From: Sphingomonas parva (ex Maeng et al. 2020)
GTDB taxonomy: Bacteria > Pseudomonadota > Alphaproteobacteria > Sphingomonadales > Sphingomonadaceae
Direction of reading: 5' to 3'
Assembly: GCF_004564275.1 (NCBI RefSeq)
Contig: NZ_SPDV01000009.1
Coordinates: 1 to 64,000 of the forward strand
DNA length: 64,000 nt
How positions within the stretch are numbered: position 1 is the first letter of the stretch; each line of letters opens with the position of its first letter. Below the pieces are notes generated by a model. It saw only the letters and a program-made list of their open reading frames with translations, did not search any database and was not told the origin of the DNA. Positions 1 through 64,000 of the stretch are shown here, in pieces. A program made the translations under genes and the position numbers.

Positions 1-1
1 G

Positions 2-31
2 AAGGCCGGCGGCAGCGATGCCGCCGGCCTT
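2..31. terminator. bidirectional hairpin terminator downstream of the antiporter
   Basis: A perfect 12-bp stem (AAGGCCGGCGGC pairing with GCCGCCGGCCTT) encloses the six-base loop AGCGAT. It lies four bases past the stop codon of the minus-strand antiporter gene. The stem ends in A/T pairs that give short U runs in both directions. The start of the window truncates the view of any longer U tract on the minus strand. Confidence 0.7.
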
Positions 32-34
32 TCG

Positions 35-1303
35 TCATCCGGCGCCCTGCTCCGCCGCCCGCTCGACGCGCTCGACCGTTGCGCCGGCGGTGAGCCCATG
101 GACGAGGGTGGAGAGGAGGATGGTGAGGGCGATCGCCGCCCACAAGGGACCTTCGTTGACCAGGTTGAGGTGGGCGGTCGCGAAGCCGAGATAGTAGATC
201 GAGCCAATGCCGCGAACGCCGTAGAAAGCAACGACGAAGCGCTCGCGTCCGCGAAGGGCGGTTCCCCACAGGCTCCACCACCCCGCCAGCGGACGAATGG
301 CGAAGACCAGGGCGAAGGCGATCAGCCCATGGCGCCAGTCGAGCTCTCCCCAGAGCGAAGGAAGCACGCCGCCGATGAGCAGGAGCAGGATCGCGGTCAG
401 AGCATGCTCGATCGCCTCGGTAAAGCCGTGCAGCCGGCCATGGAATTCGTGCTCCTCCTCGGCGCGGCGCAGGGCGAGGCCGGCCACGAATGCCGCGACG
501 AAGCCATAGCCCTCGGCAAGCTCGGTGATGCCGTAGGAGACGAAGACCCCGGCCAGAGCGAGCACGCCGGCGGACGTGGCGGCGAGCGCGTTGCGCCGCG
601 GGATCGCGAACAGGATCTTGCCGAGCAGCCAGCCGATCGCCGCGCCGCAGGCGACGCCGGCGATCACCCGGTAGAGCACATCCCGCAGGATCCACTCGCC
701 GGCCATACCGCCGAGGCTGGTGCCTTCGGCCCCGACGATCAGGCCTAGATAGACGAAGGGGAAGGCAAGGCCGTCGTTCAGCCCTGCCTCGGTGGTCAGG
801 GTGAAGCGGACCGGATGCTCCCCGCCCTCGGTCGGCGGGCCGACCTGGACGTCCCCGGCGAGCACGGGGTCAGTGGGTGAAAGCACCGCGCCGAGCAGCA
901 GGGCCCCGGCCAGCGTCATCCCCGCGAGCCAATAGCCGAGGCAGCCGACGGCGAGGATGGTGAGCGGCATGGCGATCAGGAGCAGCCGCAGCGTCGGCTG
1001 CCAGCGGCGATAGCTGGTCAGATCGTCGATCCGAATGCCGGTGCCGAACAAAGCGACGATGATGGTGAGCTCGCTCAGCCGCTCCCACAGCCGGGGCGTC
1101 GTCCTTGGATCGAGCGTCTCGCGCAGGTCGGGGAGCAGGCTGAAGAGAAGGGCCCCGCAGAGGATCAGCAAGGCCGAGGCGGCGGGCTCGCGCCCCGAGA
1201 AGAAGCGCGGAAGCCAGTGCGCAACGATGATCCCGGCGCCGAGGCCGGCCATCAGGAGGTGCTGGCTTTCGAGCCCGAAGAAGGGCGCGTCGGCCACGTT
1301 CAA
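35..1303 (-). CDS. cation:proton antiporter (CPA1/NhaP type)
   Basis: This is a polytopic inner-membrane sodium or potassium/proton exchanger of about 422 residues, with about 12 hydrophobic segments. Family signatures include the stretch SPTDPVLAGDVQ, which carries the polar ion-path residues of NhaP-type carriers, followed by a TEAGLNDGLAFPFVYLG stretch, and a C-terminal FYGVRGIGSIYY segment. The frame is open further upstream, but that part lies antisense-parallel to the preceding gene in another frame. The start chosen is a TTG that overlaps the preceding stop codon (TTGA); a GTG two codons later is the alternative. The overlap suggests translational coupling with the iron-permease-family gene. 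Ion specificity cannot be read from the sequence. Confidence 0.85.
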   Translation of the reverse strand: MNVADAPFFGLESQHLLMAGLGAGIIVAHWLPRFFSGREPAASALLILCGALLFSLLPDLRETLDPRTTPRLWERLSELTIIVALFGTGIRIDDLTSYRRWQPTLRLLLIAMPLTILAVGCLGYWLAGMTLAGALLLGAVLSPTDPVLAGDVQVGPPTEGGEHPVRFTLTTEAGLNDGLAFPFVYLGLIVGAEGTSLGGMAGEWILRDVLYRVIAGVACGAAIGWLLGKILFAIPRRNALAATSAGVLALAGVFVSYGITELAEGYGFVAAFVAGLALRRAEEEHEFHGRLHGFTEAIEHALTAILLLLIGGVLPSLWGELDWRHGLIAFALVFAIRPLAGWWSLWGTALRGRERFVVAFYGVRGIGSIYYLGFATAHLNLVNEGPLWAAIALTILLSTLVHGLTAGATVERVERAAEQGAG

Positions 1304-1710
1304 TAGCGGTCCAGCAGACGCTCGACGCTGTCGTCGGCCGTGCCCGCCTTGCCCGGCACCTGCCCGACCTCGCGCTCGAGCGCGGCGCGGATATTCTCGA
1401 TCTGCTGGTCGGTGAGATGCTCGATGCCGATGAATTGCTCGCGCGCCTTGTCGAGGGCGCGCAGCATCTCGTCGAGCTTCGCCTGCATCGCGGCCGCGTC
1501 GCGATTCTGGCTGTTCTGGATCAGGAACACCATCAGGAAGGTGACGATCGTGGTGGCCGTGTTGATGACCAGCTGCCAGACGGCGGAATAATGGAAGAGC
1601 GGTCCGCTGACCGCCCAGCCGAGGATCATCAGAACGGCAAGAACGAAGGTCAGCGGCTGGCCCGACGCGGTGGCGATCCGCGTTGCGACGGCGGTAAACA
1701 GGCGGTCCAT
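1300..1710 (-). CDS. low-affinity iron permease family protein
   Basis: A 136-residue membrane protein with two hydrophobic helices. Its signature is the run WQLVINTATTIVTFLMVFLI followed by QNSQNRDAAAMQAKLDE, which matches the bacterial low-affinity iron permease family (PF04120). Length is typical of bacterial members. Direct iron transport by bacterial members is not well established, so the name reflects family membership only. It is the first gene of a two-gene unit with the antiporter, whose start overlaps its stop. Confidence 0.85.
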   Translation of the reverse strand: MDRLFTAVATRIATASGQPLTFVLAVLMILGWAVSGPLFHYSAVWQLVINTATTIVTFLMVFLIQNSQNRDAAAMQAKLDEMLRALDKAREQFIGIEHLTDQQIENIRAALEREVGQVPGKAGTADDSVERLLDRY

Positions 1711-1750
1711 AGAGCCTCGTGCGGGACGTGAGGTGACTTAACCTGTGTTG

Positions 1751-1777
1751 CCCCGCGCCGTTCCCTCCGGCGCGGGG
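1751..1777 (-). terminator. GC-rich hairpin ending the efflux operon
   Basis: Perfect 9-bp arms CCCCGCGCC and GGCGCGGGG with a nine-base loop lie just downstream of the MFS stop codon on the minus strand and upstream of the next gene. There is no clear U tract, so this is either a weak or factor-assisted terminator or an mRNA 3' stabiliser. Confidence 0.45.
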
Positions 1778-1788
1778 CCGCCGCATCC

Positions 1789-3324
1789 TCAGTGCGCGAG
1801 GCTGGTATCGACCTCGCGCGTCGGCCGGGGCGCGAGCCAGATCACCGTCGCCGCCGCGGCGAAGACCAGCGCCGCCAGCGTGAACATCTGGCCGGTGGCG
1901 ATCGCATAGGCCTCCTGATCGACGAGCTGGCTGACGACCAGCCGGGCCTGATCGGCCGAGAAGCCGTTGCCCTGCAGCCGCTCGATGGCCGCGGCGGCGC
2001 CGTTCATCGTCCCGGCGAGCACGCTGCGCACGCCTTGGGCGTCGTCATACCACATGGTCGTGACGATCGCCGTCGCGACCGCGCCGGAGAGCGTCCGCAG
2101 GAAGTTCATCACGCCGGCGGCCGACGCGGTCTCCTCCACCTCCACCGCCCCAAGCGCGAGCGTGGTGAGCGGGATGAAGAAGAAGGGCATGCCGGCCCCC
2201 TGGATCAGCTGCGGCAGGGCGAGGGTCCAGAAATCGGCGCCGCTGGTCCACCACAGGGTGCGGATCAGCGAGGTGGCGCCGAGCCAGAGGATGCCGAACG
2301 ACACCAGCAGCCGCGGGTCGACGCGGGCGGAGAGCTTGGCGACGACCGGCGCCATCAGCACTGCGGCGACGCCGTTGAAGGCGGTCGCATAGCCTGCCCA
2401 TGTGGCCGTATAGCCGAGCGCGGACTGCAGCCATTGCGGGATGACGACGAGGCTGGCGAAGAAGGTGCCGTAGGCGAAGACCAAAGCGGCGACGCTGACG
2501 GTGAAGCCGCGGTGGCGGAACACCTTGAGATCGACCACCGGCTGCTCCTCGGTGAGCTCCCAGATCAGGAAGACCGCGAAACCGATCGCGGCGACGATCC
2601 CCAGCGTCACGATCATCGACGAGCCGAACCAGTCATGCTCGCGGCCGAGATCGAGCATCAGCTGCAGCGCGCCGATCCAGAGGACGAGAAGCAGCAGGCC
2701 CATGCGGTCGATCGGCACGCGCTCGACCAGGGTCTCCGCCTTGCGCAGCACGATGATCGCGCTGACCGAGCACAGGATCGCGATCGGGATGTTGATGAAG
2801 AAGATCCAGTGCCAGCCCCAGGAATCGCTGATCGTGCCGCCGAGGATCGGCCCGAGGATCGGGGCGGTGACCGTGGTCATCGCCCACAGCCCCATCATCA
2901 TCGCGTGCTTCTCCTTCGGGGCGATGCGCAGCAGCAGGGTCTGGCTGAGCGGCATCAGGGGCCCGCCGCACAGGCCCTGGCCGATCCGGAAGGCGACCAG
3001 CGCCTCCAGGGTCGGCGCGGTGCCGCACAGGAAGGAGAAGATCCCGAAGCCGATCATGCCGCCGGCGAAGACGCGCACCGTGCCGAAGCGCCGGGCGAGC
3101 CAGCCGGTGAGCGGCACGCAGATCGCCTCCGCCACGGCGTAAGAGGTGATCACCCACGTGCCCTCGCTCGACGAGATGCCGAGGCCGCCGGCGATATGCG
3201 CGACCGACACGTTGGCGATCGTCGTATCGAGCACGACCATGAAATTGGTGAACGCCAGCACGAAGCAGGCGATCATCAGGGTGCCGCCGCGCAGCGGCGC
3301 CGGCTCCTTCGCTCCGGGATGCAT
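1789..3324 (-). CDS. emrB: DHA2 family multidrug efflux MFS permease (EmrB type)
   Basis: Inner-membrane drug/proton antiporter of 511 residues with 14 predicted transmembrane helices, the usual size for the EmrB/QacA (DHA2) subfamily. Helix 1 carries MVVLDTTIANVSV (motif D1), followed by GTWVITSYAVAEA, the loop GWLARRFG (motif A), and GPILGGTISDSWGWHWIF with IFFINIPI (motif C and D2 regions). It is the last gene of a three-gene operon after the outer-membrane factor and the HlyD adaptor, 13 bases from the latter. The product should form the pump of a tripartite system exporting hydrophobic toxic compounds. It is probably repressed by the divergent TetR protein. Confidence 0.93.
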   Translation of the reverse strand: MHPGAKEPAPLRGGTLMIACFVLAFTNFMVVLDTTIANVSVAHIAGGLGISSSEGTWVITSYAVAEAICVPLTGWLARRFGTVRVFAGGMIGFGIFSFLCGTAPTLEALVAFRIGQGLCGGPLMPLSQTLLLRIAPKEKHAMMMGLWAMTTVTAPILGPILGGTISDSWGWHWIFFINIPIAILCSVSAIIVLRKAETLVERVPIDRMGLLLLVLWIGALQLMLDLGREHDWFGSSMIVTLGIVAAIGFAVFLIWELTEEQPVVDLKVFRHRGFTVSVAALVFAYGTFFASLVVIPQWLQSALGYTATWAGYATAFNGVAAVLMAPVVAKLSARVDPRLLVSFGILWLGATSLIRTLWWTSGADFWTLALPQLIQGAGMPFFFIPLTTLALGAVEVEETASAAGVMNFLRTLSGAVATAIVTTMWYDDAQGVRSVLAGTMNGAAAAIERLQGNGFSADQARLVVSQLVDQEAYAIATGQMFTLAALVFAAAATVIWLAPRPTREVDTSLAH

Positions 3325-3337
3325 CGTCGCTCCTCCT

Positions 3338-4498
3338 TCAGCTCTTCGAGACGTCGATCTCGGCTTCCATCGAGAGGCCGACGCGCAGCGGGTTCTTCCT
3401 GAGATCGGCCGGATCGAGCGCGATCCGCACCGGCAGGCGCTGGACGACCTTGATCCAGTTGCCGGTCGCGTTCTGGGCCGGGATCAGGGCGAAGGCCGAG
3501 CCGGTGCCGCCGGAGAAGCCGATGACGCGGCCGCGATAGACGACGTCCGAGCCATAGAGGTCGGAGACCAGCCGGACCGGCTGCCCCACCCGGACCCGGC
3601 TGAGCTGTCCCTCCTTGAAATTGGCATCGACATAGGCCGTGCCGATCGGGACGATCGTCATTGTCGCCGCGCCCGCGGCAATGCGCTGGCCAACCTGGAC
3701 CTGCCGGTTGGTCACCACTCCGTCGATCGGCGCGCGCACCACGGTGCGGGCGAGATCGAGCTTCGCCTGCGCGAGCCGCGCTTTCGCCGCCGCCACTTCG
3801 GGGTTGGTGTCGACCGGTCCCTGCACCAGGGCCTGGTTGGCCGCCCAGCTCTGGCGCGCGGCGCCGCGGGTCGCCGCCGCCTGGCGGACGGCGGCCCGGG
3901 CGAGAGCGAAATTGCCCTGCGCCGCACTATAGGCGCTCTGCGCCGTCGTCAGCTCCTCGCCCGAGATGGCGCCGCTTTCGGCGAGCGCGCGGCGGCGCCC
4001 GAAATCGGCCGAGGCCTTGCGCAGATTGGCCTGCGCGACGGCGAGCTGCGCCTGCGCCTGGCCGATGTCCGCGTCGCGCGCGTCGATCTGGGCGGCCAGC
4101 GATCCGCCGGTCGCCCGCGTCTGGGCGAACTGATGCCTTGCCTTCACCAAATCCGCTTCGGCGCGCGCGACCGCCAGCCGGGCATCGGCATCGTCGAGGC
4201 GCAGCAGCACGTCGCCGCGTTTCACCGCCTGGGTGTTGACCACCGGCACCTCGGCGACGGCCCCGGCGACGAGCGGCGTCACCTGCGCCGAATCCGCGTT
4301 CACATAAGCGTTGTCGGTCGCGACATGATCGCCGTCGGCGAGCATGAACCAGCCGACGAAGGCCAGCTTCACGCCGAGCGCGAGGCCGGCGAGCAGCTTC
4401 GCCCGCTTACTCCTGAGCCGCTTCGGTGCCGGGGGCGCGATGTGGACCTCGGCCTGAATCTTCGGATGCTTGAAGTCGATCGGATCTACGTCAGCCAT
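3338..4498 (-). CDS. emrA: HlyD/EmrA family membrane-fusion adaptor
   Basis: Periplasmic adaptor of 386 residues anchored by one N-terminal helix (about residues 28-52: LLAGLALGVKLAFVGWFML). It continues with the EmrA-type HATDNAYV motif region, a lipoyl-like half (GAVAEVPVVNTQAVKRGDVL), a long alanine-rich coiled coil, then the second lipoyl half (RAPIDGVVTNRQVQVGQRI) and beta-barrel. It should bridge the MFS pump to the outer-membrane channel. It is co-transcribed between those two partners with gaps of 27 and 13 bases. Confidence 0.93.
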   Translation of the reverse strand: MADVDPIDFKHPKIQAEVHIAPPAPKRLRSKRAKLLAGLALGVKLAFVGWFMLADGDHVATDNAYVNADSAQVTPLVAGAVAEVPVVNTQAVKRGDVLLRLDDADARLAVARAEADLVKARHQFAQTRATGGSLAAQIDARDADIGQAQAQLAVAQANLRKASADFGRRRALAESGAISGEELTTAQSAYSAAQGNFALARAAVRQAAATRGAARQSWAANQALVQGPVDTNPEVAAAKARLAQAKLDLARTVVRAPIDGVVTNRQVQVGQRIAAGAATMTIVPIGTAYVDANFKEGQLSRVRVGQPVRLVSDLYGSDVVYRGRVIGFSGGTGSAFALIPAQNATGNWIKVVQRLPVRIALDPADLRKNPLRVGLSMEAEIDVSKS

Positions 4499-4525
4499 TT
4501 CTTGTCTCCCTGGATGTGATGGATG

Positions 4526-5956
4526 TCAGGATGCGGTGAAGCCGCCGCCGAGCGCGCGGACGAGCGCGACGTCGAGGACGAAGGCGCGGGACTCGAGATC
4601 GGCGAGCTGGATGCGGGCCTGAACGAGCCCCTCCTCGGCCGAGAGGACGTCCAGATAGGCGGACAGACCACCTTCGTAGCGGCGGCGGGCGAGGCCGCTC
4701 GCTTCCTCGAAGGCGGCGACCGTCCGGCGGGATTCCGTTAGCCTTGTGGCCAGCATCTTCTGGCTGGCGAGGGCATCGGCGGTCTCGCGCAGCGCCGCCA
4801 CGACCCGCGCATCGTAGAGCGCGACCGCTTCGTCATACTGGCCGCGGCGTCCGCGATAGTTGCCGGAGAGCGCGCCGCCGTGGAAGATCGGCAGGCTGAT
4901 CGCCGGACCGGCGCTCGCAGTGAAGGAATCGCCCGACAGCAGGCTGCCGAGGCCGAGCGACTGCAGGCCGACGAGCGCCGAGAGATTGATGTCCGGATAG
5001 AAAGCGGCGCGCGCCTCCTTGATGCGGCTCCCCGCCGCCTCGACCCGGGCGCGCGCGGCCGCGATGTCGGGCCTGCGGCCGATCAGCGCGATCGACGCAT
5101 CGGCGGGAACGCCTTCCGGGTGCAGCGCGGCGACGAGAGGGCGGGCGATCCGGAGGCCGCGATCGGGACCGGCGCCGAGCAGGGCGGCGAGGGCGTTGCG
5201 GGTCAGCGCCAGCGCCTCGTCGGTCGCGGCGAGATCGCCGCGCGCCTGCGGGACCCGCGCCTCCGCCTGCTTGAGATCGGCGCGGGTGCCGAGCCCGTTC
5301 GCAACCCGCCGCTCGACGAGACCGAGCGTCTGGGTGCGAAGCGCGAGGATCGTCTCCAGCGCGTCCCGCTGGGCGTGGAGCGCGGCGAGATCGGCATAAG
5401 TCGAGGCGATCGCAGTGGCGAGCGCCAGCCGCGCCTCGGCGAAGTCGTAGCCGGCCGCTTCCGCGTCCGAGGTGGCGGCGGCGAGGGCGGCGCGGTTCTT
5501 GCCCCAGAGATCGAGATCGAACGAGAAGGAGAGGGCGACACTGCCGACATCCTGCCAGCCATGCGGCGCGAGCGGTGCGGGAAGACCCTGGTTCTCGCTC
5601 TGGCGGACGATCTCCACGCTCGCACCGGCGTCGATCGTCGGCTGCAGCGCGGCGCCGGCGCGCTGGGCGAAGCCCTGCGCGGTGCGCAGCCGCGCCGCGG
5701 CGGCGGTAAGATCCGGGGAGGCGGCGAGGGCCTCGTCGATCAGGGCGACGAGCTGCGGATCGCGATAGTCCGACCACCAGCGCTCGCCCGGCCACTCACG
5801 TGCCGACGGCGCGAGCGACCGCGTCGTCTCATACGCGCCTGGAGCGTTGGGCACGGGCTTTGGCCCGAGATTGGGCACGCTGGCGCAGGCGGAAGCGAGC
5901 AGCAACGGCAGCAGCAATGGGGCGCGGCTCAGCCGCGCCGCCCGAAAGCGGATCAT
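4526..5956 (-). CDS. outer-membrane efflux factor, NodT/OprM family lipoprotein
   Basis: Outer-membrane channel subunit of 476 residues, first gene of the efflux operon. The N terminus has a lipoprotein signal ending LLLASAC, so Cys24 is the predicted lipidation site. The mature part has two tandem outer-membrane-efflux repeats, recognisable by ARLRTAQGFAQRAGAALQP, the KNRAALAAATSDAEAAGYDF coiled coil and RIKEARAAFYPDINLSALVG in the second half. Family members form TolC-like trimers. Its promoter carries two palindromic operators shared with the divergent TetR gene. Confidence 0.92.
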   Translation of the reverse strand: MIRFRAARLSRAPLLLPLLLASACASVPNLGPKPVPNAPGAYETTRSLAPSAREWPGERWWSDYRDPQLVALIDEALAASPDLTAAAARLRTAQGFAQRAGAALQPTIDAGASVEIVRQSENQGLPAPLAPHGWQDVGSVALSFSFDLDLWGKNRAALAAATSDAEAAGYDFAEARLALATAIASTYADLAALHAQRDALETILALRTQTLGLVERRVANGLGTRADLKQAEARVPQARGDLAATDEALALTRNALAALLGAGPDRGLRIARPLVAALHPEGVPADASIALIGRRPDIAAARARVEAAGSRIKEARAAFYPDINLSALVGLQSLGLGSLLSGDSFTASAGPAISLPIFHGGALSGNYRGRRGQYDEAVALYDARVVAALRETADALASQKMLATRLTESRRTVAAFEEASGLARRRYEGGLSAYLDVLSAEEGLVQARIQLADLESRAFVLDVALVRALGGGFTAS

Positions 5957-5985
5957 GGGTCTCTCCAGATGTCGTGGAACGCAGC

Positions 5986-6006
5986 TAAACTGTACAGTAC
6001 GGTTTA
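5986..6006. promoter_or_regulatory. TetR operator 1 overlapping the efflux-operon -10 region
   Basis: A 21-bp palindrome: arms TAAAC-Y-GTAC and GTAC-R-GTTTA around a central A, with a single mismatched pair. It sits between the divergent efflux operon and the tetR gene and overlaps the -10 position of the minus-strand promoter. The half-site TAAAC-Y-GTAC recurs in operator 2. Confidence 0.7.
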
Positions 6007-6029
6007 AATATGATTCGGAGACTTGTCAA
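6007..6029 (-). promoter_or_regulatory. promoter of the efflux operon
   Basis: On the minus strand a consensus TTGACA lies at 6029-6024. Seventeen bases downstream is TAAACC (6006-6001), a weak -10 that falls inside operator 1. Binding of the TetR protein there would block the promoter. Confidence 0.5.
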
Positions 6030-6032
6030 CGG

Positions 6033-6058
6033 TAAACCGTACAGCCATGTACAGCTTT
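6033..6058. promoter_or_regulatory. TetR operator 2 upstream of tetR
   Basis: The half-site TAAACCGTAC at 6033-6042 matches operator 1 at nine of ten bases. A second imperfect half, GTACAGCTTT, follows after AGCCAT. The site lies just upstream of the TetR start and should give autoregulation. Confidence 0.55.
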
Positions 6059-6077
6059 GAACGTGGAGGCGGTGTCG

Positions 6078-6764
6078 ATGCGCGTGAGGACAGAGGCCAA
6101 GAGGCAGGAGATCGTCGCAGTCGCGGCCGAGCTGTTTCAGGAGCTCGGCTACGATCGCACCTCGATGGCGGCAATCTCGCAGCGGCTCGGTGGTTCGAAG
6201 GCGACGCTCTACGGCTATTTCAAGTCGAAGGAGGAACTGCTGCTCGCGGTCCTCGACTATGACATCACCGAGGGCGCCGACGCGCTGATGCACGCGATGC
6301 TGGCGGCACCATCATTCCGCGACGGATTGATCCTGCTGGGCAGCGGTTATCTCGCGCGGCGGCTGTCGGCCGGGCCGATCTCCCACGTGCGCCTGGTCTC
6401 GAACCAGCCAGAGGAAAGCGGCATCGGCAAGACATTCTACGAGAACATCCTGCAGCGCGCCTGGGAACGCCTGTCGAACCGCTTCGGGACGCTGATGGAC
6501 GACGGGGTGCTGCGCCGCGCGGATCCCTGGGTCGCCGCGATGCAGTGGAAGGGTCTGGTCGAGCTGGACCTGTTCGATCGACGCCTGCTCGGCGCGATTT
6601 CCGAGCCCGATGCCGACGAGCTGCGGCAGGCAGCCGTCCTCGCCGCCGACGCCTTCCTGCAGCTCTACGGCACACCCGCGGCCCTGGCGCCCCGCTCGCC
6701 TGCGCTCGTCCCGTCCGCGGCGGGCGAAGAGTCGCGTCCGCGGGCCGAGGCGCGCCGCGCCTGA
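6078..6764 (+). CDS. TetR/AcrR family transcriptional repressor
   Basis: A repressor of about 228 residues. The N-terminal helix-turn-helix is clear: RQEIVAVAAELFQELGYDRT, then SMAAISQRLGGSKATLYGYF, then SKEELLLAVL, the classic TetR-N pattern. The C-terminal ligand domain resembles the AcrR/FadR-type domains of efflux regulators. The ATG at 6078 is preferred because GGAGGC lies six bases upstream; a TTG 21 bases earlier is possible. Its divergent position over two palindromic operators indicates that it represses the efflux operon and itself, with release by a pump substrate as the likely inducer. Confidence 0.9.
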   Translation: MRVRTEAKRQEIVAVAAELFQELGYDRTSMAAISQRLGGSKATLYGYFKSKEELLLAVLDYDITEGADALMHAMLAAPSFRDGLILLGSGYLARRLSAGPISHVRLVSNQPEESGIGKTFYENILQRAWERLSNRFGTLMDDGVLRRADPWVAAMQWKGLVELDLFDRRLLGAISEPDADELRQAAVLAADAFLQLYGTPAALAPRSPALVPSAAGEESRPRAEARRA

Positions 6765-6777
6765 GCCGCCTGCCGCC

Positions 6778-9174
6778 TCAGAAACGCTGGCGCAGGGTGA
6801 CGCCGTAGGTTCGGGGCTGGCCGATGTTGAAGCCCAGGCGGGCGCGGCCGCCGCGTTCCCGGTCGAACGAGAGCAGGGCGTTCTCGTCGAACAGATTGTT
6901 CACGTAGGCGATCACTTCCAGGCCGCTCCCCCATTCCAGTCCGGCGCTGAGGTTGACCAGCTCGTAGCTCGGCAGCTGGAGGTTGATCACCGTCCCCTCG
7001 TTGCCGGTGGCTCCGCCGAACGGCAGGCCGGAGACGAAGGTGCGGGGATTGTTCTCCTGATCGCTGGGCTGGGTGTAGCGGTTGCCGACATGCTGCACCG
7101 AGGCGGAGAAGGTCGCCCGCGTTCCCGAGGTGTCGATCGGCGTCGAGTAGGTGGCGCTGGCCGCAATCTGGAATTTGGGCACCGAGGGCAGGCGATTGTC
7201 CTCGCGGATGCCGCCGACGACGCCCCCGCCGGACGTGACGGTCGAGTCGAACTGCGCCTCGAGGACGCTGCCCGCGATCGAAAGATCGAGGCCTTCGAAC
7301 GGCGAGGCCGACATCTCGAACTCGACGCCCATGGTATGCGCCTTGGGCACGTTGAACACGATCCGCGACGAGCAGGAGCCCGCGTCGAGCGTCACCTGCA
7401 GGTTCTTGATGTCGGTGTAGAAAGCGGCGGCGTTGAAGTTGATGCCGCCGAGAGCGCCCTTGATGCCGCCCTCGTAGTTCCACAAGGTTTCGTCGCCATA
7501 GGATTGGAAGCTGCCGAAGGTCGCGGCGTCTTCCGGCGTGCACAGCGGAATGTTGAGCGGATCGTTGACCCCTCCGAGGCGGAAGCCCTTGGAGGCCTGG
7601 AGGTTGATCCGGATGTCGTCGGTCGCCTCGACGCTGAGCAGCACGCGCGGCGAGAAGCCGTCCGACCTGGTCTCGTCGGTGCGGTCATCCCCGTTGGAGA
7701 ACAGGCCGCCGGACGTGAAGCGCCTTTGCTCCTTGAAATCGTAATAGCGGCCGCCGGCGGTGAGCTCGAACCGCCCGAAATCATAAGTCGCCTCTCCGAA
7801 CACGGCTTTCTGCTCGATGTCGTAGGGAAGGTCCGAGTTGTACGGCGAGTCCGCAGGGAAGCCGTTCGCCACGGCGGCGGAGGTCCCCGCGCCGAGGGTC
7901 GCGTCGGTGAACGCGTCATAGCCCGGCGTCGGGAGCCGCTGGTGGTAGAAACGATCGACGTTGGAATAGAAAGCACCGATCAGCCAGTTGAGCGGACCGT
8001 CGCCGTCGGACGAGAGGCGCACTTCCTGGCTGAACTGCTCGAGATCGGTGCTGTCCCGCAGGTTCGACGGCAGCAGCACGGCCGCGGTCGGGAAGCCGAG
8101 ATCGACCGAGACGCTGCCGGTGAGCGCGCTGGCGTCGCGGCTGGCGAGGATGTGCCGGTCGATATAGCTCGTCACCGTGGTGAGGGTGACCGCGCCCAGG
8201 TCGGCGCTCGCGGTCAGATCCGCGATGAAGGTCTGATCGCGGAACTTCTCGGACAGCAGCAGATGCTGCTCGCGCTCGCGAAGCTGCACCGGGGGCCGTG
8301 AAGTCGTGAACGGATTGGCGAACAGGTTGTAGACCTCCTCGCGATTATAGCCGTTCGCCTGAGTGACCTGGTAGACCAGCCGGGGCGTGATCCGGATATC
8401 GGGGGCAGGCTCGAACAGCAAAGCGAGACGGCCGCCGGTGCGAAAGCCGGTGTTGACGTCCTCGTCCACCCCGGCGCCCTCGCGACGGGCGTTGACGAAG
8501 CCGCCGTAGCGCGTGTGGTAGAAGACGGCGCGCGCGGCGACGCCCGAGGCGAGCGGGCCGTTGACGGCGACCTTGATGTGTCCGCCGAGGCTGTCGCCGT
8601 CGACCAGGTTGGCATTCGCCTCGGCCAGAGCCTCGAAGGCGCTCGGGTCCGGCTGGTTGGTGATGTAGCGGATCGTGCCGCCGACCGAGCCGGAGCCGAA
8701 CAGGGTTCCCTGCGGTCCGCGCAGCGTCTCGACCCGGTTGAGATCGAACAGGTCGAGATCCGGCGTGAACAGCGAGAGCGAGATCACCGACTCGTCGAGA
8801 TAGACGCCGACCTGCTCCTTCACGCCGGGCTGGTCGCGCACGATCTGGCCGGCGGATACGCCGCGGACCGAGACCTGGCTCTGGCCGGGCCCGAGGTTCT
8901 GCACGGCGAGCCCGGCGACGTTGCGCGAGAGATCCTCAATGGTGGTGGCGCCCGAGCGCTGGATGTCCTCTTCCGTCTGCGCGTTGATCGAGAAAGGCAC
9001 TTCGAGCAGGGTCTGCGCGCGCTTGGTGGCAGTGACGATGATCTCCTGCTCGTCGGCTGAGGTGCCGCCGGTCTCGGTCTGCGCGCGGGCAGGCGCGGCG
9101 GCGAGGGTCAGCGCGAGCGCGGACGCGGCGAAGAGAAAACGAGCTTGGAAGCGCACATACGGAAGACGAGTCAT
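6778..9174 (-). CDS. TonB-dependent outer-membrane receptor
   Basis: A receptor of about 798 residues. The signal peptide ends AAAPARAQ, the TonB box region is DEQEIIVTATKR, and the plug domain contains NVAGLAVQNLGPGQSQVSVRG and VETLRGPQGTLFGSGSVGGTI. A long beta-barrel follows and ends in YGVTLRQRF with a terminal aromatic, as required for barrel insertion. The start at 9174 is chosen because it begins a proper signal peptide; the frame remains open upstream. The plug motifs place it among sphingomonad 'TonB-dependent receptor' proteins of unknown substrate. A Tat-exported FAD oxidase is encoded divergently, which may mean the imported ligand is an amine or amino-acid derivative; this is inference. 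Confidence 0.93.
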   Translation of the reverse strand: MTRLPYVRFQARFLFAASALALTLAAAPARAQTETGGTSADEQEIIVTATKRAQTLLEVPFSINAQTEEDIQRSGATTIEDLSRNVAGLAVQNLGPGQSQVSVRGVSAGQIVRDQPGVKEQVGVYLDESVISLSLFTPDLDLFDLNRVETLRGPQGTLFGSGSVGGTIRYITNQPDPSAFEALAEANANLVDGDSLGGHIKVAVNGPLASGVAARAVFYHTRYGGFVNARREGAGVDEDVNTGFRTGGRLALLFEPAPDIRITPRLVYQVTQANGYNREEVYNLFANPFTTSRPPVQLREREQHLLLSEKFRDQTFIADLTASADLGAVTLTTVTSYIDRHILASRDASALTGSVSVDLGFPTAAVLLPSNLRDSTDLEQFSQEVRLSSDGDGPLNWLIGAFYSNVDRFYHQRLPTPGYDAFTDATLGAGTSAAVANGFPADSPYNSDLPYDIEQKAVFGEATYDFGRFELTAGGRYYDFKEQRRFTSGGLFSNGDDRTDETRSDGFSPRVLLSVEATDDIRINLQASKGFRLGGVNDPLNIPLCTPEDAATFGSFQSYGDETLWNYEGGIKGALGGINFNAAAFYTDIKNLQVTLDAGSCSSRIVFNVPKAHTMGVEFEMSASPFEGLDLSIAGSVLEAQFDSTVTSGGGVVGGIREDNRLPSVPKFQIAASATYSTPIDTSGTRATFSASVQHVGNRYTQPSDQENNPRTFVSGLPFGGATGNEGTVINLQLPSYELVNLSAGLEWGSGLEVIAYVNNLFDENALLSFDRERGGRARLGFNIGQPRTYGVTLRQRF

Positions 9175-9363
9175 CGCAGGCCTCCTTGTTGCTGTCCCGT
9201 AACATGATCCTTTCGGCACGATGTGGCAAAGCAAAGCCGACATCTGCGGACAGAAAGATCCCGATTGTAGTAGACGGGTGACAGTCTTCCTCGTGTCGAT
9301 CGAGGTTGACGCGGCCCTTTGCAAGGTCAATCCTTGCCCGGATCAGTCCGGAATGGTGCGTTC

Positions 9364-10602
9364 ATGGCGGAATTAAGTCGCCGAACGATACTGAAAACCG
9401 CCGTGGCCGGCGGAGCCGCGGTGGTCGGCGCGCCCAGCCTCGCTGCCGGCGACCCTCAGGCCGTCATCGTCGGGGCGGGCGTGTTCGGTACCTGGACGGC
9501 CATCCATCTTCAGCGGGCCGGGTGGAAGGTCCTGCTCGTCGATGCCTGGGGACCGGCGCATGCCCGCGCATCGTCCGGGGGAGAGAGCCGGATGACGAGG
9601 GCGAGCTATGGGGCCGACGAAATCTATTCGCGGATGGCGCGGGATTCCCTGCCCGAATGGCGGGCGCTCTCCGCCCGCGCCGAGCTGCCGCTGTTCCACG
9701 CGGTGGGCGTGCTGTTCCTGTTCGGCGCGATGGATGCTTATGTGCGCAATACGATCGAGGTGCATCGCCGTCTCGGCCTCGCCACGCGCCTGTTCGAGCG
9801 GGCCGAGATCGGTCGCCGCTTCCCGCAGTTCGATCTCCATGGGGTGGAGCTGGGCCTGTTCGAACCCGCCTTCGGGGCGCTGATGGCCCGCCGGGCGGTG
9901 CAGACGCTGGTGAGCGAGTTCGTCGCGGCCGGTGGAGCGTACCGCCAGGCCCGAATTCTTCCGCCGACCGGCCACGCGGGCCCGCTCGAGCGGCTGGCGC
10001 TCGCCGGCGGGGAGACGCTGAGCGCCGACCGTTTCGTCTTCGCCTGCGGGCCGTGGCTGGCGAAGCTGTTCCCGGCCTTGCTCGGCCGGCGCATCTTTCC
10101 CACCCGCCAGGAGGTCTTCTTTCTCGCGCCGCCGGCCGGCGACCGCAGCTTCTCACCGGCAGCCTTCCCGGGGTGGGCGGACTTCAACGACGGCGATATC
10201 TTCTACGGCTTCCCCGACCTCGAGGGCCGCGGCGTCAAGATCGCGCACGACCGCCACGGTCCGCCGATCGATCCGGACATCGTCGACCGGCTGCCCTCCG
10301 CCGAAGCGCTCGCGGAGGCGCGCGACTATGCCGCCCGCCGCTTCCCGGCCCTCGCGGGCGCGCGGCTGAACGAGTCGCGGGTCTGCCAATATGAAAACAG
10401 CGCCAATGGCGATCTGCTGATCGATTGGCATCCGGACCATCCGGACACGCTCCTGGTCGGGGCGGGCTCGGGTCATGGCTTCAAGCACGGGCCTGCCGTC
10501 GGCGCCTGCGCGGCACGCCTCCTGCTCGATCGAGACGCCCGCCCCGAGCCGCGCTTCGCCATGGCCGCCAAGGCCGAGCGCCAGGACAGGCGGGTTCATT
10601 GA
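9364..10602 (+). CDS. FAD-dependent amine oxidase, sarcosine/N-methyltryptophan oxidase type, Tat-exported
   Basis: A flavoprotein of about 412 residues. It begins with a twin-arginine signal (SRRTILKTAVAGGAAVVGAP), then the Rossmann FAD motif VIVGAGVFGTWTAIHL. Next comes SSGGESRMTRASYG, typical of monomeric sarcosine oxidase/MTOX proteins for covalent flavin positioning, and a C-terminal GAGSGHGFKHGPAVG. It probably oxidises a secondary amine or N-methylated amino acid in the periplasm with H2O2 release. The substrate is not readable. Export by Tat is unusual for this normally cytoplasmic family. It lies divergently from the TonB receptor. Confidence 0.87.
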   Translation: MAELSRRTILKTAVAGGAAVVGAPSLAAGDPQAVIVGAGVFGTWTAIHLQRAGWKVLLVDAWGPAHARASSGGESRMTRASYGADEIYSRMARDSLPEWRALSARAELPLFHAVGVLFLFGAMDAYVRNTIEVHRRLGLATRLFERAEIGRRFPQFDLHGVELGLFEPAFGALMARRAVQTLVSEFVAAGGAYRQARILPPTGHAGPLERLALAGGETLSADRFVFACGPWLAKLFPALLGRRIFPTRQEVFFLAPPAGDRSFSPAAFPGWADFNDGDIFYGFPDLEGRGVKIAHDRHGPPIDPDIVDRLPSAEALAEARDYAARRFPALAGARLNESRVCQYENSANGDLLIDWHPDHPDTLLVGAGSGHGFKHGPAVGACAARLLLDRDARPEPRFAMAAKAERQDRRVH

Positions 10603-10725
10603 GGAGGCCTACGTAGATTTGCTGCGGTGCAACATATGCACTTGTTCGGCGAAAGCTTGCATTTGCGCTTCGATGGGCAAGCGGCGAGAGGGGCGTTCGA
10701 TCCCTGTTTTCCCGAGGAAATTGTA

Positions 10726-10806
10726 ATGCTTACGCTTTTCGTTCTCGCGCTGCGCGCCGCCACCGGACGTCTCTCTGCCGACAGCCTCGGCGTGCCGCTC
10801 GTCTAA
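10726..10806 (+). CDS. possible 26-residue peptide
   Basis: A short frame MLTLFVLALRAATGRLSADS... starts at an ATG preceded by CGAGGAAAT and ends in TAA. It follows a 100-bp region containing the 13-mer TTGCTGCGGTGCA, which recurs at 37930. There is no homologue I recognise; it may be a remnant of a larger gene or a chance frame. Confidence 0.2.
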   Translation: MLTLFVLALRAATGRLSADSLGVPLV

Positions 10807-10846
10807 GCCGTCCGGATATCCGCTGCCGCCGCCGCGCGGCGGCGGC

Positions 10847-11038
10847 TCAGGCGAGCCCCGGTTCCGCCAGAACCGGTTGATCGCGGTGCACCAGCGCCGC
10901 CCCCCGCCAGACTTCGATGGTTCGCCCACGGGCATGGCGCCGCGCATAAGCCAGCGCGCCCTCGTCGTTGAAGAACCCCTTCTCCTCCACGCTCGGCCGT
11001 TCGCCGCCAGCCTCGAACAACACCCTGTACAGCGGCAT
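10847..11038 (-). CDS. small hypothetical protein, paralogue of the 60.6 kb gene
   Basis: A 63-residue protein starting MPLYRVLFEAGGERP. It ends with a pattern of acidic linker, DEGALAYARRHA helix and IEVWRGAALVHR strand. The same order (YYRLCFSSDG, DDAAALREAQRHV, AALWCEERLVA) is seen in the product at 60553-60792. Sphingomonads often carry several such short beta-alpha-beta proteins; I do not know a function. An AGGGAGTG ribosome-binding region precedes the ATG. Confidence 0.55.
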   Translation of the reverse strand: MPLYRVLFEAGGERPSVEEKGFFNDEGALAYARRHARGRTIEVWRGAALVHRDQPVLAEPGLA

Positions 11039-11207
11039 CGTCGATCACTCCCTGTCGACTCGCCGGGCGAGGCTGCGCCTGCGCCGCGGCGGAGTCCAGA
11101 CTCGACGTCACGGCGTCACCGCGCGCCGCGCAACCCTTGTCGCGCGGGCTTGCGCCCCGGGGCGGGCGGGCTATTCACGGCCTCGGTTCCGCCAGAAGGA
11201 GAGTAAG

Positions 11208-12881
<1,674 letters not shown>

Positions 12882-13031
12882 CGGCGCATCGCGCGTGCGG
12901 CGACGGGAGGGAGGTTTCCGCCGAAATGGACGGACCCCGCACGCGAGCCGAACGTTGCGGGGAGAGAACGGCTTGCTGCGTCGGGGATCGGGCCGGCCGT
13001 TCCGCAGTCGAGAAACTTCAGGGAGCACGGA

Positions 13032-13955
13032 ATGGACTATCAGGCGCTGGTCGACGATGTCCGCAGCGACGTTCACGCATATCGCGGCTCGGGCAAGGTC
13101 GCATCCTACATCCCCGCGCTGGCCCAGTCCGACCCGCATGATTTCGGGATCGCGATCGCTCTGGCCGACGGTACCACCTACATCTCCGGCGACGGCGACA
13201 CGCCCTTCTCGATCCAGAGCATCTCCTACGTCTTCAGCCTTGGCCTGGCGCTGCATCACGTCAAGTCGGCGCTATGGAACCACGTCGGGCGGGAGCCGGC
13301 CGGTTCTCCGGTCAATTCGATCATCCAGCTCGAGATCGAGAAGGGAAAACCGCGCAATCCGCTGACCAGCTCGGGAGCGCTGGTCGTCTGCGACCAGCTG
13401 ATCGGCAAGCGCGGAATCGAGGAGACCTGCGAGGAGTTGCTCGCCTTCCTGCGCGAACGCGGCGATGCGGCGGACATTGCGATCGATGAGCGGATCGCCA
13501 TGTCGGAGAGCCGCGCCGGCGCGTTCAACCGCAGCCTCGCCCATTTCATCGCGGCCTTCGGCAATTTGCGCAACGCGCCGGAGGACGTGCTCTCGGTCTA
13601 TTATCGGCAATGTTCGATCGCGATGACCTGCCGGCAGCTCGCCCGGGCAGCGCTGTTCCTCGCGTTCGACGGCACCGATCCGGCCAAGGGGGACGTGGTC
13701 TGCACGCCGTCCCGCGCCCGCCGGATCAACGCGCTGATGCTGACCAGCGGTCACTACGACAATAGCGGCGATTTCGCCTTCCGCGTCGGCCTGCCCGGCA
13801 AGAGCTCGGTCAGCGGCGGTATCCTCGCCATCGTGCCGCGCACCGGGGTGGTCTGCGTCTGGTCTCCGGGGCTCAACGAGGCGGGTACATCCCTGGTCGG
13901 AGCGGTCGCGCTGGAGCGGCTGGTCGAGCGCACGGGGTGGTCAATCTTCGTTTGA
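13032..13955 (+). CDS. glutaminase-family protein with altered active site
   Basis: A 307-residue homologue of the serine-dependent glutaminase (GlsA/GlsB, glutamine to glutamate plus ammonia). The family stretches VYYRQCSIAMTCRQLARA and ARRINALMLTSGHYDNSGDF are well preserved. The nucleophile motif normally reads S-I-S-K; here it is S63-I-S-Y66 (codon TAC), so the general-base lysine is replaced by tyrosine. The usual NAGA motif is TSSGA, and LPAKSGVGGG is LPGKSSVSGG. These substitutions suggest lost or changed activity. The frame is intact and preceded by AGGGAGCACGGA, so it is not an obvious pseudogene. Confidence 0.85.
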   Translation: MDYQALVDDVRSDVHAYRGSGKVASYIPALAQSDPHDFGIAIALADGTTYISGDGDTPFSIQSISYVFSLGLALHHVKSALWNHVGREPAGSPVNSIIQLEIEKGKPRNPLTSSGALVVCDQLIGKRGIEETCEELLAFLRERGDAADIAIDERIAMSESRAGAFNRSLAHFIAAFGNLRNAPEDVLSVYYRQCSIAMTCRQLARAALFLAFDGTDPAKGDVVCTPSRARRINALMLTSGHYDNSGDFAFRVGLPGKSSVSGGILAIVPRTGVVCVWSPGLNEAGTSLVGAVALERLVERTGWSIFV

Positions 13956-14082
13956 TCACAGTAGCTTGTTGGCTGATGCTTAATCCTTGTTAATGCTATA
14001 GCAAGGAACGTCAACGCGGCGTGAAACGTTCTCCGGGAACAACAATCCGCCTTGTGCCAAAGGGCGGTCCGGGAGACCCTGA

Positions 14083-14613
14083 GTGACATCGCCCCTGCTT
14101 TCGCCCTTCGCGACCGCCTTCGCGGCCCGAATCCCGGCCTCGGTGGCGGCGCTCCCGTTCCTGTTCGTGCGTCCCGAAGCCGCCGACGACGAGGAATGGC
14201 GGGTCCGCACCGCGCTGGCCACCGCGGCCGCGGCAGAGCGCGCGGATGAGACGCGGCGCAACACGCGGGGGCGCCTTGCCTATCTGCTCTGCGAACTCGG
14301 CTTCCAGCTCGGCCGCCGCGGCAGCGATCGCGACGCGGAGCTGCCGCTGCCGCGCCAGGAGCTCGCCCGGACGCTCGACGTCTCACTGTCCAAGGTGAAG
14401 CGGATCCTCGCCCTGCTGACGCTCTCGCAGGTGATCGCCACCGATGGCGCGAAGATGCGGATCCTCGACTGGAAGAGGCTGTGCGGCGTCGCGCAATACG
14501 ATCCCGCCCGGCTCGAGATGACGGATGACGACGAGTGGCCGGCGGAGCCGGTGCGGGAGGAGACCGAGGCGCCCCGCCTGACCGCCGCCGGCGATCCCGC
14601 CTGCTTCGTGTAG
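14083..14613 (+). CDS. Crp-type winged-helix regulator without cNMP domain
   Basis: A 176-residue protein whose residues about 60-130 form a Crp/Fnr-like winged helix: RGRLAYLLCELGFQLG, then LPLPRQELARTLDVSLSKVKR, then ILALLTLSQVIATDGAKM. The 200-residue family normally carries a cyclic-nucleotide-binding barrel in front; here only about 60 alanine-rich residues precede the DNA-binding part. The GTG start has GGGAGA upstream. The ligand sensing, if any, must differ from Crp. Targets are unknown. Confidence 0.7.
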   Translation: MTSPLLSPFATAFAARIPASVAALPFLFVRPEAADDEEWRVRTALATAAAAERADETRRNTRGRLAYLLCELGFQLGRRGSDRDAELPLPRQELARTLDVSLSKVKRILALLTLSQVIATDGAKMRILDWKRLCGVAQYDPARLEMTDDDEWPAEPVREETEAPRLTAAGDPACFV

Positions 14614-14637
14614 ATCCTCCCCGCAAGTGGGGGAGGA

Positions 14638-15786
14638 TCAGTGCGCGCTGGGATCGTCGTGGCTGTGCGGCGCCGGCTCGATGGGCTGCTCGGTGAAGCC
14701 TTCGAGGCCGGTCAGCTCTTCGGCGTCGCGCGCGATCTCGACCGGGCTGGCCGCGTAAAGGACGGTCAGCTCGGCGATCGACTTCAGCGCGTGGATGTGG
14801 ATCCGCTCATAGGAGTGGCTGGCGTCGATGCCGAAGGTAATCAGGGCGGTGCGCACGTCGGCGCCGCCTTCCAGCGCCGAGGCGCTGTCCGATCGATAGT
14901 AGCGGAACACGTCGCGCTGGTAGCGGATGTCGTGGTCCTCGCAGAGCCGGATGAGCTTGCGGGTGAGGTGATAGTCGAAGGGGCCCACCTGGTCCGCCAT
15001 GCCGATGGTCACGCCGAACTCGGCGCTGTTCTGGCCGGGCGCCGTGGTGCCGTTGTCGATCGACACCATGGCGACGACGTTGTCGAGCAGCACCGCGGAG
15101 GCGCCGGAGCCGACCTCCTCGGTGATCGTGAAGATGAAGTGGATGTCGACGGGGACGCGGACCTTGCCGTCGACCATCGCCTTGAGCGCGGCCAGCATCG
15201 CCGCGCAGCCCGCCTTGTCGTCGAGATGGCGCGAGACGATGTAGCCATTGTCCATGAACTCGGTGCCGGGGTCGATCGACACGAAGTCGCCGATCTGGAT
15301 GCCGAGCGCCTCGACGCTCTGACGATCGGTGCAGTCGGCGTCGATCCGCACCTCGACGTGCCGCCAGCCGACCGGCTGGGTGTCGATCTCCTCGTTGAAC
15401 GTATGCCCCGAGGCCTTGAGCGGCAGGATGGTGCCGTGGAAGCTGCCCTGCTCGGAAAGGATCGTGCAGCGAGTCGTCTCCGCCGAGCGAGCGGACCAGG
15501 TTCCGATCGGCACCAGCTCGAGCCGCCCGTTGTCCTTGATCATCTTCACGGTGGCGCCGAGCGTGTCGAGGTGTGCGACAATCGCGCGGGCGCCTTCGAC
15601 CTCGCGGCCGCGATAGAGCGCCAGGATCGCCCCCCGACGCGTCACGGAATAGGGAATGCCGAGCCGCTCCAGCTCCTCGCAGACCAGGCGCACGATCGTG
15701 TCCGTATAGCCGGTGGGGCTTGGCACGGCGAGCAGCCGCTCGAGCTGCGCCTTCAGATAGTCGCAATCGACGTCAGGCCGCGGCAT
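14638..15786 (-). CDS. NAGGN-system M42 family peptidase
   Basis: About 382 residues of the M42 (PepA/FrvX-type) co-catalytic metallopeptidase fold. Metal-site regions are visible as AIVAHLDTLG, HLDDKAGCAAMLAAL and FTITEEVGSGASAV. It is the third gene of the N-acetylglutaminylglutamine amide operon, where such a peptidase is a regular companion and may act in turnover or maturation of the dipeptide. The ATG at 15786 has an AGGAGG five bases upstream and overlaps the synthetase gene by 14 bases; an in-frame start at 15801 is weaker. Confidence 0.9.
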   Translation of the reverse strand: MPRPDVDCDYLKAQLERLLAVPSPTGYTDTIVRLVCEELERLGIPYSVTRRGAILALYRGREVEGARAIVAHLDTLGATVKMIKDNGRLELVPIGTWSARSAETTRCTILSEQGSFHGTILPLKASGHTFNEEIDTQPVGWRHVEVRIDADCTDRQSVEALGIQIGDFVSIDPGTEFMDNGYIVSRHLDDKAGCAAMLAALKAMVDGKVRVPVDIHFIFTITEEVGSGASAVLLDNVVAMVSIDNGTTAPGQNSAEFGVTIGMADQVGPFDYHLTRKLIRLCEDHDIRYQRDVFRYYRSDSASALEGGADVRTALITFGIDASHSYERIHIHALKSIAELTVLYAASPVEIARDAEELTGLEGFTEQPIEPAPHSHDDPSAH

Positions 15787-17530
15787 CGGCCCTCCTCGCA
15801 TCGCGGGCGGCCGCAGGCATGCTCAGCGGGAACAGCAGATCGATGAAGCGCTCGGCCGTCGGCTGCGGCTCGTGGTTGGCGAGCCCGGGCCGCTCGTTGG
15901 CCTCGATGAAGACATAGTCCGGCTGGGTGGGATTGGGCACGATGAAGTCGACTCCGACGACGGGGATGTCGATCGCGCGGGCGACGCGGATCGCCGCTTC
16001 GACGAGGCGCGGGTGGACGAGAGCGGTGACGTCGTGGATCGTGCCCCCGGTGTGGAGGTTCGCGGCCTTGCGCACCGCGAAGCCCGCGCCCTCGGCCGGC
16101 ACGTCGTCCAGCGTATAGCCCGCCCTGGCGACGCAACGCTCGGTCTCGGCGTCGAGCGGGATCTTCGATTCCCCGCCAGTCGCTGCGGCGCGGCGGCGCG
16201 ACTGGCGCTCGATCAGCTGGCGCACCGTGTCGCGGCCGTTTCCGACCACTTCGGTGGGCCGCCGGATCGCGGCGGCGACGAGCTTGTAGCCGATCACGAC
16301 CAGGCGAAGATCCTCGCCCTTGTGGAAGCTCTCGACCAGCACCCGATCGCTGTGCTGCCGGGCGATGGCGATCGCCTGCTCGACGCTCTCGATCGTGTCG
16401 AGATCGACGGCGACGCCGCGGCCCTGCTCGCCGCGGGCCGGCTTGACGACGAGCGAGCCGTGCTTCTCCAGCATCGCCCGCACGGCCGCCATGTCCTCCG
16501 CGCCGATCTCGTCGGGAACGGCGACGCCGGCCGCCTCGACGATCCGCCGCGTCATCGCCTTGTCGTCGCAGATCGACAGGGCGACGGCCGTGGTCAGCTC
16601 CGACAGCGACTCCCGGCAGCGGATCTTGCGGCCGCCGGAGCGCAGCTCGAACAATCCGCCCTCGGCATCGACGACGTCGACGCCGATGCCGCGGCGGCGC
16701 GCCTCGTTGATGATGATCCGGGCGTAGGGGTTCATCGCCTTGGCCGGATCGTGGCCGGCGAACAGCCGCTCGTTGATCGTGTTGCGCCGCTTCACGGCGA
16801 ACACTGGCAGGCGGTGGAAGCCAAGCTTCTCGTAGAGCGCGATGGCGCCCTTGTTGTCGTGGAGCACGGAGAGATCCATGTAGGCGGCGCCTCGGGCGAT
16901 ATAATGCTCCGCCAGCCAGCGGATCAGCGCCTCGCCGACGCCGGGGTGCGGCGTCTGCGGATCGACCGCCAGCGTCCAGAGCGACGAGCCTTTCTCCGGA
17001 TCGTCATAAGCGCAGACATGGTCGATTCCGGTCACCGTGCCGATGATCGCGCCCGTCTCCGCGTCCTCGGCCACGAAATAGGTCAGCAGCCGGCCGTCCT
17101 CGTGATGCTGTTCGAAGAATTCGGGCCGCACCTCGATCATCCGGTGCAGCGAATAGAGCCGGTTGACGCCGTCGACGTCGGTGTCGGGGACGAGCCGCCG
17201 CACGAAAAAGCCCGACGGACGGCGATCGGCGGTGCGATAGGTCGCGAGGTTCAGCCGGAAGGTGTGCGAGGGATCGAGGAACAATTCGGTGGGTGCCGCC
17301 GCCAGGATGACATGCGGTTCGGTCACGTACATCGCGATGTCGCGCTGCTCCGGACCCTCGGCGCGGATCTCGGACAACAGGTGATCCACGTCCTCGAACG
17401 TGTGCGCGAAGAGGATCCGCCCCCAGCCGCAATCGGCGAGCGCGTTCAGCCGCGGCTGGGCGCCGTGCGGGTTCTTGAGGAACGGGAAGAGCGCGCCGCG
17501 CGCCCGGCCATGATCGATCCTGCTGGCCAT
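15773..17530 (-). CDS. ngg: N-acetylglutaminylglutamine synthetase
   Basis: About 585 residues. The N-terminal half is a GNAT acetyltransferase (IGTVTGIDHVC, the acetyl-CoA loop PGVGEALIRWLA, then ALYEKLGFHRLPVF). The C-terminal half is an ATP-grasp ligase (VVKPARGEQGRGVAVDL, RVLVESFHKGEDLRLVVIGY, VDFIVPNPTQPDYVFIEANERP). The bifunctional protein acetylates glutamine and joins a second glutamine to give N-acetylglutaminylglutamine, the precursor of the osmoprotectant NAGGN. The ATG shares one base with the TGA of the amidotransferase (TGATG), indicating coupling. An upstream open frame is not used. Confidence 0.93.
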   Translation of the reverse strand: MASRIDHGRARGALFPFLKNPHGAQPRLNALADCGWGRILFAHTFEDVDHLLSEIRAEGPEQRDIAMYVTEPHVILAAAPTELFLDPSHTFRLNLATYRTADRRPSGFFVRRLVPDTDVDGVNRLYSLHRMIEVRPEFFEQHHEDGRLLTYFVAEDAETGAIIGTVTGIDHVCAYDDPEKGSSLWTLAVDPQTPHPGVGEALIRWLAEHYIARGAAYMDLSVLHDNKGAIALYEKLGFHRLPVFAVKRRNTINERLFAGHDPAKAMNPYARIIINEARRRGIGVDVVDAEGGLFELRSGGRKIRCRESLSELTTAVALSICDDKAMTRRIVEAAGVAVPDEIGAEDMAAVRAMLEKHGSLVVKPARGEQGRGVAVDLDTIESVEQAIAIARQHSDRVLVESFHKGEDLRLVVIGYKLVAAAIRRPTEVVGNGRDTVRQLIERQSRRRAAATGGESKIPLDAETERCVARAGYTLDDVPAEGAGFAVRKAANLHTGGTIHDVTALVHPRLVEAAIRVARAIDIPVVGVDFIVPNPTQPDYVFIEANERPGLANHEPQPTAERFIDLLFPLSMPAAARDARRADAAA

Positions 17531-19308
17531 CAGCCGACACCGTGCGTCTGCAGCCAGAGCTCGAGCAGGCCGACCTGCCACAGCTCGGACCCGCGAAGCG
17601 GCGTGATGTGCCCGGTCGGATCGTCGAACAGCATGTCGAGATAATCCGGCGAGAACAGCCCGCGTTCCCTCGCCGGCGCGGCCGACAGCGCATCGCGGAC
17701 GAGCTCCAGGTAGGGGCCGTCGATATATTTCAGCGCCGGCACCGGGAAATAGCCCTTCGGCCGGTCGATCACCTCGGACGGGATCACCCGGCGGGCGACC
17801 TCCTTCAGGATGCCCTTGCCGCCGCCGGCCAGCTTCAGATCGGAAGGAATGCGGGCGGCGAGCTCGGCGAGATCGTGATCGAGGAACGGCACCCGCGCTT
17901 CCAGCCCCCACGCCATCGTCATGTTGTCGACGCGCTTCACCGGATCGTCGACCAGCATGACGGTGGAATCGAGCCGCAGCGCCTTGGCGACGGGATCCGC
18001 GGCGCCCGGTTGGTCGAAATGGCGGCGGACGAACTCGAGCGGCGCGGTGCCGCCGTTGCGCCACTCGGCGCCGAGATGGCGGTTGAGTGTCGCCGCATCC
18101 CGATCGAAGAAGGCCGAGGCATAGGTCGCGACCGGATCGTTGGCGCCGGCCAGCGGCGGGTACCAGTGATAACCGGCGAAGATTTCGTCCGCGCCCTGGC
18201 CCGACTGGACGACCTTGATGTGCTTCGCCACCTCGCGGGACAGGAGGTAGAAGCCGATATTGTCATAGCTGACCATCGGCTCGGCCATCGCCTCGATCGC
18301 GCCGGGAAGCTCGCGCAGCAGATCGTCCGACGGCACGAACAACTTGTGGTGATCGGTGCCGTAATGGCGGGCGATCAGGTCCGAATAGACGAACTCGTCG
18401 CCTTTCTCGCCATGCGCCGCCTCGAAGCCGATCGAGAAGGTGGAGAGGCCGTGCTGGCCCATCTCCGCGAGCAGCCCGACGATCAGGCTGGAGTCGACGC
18501 CGCCCGAGAGGAGGACGCCCACCGGCACGTCGGCGACCATCCGCCGCTCCACGGCGGTGCGCAGCGCGTCGAGCAGCAGCTCCTGCCATTCGCCTTCGCT
18601 CCGCCCCGCGTCCTCGCCCTCCTGGCTGAAGGGCGGAGCCCAATAGCCTCGATCGGTGAAGCTGCCGTCCTCCTCGTAGACGCGGACGGTCGCCGGCGGC
18701 AGCTTGCGCACGCCCTTCAAGATGGTGAGGGGCGGGGGCACGACGGCGTGCCAGCTCATGTAGAAATGCAGCGCCTCGCGATCGATCGAGGTATCCAGAT
18801 CGCCGGCGGCGACGATGCCGGGCAAAGTCGAGGCGAAGCGCAGCCGTTCCGGGGTCTGCGCGTAATAGAGCGGCTTGATGCCGAAGCGGTCCCTGGCGAG
18901 GGCGACGCGGCCGCTCTCGCGCTCGTGGATCGCAAATGCAAACATGCCCTTGAAGCGCTCGACGCAGCGCCATCCCCACGCGTGCCAGGCCTTGAGGATC
19001 ACCTCCGTGTCGCCGCCGGAGAAGAAGCGGTAGCCGAGCGCCTCCAGCTCCTCGCGCAGCGGCTGGTAATTGTAGATGCAGCCGTTGAAGACCAGGTCGA
19101 GCCCGAGCTCGGGATCGACCATCGGCTGCGCCGAGCGCTGCGAGAGATCGATGATCTTCAGCCGCTGGTGGCCGAAGCCGACGCGGCCGCGCATCAGCTG
19201 GCCGCAGGAATCGGGCCCGCGGCGTGCCTGGCTTCTCATCATCGTGGCGACCGCGGCGGCATCGGCGATACCGGAGCGGAAACGGACTTCACCGGCGATG
19301 CCGCACAT
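17530..19308 (-). CDS. asnO: N-acetylglutaminylglutamine amidotransferase (AsnB-like)
   Basis: A 592-residue class II glutamine amidotransferase. Cys2 follows the initiator (MCGIAGEV), and the glutaminase half continues through FNGCIYNYQPLREEL and GDTEVILKAW. The synthetase half has the pyrophosphate loop LLSGGVDSSLI and VQSGQGADEIFAGYHWY. It converts the C-terminal carboxylate of N-acetylglutaminylglutamine to the amide, completing NAGGN. It is the first gene of the three-gene operon. High-osmolarity induction is known for this system elsewhere; no regulatory site was recognised upstream. Confidence 0.94.
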   Translation of the reverse strand: MCGIAGEVRFRSGIADAAAVATMMRSQARRGPDSCGQLMRGRVGFGHQRLKIIDLSQRSAQPMVDPELGLDLVFNGCIYNYQPLREELEALGYRFFSGGDTEVILKAWHAWGWRCVERFKGMFAFAIHERESGRVALARDRFGIKPLYYAQTPERLRFASTLPGIVAAGDLDTSIDREALHFYMSWHAVVPPPLTILKGVRKLPPATVRVYEEDGSFTDRGYWAPPFSQEGEDAGRSEGEWQELLLDALRTAVERRMVADVPVGVLLSGGVDSSLIVGLLAEMGQHGLSTFSIGFEAAHGEKGDEFVYSDLIARHYGTDHHKLFVPSDDLLRELPGAIEAMAEPMVSYDNIGFYLLSREVAKHIKVVQSGQGADEIFAGYHWYPPLAGANDPVATYASAFFDRDAATLNRHLGAEWRNGGTAPLEFVRRHFDQPGAADPVAKALRLDSTVMLVDDPVKRVDNMTMAWGLEARVPFLDHDLAELAARIPSDLKLAGGGKGILKEVARRVIPSEVIDRPKGYFPVPALKYIDGPYLELVRDALSAAPARERGLFSPDYLDMLFDDPTGHITPLRGSELWQVGLLELWLQTHGVG

Positions 19309-19774
19309 CAGGCGGCTGCCTTTTCGAAAGCGTTCTGGATCATTCTTCCCGGAAGGAACGTGGCAAGGATTGTCGGCCCAACGGGGCTTGGGCCGAAACG
19401 ATCCACCGCCTTGATGCAGGTTGGTTCATTCGCGTCGCACGAACCGGCGGCTCCTCACGATGGCGATCCCGCGCCGAGGGTTCAGCCCAAGGACAGGTTC
19501 CTGTCGATAGAGTCCAAGGCCCTTTTCGCTCGTTCCAAGTGTATGATCCGCAAGCATTGAGGAAATGGGCAGGGTTTAAGTGGCGGTAAAGGGGGAACGT
19601 GTCTCAGTCCATTCTGGACTCATATCCCGTCGGATTAGCCGGAACATCTGCCAGCGTACCGCTTGTCGATTGCTCGACGGTGGTCCACTATTATCCGGCA
19701 CGCAACGAACTCGTGAAGCCCTTGGGTGTCGCTATGGTCACTGCGCCGAACAACAGTGCAGAATGGGAAGAACC
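19309..19774. other. intergenic region between NAGGN operon and multicopper oxidase
   Basis: The two flanking genes are divergent, so this 466-bp stretch should contain both promoters. I see no convincing open frame, repeat or strong terminator in it. The part around 19560-19760 is less GC-rich than the surroundings, as expected of a promoter region. Confidence 0.5.
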
Positions 19775-21508
19775 ATGAGGGGGCCGCGCGAAGGGCTTTC
19801 GCGGCGGCAGCTGCTGCAGGCCGCGACTCTCGCCGCCGTGTCGAGTACGGCCTCGGGCCCCGCCGCAGCCGCGGCGATCGACGATCAGCCAGGCGCGCCC
19901 GCGGGCGAGCAGCGGCGAGATCTCCGTTGCGGCTTCATCGAGAAGCGGCTCGACGGAAAGAGGGTCCGGTTGCGCGCCTATGACGGCCAGGTGCCAGGTC
20001 CGCCGATCGTCACCCGTCCGGGCGAGACCCTGCGGATCCGCCTCCACAACGATCTTCCGCCGTACGATTCCTCGGCCTGGAACGGCGATCACAACGTGCC
20101 GCACCAGCTCGACACGACCAACCTTCATCTGCACGGCCTCGACATACGGCCGCATCTGTTCGAGCCGCTCGGCACGTCCGATCCGCTGGCGCCGATGATC
20201 GCGACCGGTCCCGGTCAATCGTTCGATTATGCGTTCAAGCTTCCCGACGACCAGCCGCCCGGCCTCTATTGGTACCACCCGCATCACCACGGCTCGACCG
20301 CCGTCCAGGCGGTGAGCGGCATGGCCGGCGCGCTGATCGTTCGCGGCGCGATCGACGAGGTGCCGGCGATCAAGGCCGCGCGCGACATTTCGCTCGTTGT
20401 CCAGGACATCGGCCTGTTCCCCAGCGACAGCGAGGCCGACCTCTGGACCTATGAGCCCAAGCAGAATGCGATCTGGCAGACGTTCGGCGGCAATGTGACG
20501 ATCTACAATCCCGCGACCGGCAAGGCCGAGCCGACCAGTCTCAAGGGAGGCTTCACGACCGGAGACTACGCATTGCGCTATTACCTTCTGAACGGGGAAC
20601 CCTTCTTCCGCGAGGAGCACAATCAGGCGGCGCCGACCAGCCCGACGGCAACCCAGCTGACGCCCAAGCGGATCCGGATGCGACCGGGGGAGGTGGTCCG
20701 CTTTCGAATGCTCAACGGCAGCTCCGACAATCTGATGCCGATCGTGATCGAAGGGCATGACATGCATCTGATCGCCCTCGACGGCGTGAACTTCGGCGCA
20801 CCCCGCAAGATCGCCCCATATGGGACGGATGGGCTGGGGCAGGTGCTGCTCGCGCCGGCGAACCGGGCGGAGTTCCTGATCAAGGGCGCCTCGCGACCCG
20901 GAGTCTACCGGCTGCTGCAGCTCGCCCAAACCCAGCAGTTCCTCGAGAGCCCGCAGAAGGTGATCCTGGAGATCGAGATCGCCGGCTCACCGGTCACCAT
21001 GGCGCTGCCGACCGCGCTCCCGCTGCCGAGCCGCAATTATCCGCTGATCCAGCCCTCCGAGGTCAAAAGGGTGCGCACCATCCAGTTCGGCGGCACGTTC
21101 CCGGGCGTCGCGAACCCTTGGGTCGGAATCGATTTCCTGATCAACAACATGCAATATGAGGAGGATGCGGTCCCGATCGTCGTCAATCGCGACGATGTCG
21201 AGGAATGGCATCTGGTGGTCGAGGGACCGCACCACGGCGGCACCGAAGGTCACCCCTTCCACATCCACGTGGTGTCGTTCGAGGTCATCTCGATCGGCGG
21301 AGTTCCGCAGCCACCCGGCACGATCCAGGATACGATCTGGGTGCAGGAGCGGTCCGAGGTGGTCGTGCGGATGCGCTTCAAGGAGTGGCTGGGGAAATCG
21401 GTGGTCCACTGTCACATCCTCCCGCACGAGGACACGGGCATGATGCAGAACTTCCTGATCGTCGACGCCTCGACGGGGAAGCATCATCGGGCGGCGACGC
21501 GCGGCTGA
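19775..21508 (+). CDS. multicopper oxidase, Tat-exported
   Basis: About 577 residues in the laccase/CopA/CotA superfamily. A twin-arginine signal (LSRRQLLQAATLAA) precedes three cupredoxin domains. Copper ligands are visible as HLHG (about 118-121), WYHPHHHG (about 166-173), HPFHIH in the third domain, and HCHILPHEDTGMM (about 545-557), which supplies the type 1 copper Cys with a Met axial ligand. It oxidises phenols or metal ions with reduction of O2 in the periplasm. ATG 19775 has GGGAAG upstream; 19763 is an alternative. No copper-efflux genes flank it, so a role in copper tolerance is not supported by context. Confidence 0.9.
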   Translation: MRGPREGLSRRQLLQAATLAAVSSTASGPAAAAAIDDQPGAPAGEQRRDLRCGFIEKRLDGKRVRLRAYDGQVPGPPIVTRPGETLRIRLHNDLPPYDSSAWNGDHNVPHQLDTTNLHLHGLDIRPHLFEPLGTSDPLAPMIATGPGQSFDYAFKLPDDQPPGLYWYHPHHHGSTAVQAVSGMAGALIVRGAIDEVPAIKAARDISLVVQDIGLFPSDSEADLWTYEPKQNAIWQTFGGNVTIYNPATGKAEPTSLKGGFTTGDYALRYYLLNGEPFFREEHNQAAPTSPTATQLTPKRIRMRPGEVVRFRMLNGSSDNLMPIVIEGHDMHLIALDGVNFGAPRKIAPYGTDGLGQVLLAPANRAEFLIKGASRPGVYRLLQLAQTQQFLESPQKVILEIEIAGSPVTMALPTALPLPSRNYPLIQPSEVKRVRTIQFGGTFPGVANPWVGIDFLINNMQYEEDAVPIVVNRDDVEEWHLVVEGPHHGGTEGHPFHIHVVSFEVISIGGVPQPPGTIQDTIWVQERSEVVVRMRFKEWLGKSVVHCHILPHEDTGMMQNFLIVDASTGKHHRAATRG

Positions 21509-21532
21509 CCTCCTCCGTCCCGCGGCCGCGGC

Positions 21533-22408
21533 TCAGCGCGCCGCGCCGGTGATGCGGCGGCAGACCGCATCGAGCTTCGCCAGCATCCCGGCGTCGCGCG
21601 CCGCGGGGGCGGTGATCAGCGCCGCATCGAGAACGGTATCGATCGGCGACGCCGGCCGCTGCGGCGGCAGCGCCCGGGCGAGCGCCTCGACCGTCGCGCG
21701 CGCCTTGCCTGCATTCGCGCCGAGCTGGGCAATCACCGTGGAGACTTCGACTGGCGCCTCGCCCACCCGCCAGCAGTCGTAATCGGTCACCATCCCGAGG
21801 AGGGCGTAGGGCAGCTCCGCCTCGCGGGCGAGCTTCGCCTCCGGCATGGCGGTCATGCCGATCACGTCGCAGCCCCACTGGCGATACAGCTCGCTCTCCG
21901 CGCGCGACGAGAATTGCGGACCTTCCATCGCGAGATAGGTGCCGCCGCGGGAGACCTCCGCGCCTGCCGCGACCGCGGCGTCGGCGAGCATGGCGGAGAG
22001 CCGCGGACAGACCGGCTCGGCCATCGAGACATGCGCGACGAGGCCCGGGCCGAAGAAGGTGGAGATCCGCGACACGGTCCGGTCGACGAACTGGTCGACC
22101 AGCACGAAACGGCCCGGCGGCAGGGCCTCGCGAAGCGAGCCGATCGACGAGATCGCCACCAGGTCGGTGCAGCCTGCCCGCTTCAACGCATCGATATTGG
22201 CGCGGAAGTTGAGATCCGCGGGCGGAATCCGGTGGCCGCGGCCGTGCCGGGGCAAAAAGACGAACTTGTGGCCGTGCAGACGGCCGATCAGCAGGTCATC
22301 GGACGGCGGACCCCAGGGCGTCGAGACCGAAATCCACTGTGCATCTTCCAGCGCGTCCATTTCGTAGAGGCCGGAGCCGCCGATGATGCCGATCGTCCAT
22401 TCGCTCAT
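21533..22408 (-). CDS. mtnP: S-methyl-5'-thioadenosine phosphorylase
   Basis: A 291-residue trimeric purine-nucleoside phosphorylase-fold enzyme that cleaves methylthioadenosine with phosphate to adenine and methylthioribose-1-phosphate (methionine salvage). Motifs in order: IGIIGGSGLYEMDAL (phosphate loop), FLPRHGRGHRIPP, YLAMEGPQFSSRAES, GMTAMPEAKLARE and TDYDCWR, which binds adenine. Length fits the family. The ATG has AGAGGA upstream; the longer open frame before it is not coding. Confidence 0.95.
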   Translation of the reverse strand: MSEWTIGIIGGSGLYEMDALEDAQWISVSTPWGPPSDDLLIGRLHGHKFVFLPRHGRGHRIPPADLNFRANIDALKRAGCTDLVAISSIGSLREALPPGRFVLVDQFVDRTVSRISTFFGPGLVAHVSMAEPVCPRLSAMLADAAVAAGAEVSRGGTYLAMEGPQFSSRAESELYRQWGCDVIGMTAMPEAKLAREAELPYALLGMVTDYDCWRVGEAPVEVSTVIAQLGANAGKARATVEALARALPPQRPASPIDTVLDAALITAPAARDAGMLAKLDAVCRRITGAAR

Positions 22409-22476
22409 CGTCCTCTGGTAGGCGGGCGAGGGGAGGGGGGACAAGCCCTCCCCGGACCTCGACAGGCCGTGGCGCG

Positions 22477-23238
22477 TCAGCGCGCAGGCTTGCGGAAGCG
22501 ATAGACGAAGCGATCGGTCTTGCCGCGGATTGCCGGGTCGAACACGTTCTTGCTGTGATCGTCCGCGGGGATGCGCAGCACATCGCTTTCCCCGTCGAAG
22601 ACGAAGCCGGCCGCCTCGAAATCCGCGCGGACGCGGGCCGGATCGATCCTGTGCAGCTTCTCCACCACGTCGCGCGTCTCGCCCCCCGAAGCGGCGACGT
22701 GGTCGATCACGCCGACCGTCCCGCCGGGCTTGGTCGCGGCGTAGACGGTGCGCAGGAAGGCAGCGGGGTCGATCCGCGGGAAGCGGTACTTTTCGCTCTG
22801 CCAATAGGTGTCGTGATAGACCATGTGGAGGAGCACGAAGTCGAACGCGTCGGTAGGCAGCGCGAAGGCGTCCGCCGGCGTCACCATCAGGCCCGTGTTC
22901 GGCACGCGGGCCTTGAGCTCGGCCCATGCAGCGCGGCCCTTGTCGTTCATGAAATTGGCCGGGTCCCAGCCGAGCGCGAGGCCCTTCGGCCCGACGGCCC
23001 GCGCCATGATCTCGGTATAATAGCCGGAGCCGGCGAACAGATCGAGCGCGCGGTCTCCCTGCTCGAGGCCGAGGAAGCGCAGCACTTCGGCCGGCTTTCG
23101 GCTTCCATCGAGCGCCACTGCATCGGCCGGCCGGCCGCTTCCCGCGACCGCCGGAGCGATGTCGGCCGGCTTCGCCTGCGCGCCGCCGGACGCGCTGCCC
23201 AGCAGCAAGGCCGCCGCAGCCAATGTGAATCCTCGCAT
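22477..23238 (-). CDS. class I SAM-dependent methyltransferase with signal peptide
   Basis: About 253 residues. The N terminus MRGFTLAAAALLLGSASGGAQA looks like a cleavable Sec signal. It is followed by a SAM-binding core: ALDLFAGSGYYTEIMARAVG (motif I), MVTPADAFALPTDAFDFVLLHMVYHD (motifs II/III) and ATKPGGTVGVIDHVA. Predicted export of a SAM-dependent enzyme is puzzling because SAM is cytoplasmic. Similar 'methyltransferase' proteins with signals are recurrent in sphingomonads, and their function is unknown. The start has GGGAGGGACAGG upstream. Confidence 0.82.
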   Translation of the reverse strand: MRGFTLAAAALLLGSASGGAQAKPADIAPAVAGSGRPADAVALDGSRKPAEVLRFLGLEQGDRALDLFAGSGYYTEIMARAVGPKGLALGWDPANFMNDKGRAAWAELKARVPNTGLMVTPADAFALPTDAFDFVLLHMVYHDTYWQSEKYRFPRIDPAAFLRTVYAATKPGGTVGVIDHVAASGGETRDVVEKLHRIDPARVRADFEAAGFVFDGESDVLRIPADDHSKNVFDPAIRGKTDRFVYRFRKPAR

Positions 23239-23634
23239 CCTGTCCCTCCCTGTTCGTAGCGAGGGGAACATGCGCCTCGACGAGTGCGGGATCGAGCGGC
23301 GTGCGACCAAGGCGCGAGTCGGCACGACCGACCGGCTTGGGGGCGGAGTTGGGGACAGTGTGGGATCAAGGCTGTGGGTGCCCTGTGGATATTTCTCCGC
23401 ATCGGGCGCGATTCCGCAACAGCTATCGCCATCTGCGGAGACTAGAGCCCGAAAGAGGTCATGATTGTCGATCGAGAAGCCTGCGTCCGGCGCCCAGCCG
23501 AACGCAAGGGACAGAGTAGCAGAGCAGTGCGGGGGGTGCCGGTGAACGACGGATTCTGCATCCATTTCGGAGCAGTGAGGATCTGTCGTCTCTCCGGAAT
23601 GGGGGCAACCTTCCCCGAGAGGAGGAGGATAGGC
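23239..23634. other. intergenic region, divergent promoters
   Basis: This 396-bp stretch lies between the methyltransferase gene (minus) and the winged-helix gene (plus). A frame in phase with the downstream gene continues through it from 23461 but has poor codon use and no ribosome-binding site, so I treat it as non-coding. No repeat or terminator was recognised. Confidence 0.4.
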
Positions 23635-24543
23635 ATGCGTTCGCTGGAGACGAAACCGGGCAGGTATGGCTTCGAAACCGTGCGCTATGGCGCGGTGTCG
23701 TCCCTTCTGCTGCTCGCCCGCGACGGCGCCGGGCGCGAGCGCGGCCGGACGAGCGCGGCCGCCGCCGGGTTTCGGATCATCGCCGAGGCCGCGCCAGCCG
23801 AGGCTGCGCAGACCGTCGCCGGGGTGGCGGCCTTCGACGCGATCTTCGCCGAGGTGGAAGACAGGCACGATCTCGTCCGGTTGGCATCGGTCCTGGACGA
23901 GGCGGCGCAGCGCGGCTGCCGCGCGCTGGTGGCCGTGCGCGGTGCTGCCGCGGCCAGTGCGGGCGCGCTGCCGTCATCCCCGGCCATTCGGGTGGTCGTC
24001 GAACCGACCGGACTGGACCTTCTCGAAGGCCTTCATGCCGCATCGCCGCCGCAGAGCTTGCGCTTCCACGACGTCAAGAATGCGGACTCGCCGCGGCTTC
24101 AACAACTCAGCGCCGAGGTGGGCCGGATCGCCAATATCCTTGCCTCGCTGTCCGAGGAGGAGAAAGCCGAGGAGGTGAGCGGGCAGCCGCGGCCGCGCGT
24201 CGATGCGGCGCTTGTGCGGGCGATCATCCGGGCGCGGCGGCTGCGCGATCATTATTTCAGAAGCGAGCTGTTCGCCGATCCAGCCTGGGACATGCTCCTG
24301 GACCTGTATGCGGCTCGTCTGGATCGCCAGCGGGTCGCCGTATCCAGCCTGTGCATCGCCGCGGCCGTTCCGGCCACTACGGCGCTCCGCTGGATCAAGA
24401 GCCTCACCGACCAGCGACTCTTCGTGCGGATCGCCGATCCCCAGGATGGTCGCCGGGTCTTCATCGAGCTCTCGGACGAGGCCGCGGCCGGACTGGAGGC
24501 CTATCTGGTCGCGGCCCAGCGGATCTCGCCGATCATCCTCTGA
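23635..24543 (+). CDS. winged-helix (MarR-like) C-terminal protein
   Basis: About 302 residues, starting at an ATG preceded by GGAGGAGG. The N-terminal 170 residues show an alternating alpha/beta pattern like a degenerate receiver domain (VAAFDAIFAEVEDRHDLVRL... GCRALVAV). The C-terminal 100 residues (RARRLRDHYFRSELFADPAW through ATTALRWIKSLTDQRLFVRI and DGRRVFIELSDEA) form a MarR-type winged helix. This architecture is frequent in sphingomonads; targets are unknown. It could be a phosphorylation-independent regulator. Confidence 0.65.
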   Translation: MRSLETKPGRYGFETVRYGAVSSLLLLARDGAGRERGRTSAAAAGFRIIAEAAPAEAAQTVAGVAAFDAIFAEVEDRHDLVRLASVLDEAAQRGCRALVAVRGAAAASAGALPSSPAIRVVVEPTGLDLLEGLHAASPPQSLRFHDVKNADSPRLQQLSAEVGRIANILASLSEEEKAEEVSGQPRPRVDAALVRAIIRARRLRDHYFRSELFADPAWDMLLDLYAARLDRQRVAVSSLCIAAAVPATTALRWIKSLTDQRLFVRIADPQDGRRVFIELSDEAAAGLEAYLVAAQRISPIIL

Positions 24544-24579
24544 CGGAGCCCGCGCGCCTCTCGCGCAAGGGGCGGGCGT

Positions 24580-25122
24580 TCACGCTCCTCCCTTCAGTCG
24601 GCGCGCGACCTCGCCCCTGAGAGCGGCTTCGGCCGCGAGCGACGTGCGCCGCTGCCCGCGCGTCGCCACGGCCTTGGCGAAGGCGGCCGACGGCGACGGG
24701 GCGCTTTCCTGGATCCCGCTGCCGACGCCTTCGAGCGAAAGCCTTACGCTATAGCGATCCTCCGGGAAGTCACCGCCGCCGCGATAAAAGGCGAGCAGCA
24801 CGACCTCCTCGCCGAGCGCCTTCAGCGCCGCGCCGGCGGTATCGAGGGAAGGGGCGGCGGCGATCTGGTCCTTCATCGAAGCTCCTTTCGAACGATGCGC
24901 GGCCGCGGCGTCGAGCAGCGCGGCGGATGCCAGGGCATGGGCGAATTGACGCGTGAGAGGCCCGCGCTGCGGCGCAAGAGCGCGCCCGGCGGCCAGCCAC
25001 TCGGCGGATAATCCGGCTGCGACGGGAAGCGAGCGCCGATAAGCGTCGACGTAGCGGCGGCGTGTTTCCGCCAATCCGGGCGTGATCGCATCCTCGGCCC
25101 CATATCCTGCATCGCGGCTCAC
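24580..25122 (-). CDS. hypothetical protein under S24-repressor-type operator
   Basis: A 180-residue frame, alanine/arginine rich, with two helical segments (AETRRRYVDAYRRSLPVAAG and FAHALASAALLDAAAAHRS) and a mixed C-terminal half. I recognise no family. The GTG start has a weak ribosome-binding site. An internal ATG at 24876 is preceded by AAAGGAGCTTCG and could give a separate 98-residue product. Its promoter region (25213-25241) contains a TTGCGA-N3-TCGCAA palindrome identical in design to those at the adjacent repressor, so it is probably part of the same regulon. Confidence 0.5.
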   Translation of the reverse strand: MSRDAGYGAEDAITPGLAETRRRYVDAYRRSLPVAAGLSAEWLAAGRALAPQRGPLTRQFAHALASAALLDAAAAHRSKGASMKDQIAAAPSLDTAGAALKALGEEVVLLAFYRGGGDFPEDRYSVRLSLEGVGSGIQESAPSPSAAFAKAVATRGQRRTSLAAEAALRGEVARRLKGGA

Positions 25123-25212
25123 CGCGCCGGACGAGAGCCGGACGGGAAGGCCGCGCTACGCGGAACGAGAGTATGTCTGCAGGGCATGTGCATCCTTGAC
25201 CGAATGCACGAC

Positions 25213-25241
25213 GTTATTGCGAATTTCGCAACAAATGTCAA
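25213..25241 (-). promoter_or_regulatory. promoter with S24-type operator (site 3)
   Basis: On the minus strand TTGACA occupies 25241-25236 and AATAAC lies 17 bases downstream. The perfect palindrome TTGCGAATTTCGCAA (25217-25231, seven-base arms) fills the spacer. It should control the 24.6-25.1 kb gene. The -35 context GCTTGACATT is repeated at the capsid-block promoter near 57.96 kb. Confidence 0.65.
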
Positions 25242-25268
25242 GCCCGTTTCGGAGTGGCGTCTGCGCCT

Positions 25269-25841
25269 TCACAGGTCGCGTACCGCCTTCATGACCCGGC
25301 CGACGATGGTGAATTCCTCCTGTCCAGGGAAGATCGTCTTGTGCTCGGGGTTGTGGGAACAGGGTTCGAGACGGCCGGGCTGGTCCAGATATTGCTTGAA
25401 GGTAGTCTCTCCGGACGCGTTGCGAACGACATAATAGCGTTTGGGCAGAAGCTCGCGCTGGCGGGGATCGACGACCACCGCCTCGCCTTCGCCGACGACG
25501 CGATCCATCGAATCTCCCTCGACGATCACCACGAACGAGTCGCGGCTGAGCGCCGGGTCAGGCGAGGGCATGTGGCCCCGCACGTGTTCGAATCCTTCGC
25601 GCCAGGCTCCGGCCGAAACCAGGCCGACGATCGGCAGCATGTGGGTTTTCTTGCCCGGCGCGGCATTGTCGAGGCCGAAATAGCGCCGCAGGATGTTCGC
25701 CTCCTCGAGCTTCAGGTTGCGCTTGCCTCCGAGCGTCTTGGAAAGCTTGTCGGGAGTGATGCCGATCAGGCGGGCAAGACCGACCTGGCTCTCGCCGCGC
25801 TCCCGCATCAGTTTCTTCAGCTGCTCAACGTCCATGGCCAT
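25269..25841 (-). CDS. XRE-S24 autocleavable repressor (phage CI-like)
   Basis: About 190 residues. Residues 4-58 form an XRE helix-turn-helix (ESQVGLARLIGITPDKLSKTLGGKRNLKLEE). The rest is a LexA/CI-type S24 domain with Ala77-Gly78 as the predicted self-cleavage bond (VGLVSAGAW), nucleophile Ser111 in GDSMD and catalytic Lys149 in TTFKQYL. Such proteins are cleaved when RecA is activated by DNA damage, relieving repression. Two operators lie immediately upstream and one more between this gene and the next. Two ATGs six bases apart (25841, 25835) are possible starts. It is not LexA itself, whose boxes differ. Further copies of its likely operator lie at 57950-57996. Confidence 0.88.
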   Translation of the reverse strand: MAMDVEQLKKLMRERGESQVGLARLIGITPDKLSKTLGGKRNLKLEEANILRRYFGLDNAAPGKKTHMLPIVGLVSAGAWREGFEHVRGHMPSPDPALSRDSFVVIVEGDSMDRVVGEGEAVVVDPRQRELLPKRYYVVRNASGETTFKQYLDQPGRLEPCSHNPEHKTIFPGQEEFTIVGRVMKAVRDL

Positions 25842-25856
25842 CTCTCGTCCACATTG

Positions 25857-25905
25857 GTGCGAAATTCGCAATTTTGTGCTTGAACCCTCTTTGCGAATAT
25901 CGCAA
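25857..25905. promoter_or_regulatory. paired operators of the immunity switch (sites 1 and 2)
   Basis: GTGCGAAATTCGCAA at 25857-25871 and TTGCGAATATCGCAA at 25891-25905 share the core TGCGA-N3-TCGCA, centre-to-centre distance 34 bases. They lie between the S24 repressor (minus) and a divergent plus-strand gene. The spacing and position are those of a phage-type bistable switch controlling both directions. Confidence 0.72.
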
Positions 25906-25941
25906 CCTGCGAGTCCAGGCAAGAAGATTCGGGAGCAGGCG

Positions 25942-26562
25942 ATGAGCAGAGGCAGGCCAGGACGCAAGGCAAAGCCGGGTGCGCGGTACAAATGCGGCAA
26001 GCTCCGCCCGGTGCGCGACCTTGGAAACGAAAGGGTCGCCGCCGAGGCGGCGCGCTTCGGATCCTTCCATGGCGGCAAGGGCGGCCAATGGGTGCGGGAG
26101 TCGGCCATAGGTCGCGCCTGGGCGGTCGGGCTTCTCGACGGCTTCGGGGCCGATGCGGCGGCCATCCGCGACGCCGGGCTCGGCTATGCGGCGCGCTATT
26201 GGGGCTATTACCCAAGCCCGAACGGCGTCTCCAACTACGAAGCGGAGGATCGGCGCGGCCGCGGGTGGGGTGAAAGCCAGGATCGTGGCGGAGAGATCTT
26301 CCAGCGGCTCGACAAGGCGGTGCGCGACGCAGGCCGCGCTTCCTACAAAGCGGTCCAGTCGCTCGTCGTCGACACATATTGGTTCCCGGACCGCAACCCC
26401 TCGTGGCTCGACCGGCTCATCAACGGGCGCCTTGCCGCGAGCGGCCGGACCGTCACGGGTTCTCTGCCGGTCCCCGGCGACGACGAGACCCTGCGGCTCG
26501 CGGTCGAGGGGCTGCTGACCGTGGTACAGGGCCGCGGTGGCCGCCGTCCGACTGCTCACTGA
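25942..26562 (+). CDS. hypothetical protein divergent from the S24 repressor
   Basis: A 206-residue basic protein from an ATG with GGGAGCAGG upstream. The first 25 residues are very basic (SRGRPGRKAKPGARYKCGKL), then come NERVAAEAARFGSFHGGKGG and AIGRAWAVGLLDGFGADAAAIRDAGLGYA, then a helical C-terminal half. Similar proteins with a basic start and a GRAWAAGLL-type helix occur near phage regulators in sphingomonads, but I cannot name a domain. Its position opposite the repressor, with operators in between, suggests an early or antirepressor-like gene of the same element. Confidence 0.6.
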   Translation: MSRGRPGRKAKPGARYKCGKLRPVRDLGNERVAAEAARFGSFHGGKGGQWVRESAIGRAWAVGLLDGFGADAAAIRDAGLGYAARYWGYYPSPNGVSNYEAEDRRGRGWGESQDRGGEIFQRLDKAVRDAGRASYKAVQSLVVDTYWFPDRNPSWLDRLINGRLAASGRTVTGSLPVPGDDETLRLAVEGLLTVVQGRGGRRPTAH

Positions 26563-26844
26563 CGGAATTCGCCGGCCTCGGCGGGGCGCGGCACGGCACG
26601 TATTGTTCCTGAATGGCAGCTCGACCCTCCAGGCGGCAGAGGGGGGAGCGGCCGGTTCGTCTCTCCACCGAACGTTCGGCCAGGGCCGGGGCGCATTCCC
26701 AACGATGCGCTTCGGCCCTTTTGATTCCGCTCCGCAGCAGGCTGCGGCGGTTTCCTCCGAATCGGAACAAACGTTCGGCCGTACAAGGTGGAAAAAACCA
26801 GATGCCTCAGTATGTTGCCCCCGGTTTTAGGGTGGAGCGTTGTC

Positions 26845-27318
26845 GTGGCTCTCTCGTGTTGCGTATATGTCGTTGAAGATGATGACGCGGTTGCGCGTTC
26901 GCTGACCGTTCTGCTGCAGCTGTGCGGCTATGAGCCTATCCGTTTCGAGAGCGCCGATCGCCTGCTCGAGAAAGCGGACGAGCTGGCCCCGGGATGCCTG
27001 CTCATCGACTATTCCCTGCCCGGCACCAACGGGTTGGCGGCGCTGGAGATGCTGCACGACTGCGGCCTCCGATGGCCTGCGATCCTGATGACCGGCTATG
27101 ATCTTTGCGCCGTCGAAATCGACGCCAAGCGCGCCGGCTTCCGCTGCGTGCTGGAGAAGCCGTTCGACACCGAGCGTCTCGCGGCGGAATTGGGGGCGAT
27201 CGCGCCAGCCGTTCCGGGAAGCCGCTCCGCCTGTGGAGGAAGAGCGGGCGAGGTGCGGTCGATCCTCGCGGCGACTGCCCGCCGGACGTTACGGGCTTCC
27301 CCCGCCTTCTCCCGATAG
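26845..27318 (+). CDS. FixJ-type receiver-domain protein
   Basis: About 157 residues. The receiver core has VYVVEDDDAVARSL (acidic pocket), LLIDYSLPGTNGLAAL (phospho-acceptor Asp), AILMTGYD (Thr switch) and VLEKPFDTERL (Lys-Pro). A 35-residue tail with no output domain follows. GTG 26845 with AGGGTGGAG upstream is preferred; GTG 26788 and ATG 26812 are alternatives. It belongs to the cluster of stand-alone receivers around the kinases at 30-37 kb, and may shuttle phosphate. Confidence 0.75.
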   Translation: MALSCCVYVVEDDDAVARSLTVLLQLCGYEPIRFESADRLLEKADELAPGCLLIDYSLPGTNGLAALEMLHDCGLRWPAILMTGYDLCAVEIDAKRAGFRCVLEKPFDTERLAAELGAIAPAVPGSRSACGGRAGEVRSILAATARRTLRASPAFSR

Positions 27319-27421
27319 GCTTGCGCCGGCGGTCGGCAGTTCTTCCTCGAACGAATGCGCCCGCCGGGGACCGGCGGGCGCGGATTTCGGCGTATCGGAG
27401 CAAGGCTCCGTGCGGACCGAC

Positions 27422-28075
27422 CTAGAAGTGGAAGGTCGCGCCCGCGCTCACCGCCCAGGGATCAAGGCGGATATGCGACTGGACCGGCGCGCCCATGAAG
27501 GTGCCCCGCGCCTCGGTATGGAGGAACGCCTTCTTGGCTTCGACGAAGATGCCCATTTTCCGGGCGACCTTGAACTCGGCGCCGATCTCGACAGCCGGCG
27601 CCAGATCGTTTTCGACCGAGGCGTCCTGAAGTGCGCCGTCGTCGACGTCGAGCACCAGCATGTAGCAGGCGCCGACACCGGCATAGGGGCTGAACGACCC
27701 GCCGCGATTGACGTGATATTGCACCATCGCGGTCGCGGGTCCGTAGGTAATTTCCGCCAGCTTGCCAGCCGGAGCGAGGGCGCCGGCTCCGTCGATGTCG
27801 ATCCGCGGCGGAAGCCCGCCGGTGAACGACAGGGCGACGTTCTCGGTGACGAAGCGTCCGATGTGGAAGGTGGGCGTGTAGTGCGTCTTGGTGTCGACCC
27901 CGGCCTCGGGCACGCGCGTGCCTGCGAGGCTGAGACGCATGTCGTCGGCCAGCGTCAGCTGCGTGACGGCGACCCGCGCGAACCATTTGGGCTTCTCGCC
28001 ATCGGCAGCATGCGCCGGCGCGGCGGCGGCGAAGAGCACCGCGAGGCTTGCCGAAAAGAAGAAACGATGAGTCAT
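27422..28075 (-). CDS. ompW: OmpW family outer-membrane protein
   Basis: A 217-residue eight-stranded beta-barrel. The signal peptide ends APAHAADG. The barrel begins WFARVAVTQLTLADD and ends with the terminal phenylalanine in VSAGATFHF. The segment FSPYAGVGACYMLVLDVDDGAL corresponds to the OmpW family stretch before the extracellular loop. It is last in a co-directional row (kinase, receiver, oxoamine synthase, OmpW, OmpW) with gaps of 44-62 bases. OmpW proteins pass small hydrophobic molecules, which is suggestive next to a possible hydrophobic-signal synthase. Confidence 0.88.
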   Translation of the reverse strand: MTHRFFFSASLAVLFAAAAPAHAADGEKPKWFARVAVTQLTLADDMRLSLAGTRVPEAGVDTKTHYTPTFHIGRFVTENVALSFTGGLPPRIDIDGAGALAPAGKLAEITYGPATAMVQYHVNRGGSFSPYAGVGACYMLVLDVDDGALQDASVENDLAPAVEIGAEFKVARKMGIFVEAKKAFLHTEARGTFMGAPVQSHIRLDPWAVSAGATFHF

Positions 28076-28119
28076 CGTGGTTTCCCGTTGTTCAGCGCGG
28101 GCGTTTCGCCCGGCTGGTG

Positions 28120-28773
28120 CTAGAAGCGGATGAGGGCACCCGCCTGGAGGATGAAAGGATCGAGCTCGGCCTTGGCCGTGATATGGGCAGGGCCGAGATC
28201 GCCGGCCGCGTCGTTCTTCCAGAAGGCCTTCTTCGCCTCCACGTAGACGCCGAAGCGGTCGCTGACGTTGAAGTCCACGCCACCCTGGATCACCGGGCCG
28301 ACGGCGTCGCCGACCTCGACGTTGCTGGCGAGACGCTCCTTCTTCGACCAGACGTGCTGCCAGCCGAGGCCGCCGCCGACATAAGGCGAGACGGTGCCGC
28401 CGCGGAGCGGATGGTAGGTGCCGGTCAGCGTGAAGATGCTGAACGTGTCGTCGAACAGGTTCGGCGTGCCGGCCAGCGAGCCGGCCGGGATGTTCGCCGT
28501 CGTTCCCGGGGTGGTCGCGCCGATCTCGACCGCGAGCTTCTCGGCCACGAAGGTGCCGAGCTCGACGCTCGCGACCCAGCGCTCCGGGGTGGTGTAGTCG
28601 GCCGCCGGATCGACGATGCCGTTGATCTTGACCGTACCTTCATCGGCCAGCTTGATCCGGGCGATGCCGACGCGGGCGAAAGTGTCCGCGTCGTCGCTGG
28701 ACTGCGCAGCCGCGGGCATCGCGGCGGTCGCGGCGAGCAGGGCGGCGGTGAGGAGGGAAGTCCGGAATTTCAT
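28120..28773 (-). CDS. ompW: OmpW family outer-membrane protein (second copy)
   Basis: A 217-residue paralogue of the next gene. The signal ends AAMPAAAQ, followed by FARVGIARIKLADEGTVKING. The family stretch GTVSPYVGGGLGWQHVWSKKE is present, and the protein ends in ILQAGALIRF, with a terminal aromatic. The two copies have diverged considerably, so this is not a recent duplication. The ATG at 28773 lies 52 bases downstream of the oxoamine synthase stop codon. Confidence 0.88.
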   Translation of the reverse strand: MKFRTSLLTAALLAATAAMPAAAQSSDDADTFARVGIARIKLADEGTVKINGIVDPAADYTTPERWVASVELGTFVAEKLAVEIGATTPGTTANIPAGSLAGTPNLFDDTFSIFTLTGTYHPLRGGTVSPYVGGGLGWQHVWSKKERLASNVEVGDAVGPVIQGGVDFNVSDRFGVYVEAKKAFWKNDAAGDLGPAHITAKAELDPFILQAGALIRF

Positions 28774-28825
28774 CGAAACAACCTTTCTGAGCGTATTCGA
28801 CCGGCCATGTGGGCCGTTAGGATGG

Positions 28826-30259
28826 TCAGCCGGCCTTGCGGAGCTCGGCGGCGGAATGGGTGAACGGAGCCTCGACGGTCTCACCCGCCTTCTTGCGGCG
28901 AGCCTTCCTCGGCTCGGCGACCAGGGCGTCGATCGTGTCGAAGTCGGCACTGCCGTCCTGCAGCGCCTCGAACTGCTTGGTCGCCTGATCGCGGGCGACG
29001 CCGAGGCGGTGGACGGAGTCGATGATGTCGCGGCTGGTGTGGCCCGCCATCACCTGCATCCGGAACCTGGCCTGGCCCTTCGGAACGGCGGGGAACTCGA
29101 CCAGATTGGCGAGCAGGCCGATGTCCGGCAGGCGACGCGCCACCAGGCGGGCGAGGCCTTCGCTGCCCATCTTGACGCAGACGATCGGAGACGGATCGCC
29201 ATAGGTTTCGAAGCTGGTGCCGTGGAGCAGCTCGCGCAGGAAGCGGATGTTGTTCATCAGGCTCTGGCGGAGCGTGGCGCCTTCCTCGGAATCGACGATC
29301 TCGAACGCTTTCAGCACGATCGCGGCCTGCGACGGCGAGAGCGCGTTGGAGAAGGTGCAGGGCGAGGAATAATATTTGAGATATTCCTTCACCGCGCGGG
29401 TGTTGGTCGCGACGAAGCCACCGTTGGAGGCGAAGGTCTTCGAGAAGCTACCCATCACCACATCGACCTTGCCGATCATGTCCTGCATGCCGATGTGGCC
29501 GCGGCCATCCGGCCCGAGGGCGCCGAGATCGTGGGCGACGTCGACCATCAGGATCGCGCCATATTCACGCGCGAGCTCCTGCAGGCCGGCGATGTCCGGC
29601 GTGTCGGAGTCCATCGAGAACAGGCTCTCGGTGATGAGGAGGATGCCGTTGTCCTTGTCCTTCGCCCGGACTGCGGCGAGCTTTTCGCGCACCGAATCCA
29701 GATTGTTGTGGCGGAACAGGTGGATGTTGCGGGTCGCCGCCTGGGCGCCTTCCTGGAGACAGGCGTGCGAGAGCGCGTCCATCACGATGTGATCGGACGA
29801 GCGAACCAGACCCTTGACCACGCCGAAGCCGGCTGCCCAGCCGGTCGGGAAGAGCGTGACCTGCTCCATCTGCAGGAATTCGGCGATCTTGCGCTCGAGC
29901 GCGAGCGAGAGCGAGGTGTTGCCGACCAGCGCGGGCGAGCCGGCGCTATGGACCCCGAACTCCTTGATCGTCTCGATCGCCACTTCGCTGATCGCCGGGT
30001 GGGCGGAGAGGCTGAGATAATCCTGCGACGCGAAGTTGATGCCTTCGAACAGCTCGCCTTCGTCGGTGCGGGCGACGCACTTGCTGCGCGGGCCGGTTTC
30101 CGTCGAGCGGCCGAGCGGCCACAGGCCGGTGTCACGGCGCAGCTCCTGCCAGTCGTAGAAAGCGTGGACACGCTCGAGGAGGTTCGATCCCGGCAGGTAC
30201 CGGAAATCGCGCATGCTTCCACCGAGCGCGCCAAAGCGCGCGTCACCCGATTCACTCAT
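28826..30259 (-). CDS. alpha-oxoamine synthase (SPT/KBL/CqsA/LqsA superfamily)
   Basis: A 477-residue fold-type I PLP enzyme that should condense an acyl-CoA with an amino acid. Motifs: SHACLQEGAQ with the PLP-stacking His (about 165), ESLFSMDSDTPDI, VDVAHDLGALGPDGRG (about 239-254) and GSFSKTFASNGG with the PLP lysine at about Lys274. The usual DEAHS motif reads DVAHD. The protein is longer than CqsA or serine palmitoyltransferase by a basic C-terminal tail of about 60 residues. Its neighbours are a membrane histidine kinase and a receiver, as in the Cqs and Lqs autoinducer loci, rather than biotin or sphingolipid genes. Function as a signal synthase is inference. ATG 30259 is preferred over an upstream frame. 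Confidence 0.82.
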   Translation of the reverse strand: MSESGDARFGALGGSMRDFRYLPGSNLLERVHAFYDWQELRRDTGLWPLGRSTETGPRSKCVARTDEGELFEGINFASQDYLSLSAHPAISEVAIETIKEFGVHSAGSPALVGNTSLSLALERKIAEFLQMEQVTLFPTGWAAGFGVVKGLVRSSDHIVMDALSHACLQEGAQAATRNIHLFRHNNLDSVREKLAAVRAKDKDNGILLITESLFSMDSDTPDIAGLQELAREYGAILMVDVAHDLGALGPDGRGHIGMQDMIGKVDVVMGSFSKTFASNGGFVATNTRAVKEYLKYYSSPCTFSNALSPSQAAIVLKAFEIVDSEEGATLRQSLMNNIRFLRELLHGTSFETYGDPSPIVCVKMGSEGLARLVARRLPDIGLLANLVEFPAVPKGQARFRMQVMAGHTSRDIIDSVHRLGVARDQATKQFEALQDGSADFDTIDALVAEPRKARRKKAGETVEAPFTHSAAELRKAG

Positions 30260-30321
30260 TTCACTAGTCCCTAGTAAGCGGGCCGAACGGCCTCTTGGCA
30301 TTATAGATGAACGCGTTCCCT

Positions 30322-30693
30322 TCAGTGCGAACGCGCAACATTTTTCTCGATCTTCGCAATGAGTTCCGGAAGTGCGACGGGCTTGGTCTCGAAATCTACG
30401 CAGCCCACTTCCACGCTCCTTCTGCGATCGCTTTCAAGCGCATGGGCAGTAAGGGCGATGATCGGAATGTGCCGAGTACGCGGATTTGCCAGAATGCGCG
30501 TCGACGCCTCCCAGCCATCCATTTCGCCGAGCGCGACGTCCATCAAGATGATGTCGGGCTGCTCTTCCTCCGCGAGCCGCACCCCTTCGGGGCCATCGAT
30601 CGCGCAGGCGATCTCGTAGCCGCGCTTGACCAATCGTCTGGTCAGCATGTCGCGGTTCATCTCATTGTCTTCGACGATCAGGACTTTTGTCAT
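30322..30693 (-). CDS. single-domain response regulator (DivK/CheY type)
   Basis: A 123-residue receiver only. It has the acidic pocket VLIVEDNEMNRDML, the phospho-acceptor in DIILMDVALGEMDGWE, the switch Thr in IIALTAHAL and the Lys in DFETKPVAL. The EDNEMNRDML sequence and lack of an output domain match DivK/CpdR-like shuttle receivers. It lies 54 bases after the histidine kinase and 62 before the oxoamine synthase, so it is probably the kinase's partner. Confidence 0.88.
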   Translation of the reverse strand: MTKVLIVEDNEMNRDMLTRRLVKRGYEIACAIDGPEGVRLAEEEQPDIILMDVALGEMDGWEASTRILANPRTRHIPIIALTAHALESDRRRSVEVGCVDFETKPVALPELIAKIEKNVARSH

Positions 30694-30747
30694 GTCAGAT
30701 CCAGTGGCTGATCAGCATGTTGCGGGGAAAAATGCGTAGGCATGGCG

Positions 30748-32151
30748 TCACCCGGCCATCGCTTCGACCGGCGCGGCGCGCGCCTCGACCGGCACGGTGA
30801 TGGTGAAGATCCGCTCCCCGGACGGCCCGTGGCTGGTGCGGATCTCGCCGTCGACGAGCGACAGGAACTTCTGGCCGAGCGCCAGGCCGATGCCGGCGCC
30901 GCCATATTTGGTGGGGCTCGCGTCGCGGTCATCGTGGAAGATGTCGAACAGGGTCTCGAGCGGCCGTCCGTCGGCAGCTCCGGCCGGGTCGATGATCCGG
31001 ATCACGCAGGTTCCCGAGCCGCCGGTGTGAACGTCGAGGTGGAGCGTCCCGCCATCCCCAGTGGAGGGCGCGCCGACGAGGATGTGCGAGAGGCCCTTGC
31101 TCAGTGCGGACCAATCGATCTCCATCAGCGTGCCGCTCTCGGGCAGCTTGCACTCGAGCGTGTAGCCCCGCTCCGCCAGGTCTGCCGAGACACTCCGGGC
31201 AATCTCGCCGATGCGTTCCCGGACATCGTCACGGCTCGGGTAGACGTCCATCTTGCCGGCGTCGATCTTGGAATAATCGAGGATGTCGTTGACCAGACGG
31301 AGCAGGTGGGTGCCGGCACCCTTGATGTTCTCGAGGTCCTGGACGATCTCGTCGTCGCCTTCGTCGATCGCGTCGTCGAGCAGCAGCTGGCTGTAGCCGA
31401 TCACCGCGTTCAGCGGCGTGCGCAGCTCATGACTGGTGCTGGCGACGAAATTCGCCTTGGCGAGGCTCGCCTGCTGGGCGGCGGCGGTGAGGCTGCGCAG
31501 ATTTTCGGCGGTGGCGAGCAGATCCCCGACCTCCCGCTCGAACTGCTGCTGCTCCTTGAGCACCCGCGCGAAATAGAGCGACATCATCGTCACGTAGACC
31601 GAGGCGCTGATCGTCGAGATGATGCCGATCACCTGGAACTGCTCGAGATCGGTTTCCGGGAACGGATAGCCGGTGAGCACCAGGGCGGCGAACAGCCCGA
31701 CGTTGAGCGTAATCAGCAGCAGCAGCCCGTCGCGGACGCGCCCCTGGGACGGGAAATAAAGGAAGGCGAGGGTGGGGGTGATCAGCACCCACGGCAGGAA
31801 GGGCGAATAGACTCCGCCATAAGCGTAGCACGCCCAGAGAATGCAAAAGAGCAGGTTCTCGACCGAGATGAAGGCGAGCACGTCATAGGCCCGCGTCCAT
31901 TTCAGCAGCGGACCGTAGACCCAGAAGGCGGTGATCGACGCGGCGAAGATCCACAGCCGGTAGTCGGCTTCCATCCCGAGGACGAAATAGAGATAGACCG
32001 GAATGACGTTGCCGAGGAACGGTCCGAAGACGTGGCTCAGCATGAACATGCGGGCGCGGCGGTGCGCATCCGGGCGCACCCGGATTTCCATCGGGATGAA
32101 ATAATCGAGAAACGCGTCGAGCCGCGACGAAACACGCTCTGCGGCACGCAT
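30748..32151 (-). CDS. membrane histidine kinase with six-TM sensor and degenerate catalytic domain
   Basis: About 467 residues. Residues 36-205 hold six hydrophobic helices, with the stretch YGGVYSPFLPWVLI between helices 3 and 4. A short coiled coil leads to the dimerisation/phospho-acceptor box FVASTSHELRTPLNAVIGYS, with a normal histidine. In the ATPase domain the N box is missing (SKGLSHILVGAPST replaces the usual NLLSNA) and the first glycine box is IIDPAGAADG. The second box GGAGIGLALG remains. The protein may be kinase-deficient and act as a phosphatase or signalling partner. Its sensor is homologous to that of the divergent kinase at 32.4 kb. Confidence 0.85.
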   Translation of the reverse strand: MRAAERVSSRLDAFLDYFIPMEIRVRPDAHRRARMFMLSHVFGPFLGNVIPVYLYFVLGMEADYRLWIFAASITAFWVYGPLLKWTRAYDVLAFISVENLLFCILWACYAYGGVYSPFLPWVLITPTLAFLYFPSQGRVRDGLLLLITLNVGLFAALVLTGYPFPETDLEQFQVIGIISTISASVYVTMMSLYFARVLKEQQQFEREVGDLLATAENLRSLTAAAQQASLAKANFVASTSHELRTPLNAVIGYSQLLLDDAIDEGDDEIVQDLENIKGAGTHLLRLVNDILDYSKIDAGKMDVYPSRDDVRERIGEIARSVSADLAERGYTLECKLPESGTLMEIDWSALSKGLSHILVGAPSTGDGGTLHLDVHTGGSGTCVIRIIDPAGAADGRPLETLFDIFHDDRDASPTKYGGAGIGLALGQKFLSLVDGEIRTSHGPSGERIFTITVPVEARAAPVEAMAG

Positions 32152-32378
32152 GGCAGTTACCCCCGATCACCCTGACGACGCCATTTCGCCGCCATTCCTG
32201 ATCGGGACCACCTAGGTGCGAGCGGTTACCGAGGTGTAAAGCAGACCCATCCGATATTTACCATGCGGAGGTTTTTCCCCTCTGCGGAGGGCCCACCCGC
32301 GTAGTGCAACGGATGCGGAATTTACCGTTAATTCAGATGCCGCCGCCTAGCTCGCCCGCAATTGAGCGGGGGAATTCG

Positions 32379-33776
32379 ATGTTGGGTGGTGTGCGCAGAC
32401 TGGTCGATCATTTCGTCCCCGAAGAGGTGCTGAGCGAACCGTCGCGTTATCCGATGTTCGCAACCTTCGTGCTGCTCCACCTCCTCGGCCCGCTGCTCGG
32501 CCATTCGGTGGTCGTCTTCCTTTACCAGGCGTCGCACGAGATCACGTGGGTGTTCTGGACGATCGAGGCGCTGATCTGCTTCTTCTGGTTGATGCCGGCG
32601 CTGGTGAAGCGCACCGGCGGGCTGATCCTGCCGGCGATGCTTTCCGTGCAGGCGCTGGTGACGCTGAGCCTGTTCGGCTCGTTCTTCTACGGCGGGATCA
32701 GCTCGCCGTTCCTGCCCTGGCTGCTGATCGCGCTGCTGCTCGGCTTCTTCTATCTGGCCGAGCACGCCCGCTTCGTTCTCACCGGCGTCGCGTTCCAGCT
32801 CGCGGTCTTCTCCGCGGCGCACTTCCTGACCGGGCAATTCCCCGATCTCGTCCCGCTCCAGAGCATGTGGCTCGCCAATCTGCTCTCGATCCTTTCGGCG
32901 CTGATCTACGTGACGCTGCTGGCCCTCTATTACGAGAGCGTGATGCGCGACAGCTCGGCGCTCCAGGAGGCGGCGATCGTCCAGCGCCGGCAGACCGAGG
33001 AGCTGCGCGAGGCGATGCGCCAGGCGGAGAAGGCGAGCGCTCAGAAGTCGATCTTCCTCGCCAAGATGAACCACGAGCTGCGCACGCCGCTCAACGCGGT
33101 GATCGGCTATAGCGAAATGCTCCGCGACGATCTCGAGGACCGGCCCGGCTCCGAGGAGAAGGTGGCGGATCTCGATCGGATCAACGCCGCGGGGCGCCAT
33201 CTCAACGCGCTGGTCAGCGAGGTGCTCGACCTCTCCCGGATCGAGAGCGACGACCTGCATCTCGACAACCACGAGATCGACCTCCACGATCTCGTCGGCG
33301 ACGCGGTCGCGACCGTCGAGCCGCTGATCAACGTCCACGGCAACCGTCTGGTCCTGCAGATGTCCCAGGATCCAGGAACGATCGTCGCGGACCCGCTCAA
33401 GCTTCGCCAGTCGCTGCTCAATCTGCTCAGCAACGCCGCCAAGTTCACCTCGAAGGGCGTGATCACCCTCACGGTGATGCGCCGCCAGACCGATGGGGGC
33501 GACGTGATCATGATCGAGGTCCGTGACACCGGCATCGGCATCTCGCGCGAGGGCCTGAAGAAGCTGTTCCGCAGCTTCAGCCAGGCGGAGGCCGATACTG
33601 CCAACCGTTTCGGTGGCACCGGTCTCGGCCTCGCCCTTACCCGTCGCTTCTGCCAGGCGATGGGCGGATCGATCGACGTCGAATCCGAGGTCGGCGTGGG
33701 GACGAGCTTCAAGATCGAGATCCCGGCGCTGCCGCGCCGCGGCGCCGACGCGGCAACCGCCGAGATGCGCGCCTAA
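32379..33776 (+). CDS. membrane histidine kinase with six-TM sensor
   Basis: About 465 residues. Six helices cover roughly residues 27-190, including LLHLLGPLLGHSVVVFLY and FYGGISSPFLPWLLIALLL, homologous to the divergent kinase. The catalytic core is complete: FLAKMNHELRTPLNAVIGYS (H box), LLNLLSNAAKFTSKG (N box), VRDTGIGISREG (G1), LFRSFSQAEA (F box) and GGTGLGLAL (G2). ATG 32379 has GGGGGAA upstream; earlier in-frame codons are unlikely. It starts the operon kinase, kinase-receiver-receiver, receiver, GGDEF-EAL. Confidence 0.9.
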   Translation: MLGGVRRLVDHFVPEEVLSEPSRYPMFATFVLLHLLGPLLGHSVVVFLYQASHEITWVFWTIEALICFFWLMPALVKRTGGLILPAMLSVQALVTLSLFGSFFYGGISSPFLPWLLIALLLGFFYLAEHARFVLTGVAFQLAVFSAAHFLTGQFPDLVPLQSMWLANLLSILSALIYVTLLALYYESVMRDSSALQEAAIVQRRQTEELREAMRQAEKASAQKSIFLAKMNHELRTPLNAVIGYSEMLRDDLEDRPGSEEKVADLDRINAAGRHLNALVSEVLDLSRIESDDLHLDNHEIDLHDLVGDAVATVEPLINVHGNRLVLQMSQDPGTIVADPLKLRQSLLNLLSNAAKFTSKGVITLTVMRRQTDGGDVIMIEVRDTGIGISREGLKKLFRSFSQAEADTANRFGGTGLGLALTRRFCQAMGGSIDVESEVGVGTSFKIEIPALPRRGADAATAEMRA

Positions 33777-33866
33777 AAACCTGTCGCAAACCTCGGGCCG
33801 TCCGACTTTCCGTCTAGAATGTACCCACAGGGGACGCGCCGCGTCCACCGAGGGGATTTCGCGAAG

Positions 33867-35795
33867 ATGAAGGTGGATCATGCGCCGAGCGGCGCGGTGA
33901 GCACGAAGACTCTGGGCGGTGCCAACGTCCTGCGGAGGTTCCTGGGAGCCTCGCTGATCGGCGCCTGCGCAGCCGGCTGGAGCGGCGGCATCGCCGCCGG
34001 CATGGCCGCCGCCGACATGTCCGCGGTGCAGATCACGATCCTCGTCCTTGCCGGAGCCGCGCTGCTTTCGGTGGCGCTTTGGGTCCTCGCCGCCCACCCG
34101 GCGCAGCGGATGGCCGTTCCGCTCGACCGGCTGCTCGAACTCGAGGCCCGCGAGAGCGGCGACCCGACGGCCCGAGCGACGATGCTCCGGCGGCTTGGCG
34201 ACATCGAAGCGGCCGCCGAGCGCGCTGCGACCGAGCTGCTCGAGCAGATGCAGAGCGATGCCGCGGCGATTGCCGAGCTTGGTCGCAGCCGCGACCAAGC
34301 GGTGAGCGCGAGCCAGGCAAAATCGCAATTCCTCACCAACATGAGCCATGAGCTGCGCACGCCGCTCAATGCGATCATCGGCTATTCGACGCTGCTCCAG
34401 GAGGATGCGATCGCCGACGGACGCCAGCAGGAGGAAGAGGATCTCGGCCGCGTTCTCGTCGCCGGCCGCAGGCTGCTGATGTTGATCAACGATATCCTCG
34501 AGCTTTCTCGCATCGAATCCGGACGCGCCGCCTACGAGCGCTCGATCATCGACGTCGCCTCGCTGGTACAGTCGGCCGTCTCCGGCTTCGACCTCGCGCG
34601 AGACGGCAACGGCAACCGCCTCGAGCTTTATGTCGAGGACCCGATCGGGATCATGATCAGCGACGCTGCCAAGGTCCGGCAGTGCCTGCTCAACCTGATC
34701 GGCAATGCGCTCAAGTTCACCCGCGACGGCGAGGTCAGGCTGTCGGCGCGCGCGGCGCGGCGCGACGGCATCGAGCTGATCGATTTCGAAGTGGTTGACA
34801 ACGGCGTCGGCATGACGCCCGAGCAGACTGCTCAGCTCTTCCACGATTGTCCGGAAGAGGTCACGATCACCCAGTCCGGCTCGCCCAAGCTCGGCCTGGT
34901 GATCACCCACCGTCTCGCCACGATGATCGGCGGCAGCGTCTCCGTCCGCAGCGTCGTTGGCGAGGGCTCCGTCTTCACACTGTCGGTTCCCCGCGAGCCG
35001 CCGAGGGCGCTCGCCGAGGACGAGGAATTGCCGATCCGCGAGCCCGCCGAGGTGCTTCGCACCGAGGGCCAGAAGACCGCGCTTGTCATCGACGACGAGA
35101 GCACCGCGATCGACATCCTGCGTCGTTGGCTGTCGAGGTTCGGCTATGCGGTGATCGCTGCGCACGACGGCGAGGCCGGCGTCGAGCTCGCTCGGAGCGC
35201 CAAGCCCGACATCATCCTGCTCGACATCTACATGCCGGGCCCGAGCGGCTACGACGTGCTCGAGGCGCTTCGGGCGGATGAAGCGCTGGCCTCGATCCCG
35301 GTGATCGTGGTCAGCGTCTCGGACGATCGCAGCCGCGGCCTGCGCGCCGGCGCCTCCGACACCCTGATGAAGCCGGTGCCCCCGGAACGGCTGCGCGAGG
35401 TGCTCGACGTCTATTGCCGTGACGTCGAAGGCGAGGTCCTGATCATCGAGGACGATGCCGATGCCGGCGAGCTGATCCGGCGCACCTCGTCCAACATCGG
35501 CCTCAGCGCCGTCCGGGCGACGAGCGGCGAGGAAGGCCTCGCGCTCGCTCGCGCCAACCCGCCCGCCGCGATCGTGCTCGATCTCGGACTCCCCGGAATG
35601 TCGGGCTTCGAGGTGCTCGCGGCGCTCGAAGCCGATGTGCGGCTGAAGAACATTCCCGTGCTGATCGTCTCCGGACGAGAGATCAGCGTCTCCGAACACC
35701 AGGCGATCACGCGCGCCCGAGGCATCTATCACGCCAAGGGCTACGCATCTCCGCGCCAGATCGCCGAAAGCCTCAAGATGGTCGTTGCACGATGA
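33867..35795 (+). CDS. hybrid histidine kinase with two C-terminal receivers
   Basis: About 642 residues. Two N-terminal membrane helices (FLGASLIGACAAGW and ITILVLAGAALLSVALWVLA) are followed by a HAMP-like helix, H box FLTNMSHELRTPLNAIIGYS, N box LLNLIGNALKFTRDG and G1 VVDNGVGMT. The G2 region is atypical (SGSPKLGLVI). Receiver 1 has ALVIDDEST, IILLDIYMPG and LMKPVP. Receiver 2 has VLIIEDDADAG and IVLDLGLPGMSG, but its lysine region reads YHAKGYAS. The receivers indicate a phosphorelay feeding the next genes. The stop overlaps the following ATG by four bases. Confidence 0.88.
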   Translation: MKVDHAPSGAVSTKTLGGANVLRRFLGASLIGACAAGWSGGIAAGMAAADMSAVQITILVLAGAALLSVALWVLAAHPAQRMAVPLDRLLELEARESGDPTARATMLRRLGDIEAAAERAATELLEQMQSDAAAIAELGRSRDQAVSASQAKSQFLTNMSHELRTPLNAIIGYSTLLQEDAIADGRQQEEEDLGRVLVAGRRLLMLINDILELSRIESGRAAYERSIIDVASLVQSAVSGFDLARDGNGNRLELYVEDPIGIMISDAAKVRQCLLNLIGNALKFTRDGEVRLSARAARRDGIELIDFEVVDNGVGMTPEQTAQLFHDCPEEVTITQSGSPKLGLVITHRLATMIGGSVSVRSVVGEGSVFTLSVPREPPRALAEDEELPIREPAEVLRTEGQKTALVIDDESTAIDILRRWLSRFGYAVIAAHDGEAGVELARSAKPDIILLDIYMPGPSGYDVLEALRADEALASIPVIVVSVSDDRSRGLRAGASDTLMKPVPPERLREVLDVYCRDVEGEVLIIEDDADAGELIRRTSSNIGLSAVRATSGEEGLALARANPPAAIVLDLGLPGMSGFEVLAALEADVRLKNIPVLIVSGREISVSEHQAITRARGIYHAKGYASPRQIAESLKMVVAR

Positions 35796-36292
35796 ACAAT
35801 TCCATGGACGTGTCCCACCTCGCCGGCCGGCGGATCATGATCGTCGACGACGTCGAGGACAATCGCGTCGTCCTCGATCGCCAGCTTCGCCGGGCGGGCT
35901 TCGAGACGGTTCTCTGCGCCGACGGCATGACGGCCGTCGCGGAGGTCTCGTCCAACCCGCCCGATCTCGTCATCCTCGACTGGATGATGCCCGGCCTTTC
36001 CGGTGTGGAGACGCTGAAGGCGATGCGCGAGCATCTCGATCTCCACCGGCTGCCGATCATCATGTGCACGGCCCGGGACGAGGAGAGCTCGATCGGCGAT
36101 GCGCTCGAGGCCGGCGCCAACGAGTATGTGCAGAAGCCGATCAAGATGCCGGTGCTGCTCGCGCGGGTCTCGGCCCAGCTGATGCGCCAGGCGGCGATGG
36201 CGGCGCTCGGCAGCGTCAACCAGGATCTCGAGGCGCTGCTCGCGCAGCGGACGCGCGAGCTGTTCGCCTCCCGCGGCAAGCCCAAGGACTGA
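35792..36292 (+). CDS. PleD-like receiver protein without output domain
   Basis: A 166-residue protein. The receiver has IMIVDDVEDNRVVLDRQL, LVILDWMMPGLSG (phospho-acceptor), IIMCTARDEE and YVQKPIKMPV. The C-terminal 40 residues form a helix (SVNQDLEALLAQRTRELFAS) of the kind that precedes output domains, but nothing follows. Its ATG overlaps the hybrid kinase stop (ATGA), so it is translationally coupled, and the GGDEF-EAL gene follows after 79 bases. It may link the kinases to c-di-GMP output. Confidence 0.88.
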   Translation: MNNSMDVSHLAGRRIMIVDDVEDNRVVLDRQLRRAGFETVLCADGMTAVAEVSSNPPDLVILDWMMPGLSGVETLKAMREHLDLHRLPIIMCTARDEESSIGDALEAGANEYVQKPIKMPVLLARVSAQLMRQAAMAALGSVNQDLEALLAQRTRELFASRGKPKD

Positions 36293-36371
36293 GCCACCAA
36301 AAAGGCAGCCCCGGCTGCCGTGAACCGCACCCGCGCCGCCTATAAGAGTCAATGTCAGCCTCGGAGTTTTC

Positions 36372-37832
36372 GTGTTCCTTCCCTACCTGCTCCTTCTGGT
36401 GATCACGGCCTGCGCGGCCGCAGCCATCCATCGGCTGCGGGCGAGCCGCCGCGTCCTCGAGGAGCGGCTGGTCACAGTCGAGAAGATGGAGGCCGAGTCC
36501 CGGGCGAGAGCGCTGACCGACCCGATCACCGGATTGAAGAACCGGATCGCGTTCACCGAGGAGCTGGAGGCGGTCGTCCAGGCGGGACGCCACACTGGTG
36601 TCGCCGTGCTGTTCCTCGATCTCGACCGCTTCAAGGAAGTCAACGACAGCCTTGGCCACAAGGTCGGCGACGGGCTGCTCAACGCGGTCGCCCAGCGCCT
36701 CACCGGCGTGATCGGGCCGAAGGACACGCTTGCTCGCATCGGCGGCGACGAGTTTGCCGCGATCATCCGCCTGGATCCGACCCGCTCCGTCCAGGACATG
36801 GCCGCAGCGATGGTCGAAACGGTCTACGAGCCCTATCTGATCGACGGCCACCTCGTGCATGTCGGCACCTCGGTCGGCGCCGTGATCGGGTCGGAGGCCA
36901 CCACCTGCGCCTCCGACCTCCTCCGCCAGGCCGACATCGCCATGTACGATGCCAAGGTGAGCAAGAGCGCGTCTTTCAAATTGTTCGACGACCGGATGAG
37001 CGAGATCGTCGCGGTGCGCACCAGCATGCGCGGCGAGCTCGAGGATGCGCTGCGCGAGGATCACCTGACACTGGCGCTGCAGCCGCTGATCGACACCAAG
37101 ACCGGCACGCTGGCCAGCGTCGAGGCGCTGCTGCGCTGGCCGAACAGCTCGCGCGGCCCGATCTCCCCGGCCGATCTCATTCCGCTCGCCGAAGCCAGCG
37201 GGCAGATCCTCCAGCTCGGCGAATGGGTGCTCGACAAGGCGCTGACCATCGCCGAGGAGCTCGGCGACGTGCCGATCGCGGTCAACGTCTCGCCGATCCA
37301 GTTCCGTCATCATGGCTTCGCGACCAAGGTCAGCGAGAAGCTGCTCGCCACCGGAGTTTCGCCGCACCTGCTGCGCCTCGAGATCACCGAAGGCGTGCTG
37401 ATCTCGCACATCGACGCCGCCAAGAGCACCATCCGGCAGCTGCGCCAGATCGGCGTCGAGGTCGTGCTCGACGATTTCGGCACCGGCTATTCAAGCCTCA
37501 GCTACCTGCAGAACCTCGATCTCGATTGCGTGAAGATCGACAAGTCGTTCCTCAAGGATCTCGGACGGGATTCGCGCGCGGTGCAGATCATGCGCTCGGT
37601 CATCGATCTCGGCCACAGCCTCGAGCTCAAGGTCGTCGCCGAAGGAGTCGAGAACGAGTGGCAGGCGCGCCTGCTGCAGATGCTCAACTGCGACTATCTC
37701 CAGGGCTATTTCCTCGGCGTGCCGATGAGCCTGACCGATCTCAAGGCCTATATCGCCGACCGCAGCCCCAGGCTGGCGCTTCTGCCCGACGACGTTTCCG
37801 ACGCGGCGCCGAAACTTCAGCGGATCGGCTGA
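36372..37832 (+). CDS. GGDEF-EAL c-di-GMP turnover protein
   Basis: A 486-residue protein with one N-terminal membrane helix. The GGDEF domain has an intact motif (RIGGDEFA, residues 124-128 for GGDEF) and lacks the RxxD inhibitory site. The EAL domain has EAL at 251-253, NVSPIQF, EITEG, DDFGTGYSSLSYL (catalytic Asp pair), VKIDK and AEGVE, so all metal and catalytic residues are present. Both synthesis and hydrolysis are possible. It is last in the sensor-kinase operon and followed by a strong terminator at 37984-38011. GTG start. Confidence 0.93.
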   Translation: MFLPYLLLLVITACAAAAIHRLRASRRVLEERLVTVEKMEAESRARALTDPITGLKNRIAFTEELEAVVQAGRHTGVAVLFLDLDRFKEVNDSLGHKVGDGLLNAVAQRLTGVIGPKDTLARIGGDEFAAIIRLDPTRSVQDMAAAMVETVYEPYLIDGHLVHVGTSVGAVIGSEATTCASDLLRQADIAMYDAKVSKSASFKLFDDRMSEIVAVRTSMRGELEDALREDHLTLALQPLIDTKTGTLASVEALLRWPNSSRGPISPADLIPLAEASGQILQLGEWVLDKALTIAEELGDVPIAVNVSPIQFRHHGFATKVSEKLLATGVSPHLLRLEITEGVLISHIDAAKSTIRQLRQIGVEVVLDDFGTGYSSLSYLQNLDLDCVKIDKSFLKDLGRDSRAVQIMRSVIDLGHSLELKVVAEGVENEWQARLLQMLNCDYLQGYFLGVPMSLTDLKAYIADRSPRLALLPDDVSDAAPKLQRIG

Positions 37833-37983
37833 GCGCGGTCCAAGGACCCGCAGCTGCGGACTCGCTGACGGCTGAGCTTGGTTGCAATTCCTGCACCTGC
37901 AACCGCTTACGTTGCACTTGCGAACGGAATTGCTGCGGTGCACAAGGGTCGGGCCTTTCAGGCATCCTCTCCTAATGAAACTC
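37833..37983 (+). ncRNA. possible small RNA or long 3' UTR before a strong terminator
   Basis: This 151-bp stretch lies between the GGDEF-EAL stop and a textbook terminator. It contains inverted TGCAAY/GTTGCA-like repeats and the pyrimidine-rich CATCCTCTCCTAATG, an anti-Shine-Dalgarno-like segment of the kind found in some alphaproteobacterial stress sRNAs. The 13-mer TTGCTGCGGTGCA at 37930 also occurs at 10619. An open frame crossing it runs through the terminator and is not credible. There is no direct evidence of transcription as an independent RNA. Confidence 0.22.
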
Positions 37984-38011
37984 GGCCAGCCTTCGGGCTG
38001 GCCTTTTTTTT
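37984..38011 (+). terminator. intrinsic terminator of the kinase/GGDEF-EAL operon
   Basis: Stem GGCCAGCC/GGCTGGCC (8 bp) with the stable tetraloop TTCG is followed by eight T residues. This is the clearest rho-independent terminator in the window. Confidence 0.93.
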
Positions 38012-38164
38012 GTCCGATCCTATGATGCGCCGGCTACGGCCGAGCCTCAGAAAAAAGATTCGGGGAAGATGCCGCCGGAAAGACCGGCACCGGCTCGCCG
38101 TAGCAACCCTCGTCCTGATGCCGAGCCGCTTCGCTGGGCTCCGCTCGTGCCCGGTGGCGGGCGA

Positions 38165-38584
38165 TCAGGCCGGCGAGCTCACCTGCTCGAGCGGCACCAG
38201 CGGCAGCACCTCGTTGATCGCCCGGATGAGCTCCTCGCGTCCGAACGGTTTGTAGAGGAACTCGACCGCGCCGCACGATCGCGCCAGCTGCTCGGTATGC
38301 TCGTCCGGGCAGCCGGTCATGATGATCACCGGCCAGGGTCTGCCGCGCTCGCGGAGCATCTGCAGCGCGGCGATGCCGTCGGTTCCGGCCATGTGGATGT
38401 CCATCAGCACGCAGCCGGGCGGGATCGACTCCAGCGCCGCGAGGAACAGGTCTGCCGAGGCGAAATGGTGGGTGAGAAGATTGTCGACCCTCAGCAACGC
38501 TCCGAGCGACAAGGCGACGGCGGGATCATCTTCGACGAGATAGAGCGGTATCGTGTGAATCGTGCTTCCCCCTGGCGGCCGCAT
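38165..38584 (-). CDS. FixJ-like receiver-domain protein
   Basis: A 139-residue receiver without output domain. It has IPLYLVEDDPAVALSL, GCVLMDIHMAGTDGIAAL (phospho-acceptor), VIIMTGCPDE and FLYKPFGREEL. It resembles the receiver at 26845 in length and motifs. It is convergent with the GGDEF-EAL operon and separated from it by the terminator. Confidence 0.85.
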   Translation of the reverse strand: MRPPGGSTIHTIPLYLVEDDPAVALSLGALLRVDNLLTHHFASADLFLAALESIPPGCVLMDIHMAGTDGIAALQMLRERGRPWPVIIMTGCPDEHTEQLARSCGAVEFLYKPFGREELIRAINEVLPLVPLEQVSSPA

Positions 38585-38671
38585 TGAAGGTCAGACCGGT
38601 GCCCCGTCATTCTTCATGGAGCCCGTAAGCCTCCGATGCAATTGAAGAAATGGTTGGTGACGCGCACCGGA

Positions 38672-38935
38672 TCAGGTGCCTCCGTGAAGATAAGGGGCGG
38701 GGACGGTCGAGCTGGTGGCGACGACGAGCTGCCAGGCGATCGGACCCTGGGCGGGACTGTGGGCATGGTGGCTGCGATCGGGAAACATTCCGATCCCCTC
38801 CAGCGCCACTTCGGTGCCGCAGCCGGTGCAGCGATAGATGCCGGCGCACGGCACGAAAGCGGATGGCTGCAGCGGCAGATCGAACGAGGCGTTCTTCGAT
38901 TGCTGAAGGTAGTTGGAATATTTGTACAGGGCCAT
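38672..38935 (-). CDS. small zinc-ribbon-like hypothetical protein
   Basis: An 87-residue protein from an ATG with GGAGCG upstream. It contains one CxxC (IYRCTGCGTEVALEG) followed by FPDRSHHAHSP, whose histidines could complete a zinc site. There is no further domain. The function is unknown; similar 'YRCxxCG...' proteins are common in sphingomonads. Confidence 0.6.
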   Translation of the reverse strand: MALYKYSNYLQQSKNASFDLPLQPSAFVPCAGIYRCTGCGTEVALEGIGMFPDRSHHAHSPAQGPIAWQLVVATSSTVPAPYLHGGT

Positions 38936-39091
38936 CGAGACGCTCCGGAACGCACCACGTTGCGCCGCGGGCGCCGCCCGGCGCCTCAGCGGCAGCGCCA
39001 TCCAACGCTCCAATCCCTTAACTTAGCGTAAGTCCGAGAACTCGAGCCCGCGCCGCCGCAGCGATCGGATCGGTCCTGAGACGCCGACGGA

Positions 39092-39460
39092 TCAGGCGGC
39101 TCCGTGCTCTTCCAGCAGAGTGCGGACCATCGTCGCGAATTCGGCGTGATCGATCGGCTTGCTGACGATCGCCGCGCCCGGGAGCTTGGTTTCGAGCGCT
39201 TCCTTGATGTCGTCGGGATAGCCGGTAACGAAGATCACCGGCACGCTGCGGCGGCGGCAGATCGCCTCGACCGCCTTGATACCGTCGCCGGGCAGCAGGC
39301 GCGCGTCGGCGGTAATCAGATCGAACGTCTCGCCGTGCGCGCCGGCGATCGCCGCGTCTTCGGAGCGGGCGAAGCTGAAGCTGGTGAAGCCGAGATCGGT
39401 GAGCATGTCCCGAACGGCCTGGCTGATGAGGTAATCGTCCTCGATGATGAACGCGTGCAA
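39092..39460 (-). CDS. single-domain response regulator
   Basis: A 122-residue receiver. It has HAFIIEDDYLISQAV (acidic pair), DLITADARLLPGDG (Asp acceptor), VIFVTGYPDD (Thr) and AIVSKPIDHAEF (Lys). It resembles the receivers that partner with HWE/HisKA_2 kinases of the general stress response, but no PhyR sigma-like domain is present. It is the last member of the receiver-rich island. Confidence 0.85.
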   Translation of the reverse strand: MHAFIIEDDYLISQAVRDMLTDLGFTSFSFARSEDAAIAGAHGETFDLITADARLLPGDGIKAVEAICRRRSVPVIFVTGYPDDIKEALETKLPGAAIVSKPIDHAEFATMVRTLLEEHGAA

Positions 39461-39620
39461 CTCGGAAGCCTCGGATCTGGTCGGAAGGCGTGGCGGCGCT
39501 CCGTCGGCACCGCCGTTCGGCTCATTTCAACGAAGGCGACGGGAGAGCGTTGCATCGCGCGATCGGCTGTTCGTCGATGCGATTTACCGGCCTGACGCGG
39601 TCGGCGTCTGGCTCGCGCCG

Positions 39621-40070
39621 TCAGCGCGTGGGCGGGTCGAGCCGGAGGTGGATCAGCGGATAGGGCCGCCCCTGGCCATCGGTCTCCGAGCGCCCGATCG
39701 GAACGAAGCCGAGCCGGGAATAGAAGCCGAGCGCCTGGGGGTTCTGCGCGTTGACGTCGGTGGTGAGCGCGGGCGTCAGCGTCAGCGCATGCTCCACCAA
39801 CCTGCGGCCGACTCCGGCGCTGCGCATCGCCGGATCGACGAACAGCGCCTCCATATGTCCGCCGTCCAGGATCATGAAGGCGAGCGGTCGGTCGGCCGCA
39901 TCGACGGCGAGCCACATCGGAGTTCCCGGGAGGTGCGTGCGCACCTCGTCCTCGATTGCGGCGCGATCGGCCGGCGCCAGAAAATCGTGGGTTGCGTCGA
40001 CCGCGGCGCACCAGATCTCGACGATCCGAGTGCCGTCCGCCGGACGGGAAGGGCGGATGCGAAGGAACAT
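39621..40070 (-). CDS. yjaB: GNAT acetyltransferase, YjaB type
   Basis: A 149-residue acetyltransferase. Matches to Escherichia coli YjaB are dense: IWCAAVDATHDFL, LAFMILDGGHMEALFVDP, the acetyl-CoA loop RSAGVGRRLVEHAL, TTDVNAQNPQALGFYSRLGF and GRSETDGQGRPYPLIHL. It should transfer acetyl groups from acetyl-CoA; the physiological acceptor of YjaB is not known. ATG 40070 is chosen because it begins the first beta-strand; in-frame codons upstream add no conserved sequence. Confidence 0.82.
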   Translation of the reverse strand: MFLRIRPSRPADGTRIVEIWCAAVDATHDFLAPADRAAIEDEVRTHLPGTPMWLAVDAADRPLAFMILDGGHMEALFVDPAMRSAGVGRRLVEHALTLTPALTTDVNAQNPQALGFYSRLGFVPIGRSETDGQGRPYPLIHLRLDPPTR

Positions 40071-40372
40071 CGCCGAGGCATGCCGGTGCGCCGAACCGCC
40101 GTCAATCGCGGCGCATTGCCGGTGCGCGGCGATGCGCAGGCGCCCGGGCGCGTGATGACAAGCCCTTCCGGCTGGGCTGACGGCGCGGCGGACTCCAGCA
40201 ACGCGCTGCTCGCGGATATCCTGGCCGGGGAGGCGCTCGATCAGGAGGCCGGCCGCTTCGTTTCCGTGGCCGCGCACCTCAGCAAGCATCCGATCTCTCC
40301 AGCCCGAAGCGGACAGATCGTCTGCTACAAGACGGTCATTGCGTGTGCTACCAACACGGACGCATGTCGGGC
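40071..40372. other. intergenic region upstream of the acetyltransferase
   Basis: About 300 bp with no credible gene. Frames crossing it on both strands are shadows or run-ons of neighbouring genes. It ends at the SOS-type promoter. Confidence 0.4.
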
Positions 40373-40401
40373 TTGACTTTGTTCTCGATCTGTTCTATTC
40401 C
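40373..40401 (+). promoter_or_regulatory. LexA-box promoter (SOS type)
   Basis: TTGACT (40373-40378), a 17-base spacer, and TATTCC (40396-40401) form a good promoter. The spacer contains GTTCTCGATCTGTTC (40381-40395), an exact match to the alphaproteobacterial LexA box GTTC-N7-GTTC. It points to the right, towards a 27-codon frame and then the 3' end of a convergent gene. Confidence 0.65.
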
Positions 40402-40422
40402 GAAAAGGTAAGCTGCCGCTGC

Positions 40423-40506
40423 ATGCGAGTCGGGAGCCTCGATCCGACCTTGCTGCTCCGGCGCGGACTTGGCCGCGGCCGATGCGCGGTGAACAGCGAT
40501 CCGTGA
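40423..40506 (+). CDS. possible 27-residue SOS-induced peptide
   Basis: A frame MRVGSLDPTLLLRRGLGRGR... of 27 residues starts 22 bases after the -10 of the LexA-box promoter and ends in TGA before the convergent gene. AAAAGG lies 14 bases upstream of the ATG, which is too far for a strong ribosome-binding site. It has no membrane helix like the Caulobacter SOS peptide SidA. The transcript could equally be non-coding. Confidence 0.25.
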   Translation: MRVGSLDPTLLLRRGLGRGRCAVNSDP

Positions 40507-40512
40507 CGAGGC

Positions 40513-40920
40513 TCAGCGCGAGCCGTTGCGCACCTCGCCGCCGAGCGGATCGTGGACGAAGACCAGCCAGGCGAAACTGGCGGCGAACAGGGCGAGCAGA
40601 AGGCAGGCCGGCCACGCGGCCGGCGAGAGGGTGCCGGCGGCGATCGCCTTGCCGAGGCTGAGGGCAGCGATGGCGAACAGCAGCAGATTGGCGAGACCGA
40701 GCGGACGGCCGTAGATGCCGCCGATCCGGTTGCGGCGCGACATCCAGTTGAGGATGGCGAAGCCGAGCAGACCGCTCGCCGTCAGCTGGATGACGAGCGC
40801 GAGCGGCGGGGCGGCGCTCGAAACGAGCAGGCCGGCGAGCTCCGCTGGTGCGAAAAGGGCACCGAGGCCGGAGGCCGAAAGGACGAGCGAAGTGACGGTG
40901 AGGAGGGTGCGACCGAACAT
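40513..40920 (-). CDS. four-TM membrane protein of unknown function
   Basis: A 135-residue protein with four hydrophobic helices (LLTVTSLVLSASGLGALF, PPLALVIQLTASGLLGFAIL, GLANLLLFAIAALSLGKA and PACLLLALFAASFAWLVF). It resembles the small DUF4345-like membrane proteins, but I would not assign the family firmly. It is isolated between divergent or convergent neighbours. Confidence 0.65.
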   Translation of the reverse strand: MFGRTLLTVTSLVLSASGLGALFAPAELAGLLVSSAAPPLALVIQLTASGLLGFAILNWMSRRNRIGGIYGRPLGLANLLLFAIAALSLGKAIAAGTLSPAAWPACLLLALFAASFAWLVFVHDPLGGEVRNGSR

Positions 40921-41108
40921 TGCGCATCCGTTCCAGAACCGCCTTCGCAATGCAATGCCGATGGAGCCTCCAGCCGACCGCCGCGCGCCCTCAGGTATGC
41001 GCCGCGCGCGACTTCGGAGGGGCTCGACGGCGAGCGCGATCCTGTTAGCCTGGGGCCCTGAAGCGCGATCGTTTGAGGCGATCCCGCGGGGTTGAAGCGG
41101 GGTTAGGC

Positions 41109-42014
41109 ATGCTGAGGAAGCTCGTGCGGACGGCGCTTGTCGTGGCGTTGCTGCAGACCGCCGGACCGGCCCCGGCCAGCGCGGCCGATGGAACGGTCGC
41201 CGACCGTCCGACGGTCATGCGGCTGGAGCCCTATCGCAAGGGCGTCGCGTTGCGGGTCGTCGCGAACGGCCGGCCGGGTTTGTTCACCTTCGATACGGCC
41301 GGCGGCATCACCGCCGTCTCGCCCGATTTCGCCAAGGCAGTGGGCTGCCGTCCCTGGGGACAGCTCGTCGGTCACCAGATGACCGGCAACAAGCTGGCGA
41401 CACCGCGCTGCGACGACTTCGCGTTCGGCGTCGGCGGTGTGGCGCTGAAGGCACCCGTCGCCGCCGTGCTCGACGTCGCGCCGCTGATCGCCAAGGACGC
41501 GCCGCCGATCGACGGGCTGATGGCGCTGGACGTCTTCGCCGGCCAGACGATCACCGTCGATGCGGCGGCGGGCGAGCTGACGATCGAGACGCCGACGAGC
41601 CTCGCCAGAAGGATCCAGGGCGCGACAGAACTGCCGGTGCGGATCGCGCGGGAAGTCGGCGGCGTGGCGTTGACCGTCTTCGTCGAGGTGCCGACGCCGA
41701 ACGGGATCGCGCGGCTCGAGATCGACAGTGGCAACGGCGGGACGATCCTGGTCTCCAAGCCCTACGCCGCCAGCCTCGGGCTCGATCCCGACGCGGACGG
41801 CCCTCAGCAGGGGGCGTTCGAGATCGGCGCGGGCATCCGGGCGCAAGGGCTGATCTTCACGCCCGATCTGATCATCGACGGCAATCTCGGCATGCCGTTC
41901 CTCAAGGACTGGGCCCTGACGCTGGACCTGAAGGAGGGTCGGATGTGGCTGAAGCGCAGCCGCGCCACTCCGCCCAAGGGGATGGGCGAGCCGCCGCCGC
42001 TGCCGAACAAGTAG
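41109..42014 (+). CDS. retropepsin-like aspartic protease, exported
   Basis: A 301-residue protein. The signal peptide ends PAPASAADG. Two pepsin/retropepsin-like repeats follow: FTFDTAGGITAVSPDFA with the catalytic DTxG in the first, and ARLEIDSGNGGTILVSKPYA with DSGNGG in the second. GLMALDVFAGQTITVD and GNLGMPFLKDWALTLDL match the flap/second-half signature of bacterial clan AA single-chain proteases. The substrate is unknown. It is probably periplasmic. Confidence 0.75.
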   Translation: MLRKLVRTALVVALLQTAGPAPASAADGTVADRPTVMRLEPYRKGVALRVVANGRPGLFTFDTAGGITAVSPDFAKAVGCRPWGQLVGHQMTGNKLATPRCDDFAFGVGGVALKAPVAAVLDVAPLIAKDAPPIDGLMALDVFAGQTITVDAAAGELTIETPTSLARRIQGATELPVRIAREVGGVALTVFVEVPTPNGIARLEIDSGNGGTILVSKPYAASLGLDPDADGPQQGAFEIGAGIRAQGLIFTPDLIIDGNLGMPFLKDWALTLDLKEGRMWLKRSRATPPKGMGEPPPLPNK

Positions 42015-42100
42015 CTTCGGTCAGCGGAAGGCGGATCCGAAATCGCTCCAGATACCGCTCGGGCGGAGGTGAGCCTCTCCGCGCGGAGCGCGGGCGCGGA

Positions 42101-42241
42101 TCAGCCGAGCCATAGCCAGACGATCAAGGCGACGAGCAGGGCCAGGCAGAGCCCGAGCAGGAGCCGCCGCAGCCATCTCGGCAGGAGGTCGAACAGCAGC
42201 TCGCCCGCGAGCTCGATCGTCCATTCCACCAAGGTCGCCAT
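42101..42241 (-). CDS. 46-residue membrane peptide
   Basis: MATLVEWTIELAGELLFDLL is followed by PRWLRR and a strongly hydrophobic helix (LLLGLCLALLVALIVWLWLG). This pattern of amphipathic helix, basic turn and membrane helix is common in small sphingomonad proteins. It lies just upstream of, and divergent from, the terminase block. Confidence 0.45.
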   Translation of the reverse strand: MATLVEWTIELAGELLFDLLPRWLRRLLLGLCLALLVALIVWLWLG

Positions 42242-42334
42242 CGGTTCGATCCTATGCGCAGCGGCCCGCCACTCGCAACGACCTGGGGATCGGCCGACGC
42301 ACCCCGACATCCACGCAGGGAAGGAGAGGCTCCA

Positions 42335-42577
42335 GTGGCAACCGCAAAGATGGGAAAGGCGCGACTGGCGAAACTGCTCAAGCAGCTCGAGGCGCATGCG
42401 CTCGGCGAGGGCAATCTCAGCGCGACCCAGATCCGCGCGATCGAACTGCTGCTCCGCAAGGACGGCGACGCGGGGCCGAGTGCCGGGAAGGGGGAGGGAA
42501 GTGCGACCAAGTTCTGCATCGAATATCGGATCGTCTGCCCGAAATGCCGAGAACTGCATTCCGATCCCGGTATTTGA
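42335..42577 (+). CDS. terminase small subunit-like protein
   Basis: An 80-residue protein from GTG with AAGGAGAGG upstream. The helical segment ARLAKLLKQLEAHALGEGNL then SATQIRAIELLLRKD matches the N-terminal part of small proteins that precede PBSX-type TerL genes and are taken as TerS. The usual C-terminal half is absent. After a glycine-rich linker the frame reads ATKFCIEYRIVCPKCREL and overlaps the start of TerL by 77 bases. Confidence 0.6.
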   Translation: MATAKMGKARLAKLLKQLEAHALGEGNLSATQIRAIELLLRKDGDAGPSAGKGEGSATKFCIEYRIVCPKCRELHSDPGI

Positions 42578-43850
42578 TCCATTCGTTCCGCTGCTCCGCC
42601 CGGCACGCGACAAGGGTGCGTATGGCGGACGCGGAAGCGGCAAGTCTCACTTCTTCGCCAATCTTCTGATCAGAGATTGTCTTGAGTCGCCCAAGGACGG
42701 CGGCGAGGGGCTGCGGGCCGTCTGCATCCGCGAGGTCCAGAAGGATCTCGCCCAATCCTCAAAGGCGCTAATCGAGGCGAAGCTGGCCGCCCTCAACCTT
42801 GGCGCAGGCGCCGGCTTCAAGGTGTTCCGTGAAGTGATCGAGACTCCGGGCGACGGCATCATCCTGTTCAAGGGCATGCAGGACACAACGGCGGAAGGGA
42901 TCAAGTCGCTGGAGGGCTTCCGCCGCGCCTGGTGGGAGGAAGCCCAGACGGCGACCGCGCGATCGATCGGGCTGCTCAGGCCGACGATGCGGGCCCCCGG
43001 CTCGGAGATGTGGTGGAGCTGGAACCCGCGCCGCAAGAGCGATCCGGTCGACATGATGCTGCGCGGGCCGGAGATTCCGAGCGGTGCGGCGGTCGTCTGC
43101 GCCAACTGGCGCGACAATCAATTGCGCACGCCCGAGCTCGACCAGGAACGGCGCGACTGCCTGCGCATCCATCCCGAGCAATATGATCATATCTGGGAGG
43201 GTGCCTACCAGAGCGCGGGAGAGGGCGCCTATTACGCGCGACAGCTTGCCGAGGCGCGGAGCGAGGGGCGGATCGGCAAGGTCGCGTTCGACCCGCTGCT
43301 GACCATCCGCCTGTTCTGCGACATCGGCGGCACCGGGGCCCGGGCGGACGCCTTCGCGCTCTGGCCGGCGCAGTTCGTCGGGCGCGAGATCAGGGTACGC
43401 GATTATTACGAGGCGGTCGGTCAGCCGCTCGCGGCGCACCTCGCCTGGGCCCGCGCGACCGGCTACGGCCCGGAGCGCGCAGAATTCTGGCTGCCGCACG
43501 ACGGCGCCACCCGCGACCGGGTGTTCGCCGTTTCCTATGAGAGCGCGCTGCGCGATGCCGGCTACCGCGTCCATGTCGTTCCCAATCAGGGCAAGGGCGC
43601 CGCGGCCGCGCGGATCGAGGCGCTGCGGCGAATCTTCCCGGCGATCTGGTTTGACGAGGCAAGCACCGAGGCCGGCCGCGACGCGCTCGGCTGGTATCAC
43701 GAGAAAAAGGACGAGGCGCGCGGCATCGGCCTCGGTCCGGAGCACGACTGGTCGAGTCATGCCGCCGACGCGGCCGGGCTGATGGCGATCGCCTATGACG
43801 CGCCGACGCAGGCGCGCCGGATCGTCTATTCGAACAAGGGGATCGTCTGA
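42501..43850 (+). CDS. terL: phage terminase large subunit (PBSX/TerL family)
   Basis: The DNA-packaging motor ATPase-nuclease, about 449 residues. The Walker A region is KGAYGGRGSGKSHFFANLLI. Next come RAVCIREVQKDLAQSSKALI, the Walker B-like AWWEEAQT, the coupling region MWWSWNPRRKSDPVD, and a nuclease domain with FCDIGGTGARADAFA and a final HDWSSHAADAAGLM carrying acidic metal ligands. No ATG lies near the conserved start; GTG 42501, with GGGAGGGA almost adjacent, is the best codon and overlaps the TerS-like gene. The TGA overlaps the portal ATG (TGATG). Confidence 0.9.
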   Translation: MRPSSASNIGSSARNAENCIPIPVFDPFVPLLRPARDKGAYGGRGSGKSHFFANLLIRDCLESPKDGGEGLRAVCIREVQKDLAQSSKALIEAKLAALNLGAGAGFKVFREVIETPGDGIILFKGMQDTTAEGIKSLEGFRRAWWEEAQTATARSIGLLRPTMRAPGSEMWWSWNPRRKSDPVDMMLRGPEIPSGAAVVCANWRDNQLRTPELDQERRDCLRIHPEQYDHIWEGAYQSAGEGAYYARQLAEARSEGRIGKVAFDPLLTIRLFCDIGGTGARADAFALWPAQFVGREIRVRDYYEAVGQPLAAHLAWARATGYGPERAEFWLPHDGATRDRVFAVSYESALRDAGYRVHVVPNQGKGAAAARIEALRRIFPAIWFDEASTEAGRDALGWYHEKKDEARGIGLGPEHDWSSHAADAAGLMAIAYDAPTQARRIVYSNKGIV

Positions 43851-45928
43851 TGATCGAGGTTGACCCCGAGCTGATCGCCTTCCTGCGGGAGGAGGCGGAC
43901 CGCTGCCGCGACGACACGCTGCAGGACGAGCGCGAGACGGCGATCGATCGCTACAACGGCCGGCCTTATGGCGACGAGGAGGAGGGGCGCAGCCAGGTCG
44001 TTGCCCGGGATACGGCCGAGACCTGCGACTATATGACGATCTCGATCCTCCGGACGATCGTATCGGGGGATCGCGTCGTCGAGTTCGTCCATCGGGACAC
44101 CGATGCGGCGCGCCGCGCGACCGAGACGCTGATGCACCTGCTGATGGACGCACAGGACGGCTATCGCCTTCTCCACGACTGGCTGAAAGCCGGGCTGCTC
44201 GAGAAGAATGCGGTGGCGATGACCTGGGGCGAGCCCCAGCCGCCGCGGCGGATCGAGCGCATCGTGCCGGAGCCGCTGCTCGGCGAGATCGCACCGATCG
44301 AGGCGGAGGAGACGGGCACGAGCGACGCGCTCGGCCATCCGCTCTGGCGGGTGGTGATGCTGGCGCCGCAGCCGCCGCGCTTTCGCGACGCCGCGGTGCC
44401 GAACGAGGAATTCTATTGCTCCCCGGACGCCCGCACGATCGACGAAGCGGTGCTGAAAGGGCGGCGCGTCCGCCGCAGCGTCGGCGATCTCGTGGCGGCG
44501 GGCTTCGACGCCGAGGCGCTCGAGGCGGTCTGCGACGACGCCTTCGATACGCCGCTCGGCGCCGCGCGCGACGAGGACAGGTGGAACGGTGCGGATGCCC
44601 GCACCGGCCCCTCGCGCACGATCTGGTGGCACGAGGATTACGTCAAGTTCGACGCCGACGGGGACGGGGTTGCCGAGACGCTCTACGTGCAGCGTAGCGC
44701 CGATTTCAAAGTCTTCGCGATCGAGGCGCTGGAGGATCCGGACGACCATCCGTTCGAGGATTGGTGCCCAGTCCCGATGCCGCACCGCCGGATCGGCCAG
44801 AGCCTTGCCGACAAGGTGATGGACATCGAGCGGATCCGTACCGTGCTGCTCCGGCAGTCGCTCGACGGCATCTATCTCGCCAACAATCCCTCGACCTACG
44901 TCCACGAGGATTCGATCGGCGAGAACACGATCGAGGACCTGCTCAGCGTCCGGCCCGGCCGGCTGGTGCGCTGGCGGGGCGCGGTGCCGCCGGTCGAGCG
45001 CAGCGGCCATTTCGATCCCGGTGCGGGCTTCACCATGATCGAGATGATGAACGGAGAGCGCGAGAGCCGCACCGGCATCACCCGCCTGAACCAGGGCCTC
45101 GACGCCGAAGCGCTGAACCGGACCGCGACCGGCACCGCGCTGATGCAGGCGCAGGGGCAGCAGATGGAGGAATATCTCGCCCGCAACTTCGCCAACGCCC
45201 TGGCGCGGCTGTTCACCCGCAAGGCGCGGCTGCTGAAGCGCTACGGCCGTCCGATCGCGGTGCCGATCGACGGACGTTATGTCGAGGTGAACCCCGCCGA
45301 ATGGCCCGACGACATGGTGGCACGGGCCCGGGTCGGGCTCGGCTCGGGACGCAAGGAGCAGAGGCTCGCCTATCGCCGCGAGCTGATCGGCTACCAGAGC
45401 GAGGCGCTTCGCGCGGGCCTCGACATCGTCGACGCCAAGGGCTTCTACGAGAGCGCGCGCGGCCTGATCGGCGACATGGGGCTCGGCGATGCCGGCGCCT
45501 TCTTCCGCGATCCTGCCCAGCCACAGATCGACCCGTCGACCGGCCAGCCGGTGCAGAAGCCGCCGAAACCGGACCCGGCGCTGGTCCGGCTGGAAGCGGA
45601 AATGGCGCTGCGCCGCCAGGAGCTGCAGCTGAGGGCGGAAGAAGCGCAGGCGGCGCTGGCGCTCAAGCGAGCCGAAGCGGCGGAGCGCGCGTCGATCGCC
45701 CGAGACGAAGCCGCCGCCCGCCATCGGCTCGATGCCGAGGCGGCCGCGGCACGGCGCGAGGCGGAGCAGGCCCGCGCCCGGTTCGAGGCGGAGCTCGCCG
45801 AGATCAAGACCGCGCAGGAATATTCGCTCGAGCAGAGGAAGCTGGAGCTCGCGGCGCACGCCGGCGGACCCAGCGAAGGTCCGCCCGACCTGGCCGACAA
45901 CCGGCCGGGTGGTGACCTCAGCGAGTGA
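43850..45928 (+). CDS. phage portal protein
   Basis: A 692-residue portal of the large P22/SU10-like type. The N terminus (ELIAFLREEADRCRDDTLQDERETAIDRYNG) and VARDTAETCDYMTISILRTI followed by LLHDWLKAGLLEKNAVAMTW are characteristic. MNGERESRTGITRLNQGLDAEALNRTATG is the conserved central region, leading to the wing and crown. The last about 130 residues, from roughly 545 on, are a charged Ala/Glu/Arg coiled coil (helical barrel/crown). It forms the dodecameric DNA gate of the capsid. It is coupled to TerL by a one-base overlap. Confidence 0.88.
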   Translation: MIEVDPELIAFLREEADRCRDDTLQDERETAIDRYNGRPYGDEEEGRSQVVARDTAETCDYMTISILRTIVSGDRVVEFVHRDTDAARRATETLMHLLMDAQDGYRLLHDWLKAGLLEKNAVAMTWGEPQPPRRIERIVPEPLLGEIAPIEAEETGTSDALGHPLWRVVMLAPQPPRFRDAAVPNEEFYCSPDARTIDEAVLKGRRVRRSVGDLVAAGFDAEALEAVCDDAFDTPLGAARDEDRWNGADARTGPSRTIWWHEDYVKFDADGDGVAETLYVQRSADFKVFAIEALEDPDDHPFEDWCPVPMPHRRIGQSLADKVMDIERIRTVLLRQSLDGIYLANNPSTYVHEDSIGENTIEDLLSVRPGRLVRWRGAVPPVERSGHFDPGAGFTMIEMMNGERESRTGITRLNQGLDAEALNRTATGTALMQAQGQQMEEYLARNFANALARLFTRKARLLKRYGRPIAVPIDGRYVEVNPAEWPDDMVARARVGLGSGRKEQRLAYRRELIGYQSEALRAGLDIVDAKGFYESARGLIGDMGLGDAGAFFRDPAQPQIDPSTGQPVQKPPKPDPALVRLEAEMALRRQELQLRAEEAQAALALKRAEAAERASIARDEAAARHRLDAEAAAARREAEQARARFEAELAEIKTAQEYSLEQRKLELAAHAGGPSEGPPDLADNRPGGDLSE

Positions 45929-45950
45929 CCTGCGCGATCGAATGAGAAGA

Positions 45951-45973
45951 CGCGCCCCCGGGGAAGGGGCGCG
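45951..45973 (+). terminator. hairpin closing the packaging block
   Basis: Arms CGCGCCCC and GGGGCGCG (8 bp, perfect) with loop CGGGGAA lie 23 bases after the portal stop. There is no U tract, so termination strength is uncertain. Confidence 0.4.
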
Positions 45974-46011
45974 GCGGGACCGGCGACGCCGGGGGACGTA
46001 CAACCCCTGAC

Positions 46012-46290
46012 GTGAGCCCCAAGATGATCGAAGCCGTGATAGTGAGCCTGCCCCTGATCCTGATCGCGCTCGCGCGCCTCGTCGAGGCGGCGGCGATCGT
46101 CATCCTCGCCCGCCGCAGCGATGCGCCCCTGGCGCTTGCGGAAGACGGCGGCCGACGGCTGCGGCTGCGTACGACCTTTCGGCGGACCGACCCCGGCGGC
46201 CGGGCCGTGTTGGAGGAGGAGGCTCGGCAGCCAAGGTCTCCGGCCGGATCGGCGAACCCAGACGAAGGGCGGGGACGCGGGAAGGCATAG
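46012..46290 (+). CDS. small membrane-anchored hypothetical protein
   Basis: A 92-residue frame with one hydrophobic helix near the start (IEAVIVSLPLILIALARLVE) and a basic, low-complexity tail. GTG 46012 or ATG 46024 are possible starts, neither with a good ribosome-binding site. It could be a phage holin-like or unrelated protein; evidence for expression is weak. Confidence 0.35.
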   Translation: MSPKMIEAVIVSLPLILIALARLVEAAAIVILARRSDAPLALAEDGGRRLRLRTTFRRTDPGGRAVLEEEARQPRSPAGSANPDEGRGRGKA

Positions 46291-46356
46291 CCGAACCTCG
46301 ACGCCGCAGTTAGACCCTTGCCGGGCCGCAGAATCGCGCGCCCAAGGGGAGGTTCG

Positions 46357-47985
46357 ATGTTCAGCTTTCGACAGTCCGGTACGCGCGCGCCGGCGCTTCT
46401 GCTCGCGACCTGGAGCGCGGCGCTCGTGACGACGCCCGCTGCGGCCGCTCCGCCCACGGCGCCGCCGCGGATCATCGAGATCGACGTCGCCAAGGCCGGC
46501 GATCCGATCAACCGCTTCTTCGATCTCTCGGTCGGCGCCGACTATCCGGGCACGCTGATCCGCCCCGACAGCCAGGCGCAGCTGGCGATCGCGGCCGACG
46601 AGCTCGGCTTCCGCTACATCCGCTTCCACGCCATCTTCCACGACGTGCTGGGCACGCTGCGCATCGTCGACGGCAAGCCGGCCTACGACTGGACGAAGAT
46701 CGACCAGCTCTACGATGCCCTGCTCGCGAAGAAGGTGAAGCCGTTCGTCGAGCTCGGCTTCACGCCGGAGGCGCTGAAGACCTCCGACAACAAGATCTTC
46801 TACTGGAACGGCAACACGTCCCATCCGGGGCTCGAAGGCTGGGCCAATCTCGTCGCCGCCTTCGTCTCCCATCTTCGCGAACGCTATGGCGAGGACGAGG
46901 TGCGCAGCTGGTATTTCGAGGTGTGGAACGAGCCCAACCTCTCCGGCTTCTGGGAAGGCGGCGACCAGAAGGCCTATTTCGAGCTGTACGACGTCACTGC
47001 GAGGACCATCAAGGCGATCGATCCGACGCTGCGGGTCGGAGGACCCTCGACGGCGGGCGCGGCGTGGGTCCCCGAGTTCCTCGATCATGTCGCGAAGAGC
47101 GGCGCCAAAGTGGATTTCGTCACCACGCACACCTACGGCGTCGACGGCGGCTTCCTCGACGAAAAGGGGCAGGACGACAACAAGCCCTCGACCAATCCGG
47201 ACGCGGTGATCGGCGACGTGCGGCGTGTGCGCGAGCAGATCGCGGCCTCGCGCTTCCCGGACCTTCCGCTGTTCTTCACCGAGTGGAGCGCGAGCTACAA
47301 TCCGCGCGACCCGGTCCACGACAGCTACATCAGCGCCGCCTACATCCTCTCACGGCTGAAGGGCACCCAGCCCTTCGCGCAGGGGATGAGCTACTGGACT
47401 TACAGCGACCTGTTCGAGGAAGCCGGGCCGCCGCCGACGCCATTCCACGGCGGCTTCGGCCTGATGAACCGCGAGGGGATCCGCAAGCTGGCCTGGTTCG
47501 CCTACAAATATCTGGCCGCGCTGAAGGGGCGGGAGGTCGCGACCGCCGATACCGAGACCTGGGCGGCGACGGACAGCGGCGCCGCCGCGGCGCTGGTCTG
47601 GGACTGGACGTTGCCGGAGCAGACGATCAGCAACCGGCCGTTCTTCACCAAGGTCCTGCCGGCGAAGCCGACCGGAACGGCGCAGGTGCGGTTCAAAGGC
47701 CTGCAGCCGGGCCCGTACCGGCTCCGGGTCCGCCGCACCGGCTTTCGCGCGAACGATGCCCACACCGCCTGGATCGAGATGGGCGCGCCCGCCGATCTCA
47801 GCCCGCAGCAGCGGGAGACGCTGCAGGCCCTCGCCGCCGACAAACCCGAGCGACAGTCGATGGTGAGAGTGCCGGCAAGCGGACGCTTCGACCTGCGCCT
47901 GCCGATGAAGAGCAACGACGTATTGCTGGTCGAGCTCGTGCCTGCCGGGGGTAAGGCGGCTTCGGCAAGCGGGGCTCAAGACTAG
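46357..47985 (+). CDS. GH39 family glycosidase (beta-xylosidase-like), exported
   Basis: A 542-residue enzyme. The signal peptide is about 31 residues (ending PAAAAPP). The (beta/alpha)8 barrel carries the acid/base Glu192 in YFEVWNEPNLSGFW and the nucleophile Glu309 in LFFTEWSASYNPRD, both as in GH39 xylosidases and iduronidases. Supporting stretches are YIRFHAIFHD and THTYGVDGG. A C-terminal beta domain follows. It should hydrolyse xylosides or related glycosides. It has its own ribosome-binding site (AGGGGAGG) and no link to virion genes on either side. Confidence 0.9.
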   Translation: MFSFRQSGTRAPALLLATWSAALVTTPAAAAPPTAPPRIIEIDVAKAGDPINRFFDLSVGADYPGTLIRPDSQAQLAIAADELGFRYIRFHAIFHDVLGTLRIVDGKPAYDWTKIDQLYDALLAKKVKPFVELGFTPEALKTSDNKIFYWNGNTSHPGLEGWANLVAAFVSHLRERYGEDEVRSWYFEVWNEPNLSGFWEGGDQKAYFELYDVTARTIKAIDPTLRVGGPSTAGAAWVPEFLDHVAKSGAKVDFVTTHTYGVDGGFLDEKGQDDNKPSTNPDAVIGDVRRVREQIAASRFPDLPLFFTEWSASYNPRDPVHDSYISAAYILSRLKGTQPFAQGMSYWTYSDLFEEAGPPPTPFHGGFGLMNREGIRKLAWFAYKYLAALKGREVATADTETWAATDSGAAAALVWDWTLPEQTISNRPFFTKVLPAKPTGTAQVRFKGLQPGPYRLRVRRTGFRANDAHTAWIEMGAPADLSPQQRETLQALAADKPERQSMVRVPASGRFDLRLPMKSNDVLLVELVPAGGKAASASGAQD

Positions 47986-48153
47986 TCGGGGCGGCGGCTG
48001 CGTCCCGCACATTTCCGCATTTTTCCGTCAACGGCCGCACGCGCGGAGTCGCCGGTCCGGAGATTTGCCGAGACTGGACGTGGAATTCGTTACGCATCCG
48101 GCGCATTGCGCCATCGGGACAGAGCCGCACGAGCGGCCGAAGGATGCGCGGCG

Positions 48154-48327
48154 ATGAAGTGGAAGGGCAGGATCTCGAGCGCTCTGGCGCGGCTGGCGGA
48201 GGGTTTCCTCGCCGGTCTTGTCGTTCTCGCGGTTGCCAACATCGGTTTCGTCGCGGCCGATGGCGGCAGCGATCACGCCCAGGCCCGCCGCTCCTCGTTC
48301 CTCGCGCTGGACGTCCTCGCCCGCTGA
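48154..48327 (+). CDS. 57-residue membrane peptide
   Basis: MKWKGRISSALARLAEGFLA is followed by a hydrophobic helix (GLVVLAVANIGFVAADGG) and a short polar tail. A weak AGGATG precedes the ATG. Function unknown. Confidence 0.4.
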   Translation: MKWKGRISSALARLAEGFLAGLVVLAVANIGFVAADGGSDHAQARRSSFLALDVLAR

Positions 48328-48375
48328 CGCGGGACGCACCACAGCAAAGCATCGGCCGCCTCCAGCGACCGCACC

Positions 48376-49134
48376 CTATTTGAGCTCGAGCGCCGCCTTG
48401 ACGGTGTCGACATAGCTCGGGCCGACCTGGACGTTGGTGCTGTCGGTGAGGACGACGTGCATCGTCCGCCCGGCGCGGCGGACCTCCGCCACCCGGTCCG
48501 GCCGGACGAAGGCGGAGCGATGGACGCGGATCAGCGCACTGCCGGCGAGCTTCTCCTCGAGCGCAGCCATGGTGATGCGGAGCAGGTGGCTGCGCACCGC
48601 CGTATGGAGCAGGACGTAGTCGCGCGCGGCCTCGATCCAGTCGATATCCTCGATCGGCACGCGGCGCTGGCCGTTGGTCTCGAGGATCCAGAAGGCAAGC
48701 TCGGACGAGGCGCCGCCGGCACGCAGGGAATCGACCTCGGCCTCGAGCGCGCTGACCCGACCCGCCTGCTCGCGCAGGGTGCGGCGGCGCCGCGCCCGCT
48801 CGACCGCCTGGCGCAGGCGATCGAAGCGCACCGGCTTCAGCAGATAATCGGCCGCCTCGACCTCAAACGCGTCGGGCGCGTAATGTTCGTGGGCGGTGAC
48901 GAAGACGAGCTCCGGGCGCGGGGTGATGTCGAGCGCCGCCGCGGTGCGCAGACCGTTGCGGCCGGGCATCTGCACGTCGAGCACGACGAGATCCGGCTTC
49001 AGCGCGGCAATCGCGGCAAGCGCCTGATCGCCGTCCTCGGCCTCGCCGACGACCTCGACCCCGCCGATGTCCCCGAAGAATGTCTTGAGCCTGTCGAGCG
49101 CCAACGGCTCGTCATCGACCAGAAGTACGCGCAT
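48376..49134 (-). CDS. LytTR response regulator
   Basis: A 252-residue AlgR/LytR-type regulator. The receiver has VLLVDDEPLALDRLKTFF, LVVLDVQMPGRNG (acceptor Asp), VFVTAHEHYAPDAFE and YLLKPVRFDRL. A linker leads to the LytTR DNA-binding domain (IPIEDIDWIEA-like start, LLHTAVRSHLLRITMAALEE, LIRVHRSAFVRPDRV). It pairs with the LytS-type kinase whose gene ends 56 bases upstream, and would bind direct repeats in promoters. Confidence 0.92.
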   Translation of the reverse strand: MRVLLVDDEPLALDRLKTFFGDIGGVEVVGEAEDGDQALAAIAALKPDLVVLDVQMPGRNGLRTAAALDITPRPELVFVTAHEHYAPDAFEVEAADYLLKPVRFDRLRQAVERARRRRTLREQAGRVSALEAEVDSLRAGGASSELAFWILETNGQRRVPIEDIDWIEAARDYVLLHTAVRSHLLRITMAALEEKLAGSALIRVHRSAFVRPDRVAEVRRAGRTMHVVLTDSTNVQVGPSYVDTVKAALELK

Positions 49135-49190
49135 CCCCGCTCCACGTAACCCGCGGAGCCCGACCGAGACGGTGACTCCGCTGCCAGAGT

Positions 49191-50357
49191 CTATACCGCA
49201 ACGCTTTTCGGCTTGTCACGCCGCCGCGCCGCCGCGGGCGCCGCCGGCGCCGGGCTGTCGCCGGCGGGATCGGCGGTGCGCCCGTCCCGTTTCGAGGCAG
49301 GAATGCGGATCTCGGCCGAGAACAGGCGTTCGTCGGCATCTGTCGTCAGGCTGGCGGCGGCGCCGTAGACCGCCTCGAGGCGTCGGCGAACGTTGGCGAG
49401 CCCGACGCCCGCGCCTGCACTCGACTCCTCTTCGGGCAGGTCGACACGGTCGTTCTCGACGCGGATACACACCATGCCGCCCTCAAGACGCGCAGCGATG
49501 CGGATCGTGACCAGGCCGCGCGCGGGGGCAACCCCGTGCTTCACCGCATTCTCCACGAGCGGCTGGACGAGAAAGCCGGGAATCAGCTGGCCGCCGGCCG
49601 CAGGCTCGCACGAAAGCGCAATGCTCAGCTTGCGGCCGAAGCGAACCGCCTCGATGTCGAGATATTCCTCGACCAGCGACAGCTCCTCGTCGACCGGGAC
49701 CAGCTCGGAAGGATCGAAGGCGAGGGACGTGCGGAGGAAACGCGAGAGCTTCTCGGTCATCTCCTCGGCATCGTCGTTCCGCCGGGTGACGATCAGCGCC
49801 GAGATCGAATTCAGCGTATTGAACAGGAAATGCGGATTGAGCTGGTAGCGCAGGGCGGTGAGCTGGGCCTGCTGGGCGCGCTCGCGCGCCTCCGCGAGCT
49901 GGCGATCGCGCGCCGCGCTCCACCGCCGCGCGAACGCGAACTGAAACAGCGCGACGTTCACCGCGAAGACGCAGAAATAGTTGAACGCGGCGCCGAACCG
50001 GCGGCGCATGTTCTGCGGCAGGTCCTGCCAGGTCTCCATGAAATTGCGTTCGACGAGGCTGGTGACCAGATAGTCGAACAGGGTCTGGGCCAGTGCGGCG
50101 GCGACCACGCCGGCGAGCAGGATCGCGGCGCGCTGCAGGTTCGGCCAGCCGAGCGTCCGCCGATAGAGCGCGAACAGGCCGAGCGCGAGGAGCATCGACA
50201 GCAGGACGGCGGACCCGTCGAGGGCAACGCTGGCGAGATCGCGCGTGCGGTGCCGCTCGAGCATCATCGGCAGGAAGATCAGCAGGATGAACAGCCAGAG
50301 ACCGACGGTGTGGAAGATCGCCTCGCGCCAGGACGCATGGGCCTTGAGATCGTGCAA
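49191..50357 (-). CDS. LytS-type sensor histidine kinase
   Basis: About 388 residues. Four membrane helices occupy the first about 150 residues. They are followed by the His_kinase signature LTALRYQLNPHFLFNTLNSI (phospho-acceptor His in NPHFLFN), VDEELSLVEEYLDIEAVRFG, the ATPase stretch PGFLVQPLVENAVKHGV, and GAGVGLANVRRRLEAVYG. The chosen TTG at 50357 has AGGGGAAG upstream; the frame is open to a GTG at 50402 without a ribosome-binding site. It is the partner of the downstream LytTR regulator. Confidence 0.88.
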   Translation of the reverse strand: MHDLKAHASWREAIFHTVGLWLFILLIFLPMMLERHRTRDLASVALDGSAVLLSMLLALGLFALYRRTLGWPNLQRAAILLAGVVAAALAQTLFDYLVTSLVERNFMETWQDLPQNMRRRFGAAFNYFCVFAVNVALFQFAFARRWSAARDRQLAEARERAQQAQLTALRYQLNPHFLFNTLNSISALIVTRRNDDAEEMTEKLSRFLRTSLAFDPSELVPVDEELSLVEEYLDIEAVRFGRKLSIALSCEPAAGGQLIPGFLVQPLVENAVKHGVAPARGLVTIRIAARLEGGMVCIRVENDRVDLPEEESSAGAGVGLANVRRRLEAVYGAAASLTTDADERLFSAEIRIPASKRDGRTADPAGDSPAPAAPAAARRRDKPKSVAV

Positions 50358-50605
50358 GCTTCGCTTCCCCTGGACGCATCGTGCGGTGCGCGCCCCTGTC
50401 ACGTTCGAAGCCGCGGGCCGTGGCAGGGAGACGCCTGCGGCCTAGGTGGCGGAAAAGCGCGACCGGAGCAATCGGACATGTGCCGCCACGCCGAGAGGGG
50501 GGAGACGAAGGACACGGGAAAGTCGATGCAAGCGGGTCCTGCAAAAAGGAGCGGTTTGTGCCACCTGGCGTTCCATGATATGCCAGATGGCAAGGAGACG
50601 TGCGG

Positions 50606-51025
50606 ATGGCATCCCTGGCCGACGAATTTCATCATCGTGCCGCAACACCAATCGCGGCGGATGACGCCCGTGCCGACGCGGTGGCGGTGAAGGCGCTTGC
50701 GCGGGCCTTCAGCGCGTGGCGACTGGGCGGGAGCGGCGCCGCCGAGCTCGCCGGCGTGTCGCTGCGAACCTGGCACCGGATGAAGAACGGGACCTGGGCG
50801 GGCACGCTCAGCCGCGACCAGAGGCTGCGGGCGAGCGCGCTGATCGGCCTCTACAAGGGGCTCCATCTCTATTTCGGCGACGCGCTTGCGGACAAATGGC
50901 CGAAGATGGCCAACAATGGCCCGTTGTTCGGAGGGCGTTCCCCGGTAGAGGTAATGGCCGAAGGCGGGCTGCCGGCGATCCTCGAGGCGCGGCGCTACGT
51001 CGATGCCGCGCGAGGCGGTATGTGA
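50606..51025 (+). CDS. MbcA/ParS/Xre-family antitoxin
   Basis: A 139-residue protein. The Xre-like N-terminal part contains AFSAWRLGGSGAAELAGVSL and RTWHRMKNGTWAG. The C-terminal toxin-binding domain has NNGPLFGGRSPVEVMAEGGL and LEARRYVDAARGG, the defining end of this antitoxin family. ATG 50606 follows AAGGAGA by seven bases; a GTG two codons earlier is possible. Its stop overlaps the RES toxin start (ATGTGA). It should neutralise the toxin and repress the operon. Confidence 0.9.
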   Translation: MASLADEFHHRAATPIAADDARADAVAVKALARAFSAWRLGGSGAAELAGVSLRTWHRMKNGTWAGTLSRDQRLRASALIGLYKGLHLYFGDALADKWPKMANNGPLFGGRSPVEVMAEGGLPAILEARRYVDAARGGM

Positions 51026-51678
51026 TTCCGCCGCTCGCGGAGATCGCCCAGCAACGCACCGTCCGCCTGATCCCGACCGCTTACTGGAAGCCGCCGGTGC
51101 TGCGGCCGCTGGTCGACGACGAGGAAGAGCTGGCGCTGCTCGAGAGCCTGGAGGGGCTGACCAGCCGCAGGCTGACCGCGCCGGCAGCGCCGCGCGATTA
51201 CGATCGCTGGGGAAGCTCCTACATCCAGGCAGCCTTCACCTACACGCGGCGAGGCGGAAATCGCTTCAACGACGAGGCGCGCGGCGCCTGGTATGCGGGT
51301 TTCCACGACCGGACCTCGCTCGCCGAGGTCGCCTTCCACAAGACGCGCGAGCTGGGCTTCATCGGCCATTTCCATGACGAGGTGCAGTATCGCGCGCTCC
51401 ACGCCTCGTTCATCGGCCGGTTCCACGACATCCGGGGCATGACGCCGGCGCCGGCCTGCCTCGATCCCGACCCGGCCGTCGGCTACCCCGAGGGTCAGAG
51501 GCTCGCCGCCGAGCTCGCCGCCGCCGGCTCGCGCGGGCTGCTCTACCCCTCCGTGCGCGATCCCGGCGGCGTGTGCCTCGTCGCCTTTCAGGAGAACGTC
51601 GTGCAGGACGTCTCGCCCGGCGCCGCCTGGACGCTGACCTGGAGCGGCACAGCCGAGTGGCGCGCGACGCCCGCCTGA
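51022..51678 (+). CDS. RES-domain NAD+-degrading toxin
   Basis: A 218-residue toxin of the RES/MbcT family (PF08808). The name-giving residues fit Arg81 in GGNRFND, Glu102 in LAEVAFHKTRE and Ser177 in RGLLYPSVRDPGG. Family members consume NAD+ by hydrolysis or phosphorolysis and are restrained by the Xre antitoxin. The GTG start overlaps the antitoxin stop by four bases. The pair lies between phage blocks A and B, where such modules often act in stabilisation or anti-phage defence. Confidence 0.9.
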   Translation: MIPPLAEIAQQRTVRLIPTAYWKPPVLRPLVDDEEELALLESLEGLTSRRLTAPAAPRDYDRWGSSYIQAAFTYTRRGGNRFNDEARGAWYAGFHDRTSLAEVAFHKTRELGFIGHFHDEVQYRALHASFIGRFHDIRGMTPAPACLDPDPAVGYPEGQRLAAELAAAGSRGLLYPSVRDPGGVCLVAFQENVVQDVSPGAAWTLTWSGTAEWRATPA

Positions 51679-51714
51679 CGGATTTGCGGGTCGGCCGACG
51701 AGCCGCGGCGCACG

Positions 51715-52878
51715 TCAGACGATCTTCCGGCCGAAGCCTGCACCCACCCGGTGCGGAGGACGAAGCATTTCGCGGCCGCCCCGCGGTATGCCGGAGGCCT
51801 GGAAAGCCGCGTCGTCGGCCGGGGCGACATCGAACGCCGTCGCCAGGCCGGTCTGCGGACCGCCAGGCGCGATGCCGACGGTGCCGCCGCTCCTGTGCCC
51901 TCGATAGGCCTCGATCATTCGCTCGAACGCCTGGTCGCCGAGCGTGTGACCGGGCTCGGTGCCGGCAAGCGGAGTGCCGGCACGCGCGGCGAGTTCGGTG
52001 AGCTCGACATAGTCGACGAAGGTGCGCAGCTGGTCGGGATCGCCGCGCCAGCCGCGGATCGCGGCGCGCTGCTCGCGCCAGCGGGCGACCTGTTCCTCGG
52101 TTTCGCGCTCCTGCTCGGTCCGACGGGCGGAACGCTCGCTTTCGCGATGTTCGGCCTCGGCCTCTCGGCTGCCGACGATACGACCGGGCGCATAGACGGC
52201 GGCGAGGCACGGCACGACGGCGTCGGTCGCGACGATGACCGGAACGGCGGCCGCGAGACCATCGCCGGACAAGGCGCGCTCCAGCGCCTGATGGACGCGA
52301 AGGTGGCGGAGGCGATCGGCCAGCCAGGTGGAGAGATTGGCGCGGACATCCTCCTCGTCGCCGAGCTGCGCCCAATCGCGGAGCGGGTGACGGCGAAGCG
52401 CCTCGAGCAGCGGAGCAAGGCCGCAGGTGGAGAGAGTGCGATCGGCGTCGATGAAGCCGCCCGCCCAGGATGCAGCGCGGCCATCCGATAGCGAGCCGAC
52501 GATGTCGGCGGCTGCTGCGCCGCCGAAATCGTAGCCACAACGATCATCGAAATAGACGCAGGCGAGCCGCTGCTCGGCGCGTCCTGCGGCGTCGCTCGCC
52601 TCTCCTTCGGGCGAGATGTCGATCCCGATCGCGGCAAGCGCCCGGTCCGAAGCGAGCCGCTCGACCCGGGCGTTGAACGTCTCCCAGCCGGCGATGGACA
52701 CGGCGGCTGGCGGCAACGTCAGGCACAGATCGGACATGTAGGTGCGCAATGAGGCGAGAAGCGGGGCGAGCAGGGCCTCGGCCGTGTCGCTGCGACCGCA
52801 ACCCAGCGCGGCGGCGAGTGCGCGATCGAATTCCGCGCGCCCGCCCTCGTCCCGCAGCAGATCGACCGAAAAGCCCAC
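51715..52878 (-). CDS. hypothetical protein, 387 residues
   Basis: No recognised domain. It is largely helical with a basic/acidic coiled-coil stretch at about residues 235-265 (REAEAEHRESERSARRTEQE). There is no signal peptide or membrane helix. Cysteines occur in LGCGRSD, DLCLTLPP and YFDDRCGYDFGG. Codon use matches its neighbours. It is isolated, so no context for function. Confidence 0.5.
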   Translation of the reverse strand: MGFSVDLLRDEGGRAEFDRALAAALGCGRSDTAEALLAPLLASLRTYMSDLCLTLPPAAVSIAGWETFNARVERLASDRALAAIGIDISPEGEASDAAGRAEQRLACVYFDDRCGYDFGGAAAADIVGSLSDGRAASWAGGFIDADRTLSTCGLAPLLEALRRHPLRDWAQLGDEEDVRANLSTWLADRLRHLRVHQALERALSGDGLAAAVPVIVATDAVVPCLAAVYAPGRIVGSREAEAEHRESERSARRTEQERETEEQVARWREQRAAIRGWRGDPDQLRTFVDYVELTELAARAGTPLAGTEPGHTLGDQAFERMIEAYRGHRSGGTVGIAPGGPQTGLATAFDVAPADDAAFQASGIPRGGREMLRPPHRVGAGFGRKIV

Positions 52879-52972
52879 GAACGTCCTCGCCCGGTGCGCA
52901 AATGTCTTTGCCTAGCCGAAGAGGGTTAACGAACGGTCGCGGCTCCGGTCGGTTTGCGGCGCGCGCGGACGC

Positions 52973-53815
52973 TCATTCGGCGCGGTCGTCCGTCTCCGCA
53001 CTCGGGCTCAGCGTTCGGCCGATCAACGTCGTGATGCGGCTGCGCTGCTGCCCGGAGGTGCGCAGCGCCTCGGAGGCATAGAGTCCGCCGAGATAGGCAT
53101 GATCGAGCGCCGTCGCTTGCGACGGGGGAGCAGCCGCGTTCGGATCGAACAGACTGAGGATGGTGGCGTCGCCTCCCTCGCGCGGCGGCTTGGTCTCGGC
53201 CAGCGTCCGCATCGCCAAATAATCGGCCAGCTGGACCAGGCTCTTACCGACCACCGCCTTCTCGTCGATCAGCACAAACGCCTCGAGGATCACCTGCTGG
53301 ATCGGCTGCTTGAAGAGCGAGGTGCCGTAGACGCGGATCGAACCGCCGCTGCCGGCAGCCTGGAAATGCTCGTTGACGGCCTGGATGCGGTTCCAGGCGC
53401 TGGCCGGCCGCTCCCGCTTGACGCGGCGTACCTCCCAGGGATCGAGGCCCGAGAAGATCAGGGTGGAGCGGACAGCGTCGACGAACTGCGCCCCGTCCGG
53501 TACGACGATGAGGGTGACATTGGAGACGCACGGTCGGTCCGCGACCTTGAGACCGACGCCCGACGCGGTTTCGCGCAGACGCTCGACGATGACGTCGACA
53601 TAAGGTCCGGGCATGCCGACGACCGCCGGGCAGATCGGCGTCGCGAAGCGCGCGAGCTGGCCCTGCTCGGTCCGGCCGATCTCGACGAGATGGTGGCGGA
53701 TGTCCCCGCGAGTCATCGGCCGCTCTCCGGTGACGACGATGCTCTCGTCGCTCGCGGGCGGCGGCGCGGACGGCGATGCCGCCTGCAAGGCGGCGGTAAG
53801 CAGCGCGGTCAGCAT
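52973..53815 (-). CDS. hypothetical secreted protein, 280 residues
   Basis: A short signal (MLTALLTAALQAASPSA) precedes ESIVVTGERPMTRGDIRHHL, a start often seen in sphingomonad secreted proteins. The body contains TPICPAVVGMPGPYVDVIVERLRE and CVSNVTLIVVPDGAQFVDAVR, probably joined by a disulfide, and ends in a disordered tail. No enzymatic motif is evident. I recall such proteins only as uncharacterised. Confidence 0.6.
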   Translation of the reverse strand: MLTALLTAALQAASPSAPPPASDESIVVTGERPMTRGDIRHHLVEIGRTEQGQLARFATPICPAVVGMPGPYVDVIVERLRETASGVGLKVADRPCVSNVTLIVVPDGAQFVDAVRSTLIFSGLDPWEVRRVKRERPASAWNRIQAVNEHFQAAGSGGSIRVYGTSLFKQPIQQVILEAFVLIDEKAVVGKSLVQLADYLAMRTLAETKPPREGGDATILSLFDPNAAAPPSQATALDHAYLGGLYASEALRTSGQQRSRITTLIGRTLSPSAETDDRAE

Positions 53816-54011
53816 CGCAACAACGGCAGCTCCAGGTTGTCCCCCGCATCATGCACCTCCCGGCGGCCGAGGCAATGGCATGGAGACGAGGCTGGCGCCG
53901 GGCCGCAGTTCGGCGCAAAGGGCGGCGGTGGTCCGGCCGTGGCGGGCGCGGCTTCGCCGCAACCGTAGCGGTGGAACGGGCGCGAGGATGCTCGAGCGCG
54001 AAAGGAGCGAG

Positions 54012-54653
54012 ATGGAGCCGTCAGCGAGCGAGGATGTAGGCGCGACGAGTCAGGACGGCGCGGGCGCGGCCGCCCGCGAGCCGCGCGCCTGGCGGTGGAG
54101 CCTGCCGGCCGGACTGGCGACCGTCGCGCTCGCCGCGGGGCTGGTGCTGATGCCGCCGTCCAACCTGTTCTCCTTTCTGAAATGGGCGGGCTGGGCCTAT
54201 CTTGCGGCGGCGGTGATCGAGGCCGCGGTGGGAATGGCCAATCTCCGCACGATCGAGGCGCGCGCCTCGCTGCTGCTGGCGGCCGGCGGCGCGATCGCCG
54301 GCTTCATCCTGCTGCTCGCGACGACGACGCGCGTGTTCCGGCTCGACCATCTGCTGCTCGCGGCGATCGCGATGCGGGCGCTGAGCGCCGGCGGTGTCGG
54401 CATGCTGGTCGGCGCGAAGGGCAGGGGCTGGATCCTCTGCCGCGGCCTTGGCGAGGTCGCGGTGGGCATCCTGCTGGTCATTACCGTGCTGGCGGTGCTC
54501 GCCGCGATCCCGTTCGCAAGCCTCAGCGCCGGGTTCCTGAAGAGCCAGACCGGTCATTCCGACGATCTCGCCGCGCTGATCGCGGGGAGCCTGTTCGTCG
54601 CCGGCGCATCGCAGATCCTGGTCGGACTGTGGGCCGCGCGGAGACGCTGCTGA
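54012..54653 (+). CDS. HdeD/DUF308-like six-TM membrane protein
   Basis: A 213-residue protein with a 30-residue polar N terminus and six helices (SLPAGLATVALAAGLVLM, GWAYLAAAVIEAAVGMANL, LLLAAGGAIAGFILLLA, LLLAAIAMRALSAGGVGMLV, GLGEVAVGILLVITVLAVLA, AALIAGSLFVAGASQILVG). The repeated helix pattern matches HdeD-type proteins, linked in enterobacteria to acid resistance. ATG 54012 with AAGGAG is preferred over ATG 53988. Confidence 0.65.
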   Translation: MEPSASEDVGATSQDGAGAAAREPRAWRWSLPAGLATVALAAGLVLMPPSNLFSFLKWAGWAYLAAAVIEAAVGMANLRTIEARASLLLAAGGAIAGFILLLATTTRVFRLDHLLLAAIAMRALSAGGVGMLVGAKGRGWILCRGLGEVAVGILLVITVLAVLAAIPFASLSAGFLKSQTGHSDDLAALIAGSLFVAGASQILVGLWAARRRC

Positions 54654-54665
54654 GCGGCTCCGCCG

Positions 54666-54983
54666 CTACAGATGCGAGAAGCCCAAGATTGCGCCGGTCG
54701 CCGCGACGCTTATCCCGATGACGCCGAACGCCCTTCGCCGCCGGCGGGCGGTGTGCTCGCGAAGGCAATCCCGCTCGAGCCAGGCGCGGCCGTCGTCGCC
54801 CGTGTGCAGGGCGCCGAAGGCGCGCAGAGACTCCGCGTAACGCCGTTCCAGCCTGCGCTTGGGCGCGTAGGCGATCGCCCGCTCCGGGGCGTAAGCATCG
54901 GCCTCGTCGAAGGCGGCGAGAAGCGCACGTCGTGCGCGGGCCGCAGCGGCGGCGATGACGGGGGCAATGTTGGCAGCGGCCAT
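54666..54983 (-). CDS. small hypothetical membrane protein
   Basis: A 105-residue protein from an ATG with AGGAGA upstream. A helical alanine/arginine-rich N-terminal part (ARARRALLAAFDEADAYAPE) is followed by AWLERDCLREHTARRRRR and one C-terminal helix (AFGVIGISVAATGAILGF). Function unknown. It is divergent from the 55.1 kb gene. Confidence 0.5.
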   Translation of the reverse strand: MAAANIAPVIAAAAARARRALLAAFDEADAYAPERAIAYAPKRRLERRYAESLRAFGALHTGDDGRAWLERDCLREHTARRRRRAFGVIGISVAATGAILGFSHL

Positions 54984-55076
54984 CGCGCTCTCCTGATCCG
55001 GAACCGCTCTTATTCCAGAGCCCGCAGGCGGGCACCAGCCGCCATCGCTCAGGTCAAGCAAAGCAGGGAGTGCGAG

Positions 55077-55397
55077 ATGAACGAGCTGTCCGACGCGCAG
55101 CGCGTGGAGCGCGCCGCCCGCGCGCGCCGCGCGATCGAGGAATTCCTCGCTCCCGCGCTCGGCCGGGCGCACGAGACATTTTCAGCCCGGCTGAAAGACA
55201 TCTGCGCGCGCGAGCCCTGGGCCGCCGATCGGATCGCGGCGCTGGCGAACGCGATCCGCATCCTGGAGGAGCTCGGCAAGGACCTCGAGGCAGCGATCCA
55301 CGACGGCGATGCCGCCGCCCAGGCGCTGCTGCGCGCCGAGAAATATGAGAGGCTGACACCGGCGCGCCGCCGCCTGCTGGGCATCGGGCCATTCTGA
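55077..55397 (+). CDS. small helical protein, possibly phage-derived
   Basis: A 106-residue all-helical protein (DAQRVERAARARRAIEEFLA, GRAHETFSARLKDICAREPW, DRIAALANAIRILEELGKDL). It has the size and helix pattern of small proteins encoded near terminase or head genes in alphaproteobacterial phages, but no motif proves it. It is on the same strand as the virion genes and lies between blocks A and B, so it may be a remnant linking them. Confidence 0.45.
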   Translation: MNELSDAQRVERAARARRAIEEFLAPALGRAHETFSARLKDICAREPWAADRIAALANAIRILEELGKDLEAAIHDGDAAAQALLRAEKYERLTPARRRLLGIGPF

Positions 55398-55492
55398 CAG
55401 CGCATTGCCGCTCCGCATCTGGCTTGCAGCCCGGGCGAGCTCTCCCCGGGCGCCGGTCTCCGCCGAAACGATGGTTCTGGAAGACGCGGAAA

Positions 55493-55942
55493 TCAGTCGC
55501 GGGCGTAGCGGGCGGCGAACTCGCGGTCCGACATGATCAGATAGCGGATCATGTCGATCAATGCCCAAGGCCCGGTGACGAGAACACCGACCAATGTGCA
55601 GGTCAGCACCAGCATCAGGACGCCGGTTCCGATCCGGCCCAGGTAGAAACGATGAACGCCGAACACACCGATGAAAAAGGCGAGCAGCGCGGCGACGAGC
55701 TTGTTGCGATCGTTGTGAAGGGGCTCCGTCCCATAGCCGTGCGGCCTCGCCGGGACCGTCCCGGGGACCGGGAAGATGCTGAGGGCGCGGTTGTTCTCGA
55801 TCTCGAAATCGACCTCCATGCCGACGGCCGGCTCGCCGCGCGCCGCCCAGTCCGCCGGCCGGAAGCCGTAGCGGCGACCGTCCTCGCCCGCGACGATCCC
55901 GTCGCCGGTTCGCGTATCGACGCCAAGTACCTGTCCCCGCAT
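55493..55942 (-). CDS. TM2-domain membrane protein
   Basis: A 149-residue protein. The N-terminal about 65 residues form a small beta domain (RGQVLGVDTRTGDGIVAGED... FEIENNRALSIFPV), cold-shock-like in pattern. The C-terminal TM2 domain has DRNKLVAALLAFFIGVFGVH, RFYLGRIGTGVLMLVL and a second helix ending in ALIDMIRYLIM. Function unknown. ATG 55942 follows GGCAGGAGC. Confidence 0.8.
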   Translation of the reverse strand: MRGQVLGVDTRTGDGIVAGEDGRRYGFRPADWAARGEPAVGMEVDFEIENNRALSIFPVPGTVPARPHGYGTEPLHNDRNKLVAALLAFFIGVFGVHRFYLGRIGTGVLMLVLTCTLVGVLVTGPWALIDMIRYLIMSDREFAARYARD

Positions 55943-56069
55943 CTGCTCCTGCCCCTCGTGGAGGTGCAATCATGCGCAGCCGACCGGCATTTGCAATGGC
56001 CGCCGGACGGCGCCCGCCGATTTTCCGGCACGCCCGTCCGATCACCCGCGCGGGGAGCCGCGGCGCAGA

Positions 56070-56291
56070 TCAGCCCTCCGCCGCGTAGCTTTCGAGATAG
56101 CCGCACCGATCGCAGCACCAGGTGACGATTTCCCGCTGGGCGTCCTTGCGCTGCTTGACGCCGGTCCAGAAGCTCTTGCGCGGCTCGCCTTCCTGCCAGG
56201 TGCTGACGCTCACCGAGCCATACCCCTGATCGACGACGAAGCCCGGCGACATGGCACCGCCGCACTTCGCACAGACCGGATCCTTCCTCAC
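56070..56291 (-). CDS. small zinc-ribbon protein
   Basis: A 73-residue protein from GTG. CAKCGGAMSPGFVVDQGYG begins it and CCDRCGYLESYA ends it, so two CxxC pairs form a four-cysteine zinc ribbon. The middle (STWQEGEPRKSFWTGVKQR) is typical of short uncharacterised 'GY' zinc-ribbon proteins. Function unknown. Confidence 0.6.
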   Translation of the reverse strand: MRKDPVCAKCGGAMSPGFVVDQGYGSVSVSTWQEGEPRKSFWTGVKQRKDAQREIVTWCCDRCGYLESYAAEG

Positions 56292-56578
56292 GCGCCTAAC
56301 CCCACTCGTCGAGATGCGACAGGCTGCCACGCAGCGGCCCGGCCGAGCAAGAGCGGCCGTTGCGACCCGCCAAACCGCTTGGCACAGAATAGGCATGCTG
56401 GATGCGATGTACCCGACGCCCTTGCTCTTTAGCGGCATCGCCTCGCCCGACGCGATGAGTTGAGGCGCCCTGGTCAAGCGAGCCAAATTCTCGCCGGCGC
56501 TGGACGCCCCCGGAAGACCGGTGCGAAGCGCGGTGAGCTCCCGCATCACCTGGCGGATCGAGTGAGGACCCGGCCTTC

Positions 56579-56908
56579 TCAGCCCAGCCGCGCGAGCAGC
56601 TCCGGCGCCAGCCGATCGAGCCCGCCTTCGGGATCCGAGAGATCGTAAAGGGCGTCGGCGACGTCCTCCTCGTGCCGGGGCTCGAACTCGAGATCGTCGC
56701 GGCATTCGACCAGGCAGGCCCAGGCCTCGACCTCGCCCGCAGCGATCTTGCCGGCGAGGAAGCGGCGAAGCACGGCGGCGATGTCGTCGCGGCGCACGAC
56801 CGCGACCGCACCGGCGCTTTCGCCGGAAAGCCCGTCCAGCACCGCGCGGAGCTCCCCGAGCGGGCGATCGAAGGCGATCAGGGCGGAAATCGCGGCGGCG
56901 CGGTCCAT
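56579..56908 (-). CDS. hypothetical acidic protein, immunity-like
   Basis: A 109-residue acidic helical protein: VVRRDDIAAVLRRFLAGKIA then GEVEAWACLVECRDDLEFEP and DVADALYDLSDPE. The pattern of a short helical protein with a 'weCRdDiefE' core resembles small immunity-type proteins, but no toxin gene is adjacent. Function unknown. Confidence 0.5.
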   Translation of the reverse strand: MDRAAAISALIAFDRPLGELRAVLDGLSGESAGAVAVVRRDDIAAVLRRFLAGKIAAGEVEAWACLVECRDDLEFEPRHEEDVADALYDLSDPEGGLDRLAPELLARLG

Positions 56909-56997
56909 CGGTCTGCTCTACCAATGTCCTCACCTCACGCAAACGGTTGCGCGCCCGGCCGGGCCGGAGGTGCGCCGAACCTGCGGCAGCGGGACCG

Positions 56998-57273
56998 TCA
57001 GCCCCGGGCGGCGAGAAGCAGCCCGAGGACGAGCAGCGCCGCCTGGCCGATCGCGATCACCCGGAGGCGGCTCGAAAAGGGTTGCTTGCGGCTCTTGTGT
57101 CGAAGCCATCGGCGGGCGAGCAGCGCGCCGGGCGTGCCGCCGACGAGCGCAAGACGGAGGAGATGGGCTTCGGGCACGCGCCGGCCGCCGGCGCGGGCCC
57201 GCGCCTTGTCGTGCGCGAAGAGCAGGATCGTCCAGACGTTGACGACGACGAGCATGGCGAGGACGGGGAGCAT
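56998..57273 (-). CDS. DUF1294 membrane protein
   Basis: A 91-residue protein. The family signature is clear: LLFAHDKARARAGGRRVPEA, then HLLRLALVGGTPGALLARRW, then HKSRKQPFSSRL. Helices at both ends anchor it in the membrane. Function unknown. Some family members are fused to cold-shock domains. Confidence 0.9.
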   Translation of the reverse strand: MLPVLAMLVVVNVWTILLFAHDKARARAGGRRVPEAHLLRLALVGGTPGALLARRWLRHKSRKQPFSSRLRVIAIGQAALLVLGLLLAARG

Positions 57274-57319
57274 CGCGAGACGGTGCGGCGGTCGAGATTA
57301 AGCGAAGGTTAGCCGCGCG

Positions 57320-57658
57320 GTGCGGAGGCGGCCGCTTGCCGCGCCGACGTCTGTCCTTCGCGACGATGCTCTATCCCTGGTTCGTCGGTCTGCTCAGCGA
57401 GGATCCAAGCATGACGTTGCGCCGATCGGTAAACGGCACGCGCGGAAGGCTTCCGCACGCTTCGGCCTGCTGCTCGCCGGCTTTCTCCCGGCGATGATCG
57501 TGCATTACGCGATCGGCTATGGCGCGTTCGGGCAGCCGCAGCCGATTTTCTGGGTCCTGATGGTCGTCGATGCCGGCGTTGTGGCGCTGCTCGCGCTGCT
57601 GCGCGCCTCAACCGATCACAGCCTGTACCAGCTGGCCGCGCGCCGCGGCGCGGAATGA
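57320..57658 (+). CDS. small two-TM protein, start uncertain
   Basis: The C-terminal 65 residues of this frame hold two hydrophobic helices (FGLLLAGFLPAMIVHYAIGY and IFWVLMVVDAGVVALLALLR). The upstream part is basic and low-complexity, and no good start codon lies close to the first helix; GTG 57320 is the only one. It may be a short real membrane protein with a non-standard start. Confidence 0.35.
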   Translation: MRRRPLAAPTSVLRDDALSLVRRSAQRGSKHDVAPIGKRHARKASARFGLLLAGFLPAMIVHYAIGYGAFGQPQPIFWVLMVVDAGVVALLALLRASTDHSLYQLAARRGAE

Positions 57659-57661
57659 GGC

Positions 57662-57850
57662 TCAGCGCCGGGCGCGCGACTCGGCGTCGGCCGGCACCAG
57701 CAGGGGAACGTTGCGCAGCGCCCGGCGCATCAGCAGGATGGCGATCAAAGCGGCGCCCAACGCCGGCCAGAACGGATTTTCGACGAGCAGGTCCATCGAG
57801 CCGGTTCCGCCGGCGGCGACGATCGATCCGAGAAGATATGCGCGTTCCAT
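57662..57850 (-). CDS. 62-residue membrane peptide
   Basis: MERAYLLGSIVAAGGTGSMD is followed by a helix (FWPALGAALIAILLMRRALR) and a polar tail. It lies convergent to the preceding small membrane gene. Function unknown. Confidence 0.4.
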   Translation of the reverse strand: MERAYLLGSIVAAGGTGSMDLLVENPFWPALGAALIAILLMRRALRNVPLLVPADAESRARR

Positions 57851-57949
57851 GACTGTGCTGATCGCGCGACGGAGGTCACGGCCCGGTAACTGCGGCGTTC
57901 CGTAGGATTCCGTATGCGCGGGATAGAGCCGCGGATTTCCGGCTGCTTC

Positions 57950-57996
57950 ATGCGATTTTCGCTTGACATTGGTGTCGTTCTGTGCGATTTTCGCAA
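57950..57996 (+). promoter_or_regulatory. capsid-block promoter with two S24-type operators (sites 4 and 5)
   Basis: ATGCGATTTTCGCTT (57950-57964) and GTGCGATTTTCGCAA (57982-57996) share the TGCGA-N3-TCGC core and 15-bp length of the operators at 25.2-25.9 kb. A consensus TTGACA at 57963-57968 overlaps the first site. The second covers the -10 position. The GCTTGACATT context is the same as at the 25.24 kb promoter. The next plus-strand gene is the scaffold at 58131. Confidence 0.65.
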
Positions 57997-58130
57997 ATGC
58001 CAGAATGGCGCCGAGTGCGGGATCCGCAGACATGGCGCCAACGAGGCCCGGACATTCGCGGCCGAGCACGACGGCCTTCCAAGCCAATGACGCCGCGGCG
58101 CTGCTTTCCGACCACCGAGAAAGGATGATC

Positions 58131-59126
58131 ATGATCGAGCCGGACATGGGCGGCGACACTGTCGCGCGCACTCTCGAGGACCGCTTCGCTGCCTTTGGGG
58201 AGGAGACCGACGACGCCGTCGCGGAGCGGCCGGATTCGGGTGCACGACGCGCGGGGGAAGAGCCCGACGGCACGTCCCCCGCGGGCGAGAGCGAAAGCAG
58301 CGCGCCGGAGGCGGACGGGGAGGGCGCCGCCGCTGCGGACGACGGATCGATCGTTCCGCCGGTCTCCTGGACCTCGGCGGAGAAAGCGGAATTCGCGCGG
58401 CTGCCGCGTGCCGTCCAGGAGACGCTGAGCCGGCGCGAGGCCGAGCGCGAGCGTTTCGTGCAGGCGAAATCGCACGAGGCGCAGACCGCGCGCAGCGCCG
58501 TGGAGCGCGAAGCGCTGGCGACGATCCGGGAACTGCAGGGGCGCTATGCCGACCATCTCGAGCATTTCGAGGCGCAGCTCGCCGTTCCCGAACCCGATCC
58601 GCGGCTGATCGCCGAGGATCCCGAGCTCTACGCTGGCCAGCTCGAGCTCCACCGCCATTATGCTGCCCAGCGCGCCCATGCGCAGCAGCTGCTGGCGGAG
58701 GCGCGGCAGCAGGCCGTCTTCGCCCAGCAGGAGATGACGGCCCGAGAGCAGGAAGAGACGCGCGCGGTGCTCGCCGCCGCGTTTCCCGAATATCTCGATG
58801 CGACGAGCGGACCGAAGCTGAGGCAGGAACTCGGCTCCACGGCGCTCGAGCTCGGCTATTCGACGGAGCAGCTCGCCCAGGTCGACCATGTCGACATCCT
58901 CGCGATGCGCAAGGCCAATGAATGGAGGCAGGACGCCCTCAAATACCGTGCGCTGATGGCGAACAGGATGGAGACGGTGCGCGCCGCGCGCGGCATGCCG
59001 AGGGTGTCGCGCCCCGGCACCGCCGGCCGCGGCGCCGCGGACAGCCAGCGATACGCCCAGGACCGTCAGAAGATGCGCGACGGAGACAAGGACGCCGCGG
59101 TGCGGACCTTCGCCCGCTTCCTCTGA
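58131..59126 (+). CDS. phage scaffold-like protein
   Basis: A 331-residue protein just before the major capsid gene. It is acidic and disordered at first (residues about 15-75, rich in Glu, Gly and Ala), then PPVSWTSAEKAEFARLPRAV, then long coiled coils (HRHYAAQRAHAQQLLAEARQ...), and a basic end typical of capsid-binding scaffolds (TVRAARGMPRVSRPG). Position and composition, not a motif, support the call. ATG 58131 with AGAAAGG is preferred over ATG 58125. Confidence 0.7.
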   Translation: MIEPDMGGDTVARTLEDRFAAFGEETDDAVAERPDSGARRAGEEPDGTSPAGESESSAPEADGEGAAAADDGSIVPPVSWTSAEKAEFARLPRAVQETLSRREAERERFVQAKSHEAQTARSAVEREALATIRELQGRYADHLEHFEAQLAVPEPDPRLIAEDPELYAGQLELHRHYAAQRAHAQQLLAEARQQAVFAQQEMTAREQEETRAVLAAAFPEYLDATSGPKLRQELGSTALELGYSTEQLAQVDHVDILAMRKANEWRQDALKYRALMANRMETVRAARGMPRVSRPGTAGRGAADSQRYAQDRQKMRDGDKDAAVRTFARFL

Positions 59127-59133
59127 CCTCAGC

Positions 59134-59158
59134 GCGCGGGGCCGCGACGGCCCCGCGC
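59134..59158 (+). terminator. hairpin between scaffold and capsid genes
   Basis: Perfect 10-bp arms GCGCGGGGCC and GGCCCCGCGC with loop GCGAC. There is no U tract. A second inverted repeat (GCTCCT and AGGAGC, around 59181-59196) follows before the capsid ribosome-binding site. They may stabilise the capsid mRNA or attenuate read-through. Confidence 0.35.
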
Positions 59159-59235
59159 ATCCCCCTCGATCAAGGCCGCCGCTCCTCGCCAGGAGCGCGG
59201 CGGCGCAGCGCCGGCACGCCGGCGGGAGAAAGATC

Positions 59236-60195
59236 ATGGCCGTACCGATCAACACCACCAAGACCTATGACGTCGCCGGGCGCCGCGAGGATCTGACCGA
59301 TGTCATCCACGACGTCTCGCCCACCGACACGCCGTTCATGACGGCGATCGGCAAGGGCAGCGCCAGCCACACGAATCACGAATGGCAAACCGACGCGCTT
59401 GCGCCGGCGGACGGCGACAATGCCGTGCTCGAAGGCGACGACGCCGCCAACGACGCCGCCGCCGCGACCGTGCGGCTGGGCAATTACACCCAGCTGATGG
59501 ACAAGGTGATCCAGGTCTCCTCCTCGCAGCGCGCCGCCGACAATGCCGGCCGCGGCGACGAGCTCTCCTACCAGCTGATGAAGCGCTCGAAGGAGCTGAA
59601 GCGGGACATGGAGACGCGGCTCACCGGCAATTATCCGTCGGTGGCGGGCAATGCCGGAGCGGCGCGCAAGTGCGCCGGGTTCGAGGCGTGGATCCAGAGC
59701 AACGACAGCCGCGGCGTCGGCGGCGCCTCGACCGCCTTCGCCGGCGGACTGCAGGCGGCGGCGACCGACGGCGCGGCGCGGCCGTTCACCGAGCAACTGC
59801 TGCTCGACGTGATGCAGTCGTGCTGGAACGAGGGTGGGGAGCCGAGGCTCGTGCTGGTCGGCGGCTTCAACAAGCGCGCCGCCTCGACGTTCAGCGGCAT
59901 CGCGACCCAGTATCGTGAGAACAGCGGACAGAAGAAGGCGACGATCGTCGCTGCGGCCGACGTCTACGTCACCGATTTCGGCACGGTGAACATCGTGGCG
60001 AGCCGCTTCTCGCGGCCGCGTTCCGCGTTGGTCGTCGACCCGGGGATGTGGAAGCTCTGTTATTATCAGCGGTTCCGGACCGAGGATCTCGCCAAGACCG
60101 GCCACAGCGAGCGCAAGATGCTGAGCGTCGAGTTCACGCTGGAGGCGTGCAACGAGAAATCGAGCGGCGTCGTCGCCGATCTCAACGTCGCCTGA
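59236..60195 (+). CDS. major capsid protein (SU10/DUF5309 type)
   Basis: A 319-residue HK97-fold capsid protein. Signatures: REDLTDVIHDVSPTDTPFMTAIG near the start, NYTQLMDKVIQVSSSQRAADNAG, MKRSKELKRDMETRLTGNYPSV, and a C-terminal DVYVTDFGTVNIVASRF then KTGHSERKMLSVEFTLEACN, all characteristic of DUF5309 (SU10 MCP). GGGAGAAAG precedes the ATG. It forms the capsid shell; particle assembly also needs the scaffold, portal and terminase encoded here. Confidence 0.92.
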   Translation: MAVPINTTKTYDVAGRREDLTDVIHDVSPTDTPFMTAIGKGSASHTNHEWQTDALAPADGDNAVLEGDDAANDAAAATVRLGNYTQLMDKVIQVSSSQRAADNAGRGDELSYQLMKRSKELKRDMETRLTGNYPSVAGNAGAARKCAGFEAWIQSNDSRGVGGASTAFAGGLQAAATDGAARPFTEQLLLDVMQSCWNEGGEPRLVLVGGFNKRAASTFSGIATQYRENSGQKKATIVAAADVYVTDFGTVNIVASRFSRPRSALVVDPGMWKLCYYQRFRTEDLAKTGHSERKMLSVEFTLEACNEKSSGVVADLNVA

Positions 60196-60221
60196 CGCCG
60201 AAACGAGCGAGGAGAGACACT

Positions 60222-60443
60222 ATGGCCGGCAAGAGCGCACCGAAAGAGAAGAGCCGGGGCAAGGGGCGCCGGACAGGGGCGCCGATGCCGGATGCGATGG
60301 TGCCGGTGCGGAATGTCCGACCCGGCACCATTCTCCACCTCGGCGACGGGCGCCGGATCGGCTTCGGCGAGATCGCCGCGGTCGCGCGGCCGCTCGCTGC
60401 CACGCTGCGCAGGTCCGGCCAGGCCCGGCCGGTGCCCCGCTGA
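60222..60443 (+). CDS. small phage-block protein after the capsid gene
   Basis: A 73-residue protein with GAGGAGA upstream. The basic start (KSAPKEKSRGKGRRTGAPMP) is followed by RPGTILHLGDGRRIGFGEIA, a small beta pattern. Its position directly behind the capsid gene suggests a head-decoration or head-completion role; no motif confirms this. Confidence 0.5.
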   Translation: MAGKSAPKEKSRGKGRRTGAPMPDAMVPVRNVRPGTILHLGDGRRIGFGEIAAVARPLAATLRRSGQARPVPR

Positions 60444-60552
60444 AACCTCCAACGCGGATGTTTTTTGTGTGTTTTCATAAACATGGATGAAGGTGTGGGG
60501 GGCGGCGCTCACCGATACTCGGATCGACCTTGGCGATTCGGGGGAACGGGGC

Positions 60553-60792
60553 GTGCCATATTACAGATTGTGCTTCTCGAGCGACGGCCGGGCCGGCTGC
60601 TTCGACGAGTTTCCGGCGGTCGACGATGCGGCGGCGCTGCGCGAAGCGCAGCGTCACGTCGAGACCGGGCACGCCGCCTTGTGGTGCGAAGAGCGGCTGG
60701 TGGCGACGGTCACGGCCGGTGCGGGCGACCGCCCCGATTCGGCCGGACGCGCGGTCCCGAATTCGCTCCGGCTGCGCCTGCTCGGCACCTGA
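60553..60792 (+). CDS. small hypothetical protein, paralogue of the 10.9 kb gene
   Basis: A 79-residue protein from a GTG start, chosen because it aligns with the start of the 10847-11038 product (MPYYRLCFSSDG against MPLYRVLFEAGG). An ATG at 60487 would add 22 residues without a match. The helix DDAAALREAQRHVETGHAAL and strand WCEERLVATV follow. Function unknown. Confidence 0.5.
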   Translation: MPYYRLCFSSDGRAGCFDEFPAVDDAAALREAQRHVETGHAALWCEERLVATVTAGAGDRPDSAGRAVPNSLRLRLLGT

Positions 60793-60870
60793 GCCCGGGC
60801 TGGTCCGCGCGGCGGTCGTCGGGACGTCTGCCGCCGGTTCCAGCCGTGTCGGCGGTGAGTAATGGCGGTG

Positions 60871-61041
60871 TCAGCGGTCGGGATGAAGCCCGATGACGAG
60901 CCACAGGGAGAGCGCCATCAGCGCCGCAGTGAGCATCTGCGGGCGCACATCGAACGGCATCAGCCAGGCGCCGGCGAGCAGAACCAGGATCGCCGCGGCG
61001 AGCGACAGCACGGCGAGTGCCCATTCGATGCGCCGGTTCAC
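60871..61041 (-). CDS. 56-residue membrane protein
   Basis: Two helices: EWALAVLSLAAAILVLLAGA and MLTAALMALSLWLVIGL, joined by WLMPFDVRPQ. GTG start. The same-phase frame extends upstream but without credible composition. Function unknown. Confidence 0.45.
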   Translation of the reverse strand: MNRRIEWALAVLSLAAAILVLLAGAWLMPFDVRPQMLTAALMALSLWLVIGLHPDR

Positions 61042-61541
61042 CGGCCAAGCCTCCGCGACCGACCAACCGTGCGGCCGCTGCCCGTTCTCGTCATCGCTTT
61101 CTCCCGCGCTGCCCTGCGCCAAAGCCACAATGCGCCGCCGGTTTTCAAGAGGGTCGCGATCAGAGCGCTCCTCCGCCCAATCGCCGCCCAGCCGGCTCCC
61201 TGAGCTTTGCTGAGGGACCGGAAGGCTCGTCGCATCATCCGGGGCAGCGTTGAACACCGTGAGAGTGCGAAGCCGGGGAAACCGCTTACCGCGCCGCGCC
61301 ACAAGCGAAGCAAAGGCTTCGAACAGTGCGCGAGAGCCCTGCGCCGTGCCGGAGCGCAGCCCCGCGTCTCCCCCGGCCTCTGCTGTCGAGGTCTTTCGGG
61401 CTACACGCGACCGCGAAGACACAGTGTCCCAATTTTTGCGCGACACTTGCGCAATTCTGTGCAACCTCCCGCGATCGTTGTTGTTCTACGGCGGGTCTGG
61501 GGCGCCTGCCGCCGGACCGGGCTCGTGGGAAGGCATCACGT
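61042..61541. other. intergenic region upstream of the BLUF gene
   Basis: About 500 bp with no confident gene. The part at 61420-61490 is richer in A/T and contains TTTTTGCGCGACACTTGCGC-like repeated TTGCGC words, so it probably holds the BLUF promoter. I see no terminator or transposon remnant. Confidence 0.4.
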
Positions 61542-61940
61542 TTGAAGTCGCTGCTCTATGCAAGCGTCAGCACCCTTGCGGCTGACGAGGAGGAAGCGGA
61601 GATCGGGCGCATCGTCGAGGTGTCGCGCGCCCAGAATGCGCGCCTCGGCATCACCGGAACCTTGATCTTCACCAAGGGCCGCTTCGCGCAGATCATCGAG
61701 GGGCCGGCGGAGGCCGTCGACCACCTGATGGAGAAGATCGTCCGCGACCGCCGCCATGCCCGGGTGACGGTGGTCGACGTGCGCAAGACCGGCCGCCGCC
61801 GCTTCACCGGCTGGTCGCTGTCCTATTCGGGCGTCTCCCATTATATCGACAAGCACATCAGGCCGCTGTTCGACGAGGCCGACCCGGACGGAATCCGGCA
61901 GCTGCGTCAATTGATGCAGGCGCTCGCCGACACCGACTGA
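61542..61940 (+). CDS. BLUF blue-light photoreceptor, single domain
   Basis: A 132-residue FAD-binding BLUF protein. The flavin-switch residues are present: Tyr6 (LLYASVS), Asn32 (SRAQNARLGITGTLIF) and Gln50 (GRFAQIIEGP). RDRRHARVTVVDV and RRRFTGWSLSYSGVS follow, the latter corresponding to the Trp/Met region. Start is TTG with GGGAAGG upstream, giving MKSLLYASVS. The protein has no output domain, so it must signal through a partner. A receiver-like gene lies convergent, 31 bases away. Confidence 0.9.
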   Translation: MKSLLYASVSTLAADEEEAEIGRIVEVSRAQNARLGITGTLIFTKGRFAQIIEGPAEAVDHLMEKIVRDRRHARVTVVDVRKTGRRRFTGWSLSYSGVSHYIDKHIRPLFDEADPDGIRQLRQLMQALADTD

Positions 61941-61971
61941 CGGGCGCTTGCCGACCAGGCGGCAGCCTTGC

Positions 61972-62349
61972 TCACCGCGCGCTCTCGAGCAGCGAGGCCG
62001 CGGAGCGAATGACCTGAACCAGGTCTCCGGCCGCGAACGGCGCGGCGACGAAATCGTCGGCGCCGGCCGAGAGCGCCCGGGCGGCAACGCCGGGATCGTC
62101 GGTGGCGCTGACCGCGATCACCGGCCAGGAAATACCGCCGGCGCGAAGCCCGTAGAGAGTCTCCAGCCCTCCGTCGCCCGGCCCATCGACGTCGACGAGG
62201 ATGCAGGCCGGCGGCGTTTCCGTGGCATGGGCGAGGAACAGCGAAAGCCTGGGATAGAAGAGCGGGTCGAAGCCGGCCGCGGAAAGAGTGAAGGAGAGGG
62301 CGACGCCCGATCTTCCTGCACCATCGATGATATACACGCGCTCGTCCAA
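61972..62349 (-). CDS. degenerate receiver-domain protein
   Basis: A 125-residue receiver fold: VYIIDGAGRSGVALSFTLSA, CILVDVDGPGDGGLETLYGL, VIAVSATDDPGVAARAL, FVAAPFAAGDLVQVI. The acidic pair is replaced (DGAG) and the conserved lysine of KP is replaced by AAP. The central Asp and the switch Thr/Ser (SAT) remain, so phosphorylation is doubtful. It lies tail-to-tail with the BLUF gene and is a candidate protein partner. Confidence 0.75.
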   Translation of the reverse strand: MDERVYIIDGAGRSGVALSFTLSAAGFDPLFYPRLSLFLAHATETPPACILVDVDGPGDGGLETLYGLRAGGISWPVIAVSATDDPGVAARALSAGADDFVAAPFAAGDLVQVIRSAASLLESAR

Positions 62350-62560
62350 CCGGACCTCCGCAAAAGCATACTGTGTACGGAGGGCTGCAACCGCGAATAT
62401 GCTGCCCGGTTCCAGAATTAATTTTTGGCTTACAATAGTTTAAACGAGATTTACCATCTCGCGCCCGGTCGCGCCGCAGACTCAGCTCGCCGTGTCGCAG
62501 CGACAATTCCTCATTTACATTCCGGCCCACCCGGGCCGGACTTTCGCGAAGGGATCCGCC

Positions 62561-62806
62561 ATGCGCCGCGACCTGGCCGCCGCTTATTACGCGCTCGGCG
62601 TCAGCTATTCGACCGGCACGGCCGGCGTGCCGCTCGACCTCGTCGAAGCGCATAAATGGTTCAACATCGCTGCGGGCAGCGGCGGCGAGGCGAGCCGCCG
62701 GGCCGCGGCCGCGCGCGCGGAGATTGCCGGCGTGATGCGACCGGACGACATCGTCACGGCGCAGCGCTGCGCCCGGGCGTGGCGCGAGGCGGAGGGCGTA
62801 CGCTGA
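62561..62806 (+). CDS. Sel1-like short protein starting phage block C
   Basis: An 81-residue protein with one clear Sel1 repeat: AYYALGVSYSTGTAGVPLDL then VEAHKWFNIAAGSGGEASRR. Its stop overlaps the next ATG (TGATG), tying it to the virion genes that follow. Sel1 repeats normally mediate protein contacts. Its role in a virion operon is unknown. Confidence 0.65.
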   Translation: MRRDLAAAYYALGVSYSTGTAGVPLDLVEAHKWFNIAAGSGGEASRRAAAARAEIAGVMRPDDIVTAQRCARAWREAEGVR

Positions 62807-63135
62807 TGGCCAGGCGTCTCCTCGACGCGGACCCGCTGACCGGCCTCAGAACCTGGCACGAGCATGACGCGGAGAGCGGGCGGACCTTGATCCATTACGA
62901 GGGCGACGCGGAGCCGCTGATCGCCCGCAACAAGGCGGCGGCGAACGCGGCTTCGGGCCGGCTCGGCGAAATGGCGCACGTCGCTTCGATCCCGGCCTCG
63001 GTGCAGATGAAATGGCTGGTCGAAAAGGGCGTCGACATCCTCAATCCGGACCACCGCCAGGCGGTCGCGACGCTGCTCGACGACCCCGAGTGGCGCTACC
63101 TCAAGACCCGCAACATCATCCTCGGGAGGGTATGA
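62806..63135 (+). CDS. conserved phage protein, 109 residues
   Basis: A pattern I associate with podophage-like head genes: ADPLTGLRTWHEHDAESGRT at the start, HVASIPASVQMKWLVEKGVD in the middle, and NPDHRQAVATLLDDPEWRYL near the end. It is encoded between the Sel1-like and adaptor genes with overlap or a one-base gap, so it belongs to the same operon. Exact role unknown. Confidence 0.65.
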   Translation: MARRLLDADPLTGLRTWHEHDAESGRTLIHYEGDAEPLIARNKAAANAASGRLGEMAHVASIPASVQMKWLVEKGVDILNPDHRQAVATLLDDPEWRYLKTRNIILGRV

Positions 63136-63136
63136 C

Positions 63137-63781
63137 ATGGCTTCGGACCCGCAGACCTGGAGCGCGCTCCGGACCGCCGTCGGCGACTGGACCAACGAGG
63201 ACTTCACCGCCGCCCAGATCGAGCAGTTCATCGCGCTGGGCGAGCGCTTTCTCAACCGCAGCGTGTTCACGCCCGAGCGCGAGGCGCCGCTGGCGATCGT
63301 CGCGAGTGCTGCGGCGGAGGCGCTTCCGCAAGATTTCTGGGGCTTCCGCTCCGCGCCCTGGATCGACGGTGCGCCCCGAACCGTGCTGAGCCGGCTCACC
63401 CCCGGCGATCTGCGCGCAGCCTATCCCGACGCGGCGCGCGGCCGCCCGGCACATTTCGCGATCGAGGGCGCGACGCTCTTGCTGGGCCCGGCGCCGGCGG
63501 CACCGACCGCGATCTCGGGCGCCTATTGGCGGACGATTGCGCCGCTCGGTCCCGACCAGGAGAGCAACTGGCTGCTCGCCGCGCATCCCGACGTCTATCT
63601 CGCCGCCGCTCTGGTCGAGGCCTTCGCCTTCCACATGGACGAGGGCCGGATGCGCTTCTGGAGCAGCCGGCTCGACGCCAAGGTGGGGGAGATCCAGGCG
63701 GCAGGACGGCGCAGGGCTGCCAGCAGCGGCCCGCTGACCGCGGCCATCGACGTTCCCAACCTGCCGAACCTCAGGGCCTGA
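63137..63781 (+). CDS. phage head-tail adaptor protein (SU10 type)
   Basis: A 214-residue adaptor. It has WSALRTAVGDWTNEDFTAAQ, EQFIALGERFLNRSVFTPER, then a central beta part (FAIEGATLLLGPAPAAPTAI) and helices LAAALVEAFAFHMDEGRMRF that correspond to the connector bundle. This order matches the SU10 adaptor/connector proteins that dock under the portal. It starts one base after the preceding gene. Confidence 0.78.
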   Translation: MASDPQTWSALRTAVGDWTNEDFTAAQIEQFIALGERFLNRSVFTPEREAPLAIVASAAAEALPQDFWGFRSAPWIDGAPRTVLSRLTPGDLRAAYPDAARGRPAHFAIEGATLLLGPAPAAPTAISGAYWRTIAPLGPDQESNWLLAAHPDVYLAAALVEAFAFHMDEGRMRFWSSRLDAKVGEIQAAGRRRAASSGPLTAAIDVPNLPNLRA

Positions 63782-63782
63782 G

Positions 63783-64000
63783 ATGCGGATCTTCCGTCCT
63801 TCGGGCAGCGACGTGCCGCTCTGGCTGGAGGCGGTGCTCGGCTCGATCGAACGCCTCTGGCGCGAGATCCTCCCGGCACCGCTGCGACTGTGGCGCTCGA
63901 CGACGGCCGATCTTCCCGAGGCGGCGGACCATATGGGCGCCTTGGCCTGGGACGAGGCCACGCACCGGCCGATCTGGGCCGACGGATCGGACTGGGTCTC
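63783..64000 (+). CDS. phage tail-region protein, cut by window end
   Basis: The first 72 residues are visible, starting one base after the adaptor stop. It opens RIFRPSGSDVPLWLEAVLGS, with amphipathic helices, and reaches WDEATHRPIWADGSDWV, a phrase typical of phage tail or baseplate proteins describing a small beta unit. The rest lies outside the window. Confidence 0.55.
   Translation, partial: MRIFRPSGSDVPLWLEAVLGSIERLWREILPAPLRLWRSTTADLPEAADHMGALAWDEATHRPIWADGSDWV

Follow-up and report, generated by a model that had tools for sequence, protein, structure and literature searches.

Gene content and operator sites

The window, a stretch of 64,000 nucleotides of Sphingomonas parva, contains a repressor gene (rep) with three operator-like dyads around it, a promoter with a second pair of dyads 32 kb away, and a series of virion genes lying among host genes. 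In the following list, G298 and G301 are two genomes of the same genus, and mismatches are counted against TTGCGA-N3-TCGCAA.

24580–25122, minus strand: p180, the protein behind the 25217 operator, no family match
25217–25231: operator inside the TTGACA promoter of gene 24580–25122, exact match
25272–25841, minus strand: rep, XRE-S24 (LexA/CI-like) repressor, 190 aa (PF00717, phrog_4; stop codon 25269–25271)
25857–25871: repressor-side operator GTGCGAAATTCGCAA, one mismatch, paired with 25891 at 34-bp spacing
25891–25905: repressor-side operator TTGCGAATATCGCAA, exact match, conserved in G298 and G301
25942–26562, plus strand: p206, phage-derived protein adjoining rep, with viral-contig homologues
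27422–37832: host block OmpW-OmpW-aminotransferase-RR-HK-HK-HK/RR-RR-GGDEF/EAL, nine genes collinear in G314, G297 and G305
42335–42577, plus strand: possible small terminase subunit directly before TerL, from sequence only
42543–43850, plus strand: terminase large subunit, TerL (PF04466, phrog_3717; 65% to the G206 phage)
43850–45928, plus strand: SU10-type portal protein (PF23899, E 8e-152; 42% to the G206 phage)
55077–55397, plus strand: small phage gene, 50% identity to 6422–6742 of phage L334, where its counterpart separates portal and scaffold genes
57950–57964: distal operator 1, directly adjoining the −35 box, three mismatches (orthologous sites at G298 548488 and G301 767697)
57963–57968, plus strand: −35 element (TTGACA) of the distal promoter, with TTGAC identical in all three species
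57982–57996: distal operator 2, placed where the −10 region is expected, one mismatch, best new matrix match
58131–59126, plus strand: head scaffolding protein (phrog_3927, E 4e-8; 46% to L334), likely start 58131
59236–60195, plus strand: SU10-type major capsid protein (PF17236, E 3e-99; 73% to L334)
61326–61940, plus strand: BLUF photoreceptor gene (PF04940), a host gene that marks synteny behind the distal promoter in all three species
62806–63135, plus strand: small virion-region protein (phrog_3982)
63137–63781, plus strand: SU10-type adaptor (PF24175)

The five dyads were confirmed at 25217, 25857, 25891, 57950 and 57982, and the core TGCGA-N3-TCGC is intact in all of them. The original prediction that all five fit TTGCGA-N3-TCGCAA held for the two exact sites (25217 and 25891) and for the two with a single mismatch (25857 and 57982), but it was generous for 57950 (ATGCGATTTTCGCTT), which keeps the core and has three mismatches. 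The 25217 operator is contained in a minus-strand promoter (−35 element at 25241–25236), in the TTGAC-operator arrangement that related phages show in their promoters downstream of rep; no counterpart was present in the 120-kb regions retrieved from G298 and G301. The distal pair straddles a TTGACA element in front of the scaffold and capsid genes, as had been proposed, and no −10 element with a good match was found. The −35 context reported as common to the two promoters (GCTTGACATT) is present at both; however, GCTTGAC alone is conserved in the relatives, and the common ATT is therefore not special.

The repressor and its neighbors

The repressor combines a Peptidase_S24 domain (PF00717, E 5e-17) with an HTH_31 match of 26.0 bits, slightly below the 27-bit cut-off, and LexA structures were retrieved by sequence with this protein as the query. 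The S24 self-cleavage residues, an Ala-Gly site (A78-G79) and a Ser/Lys pair (S112 and K150), are kept. The near sites flank an XRE-S24 gene, as anticipated. From these residues we infer an SOS-cleavable repressor of phage type (CI/LexA-like, S24). Lambda CI and LexA-type repressors are SOS-cleavable proteins with a DNA-binding and an S24 domain (Ala-Gly, Ser, Lys) and a divergent operator pair beside the gene. The repressor of the window resembles them in these residues and in its divergent operator pair, but differs in having a second pair 32–44 kb away, with host genes in between, and this pair is conserved in the absence of the phage.

RogA of Caulobacter crescentus, also from an alphaproteobacterium, is likewise a LexA/CI-like HTH and S24-type repressor associated with domesticated phage genes; it reportedly lacks the cleavage residues and acts by repression of the activator genes gafYZ (PMC9632790). 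In the window, by contrast, these residues have been retained, and it is the scaffold/capsid promoter itself that carries the operators. The system under RogA control is a gene transfer agent (GTA), whereas the element described here is known as a set of genes.

Orthologues of rep occupy the same chromosomal place in G298 (79%) and G301 (77%), and rep is under purifying selection (dN/dS of about 0.07–0.16). The adjoining p206, which also has orthologues beside rep in both genomes, shares 53–54% identity with proteins that viral contigs L163 and L249 encode upstream of TerL, and received no name from Pfam, PHROG or NCBIfam; searches of the same databases yielded no match for p180. The order rep, p206, TerL was found in phage contigs L256 and L257 (rep 59%, p206 36%, TerL 50%), with 5.5 kb between rep and p206. 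To call this locus an immunity switch was an overstatement, as rep and p206 have the appearance of a remnant.

Virion genes among host genes

The interleaving of virion and host genes was borne out: SU10-type genes follow one another in phage order, split by host genes. The portal, major capsid and adaptor families (PF23899, PF17236 and PF24175) are all present, and in these families and in gene order the element is like SU10-type phages; unlike in those phages, the genes are interrupted by host genes. They do not form a compact late block, the portal–capsid gap being 13.3 kb, versus 1.2–6.4 kb in relatives (39 and 56 loci in which both genes were found). The head and adaptor genes are open frames, and tail-type genes continue after the adaptor to contig position ~69778 (PHROG matches), including a gene at 68069–69778 with 40% to L334 and no PHROG match. 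No integrase family was matched in a Pfam scan that covered part of the ORFs (50 in the window and 16 in the contig to ~82 kb), and no integrase, replication or lysis genes were recognized with the virion genes in the parts scanned. Among the genes preceding TerL in the G206 phage, the repressor alone matched positions 1–160000 of our contig (C9), and the last genes of this phage had no homologue in C9.

It is very improbable that this pattern reflects an ordinary prophage mis-joined to host contigs. The assembly does consist of 111 contigs, but several independent phage/host alternations would need to be wrong, and the host order around them is confirmed by two relatives assembled into 2 and ~30 contigs.

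Distribution of the operator motif

In 160 kb of C9, TGCGA-N3-TCGCA was observed four times (0.49 expected under a second-order Markov model), and the same model predicts 0.28 occurrences of TGCGA-WWW-TCGC, which is present in all five reported sites. Apart from its training sites, a scoring matrix built solely on the three repressor-side sites gave its highest score in these 160 kb to 57982 (23.5 bits), followed by 57950 (13.2 bits) and the best unreported place (13.0 bits). Forty dinucleotide shuffles of the 64 kb reached a maximum of 22.3 bits, with a mean of 1.25 places at 13 bits or more; 57982 is therefore statistically distinct, and 57950 is distinct by position and conservation only.

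Genome-wide (4.49 Mb), exact TTGCGA-N3-TCGCAA occurs at two places, both at the repressor. With up to one mismatch there are 17 places, four of which are reported sites and at least four of which lie in LexA-box promoters (C16, C25, C33 and C104), and with up to two there are 164, versus 71 for the reversed pattern. TGCGA-WWW-TCGC was found at seven unique places outside C9, but the controls conflict (Markov estimate ~7.5; reversed pattern, one in the whole genome), and enrichment outside C9 was dropped.

The distal promoter in related species

Within the 120-kb regions retrieved from G298 and G301, TGCGA-WWW-TCGC occurs only at rep, with two sites, and at one distant place, 44 kb from rep in G298 and 40 kb in G301. 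This place is the orthologue of the capsid promoter of the window. The arrangement operator 1-TTGAC-operator 2 is found in all three species with an equal distance between operator starts, and the spacer up to operator 2 has diverged in sequence at constant length. Operator 2 retains GTGCGATTT-N-CGCAAAT in both relatives, the pair at rep has the same 34-bp spacing (504120/504154 in G298; 807257/807291 in G301), and the BLUF gene lies at 549986 and 766953, respectively. The claim that one operator family serves both loci is supported.

Chance palindromes, or sites of another regulator, would be compatible with the three mismatches of 57950 and with the 164 genomic places within two mismatches. 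Such an origin of the distant sites is scarcely credible, given that 57982 was a blind matrix match and that two dyads and their spacing are strictly conserved in three species, all of which keep the repressor. The distal promoter was also considered as a moved copy of the phage promoter close to rep; this was rejected, as the plan differs (operator 1 abuts TTGAC and operator 2 starts 19 nt after the start of TTGACA, versus about 9–12 nt in the viral loci compared).

What follows the distal promoter in G298 and G301 is a candidate small RNA, a 97-bp element, for which Rfam yielded just a sub-threshold BjrC68 match (20.8 vs 39 bits) and the pattern of which had no match in viral contigs. Terminase, portal, scaffold and capsid left no trace in the 120 kb fetched from either genome (E ≤ 0.05), and capsid genes under the distal promoter are therefore known from one genome only. 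A capsid homologue was found in three of 26 genomes of the genus, and in neither of the two relatives with a close repressor. The syntenic place in G301 retains a GH19 endolysin and a gene like that at contig 70962–73109, which was also matched in a prophage-bearing contig of G316; the endolysin had no homologue in the fetched part of C9.

A domesticated GTA-like element, with dispersed genes still yielding particles under repressor control, is unlikely. It would be consistent with the open frames of the head and adaptor genes, their dispersal among host genes and the purifying selection on the repressor, but both relatives that keep the repressor are without capsid genes, the endolysin homologue is missing from the fetched part of the contig, and the structural genes are not vertically conserved across the clade.

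Comparison with related phages

Operators before capsid genes were rejected as a habit of this phage group, since none was found within 3 kb upstream, on either strand, of 119 related capsid loci (0/39 and 0/80; for eight of the 80, under 600 bp of upstream sequence was available). Matches anywhere in the loci were limited to three of 102 (L097, L118 and L142) and one of 80 (L387). In the G206 phage, whose genes include a repressor homologue as well as the capsid gene, dyads are confined to the repressor. TGCGA-N3-TCGCA lies within 400 bp of rep in 18 of the best 37 viral-contig repressor loci, and the motif is therefore tied to this repressor group; the strict dyad is missing near rep in the other 19, including L254 (59% identity).

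The absence of the operator from related capsid loci, together with a promoter and candidate RNA without capsid genes in both relatives, would also be expected if the repressor and the remote promoter were an old host regulon for a small RNA, and a capsid block was later inserted behind the promoter in the species of the window, virion expression being incidental. We consider this possible but doubtful. Several separate insertions preserving phage order (TerL-portal, the 55077 gene, scaffold-capsid and adaptor-tail) would be needed, p206, which adjoins rep in all three species, is itself a gene of this phage type, and phage-type genes survive in G301.

Origin and possible function

We favor, with a probability of about 60%, the view that the self-cleavable XRE-S24 repressor and its remote target promoter are the vertically inherited legacy of an old prophage, and that capsid genes now lie on this promoter in the species of the window. 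The ancestor of at least three species of the genus would have carried an SU10-type prophage, from which the stretch between rep and p206 was probably lost, so that these genes are now side by side. Vertical descent would then have preserved the repressor, its own operator pair and the second operator-promoter pair 32–44 kb away across host genes. Bound to the two dyads around TTGAC, the repressor would block RNA polymerase at the remote promoter; upon DNA damage, activated RecA would induce its self-cleavage and the promoter would open, which in the two sister species would feed the candidate small RNA. As scaffold and capsid genes immediately follow this promoter in the species of the window, they should be SOS-inducible there. 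The sites, the gene content, the synteny, the conservation and the purifying selection on rep are observations; from them we infer repressor binding, cleavage and transcription at these promoters, and the presence of the capsid genes in the ancestor rather than their later insertion. The proposal that an SOS-cleavable repressor governs virion genes is upheld as regards the cleavage residues and the conserved distant promoter; however, that the link between the two exists for this purpose is unsupported or unproven and would tell only part of the story, the relatives being without capsid genes behind the same promoter and the related capsid loci without the operator upstream.

A broader version, in which a domesticated SOS-cleavable repressor runs a scattered regulon comprising a remote small RNA or the capsid genes of a dispersed, GTA-like SU10-type element, seems to us quite unlikely. 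Such a regulon may overlap LexA promoters, since five of the eight TAGAAC-N7-GAAC boxes in the genome carry TTGCGA-N-AATCRC exactly 10 bp upstream. DicA is linked with dicBF of the Qin cryptic prophage. The dicBF case likewise involves a small RNA controlled by a prophage-remnant promoter (PMC10448788); the locus described here differs from DicA/dicBF in that its RNA is a predicted one, and in combining a remote promoter with a repressor of the self-cleaving type.

A literature search at the level of titles and abstract openings found no publication on the locus. Our results suggest a tamed phage switch, which may still control leftover virus genes. Comparative sequence evidence alone points to a prophage-type repressor with a second target that is separated from it by host genes and tens of kilobases, and that has been kept without capsid genes. 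If the capsid genes respond in the species of the window, the locus would provide a natural test of the passage of virion genes from phage to host control, and also of the emergence of new gene transfer agents from SU10-type phages.

Operator sites around the repressor and before the capsid genes

The S24 repressor gene and its five putative operators are arranged as follows, with mismatches to TTGCGA-N3-TCGCAA:

25272-25841 (minus): XRE-S24 repressor gene
25217: third near operator, inside the promoter of the gene at 24580-25122; no mismatch
25857: operator between the repressor gene and its phage-derived neighbour (25942-26562); one mismatch
25891: second operator of this pair, the two dyads 34 bp apart; no mismatch
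57950: far operator; three mismatches
57982: far operator; one mismatch

The coordinates in the original prediction were correct, but the fit to the 15-bp consensus was uneven (0–3 mismatches), although the core TGCGA-N3-TCGC is intact in all five. All five also carry TGCGA-WWW-TCGC, expected at 0.28 places in 160 kb of the contig (162,432 bp, with the window at positions 1-64000) under a second-order Markov model. With a site matrix trained on the three repressor-side sites alone, 57982 scored 23.5 bits and 57950 13.2 bits; the top unreported place scored 13.0 bits, and the maximum in 40 shuffles of 64 kb was 22.3 bits. The genome scan that had been proposed as a check (4.49 Mb) returned the exact motif at two places and 17 places with at most one mismatch. 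Eight of these were inspected singly: four were reported sites and four lay in LexA-box promoters.

TTGCGA-N-AATCRC was found exactly 10 bp upstream of five of the eight TAGAAC-N7-GAAC (LexA-type) boxes in the genome (contig and first base on the plus strand):

C16:5950
C25:38631
C27:6753
C33:49049
C104:2309

Among 26 genus genomes, the composite (up to two mismatches) was present in this genome (5) and in G298 (1), and absent from the remaining 24, including the repressor-bearing G301. This weak, post hoc pattern is suggestive of an overlap between the repressor and LexA-type regulators. The C16 and C25 composites precede DUF5681 genes, and an additional operator-like CTGCGATGATCGCAA lies upstream of the former. 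On the small contig C104, a gene (L027 1-486, minus) about 1.8 kb from the composite encodes a predicted protein that we take to resemble a contractile-tail sheath.

The repressor group

The repressor between the three near sites had been described as autocleavable, and its product indeed contains the Ala-Gly site, Ser112 and Lys150. The best 80 of 111 viral-contig relatives were retained, and the first 37 of these (L254-L290) were scanned for dyads. TGCGA-N3-TCGCA occurred within 400 bp of the repressor gene in 18 of the 37 and a looser form in L258; neither form was found near the gene in a further 18, including L254 (59% identity). In ten viral loci picked for a pair downstream of the repressor gene, dyad spacing was 33–35 bp, with TTGAC in between in nine. 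Given these nearby dyads and their spacing, the motif is a signature of this repressor group, albeit absent in some members. Constraint also acts on repressor evolution: dN/dS was 0.07–0.16 for the repressor and 0.17–0.26 for its phage-derived neighbour, both with synonymous distances close to saturation, and 0.07–0.12 for one host gene.

Virion genes split by host genes

The scaffold, SU10 capsid and SU10 adaptor genes are all present, together with a terminase gene at 42543-43850 and one for an SU10 portal at 43850-45928, neither of which was in the original list; tail-type genes continue to contig position 69778. Phage gene order is kept and, as had been claimed, host genes lie in between. 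The portal-to-capsid distance is 13.3 kb (match to match), compared with 1.27–5.73 kb (39 loci) and 1.23–6.40 kb (56 loci) in relatives in which both genes were found. The nearest capsid relative among the 80 loci retained (L334, 73%) has a compact single run of portal, small gene (matching 55077-55397), scaffold, capsid and adaptor. The stretch 27422-37832 is a nine-gene host cluster, collinear in three further genomes (G314, G297 and G305).

Host and phage blocks flank a LexA-type box (40381-40397, minus), which is situated upstream of the acetyltransferase gene at 39621-40289, and a suhB/mmgR small RNA (Rfam RF00519; 37946-38018) adjoins a response-regulator gene. At the contig end, 154219-159890 has a low codon score, and one of its proteins presumably resembles TnsA of Tn7-like elements.

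Comparison with related genomes and origin of the locus

Close repressors were found in two of 25 other genus genomes, G298 (79%) and G301 (77%). Both are syntenic with the contig at 10968-19308, 22477, the repressor gene and its phage-derived neighbour, the response regulator at 38165, 53613, 56579, the BLUF gene at 61326 and 83586-88808; the response regulator at 61972 is matched at the syntenic position in G298 alone. The host genes in between are not the same: neither genome's 120 kb contained blocks 27422-37832 and 46318-50402, with the exception of the GGDEF/EAL gene at 36372, matched elsewhere in the 120 kb.

The repressor gene and its neighbour are adjacent in all three species. A 5.5-kb stretch separates them in the phage contigs L256 and L257, where the terminase large subunit follows and the neighbour has just 36% identity. 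Shared loss of the intervening stretch is the simplest account; on this view the ancestor common to the three species carried a degenerate prophage. A serious rival is nevertheless that the window's species gained the capsid block by a later insertion, since no remnant of a terminase, portal or capsid gene was found at the syntenic region of G298 or G301, the dyads of the G206 phage lie beside its repressor only, and no operator was found within 3 kb upstream of the capsid in 39 and in 80 loci. Against insertion stand the shared adjacency and the phage-type genes retained by G301 at the syntenic end, beside tRNA-Val: a GH19 endolysin and a relative of the gene at contig position 70962-73109, this relative being matched also in the capsid-bearing contig of G316.

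In the literature searched (mostly without subscription papers), no intact S24 repressor with direct operators on scattered virion genes was found. The nearest parallel there is RogA of Caulobacter, reported to be a LexA-like repressor of a GTA working through gafYZ (PMC9632790) and to lack the cleavage residues, unlike the repressor studied here.

The far promoter and its possible targets

In the 120 kb of G298 and G301, TGCGA-WWW-TCGC is confined to two repressor sites and one far site, at 44.4 kb and 39.6 kb from the repressor, respectively (32.1 kb in the window). The promoter at the far site is orthologous in the three species, all of which share the plan TGCGA-N3-TCGC-TTGAC, sequence-divergent spacer, GTGCGATTT-N-CGCAAAT, with equal spacing.

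The far pair does flank a promoter, one dyad reaching the -35 box at its upstream border and the other sitting on the expected -10 region; repressor bound to both would therefore probably occlude RNA polymerase. In the CI and LexA family, RecA-stimulated self-cleavage lifts repression, and release here may, by analogy, follow the same route. The start of the scaffold gene, about 135 bp further on, has a ribosome-binding-like AAAGG of its own (58120-58124).

No scaffold or capsid genes lie behind this promoter in G298 or G301. A 97-bp element was identified there behind a repressor-type promoter:

L231 8612-8734 (plus)
L232 17490-17610 (minus)

It is 86% identical between G298 and G301, folds into strong hairpins more stably than shuffled sequences (z -3.8 and -2.6), ends in a terminator-like hairpin and had no match in the contig or other compared loci; it is a candidate new small RNA. 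The BLUF blue-light receptor gene (61326-61940) lies downstream of the scaffold/capsid block in the window.

The original observation of the sites is thus largely real, and the claim that the S24 repressor governs virion genes was half right: the remote target is conserved, but it is either older than the capsid genes that it now precedes or more widespread. Since the BLUF gene lies behind a repressor-type promoter in all three species, it could be the ancestral target.
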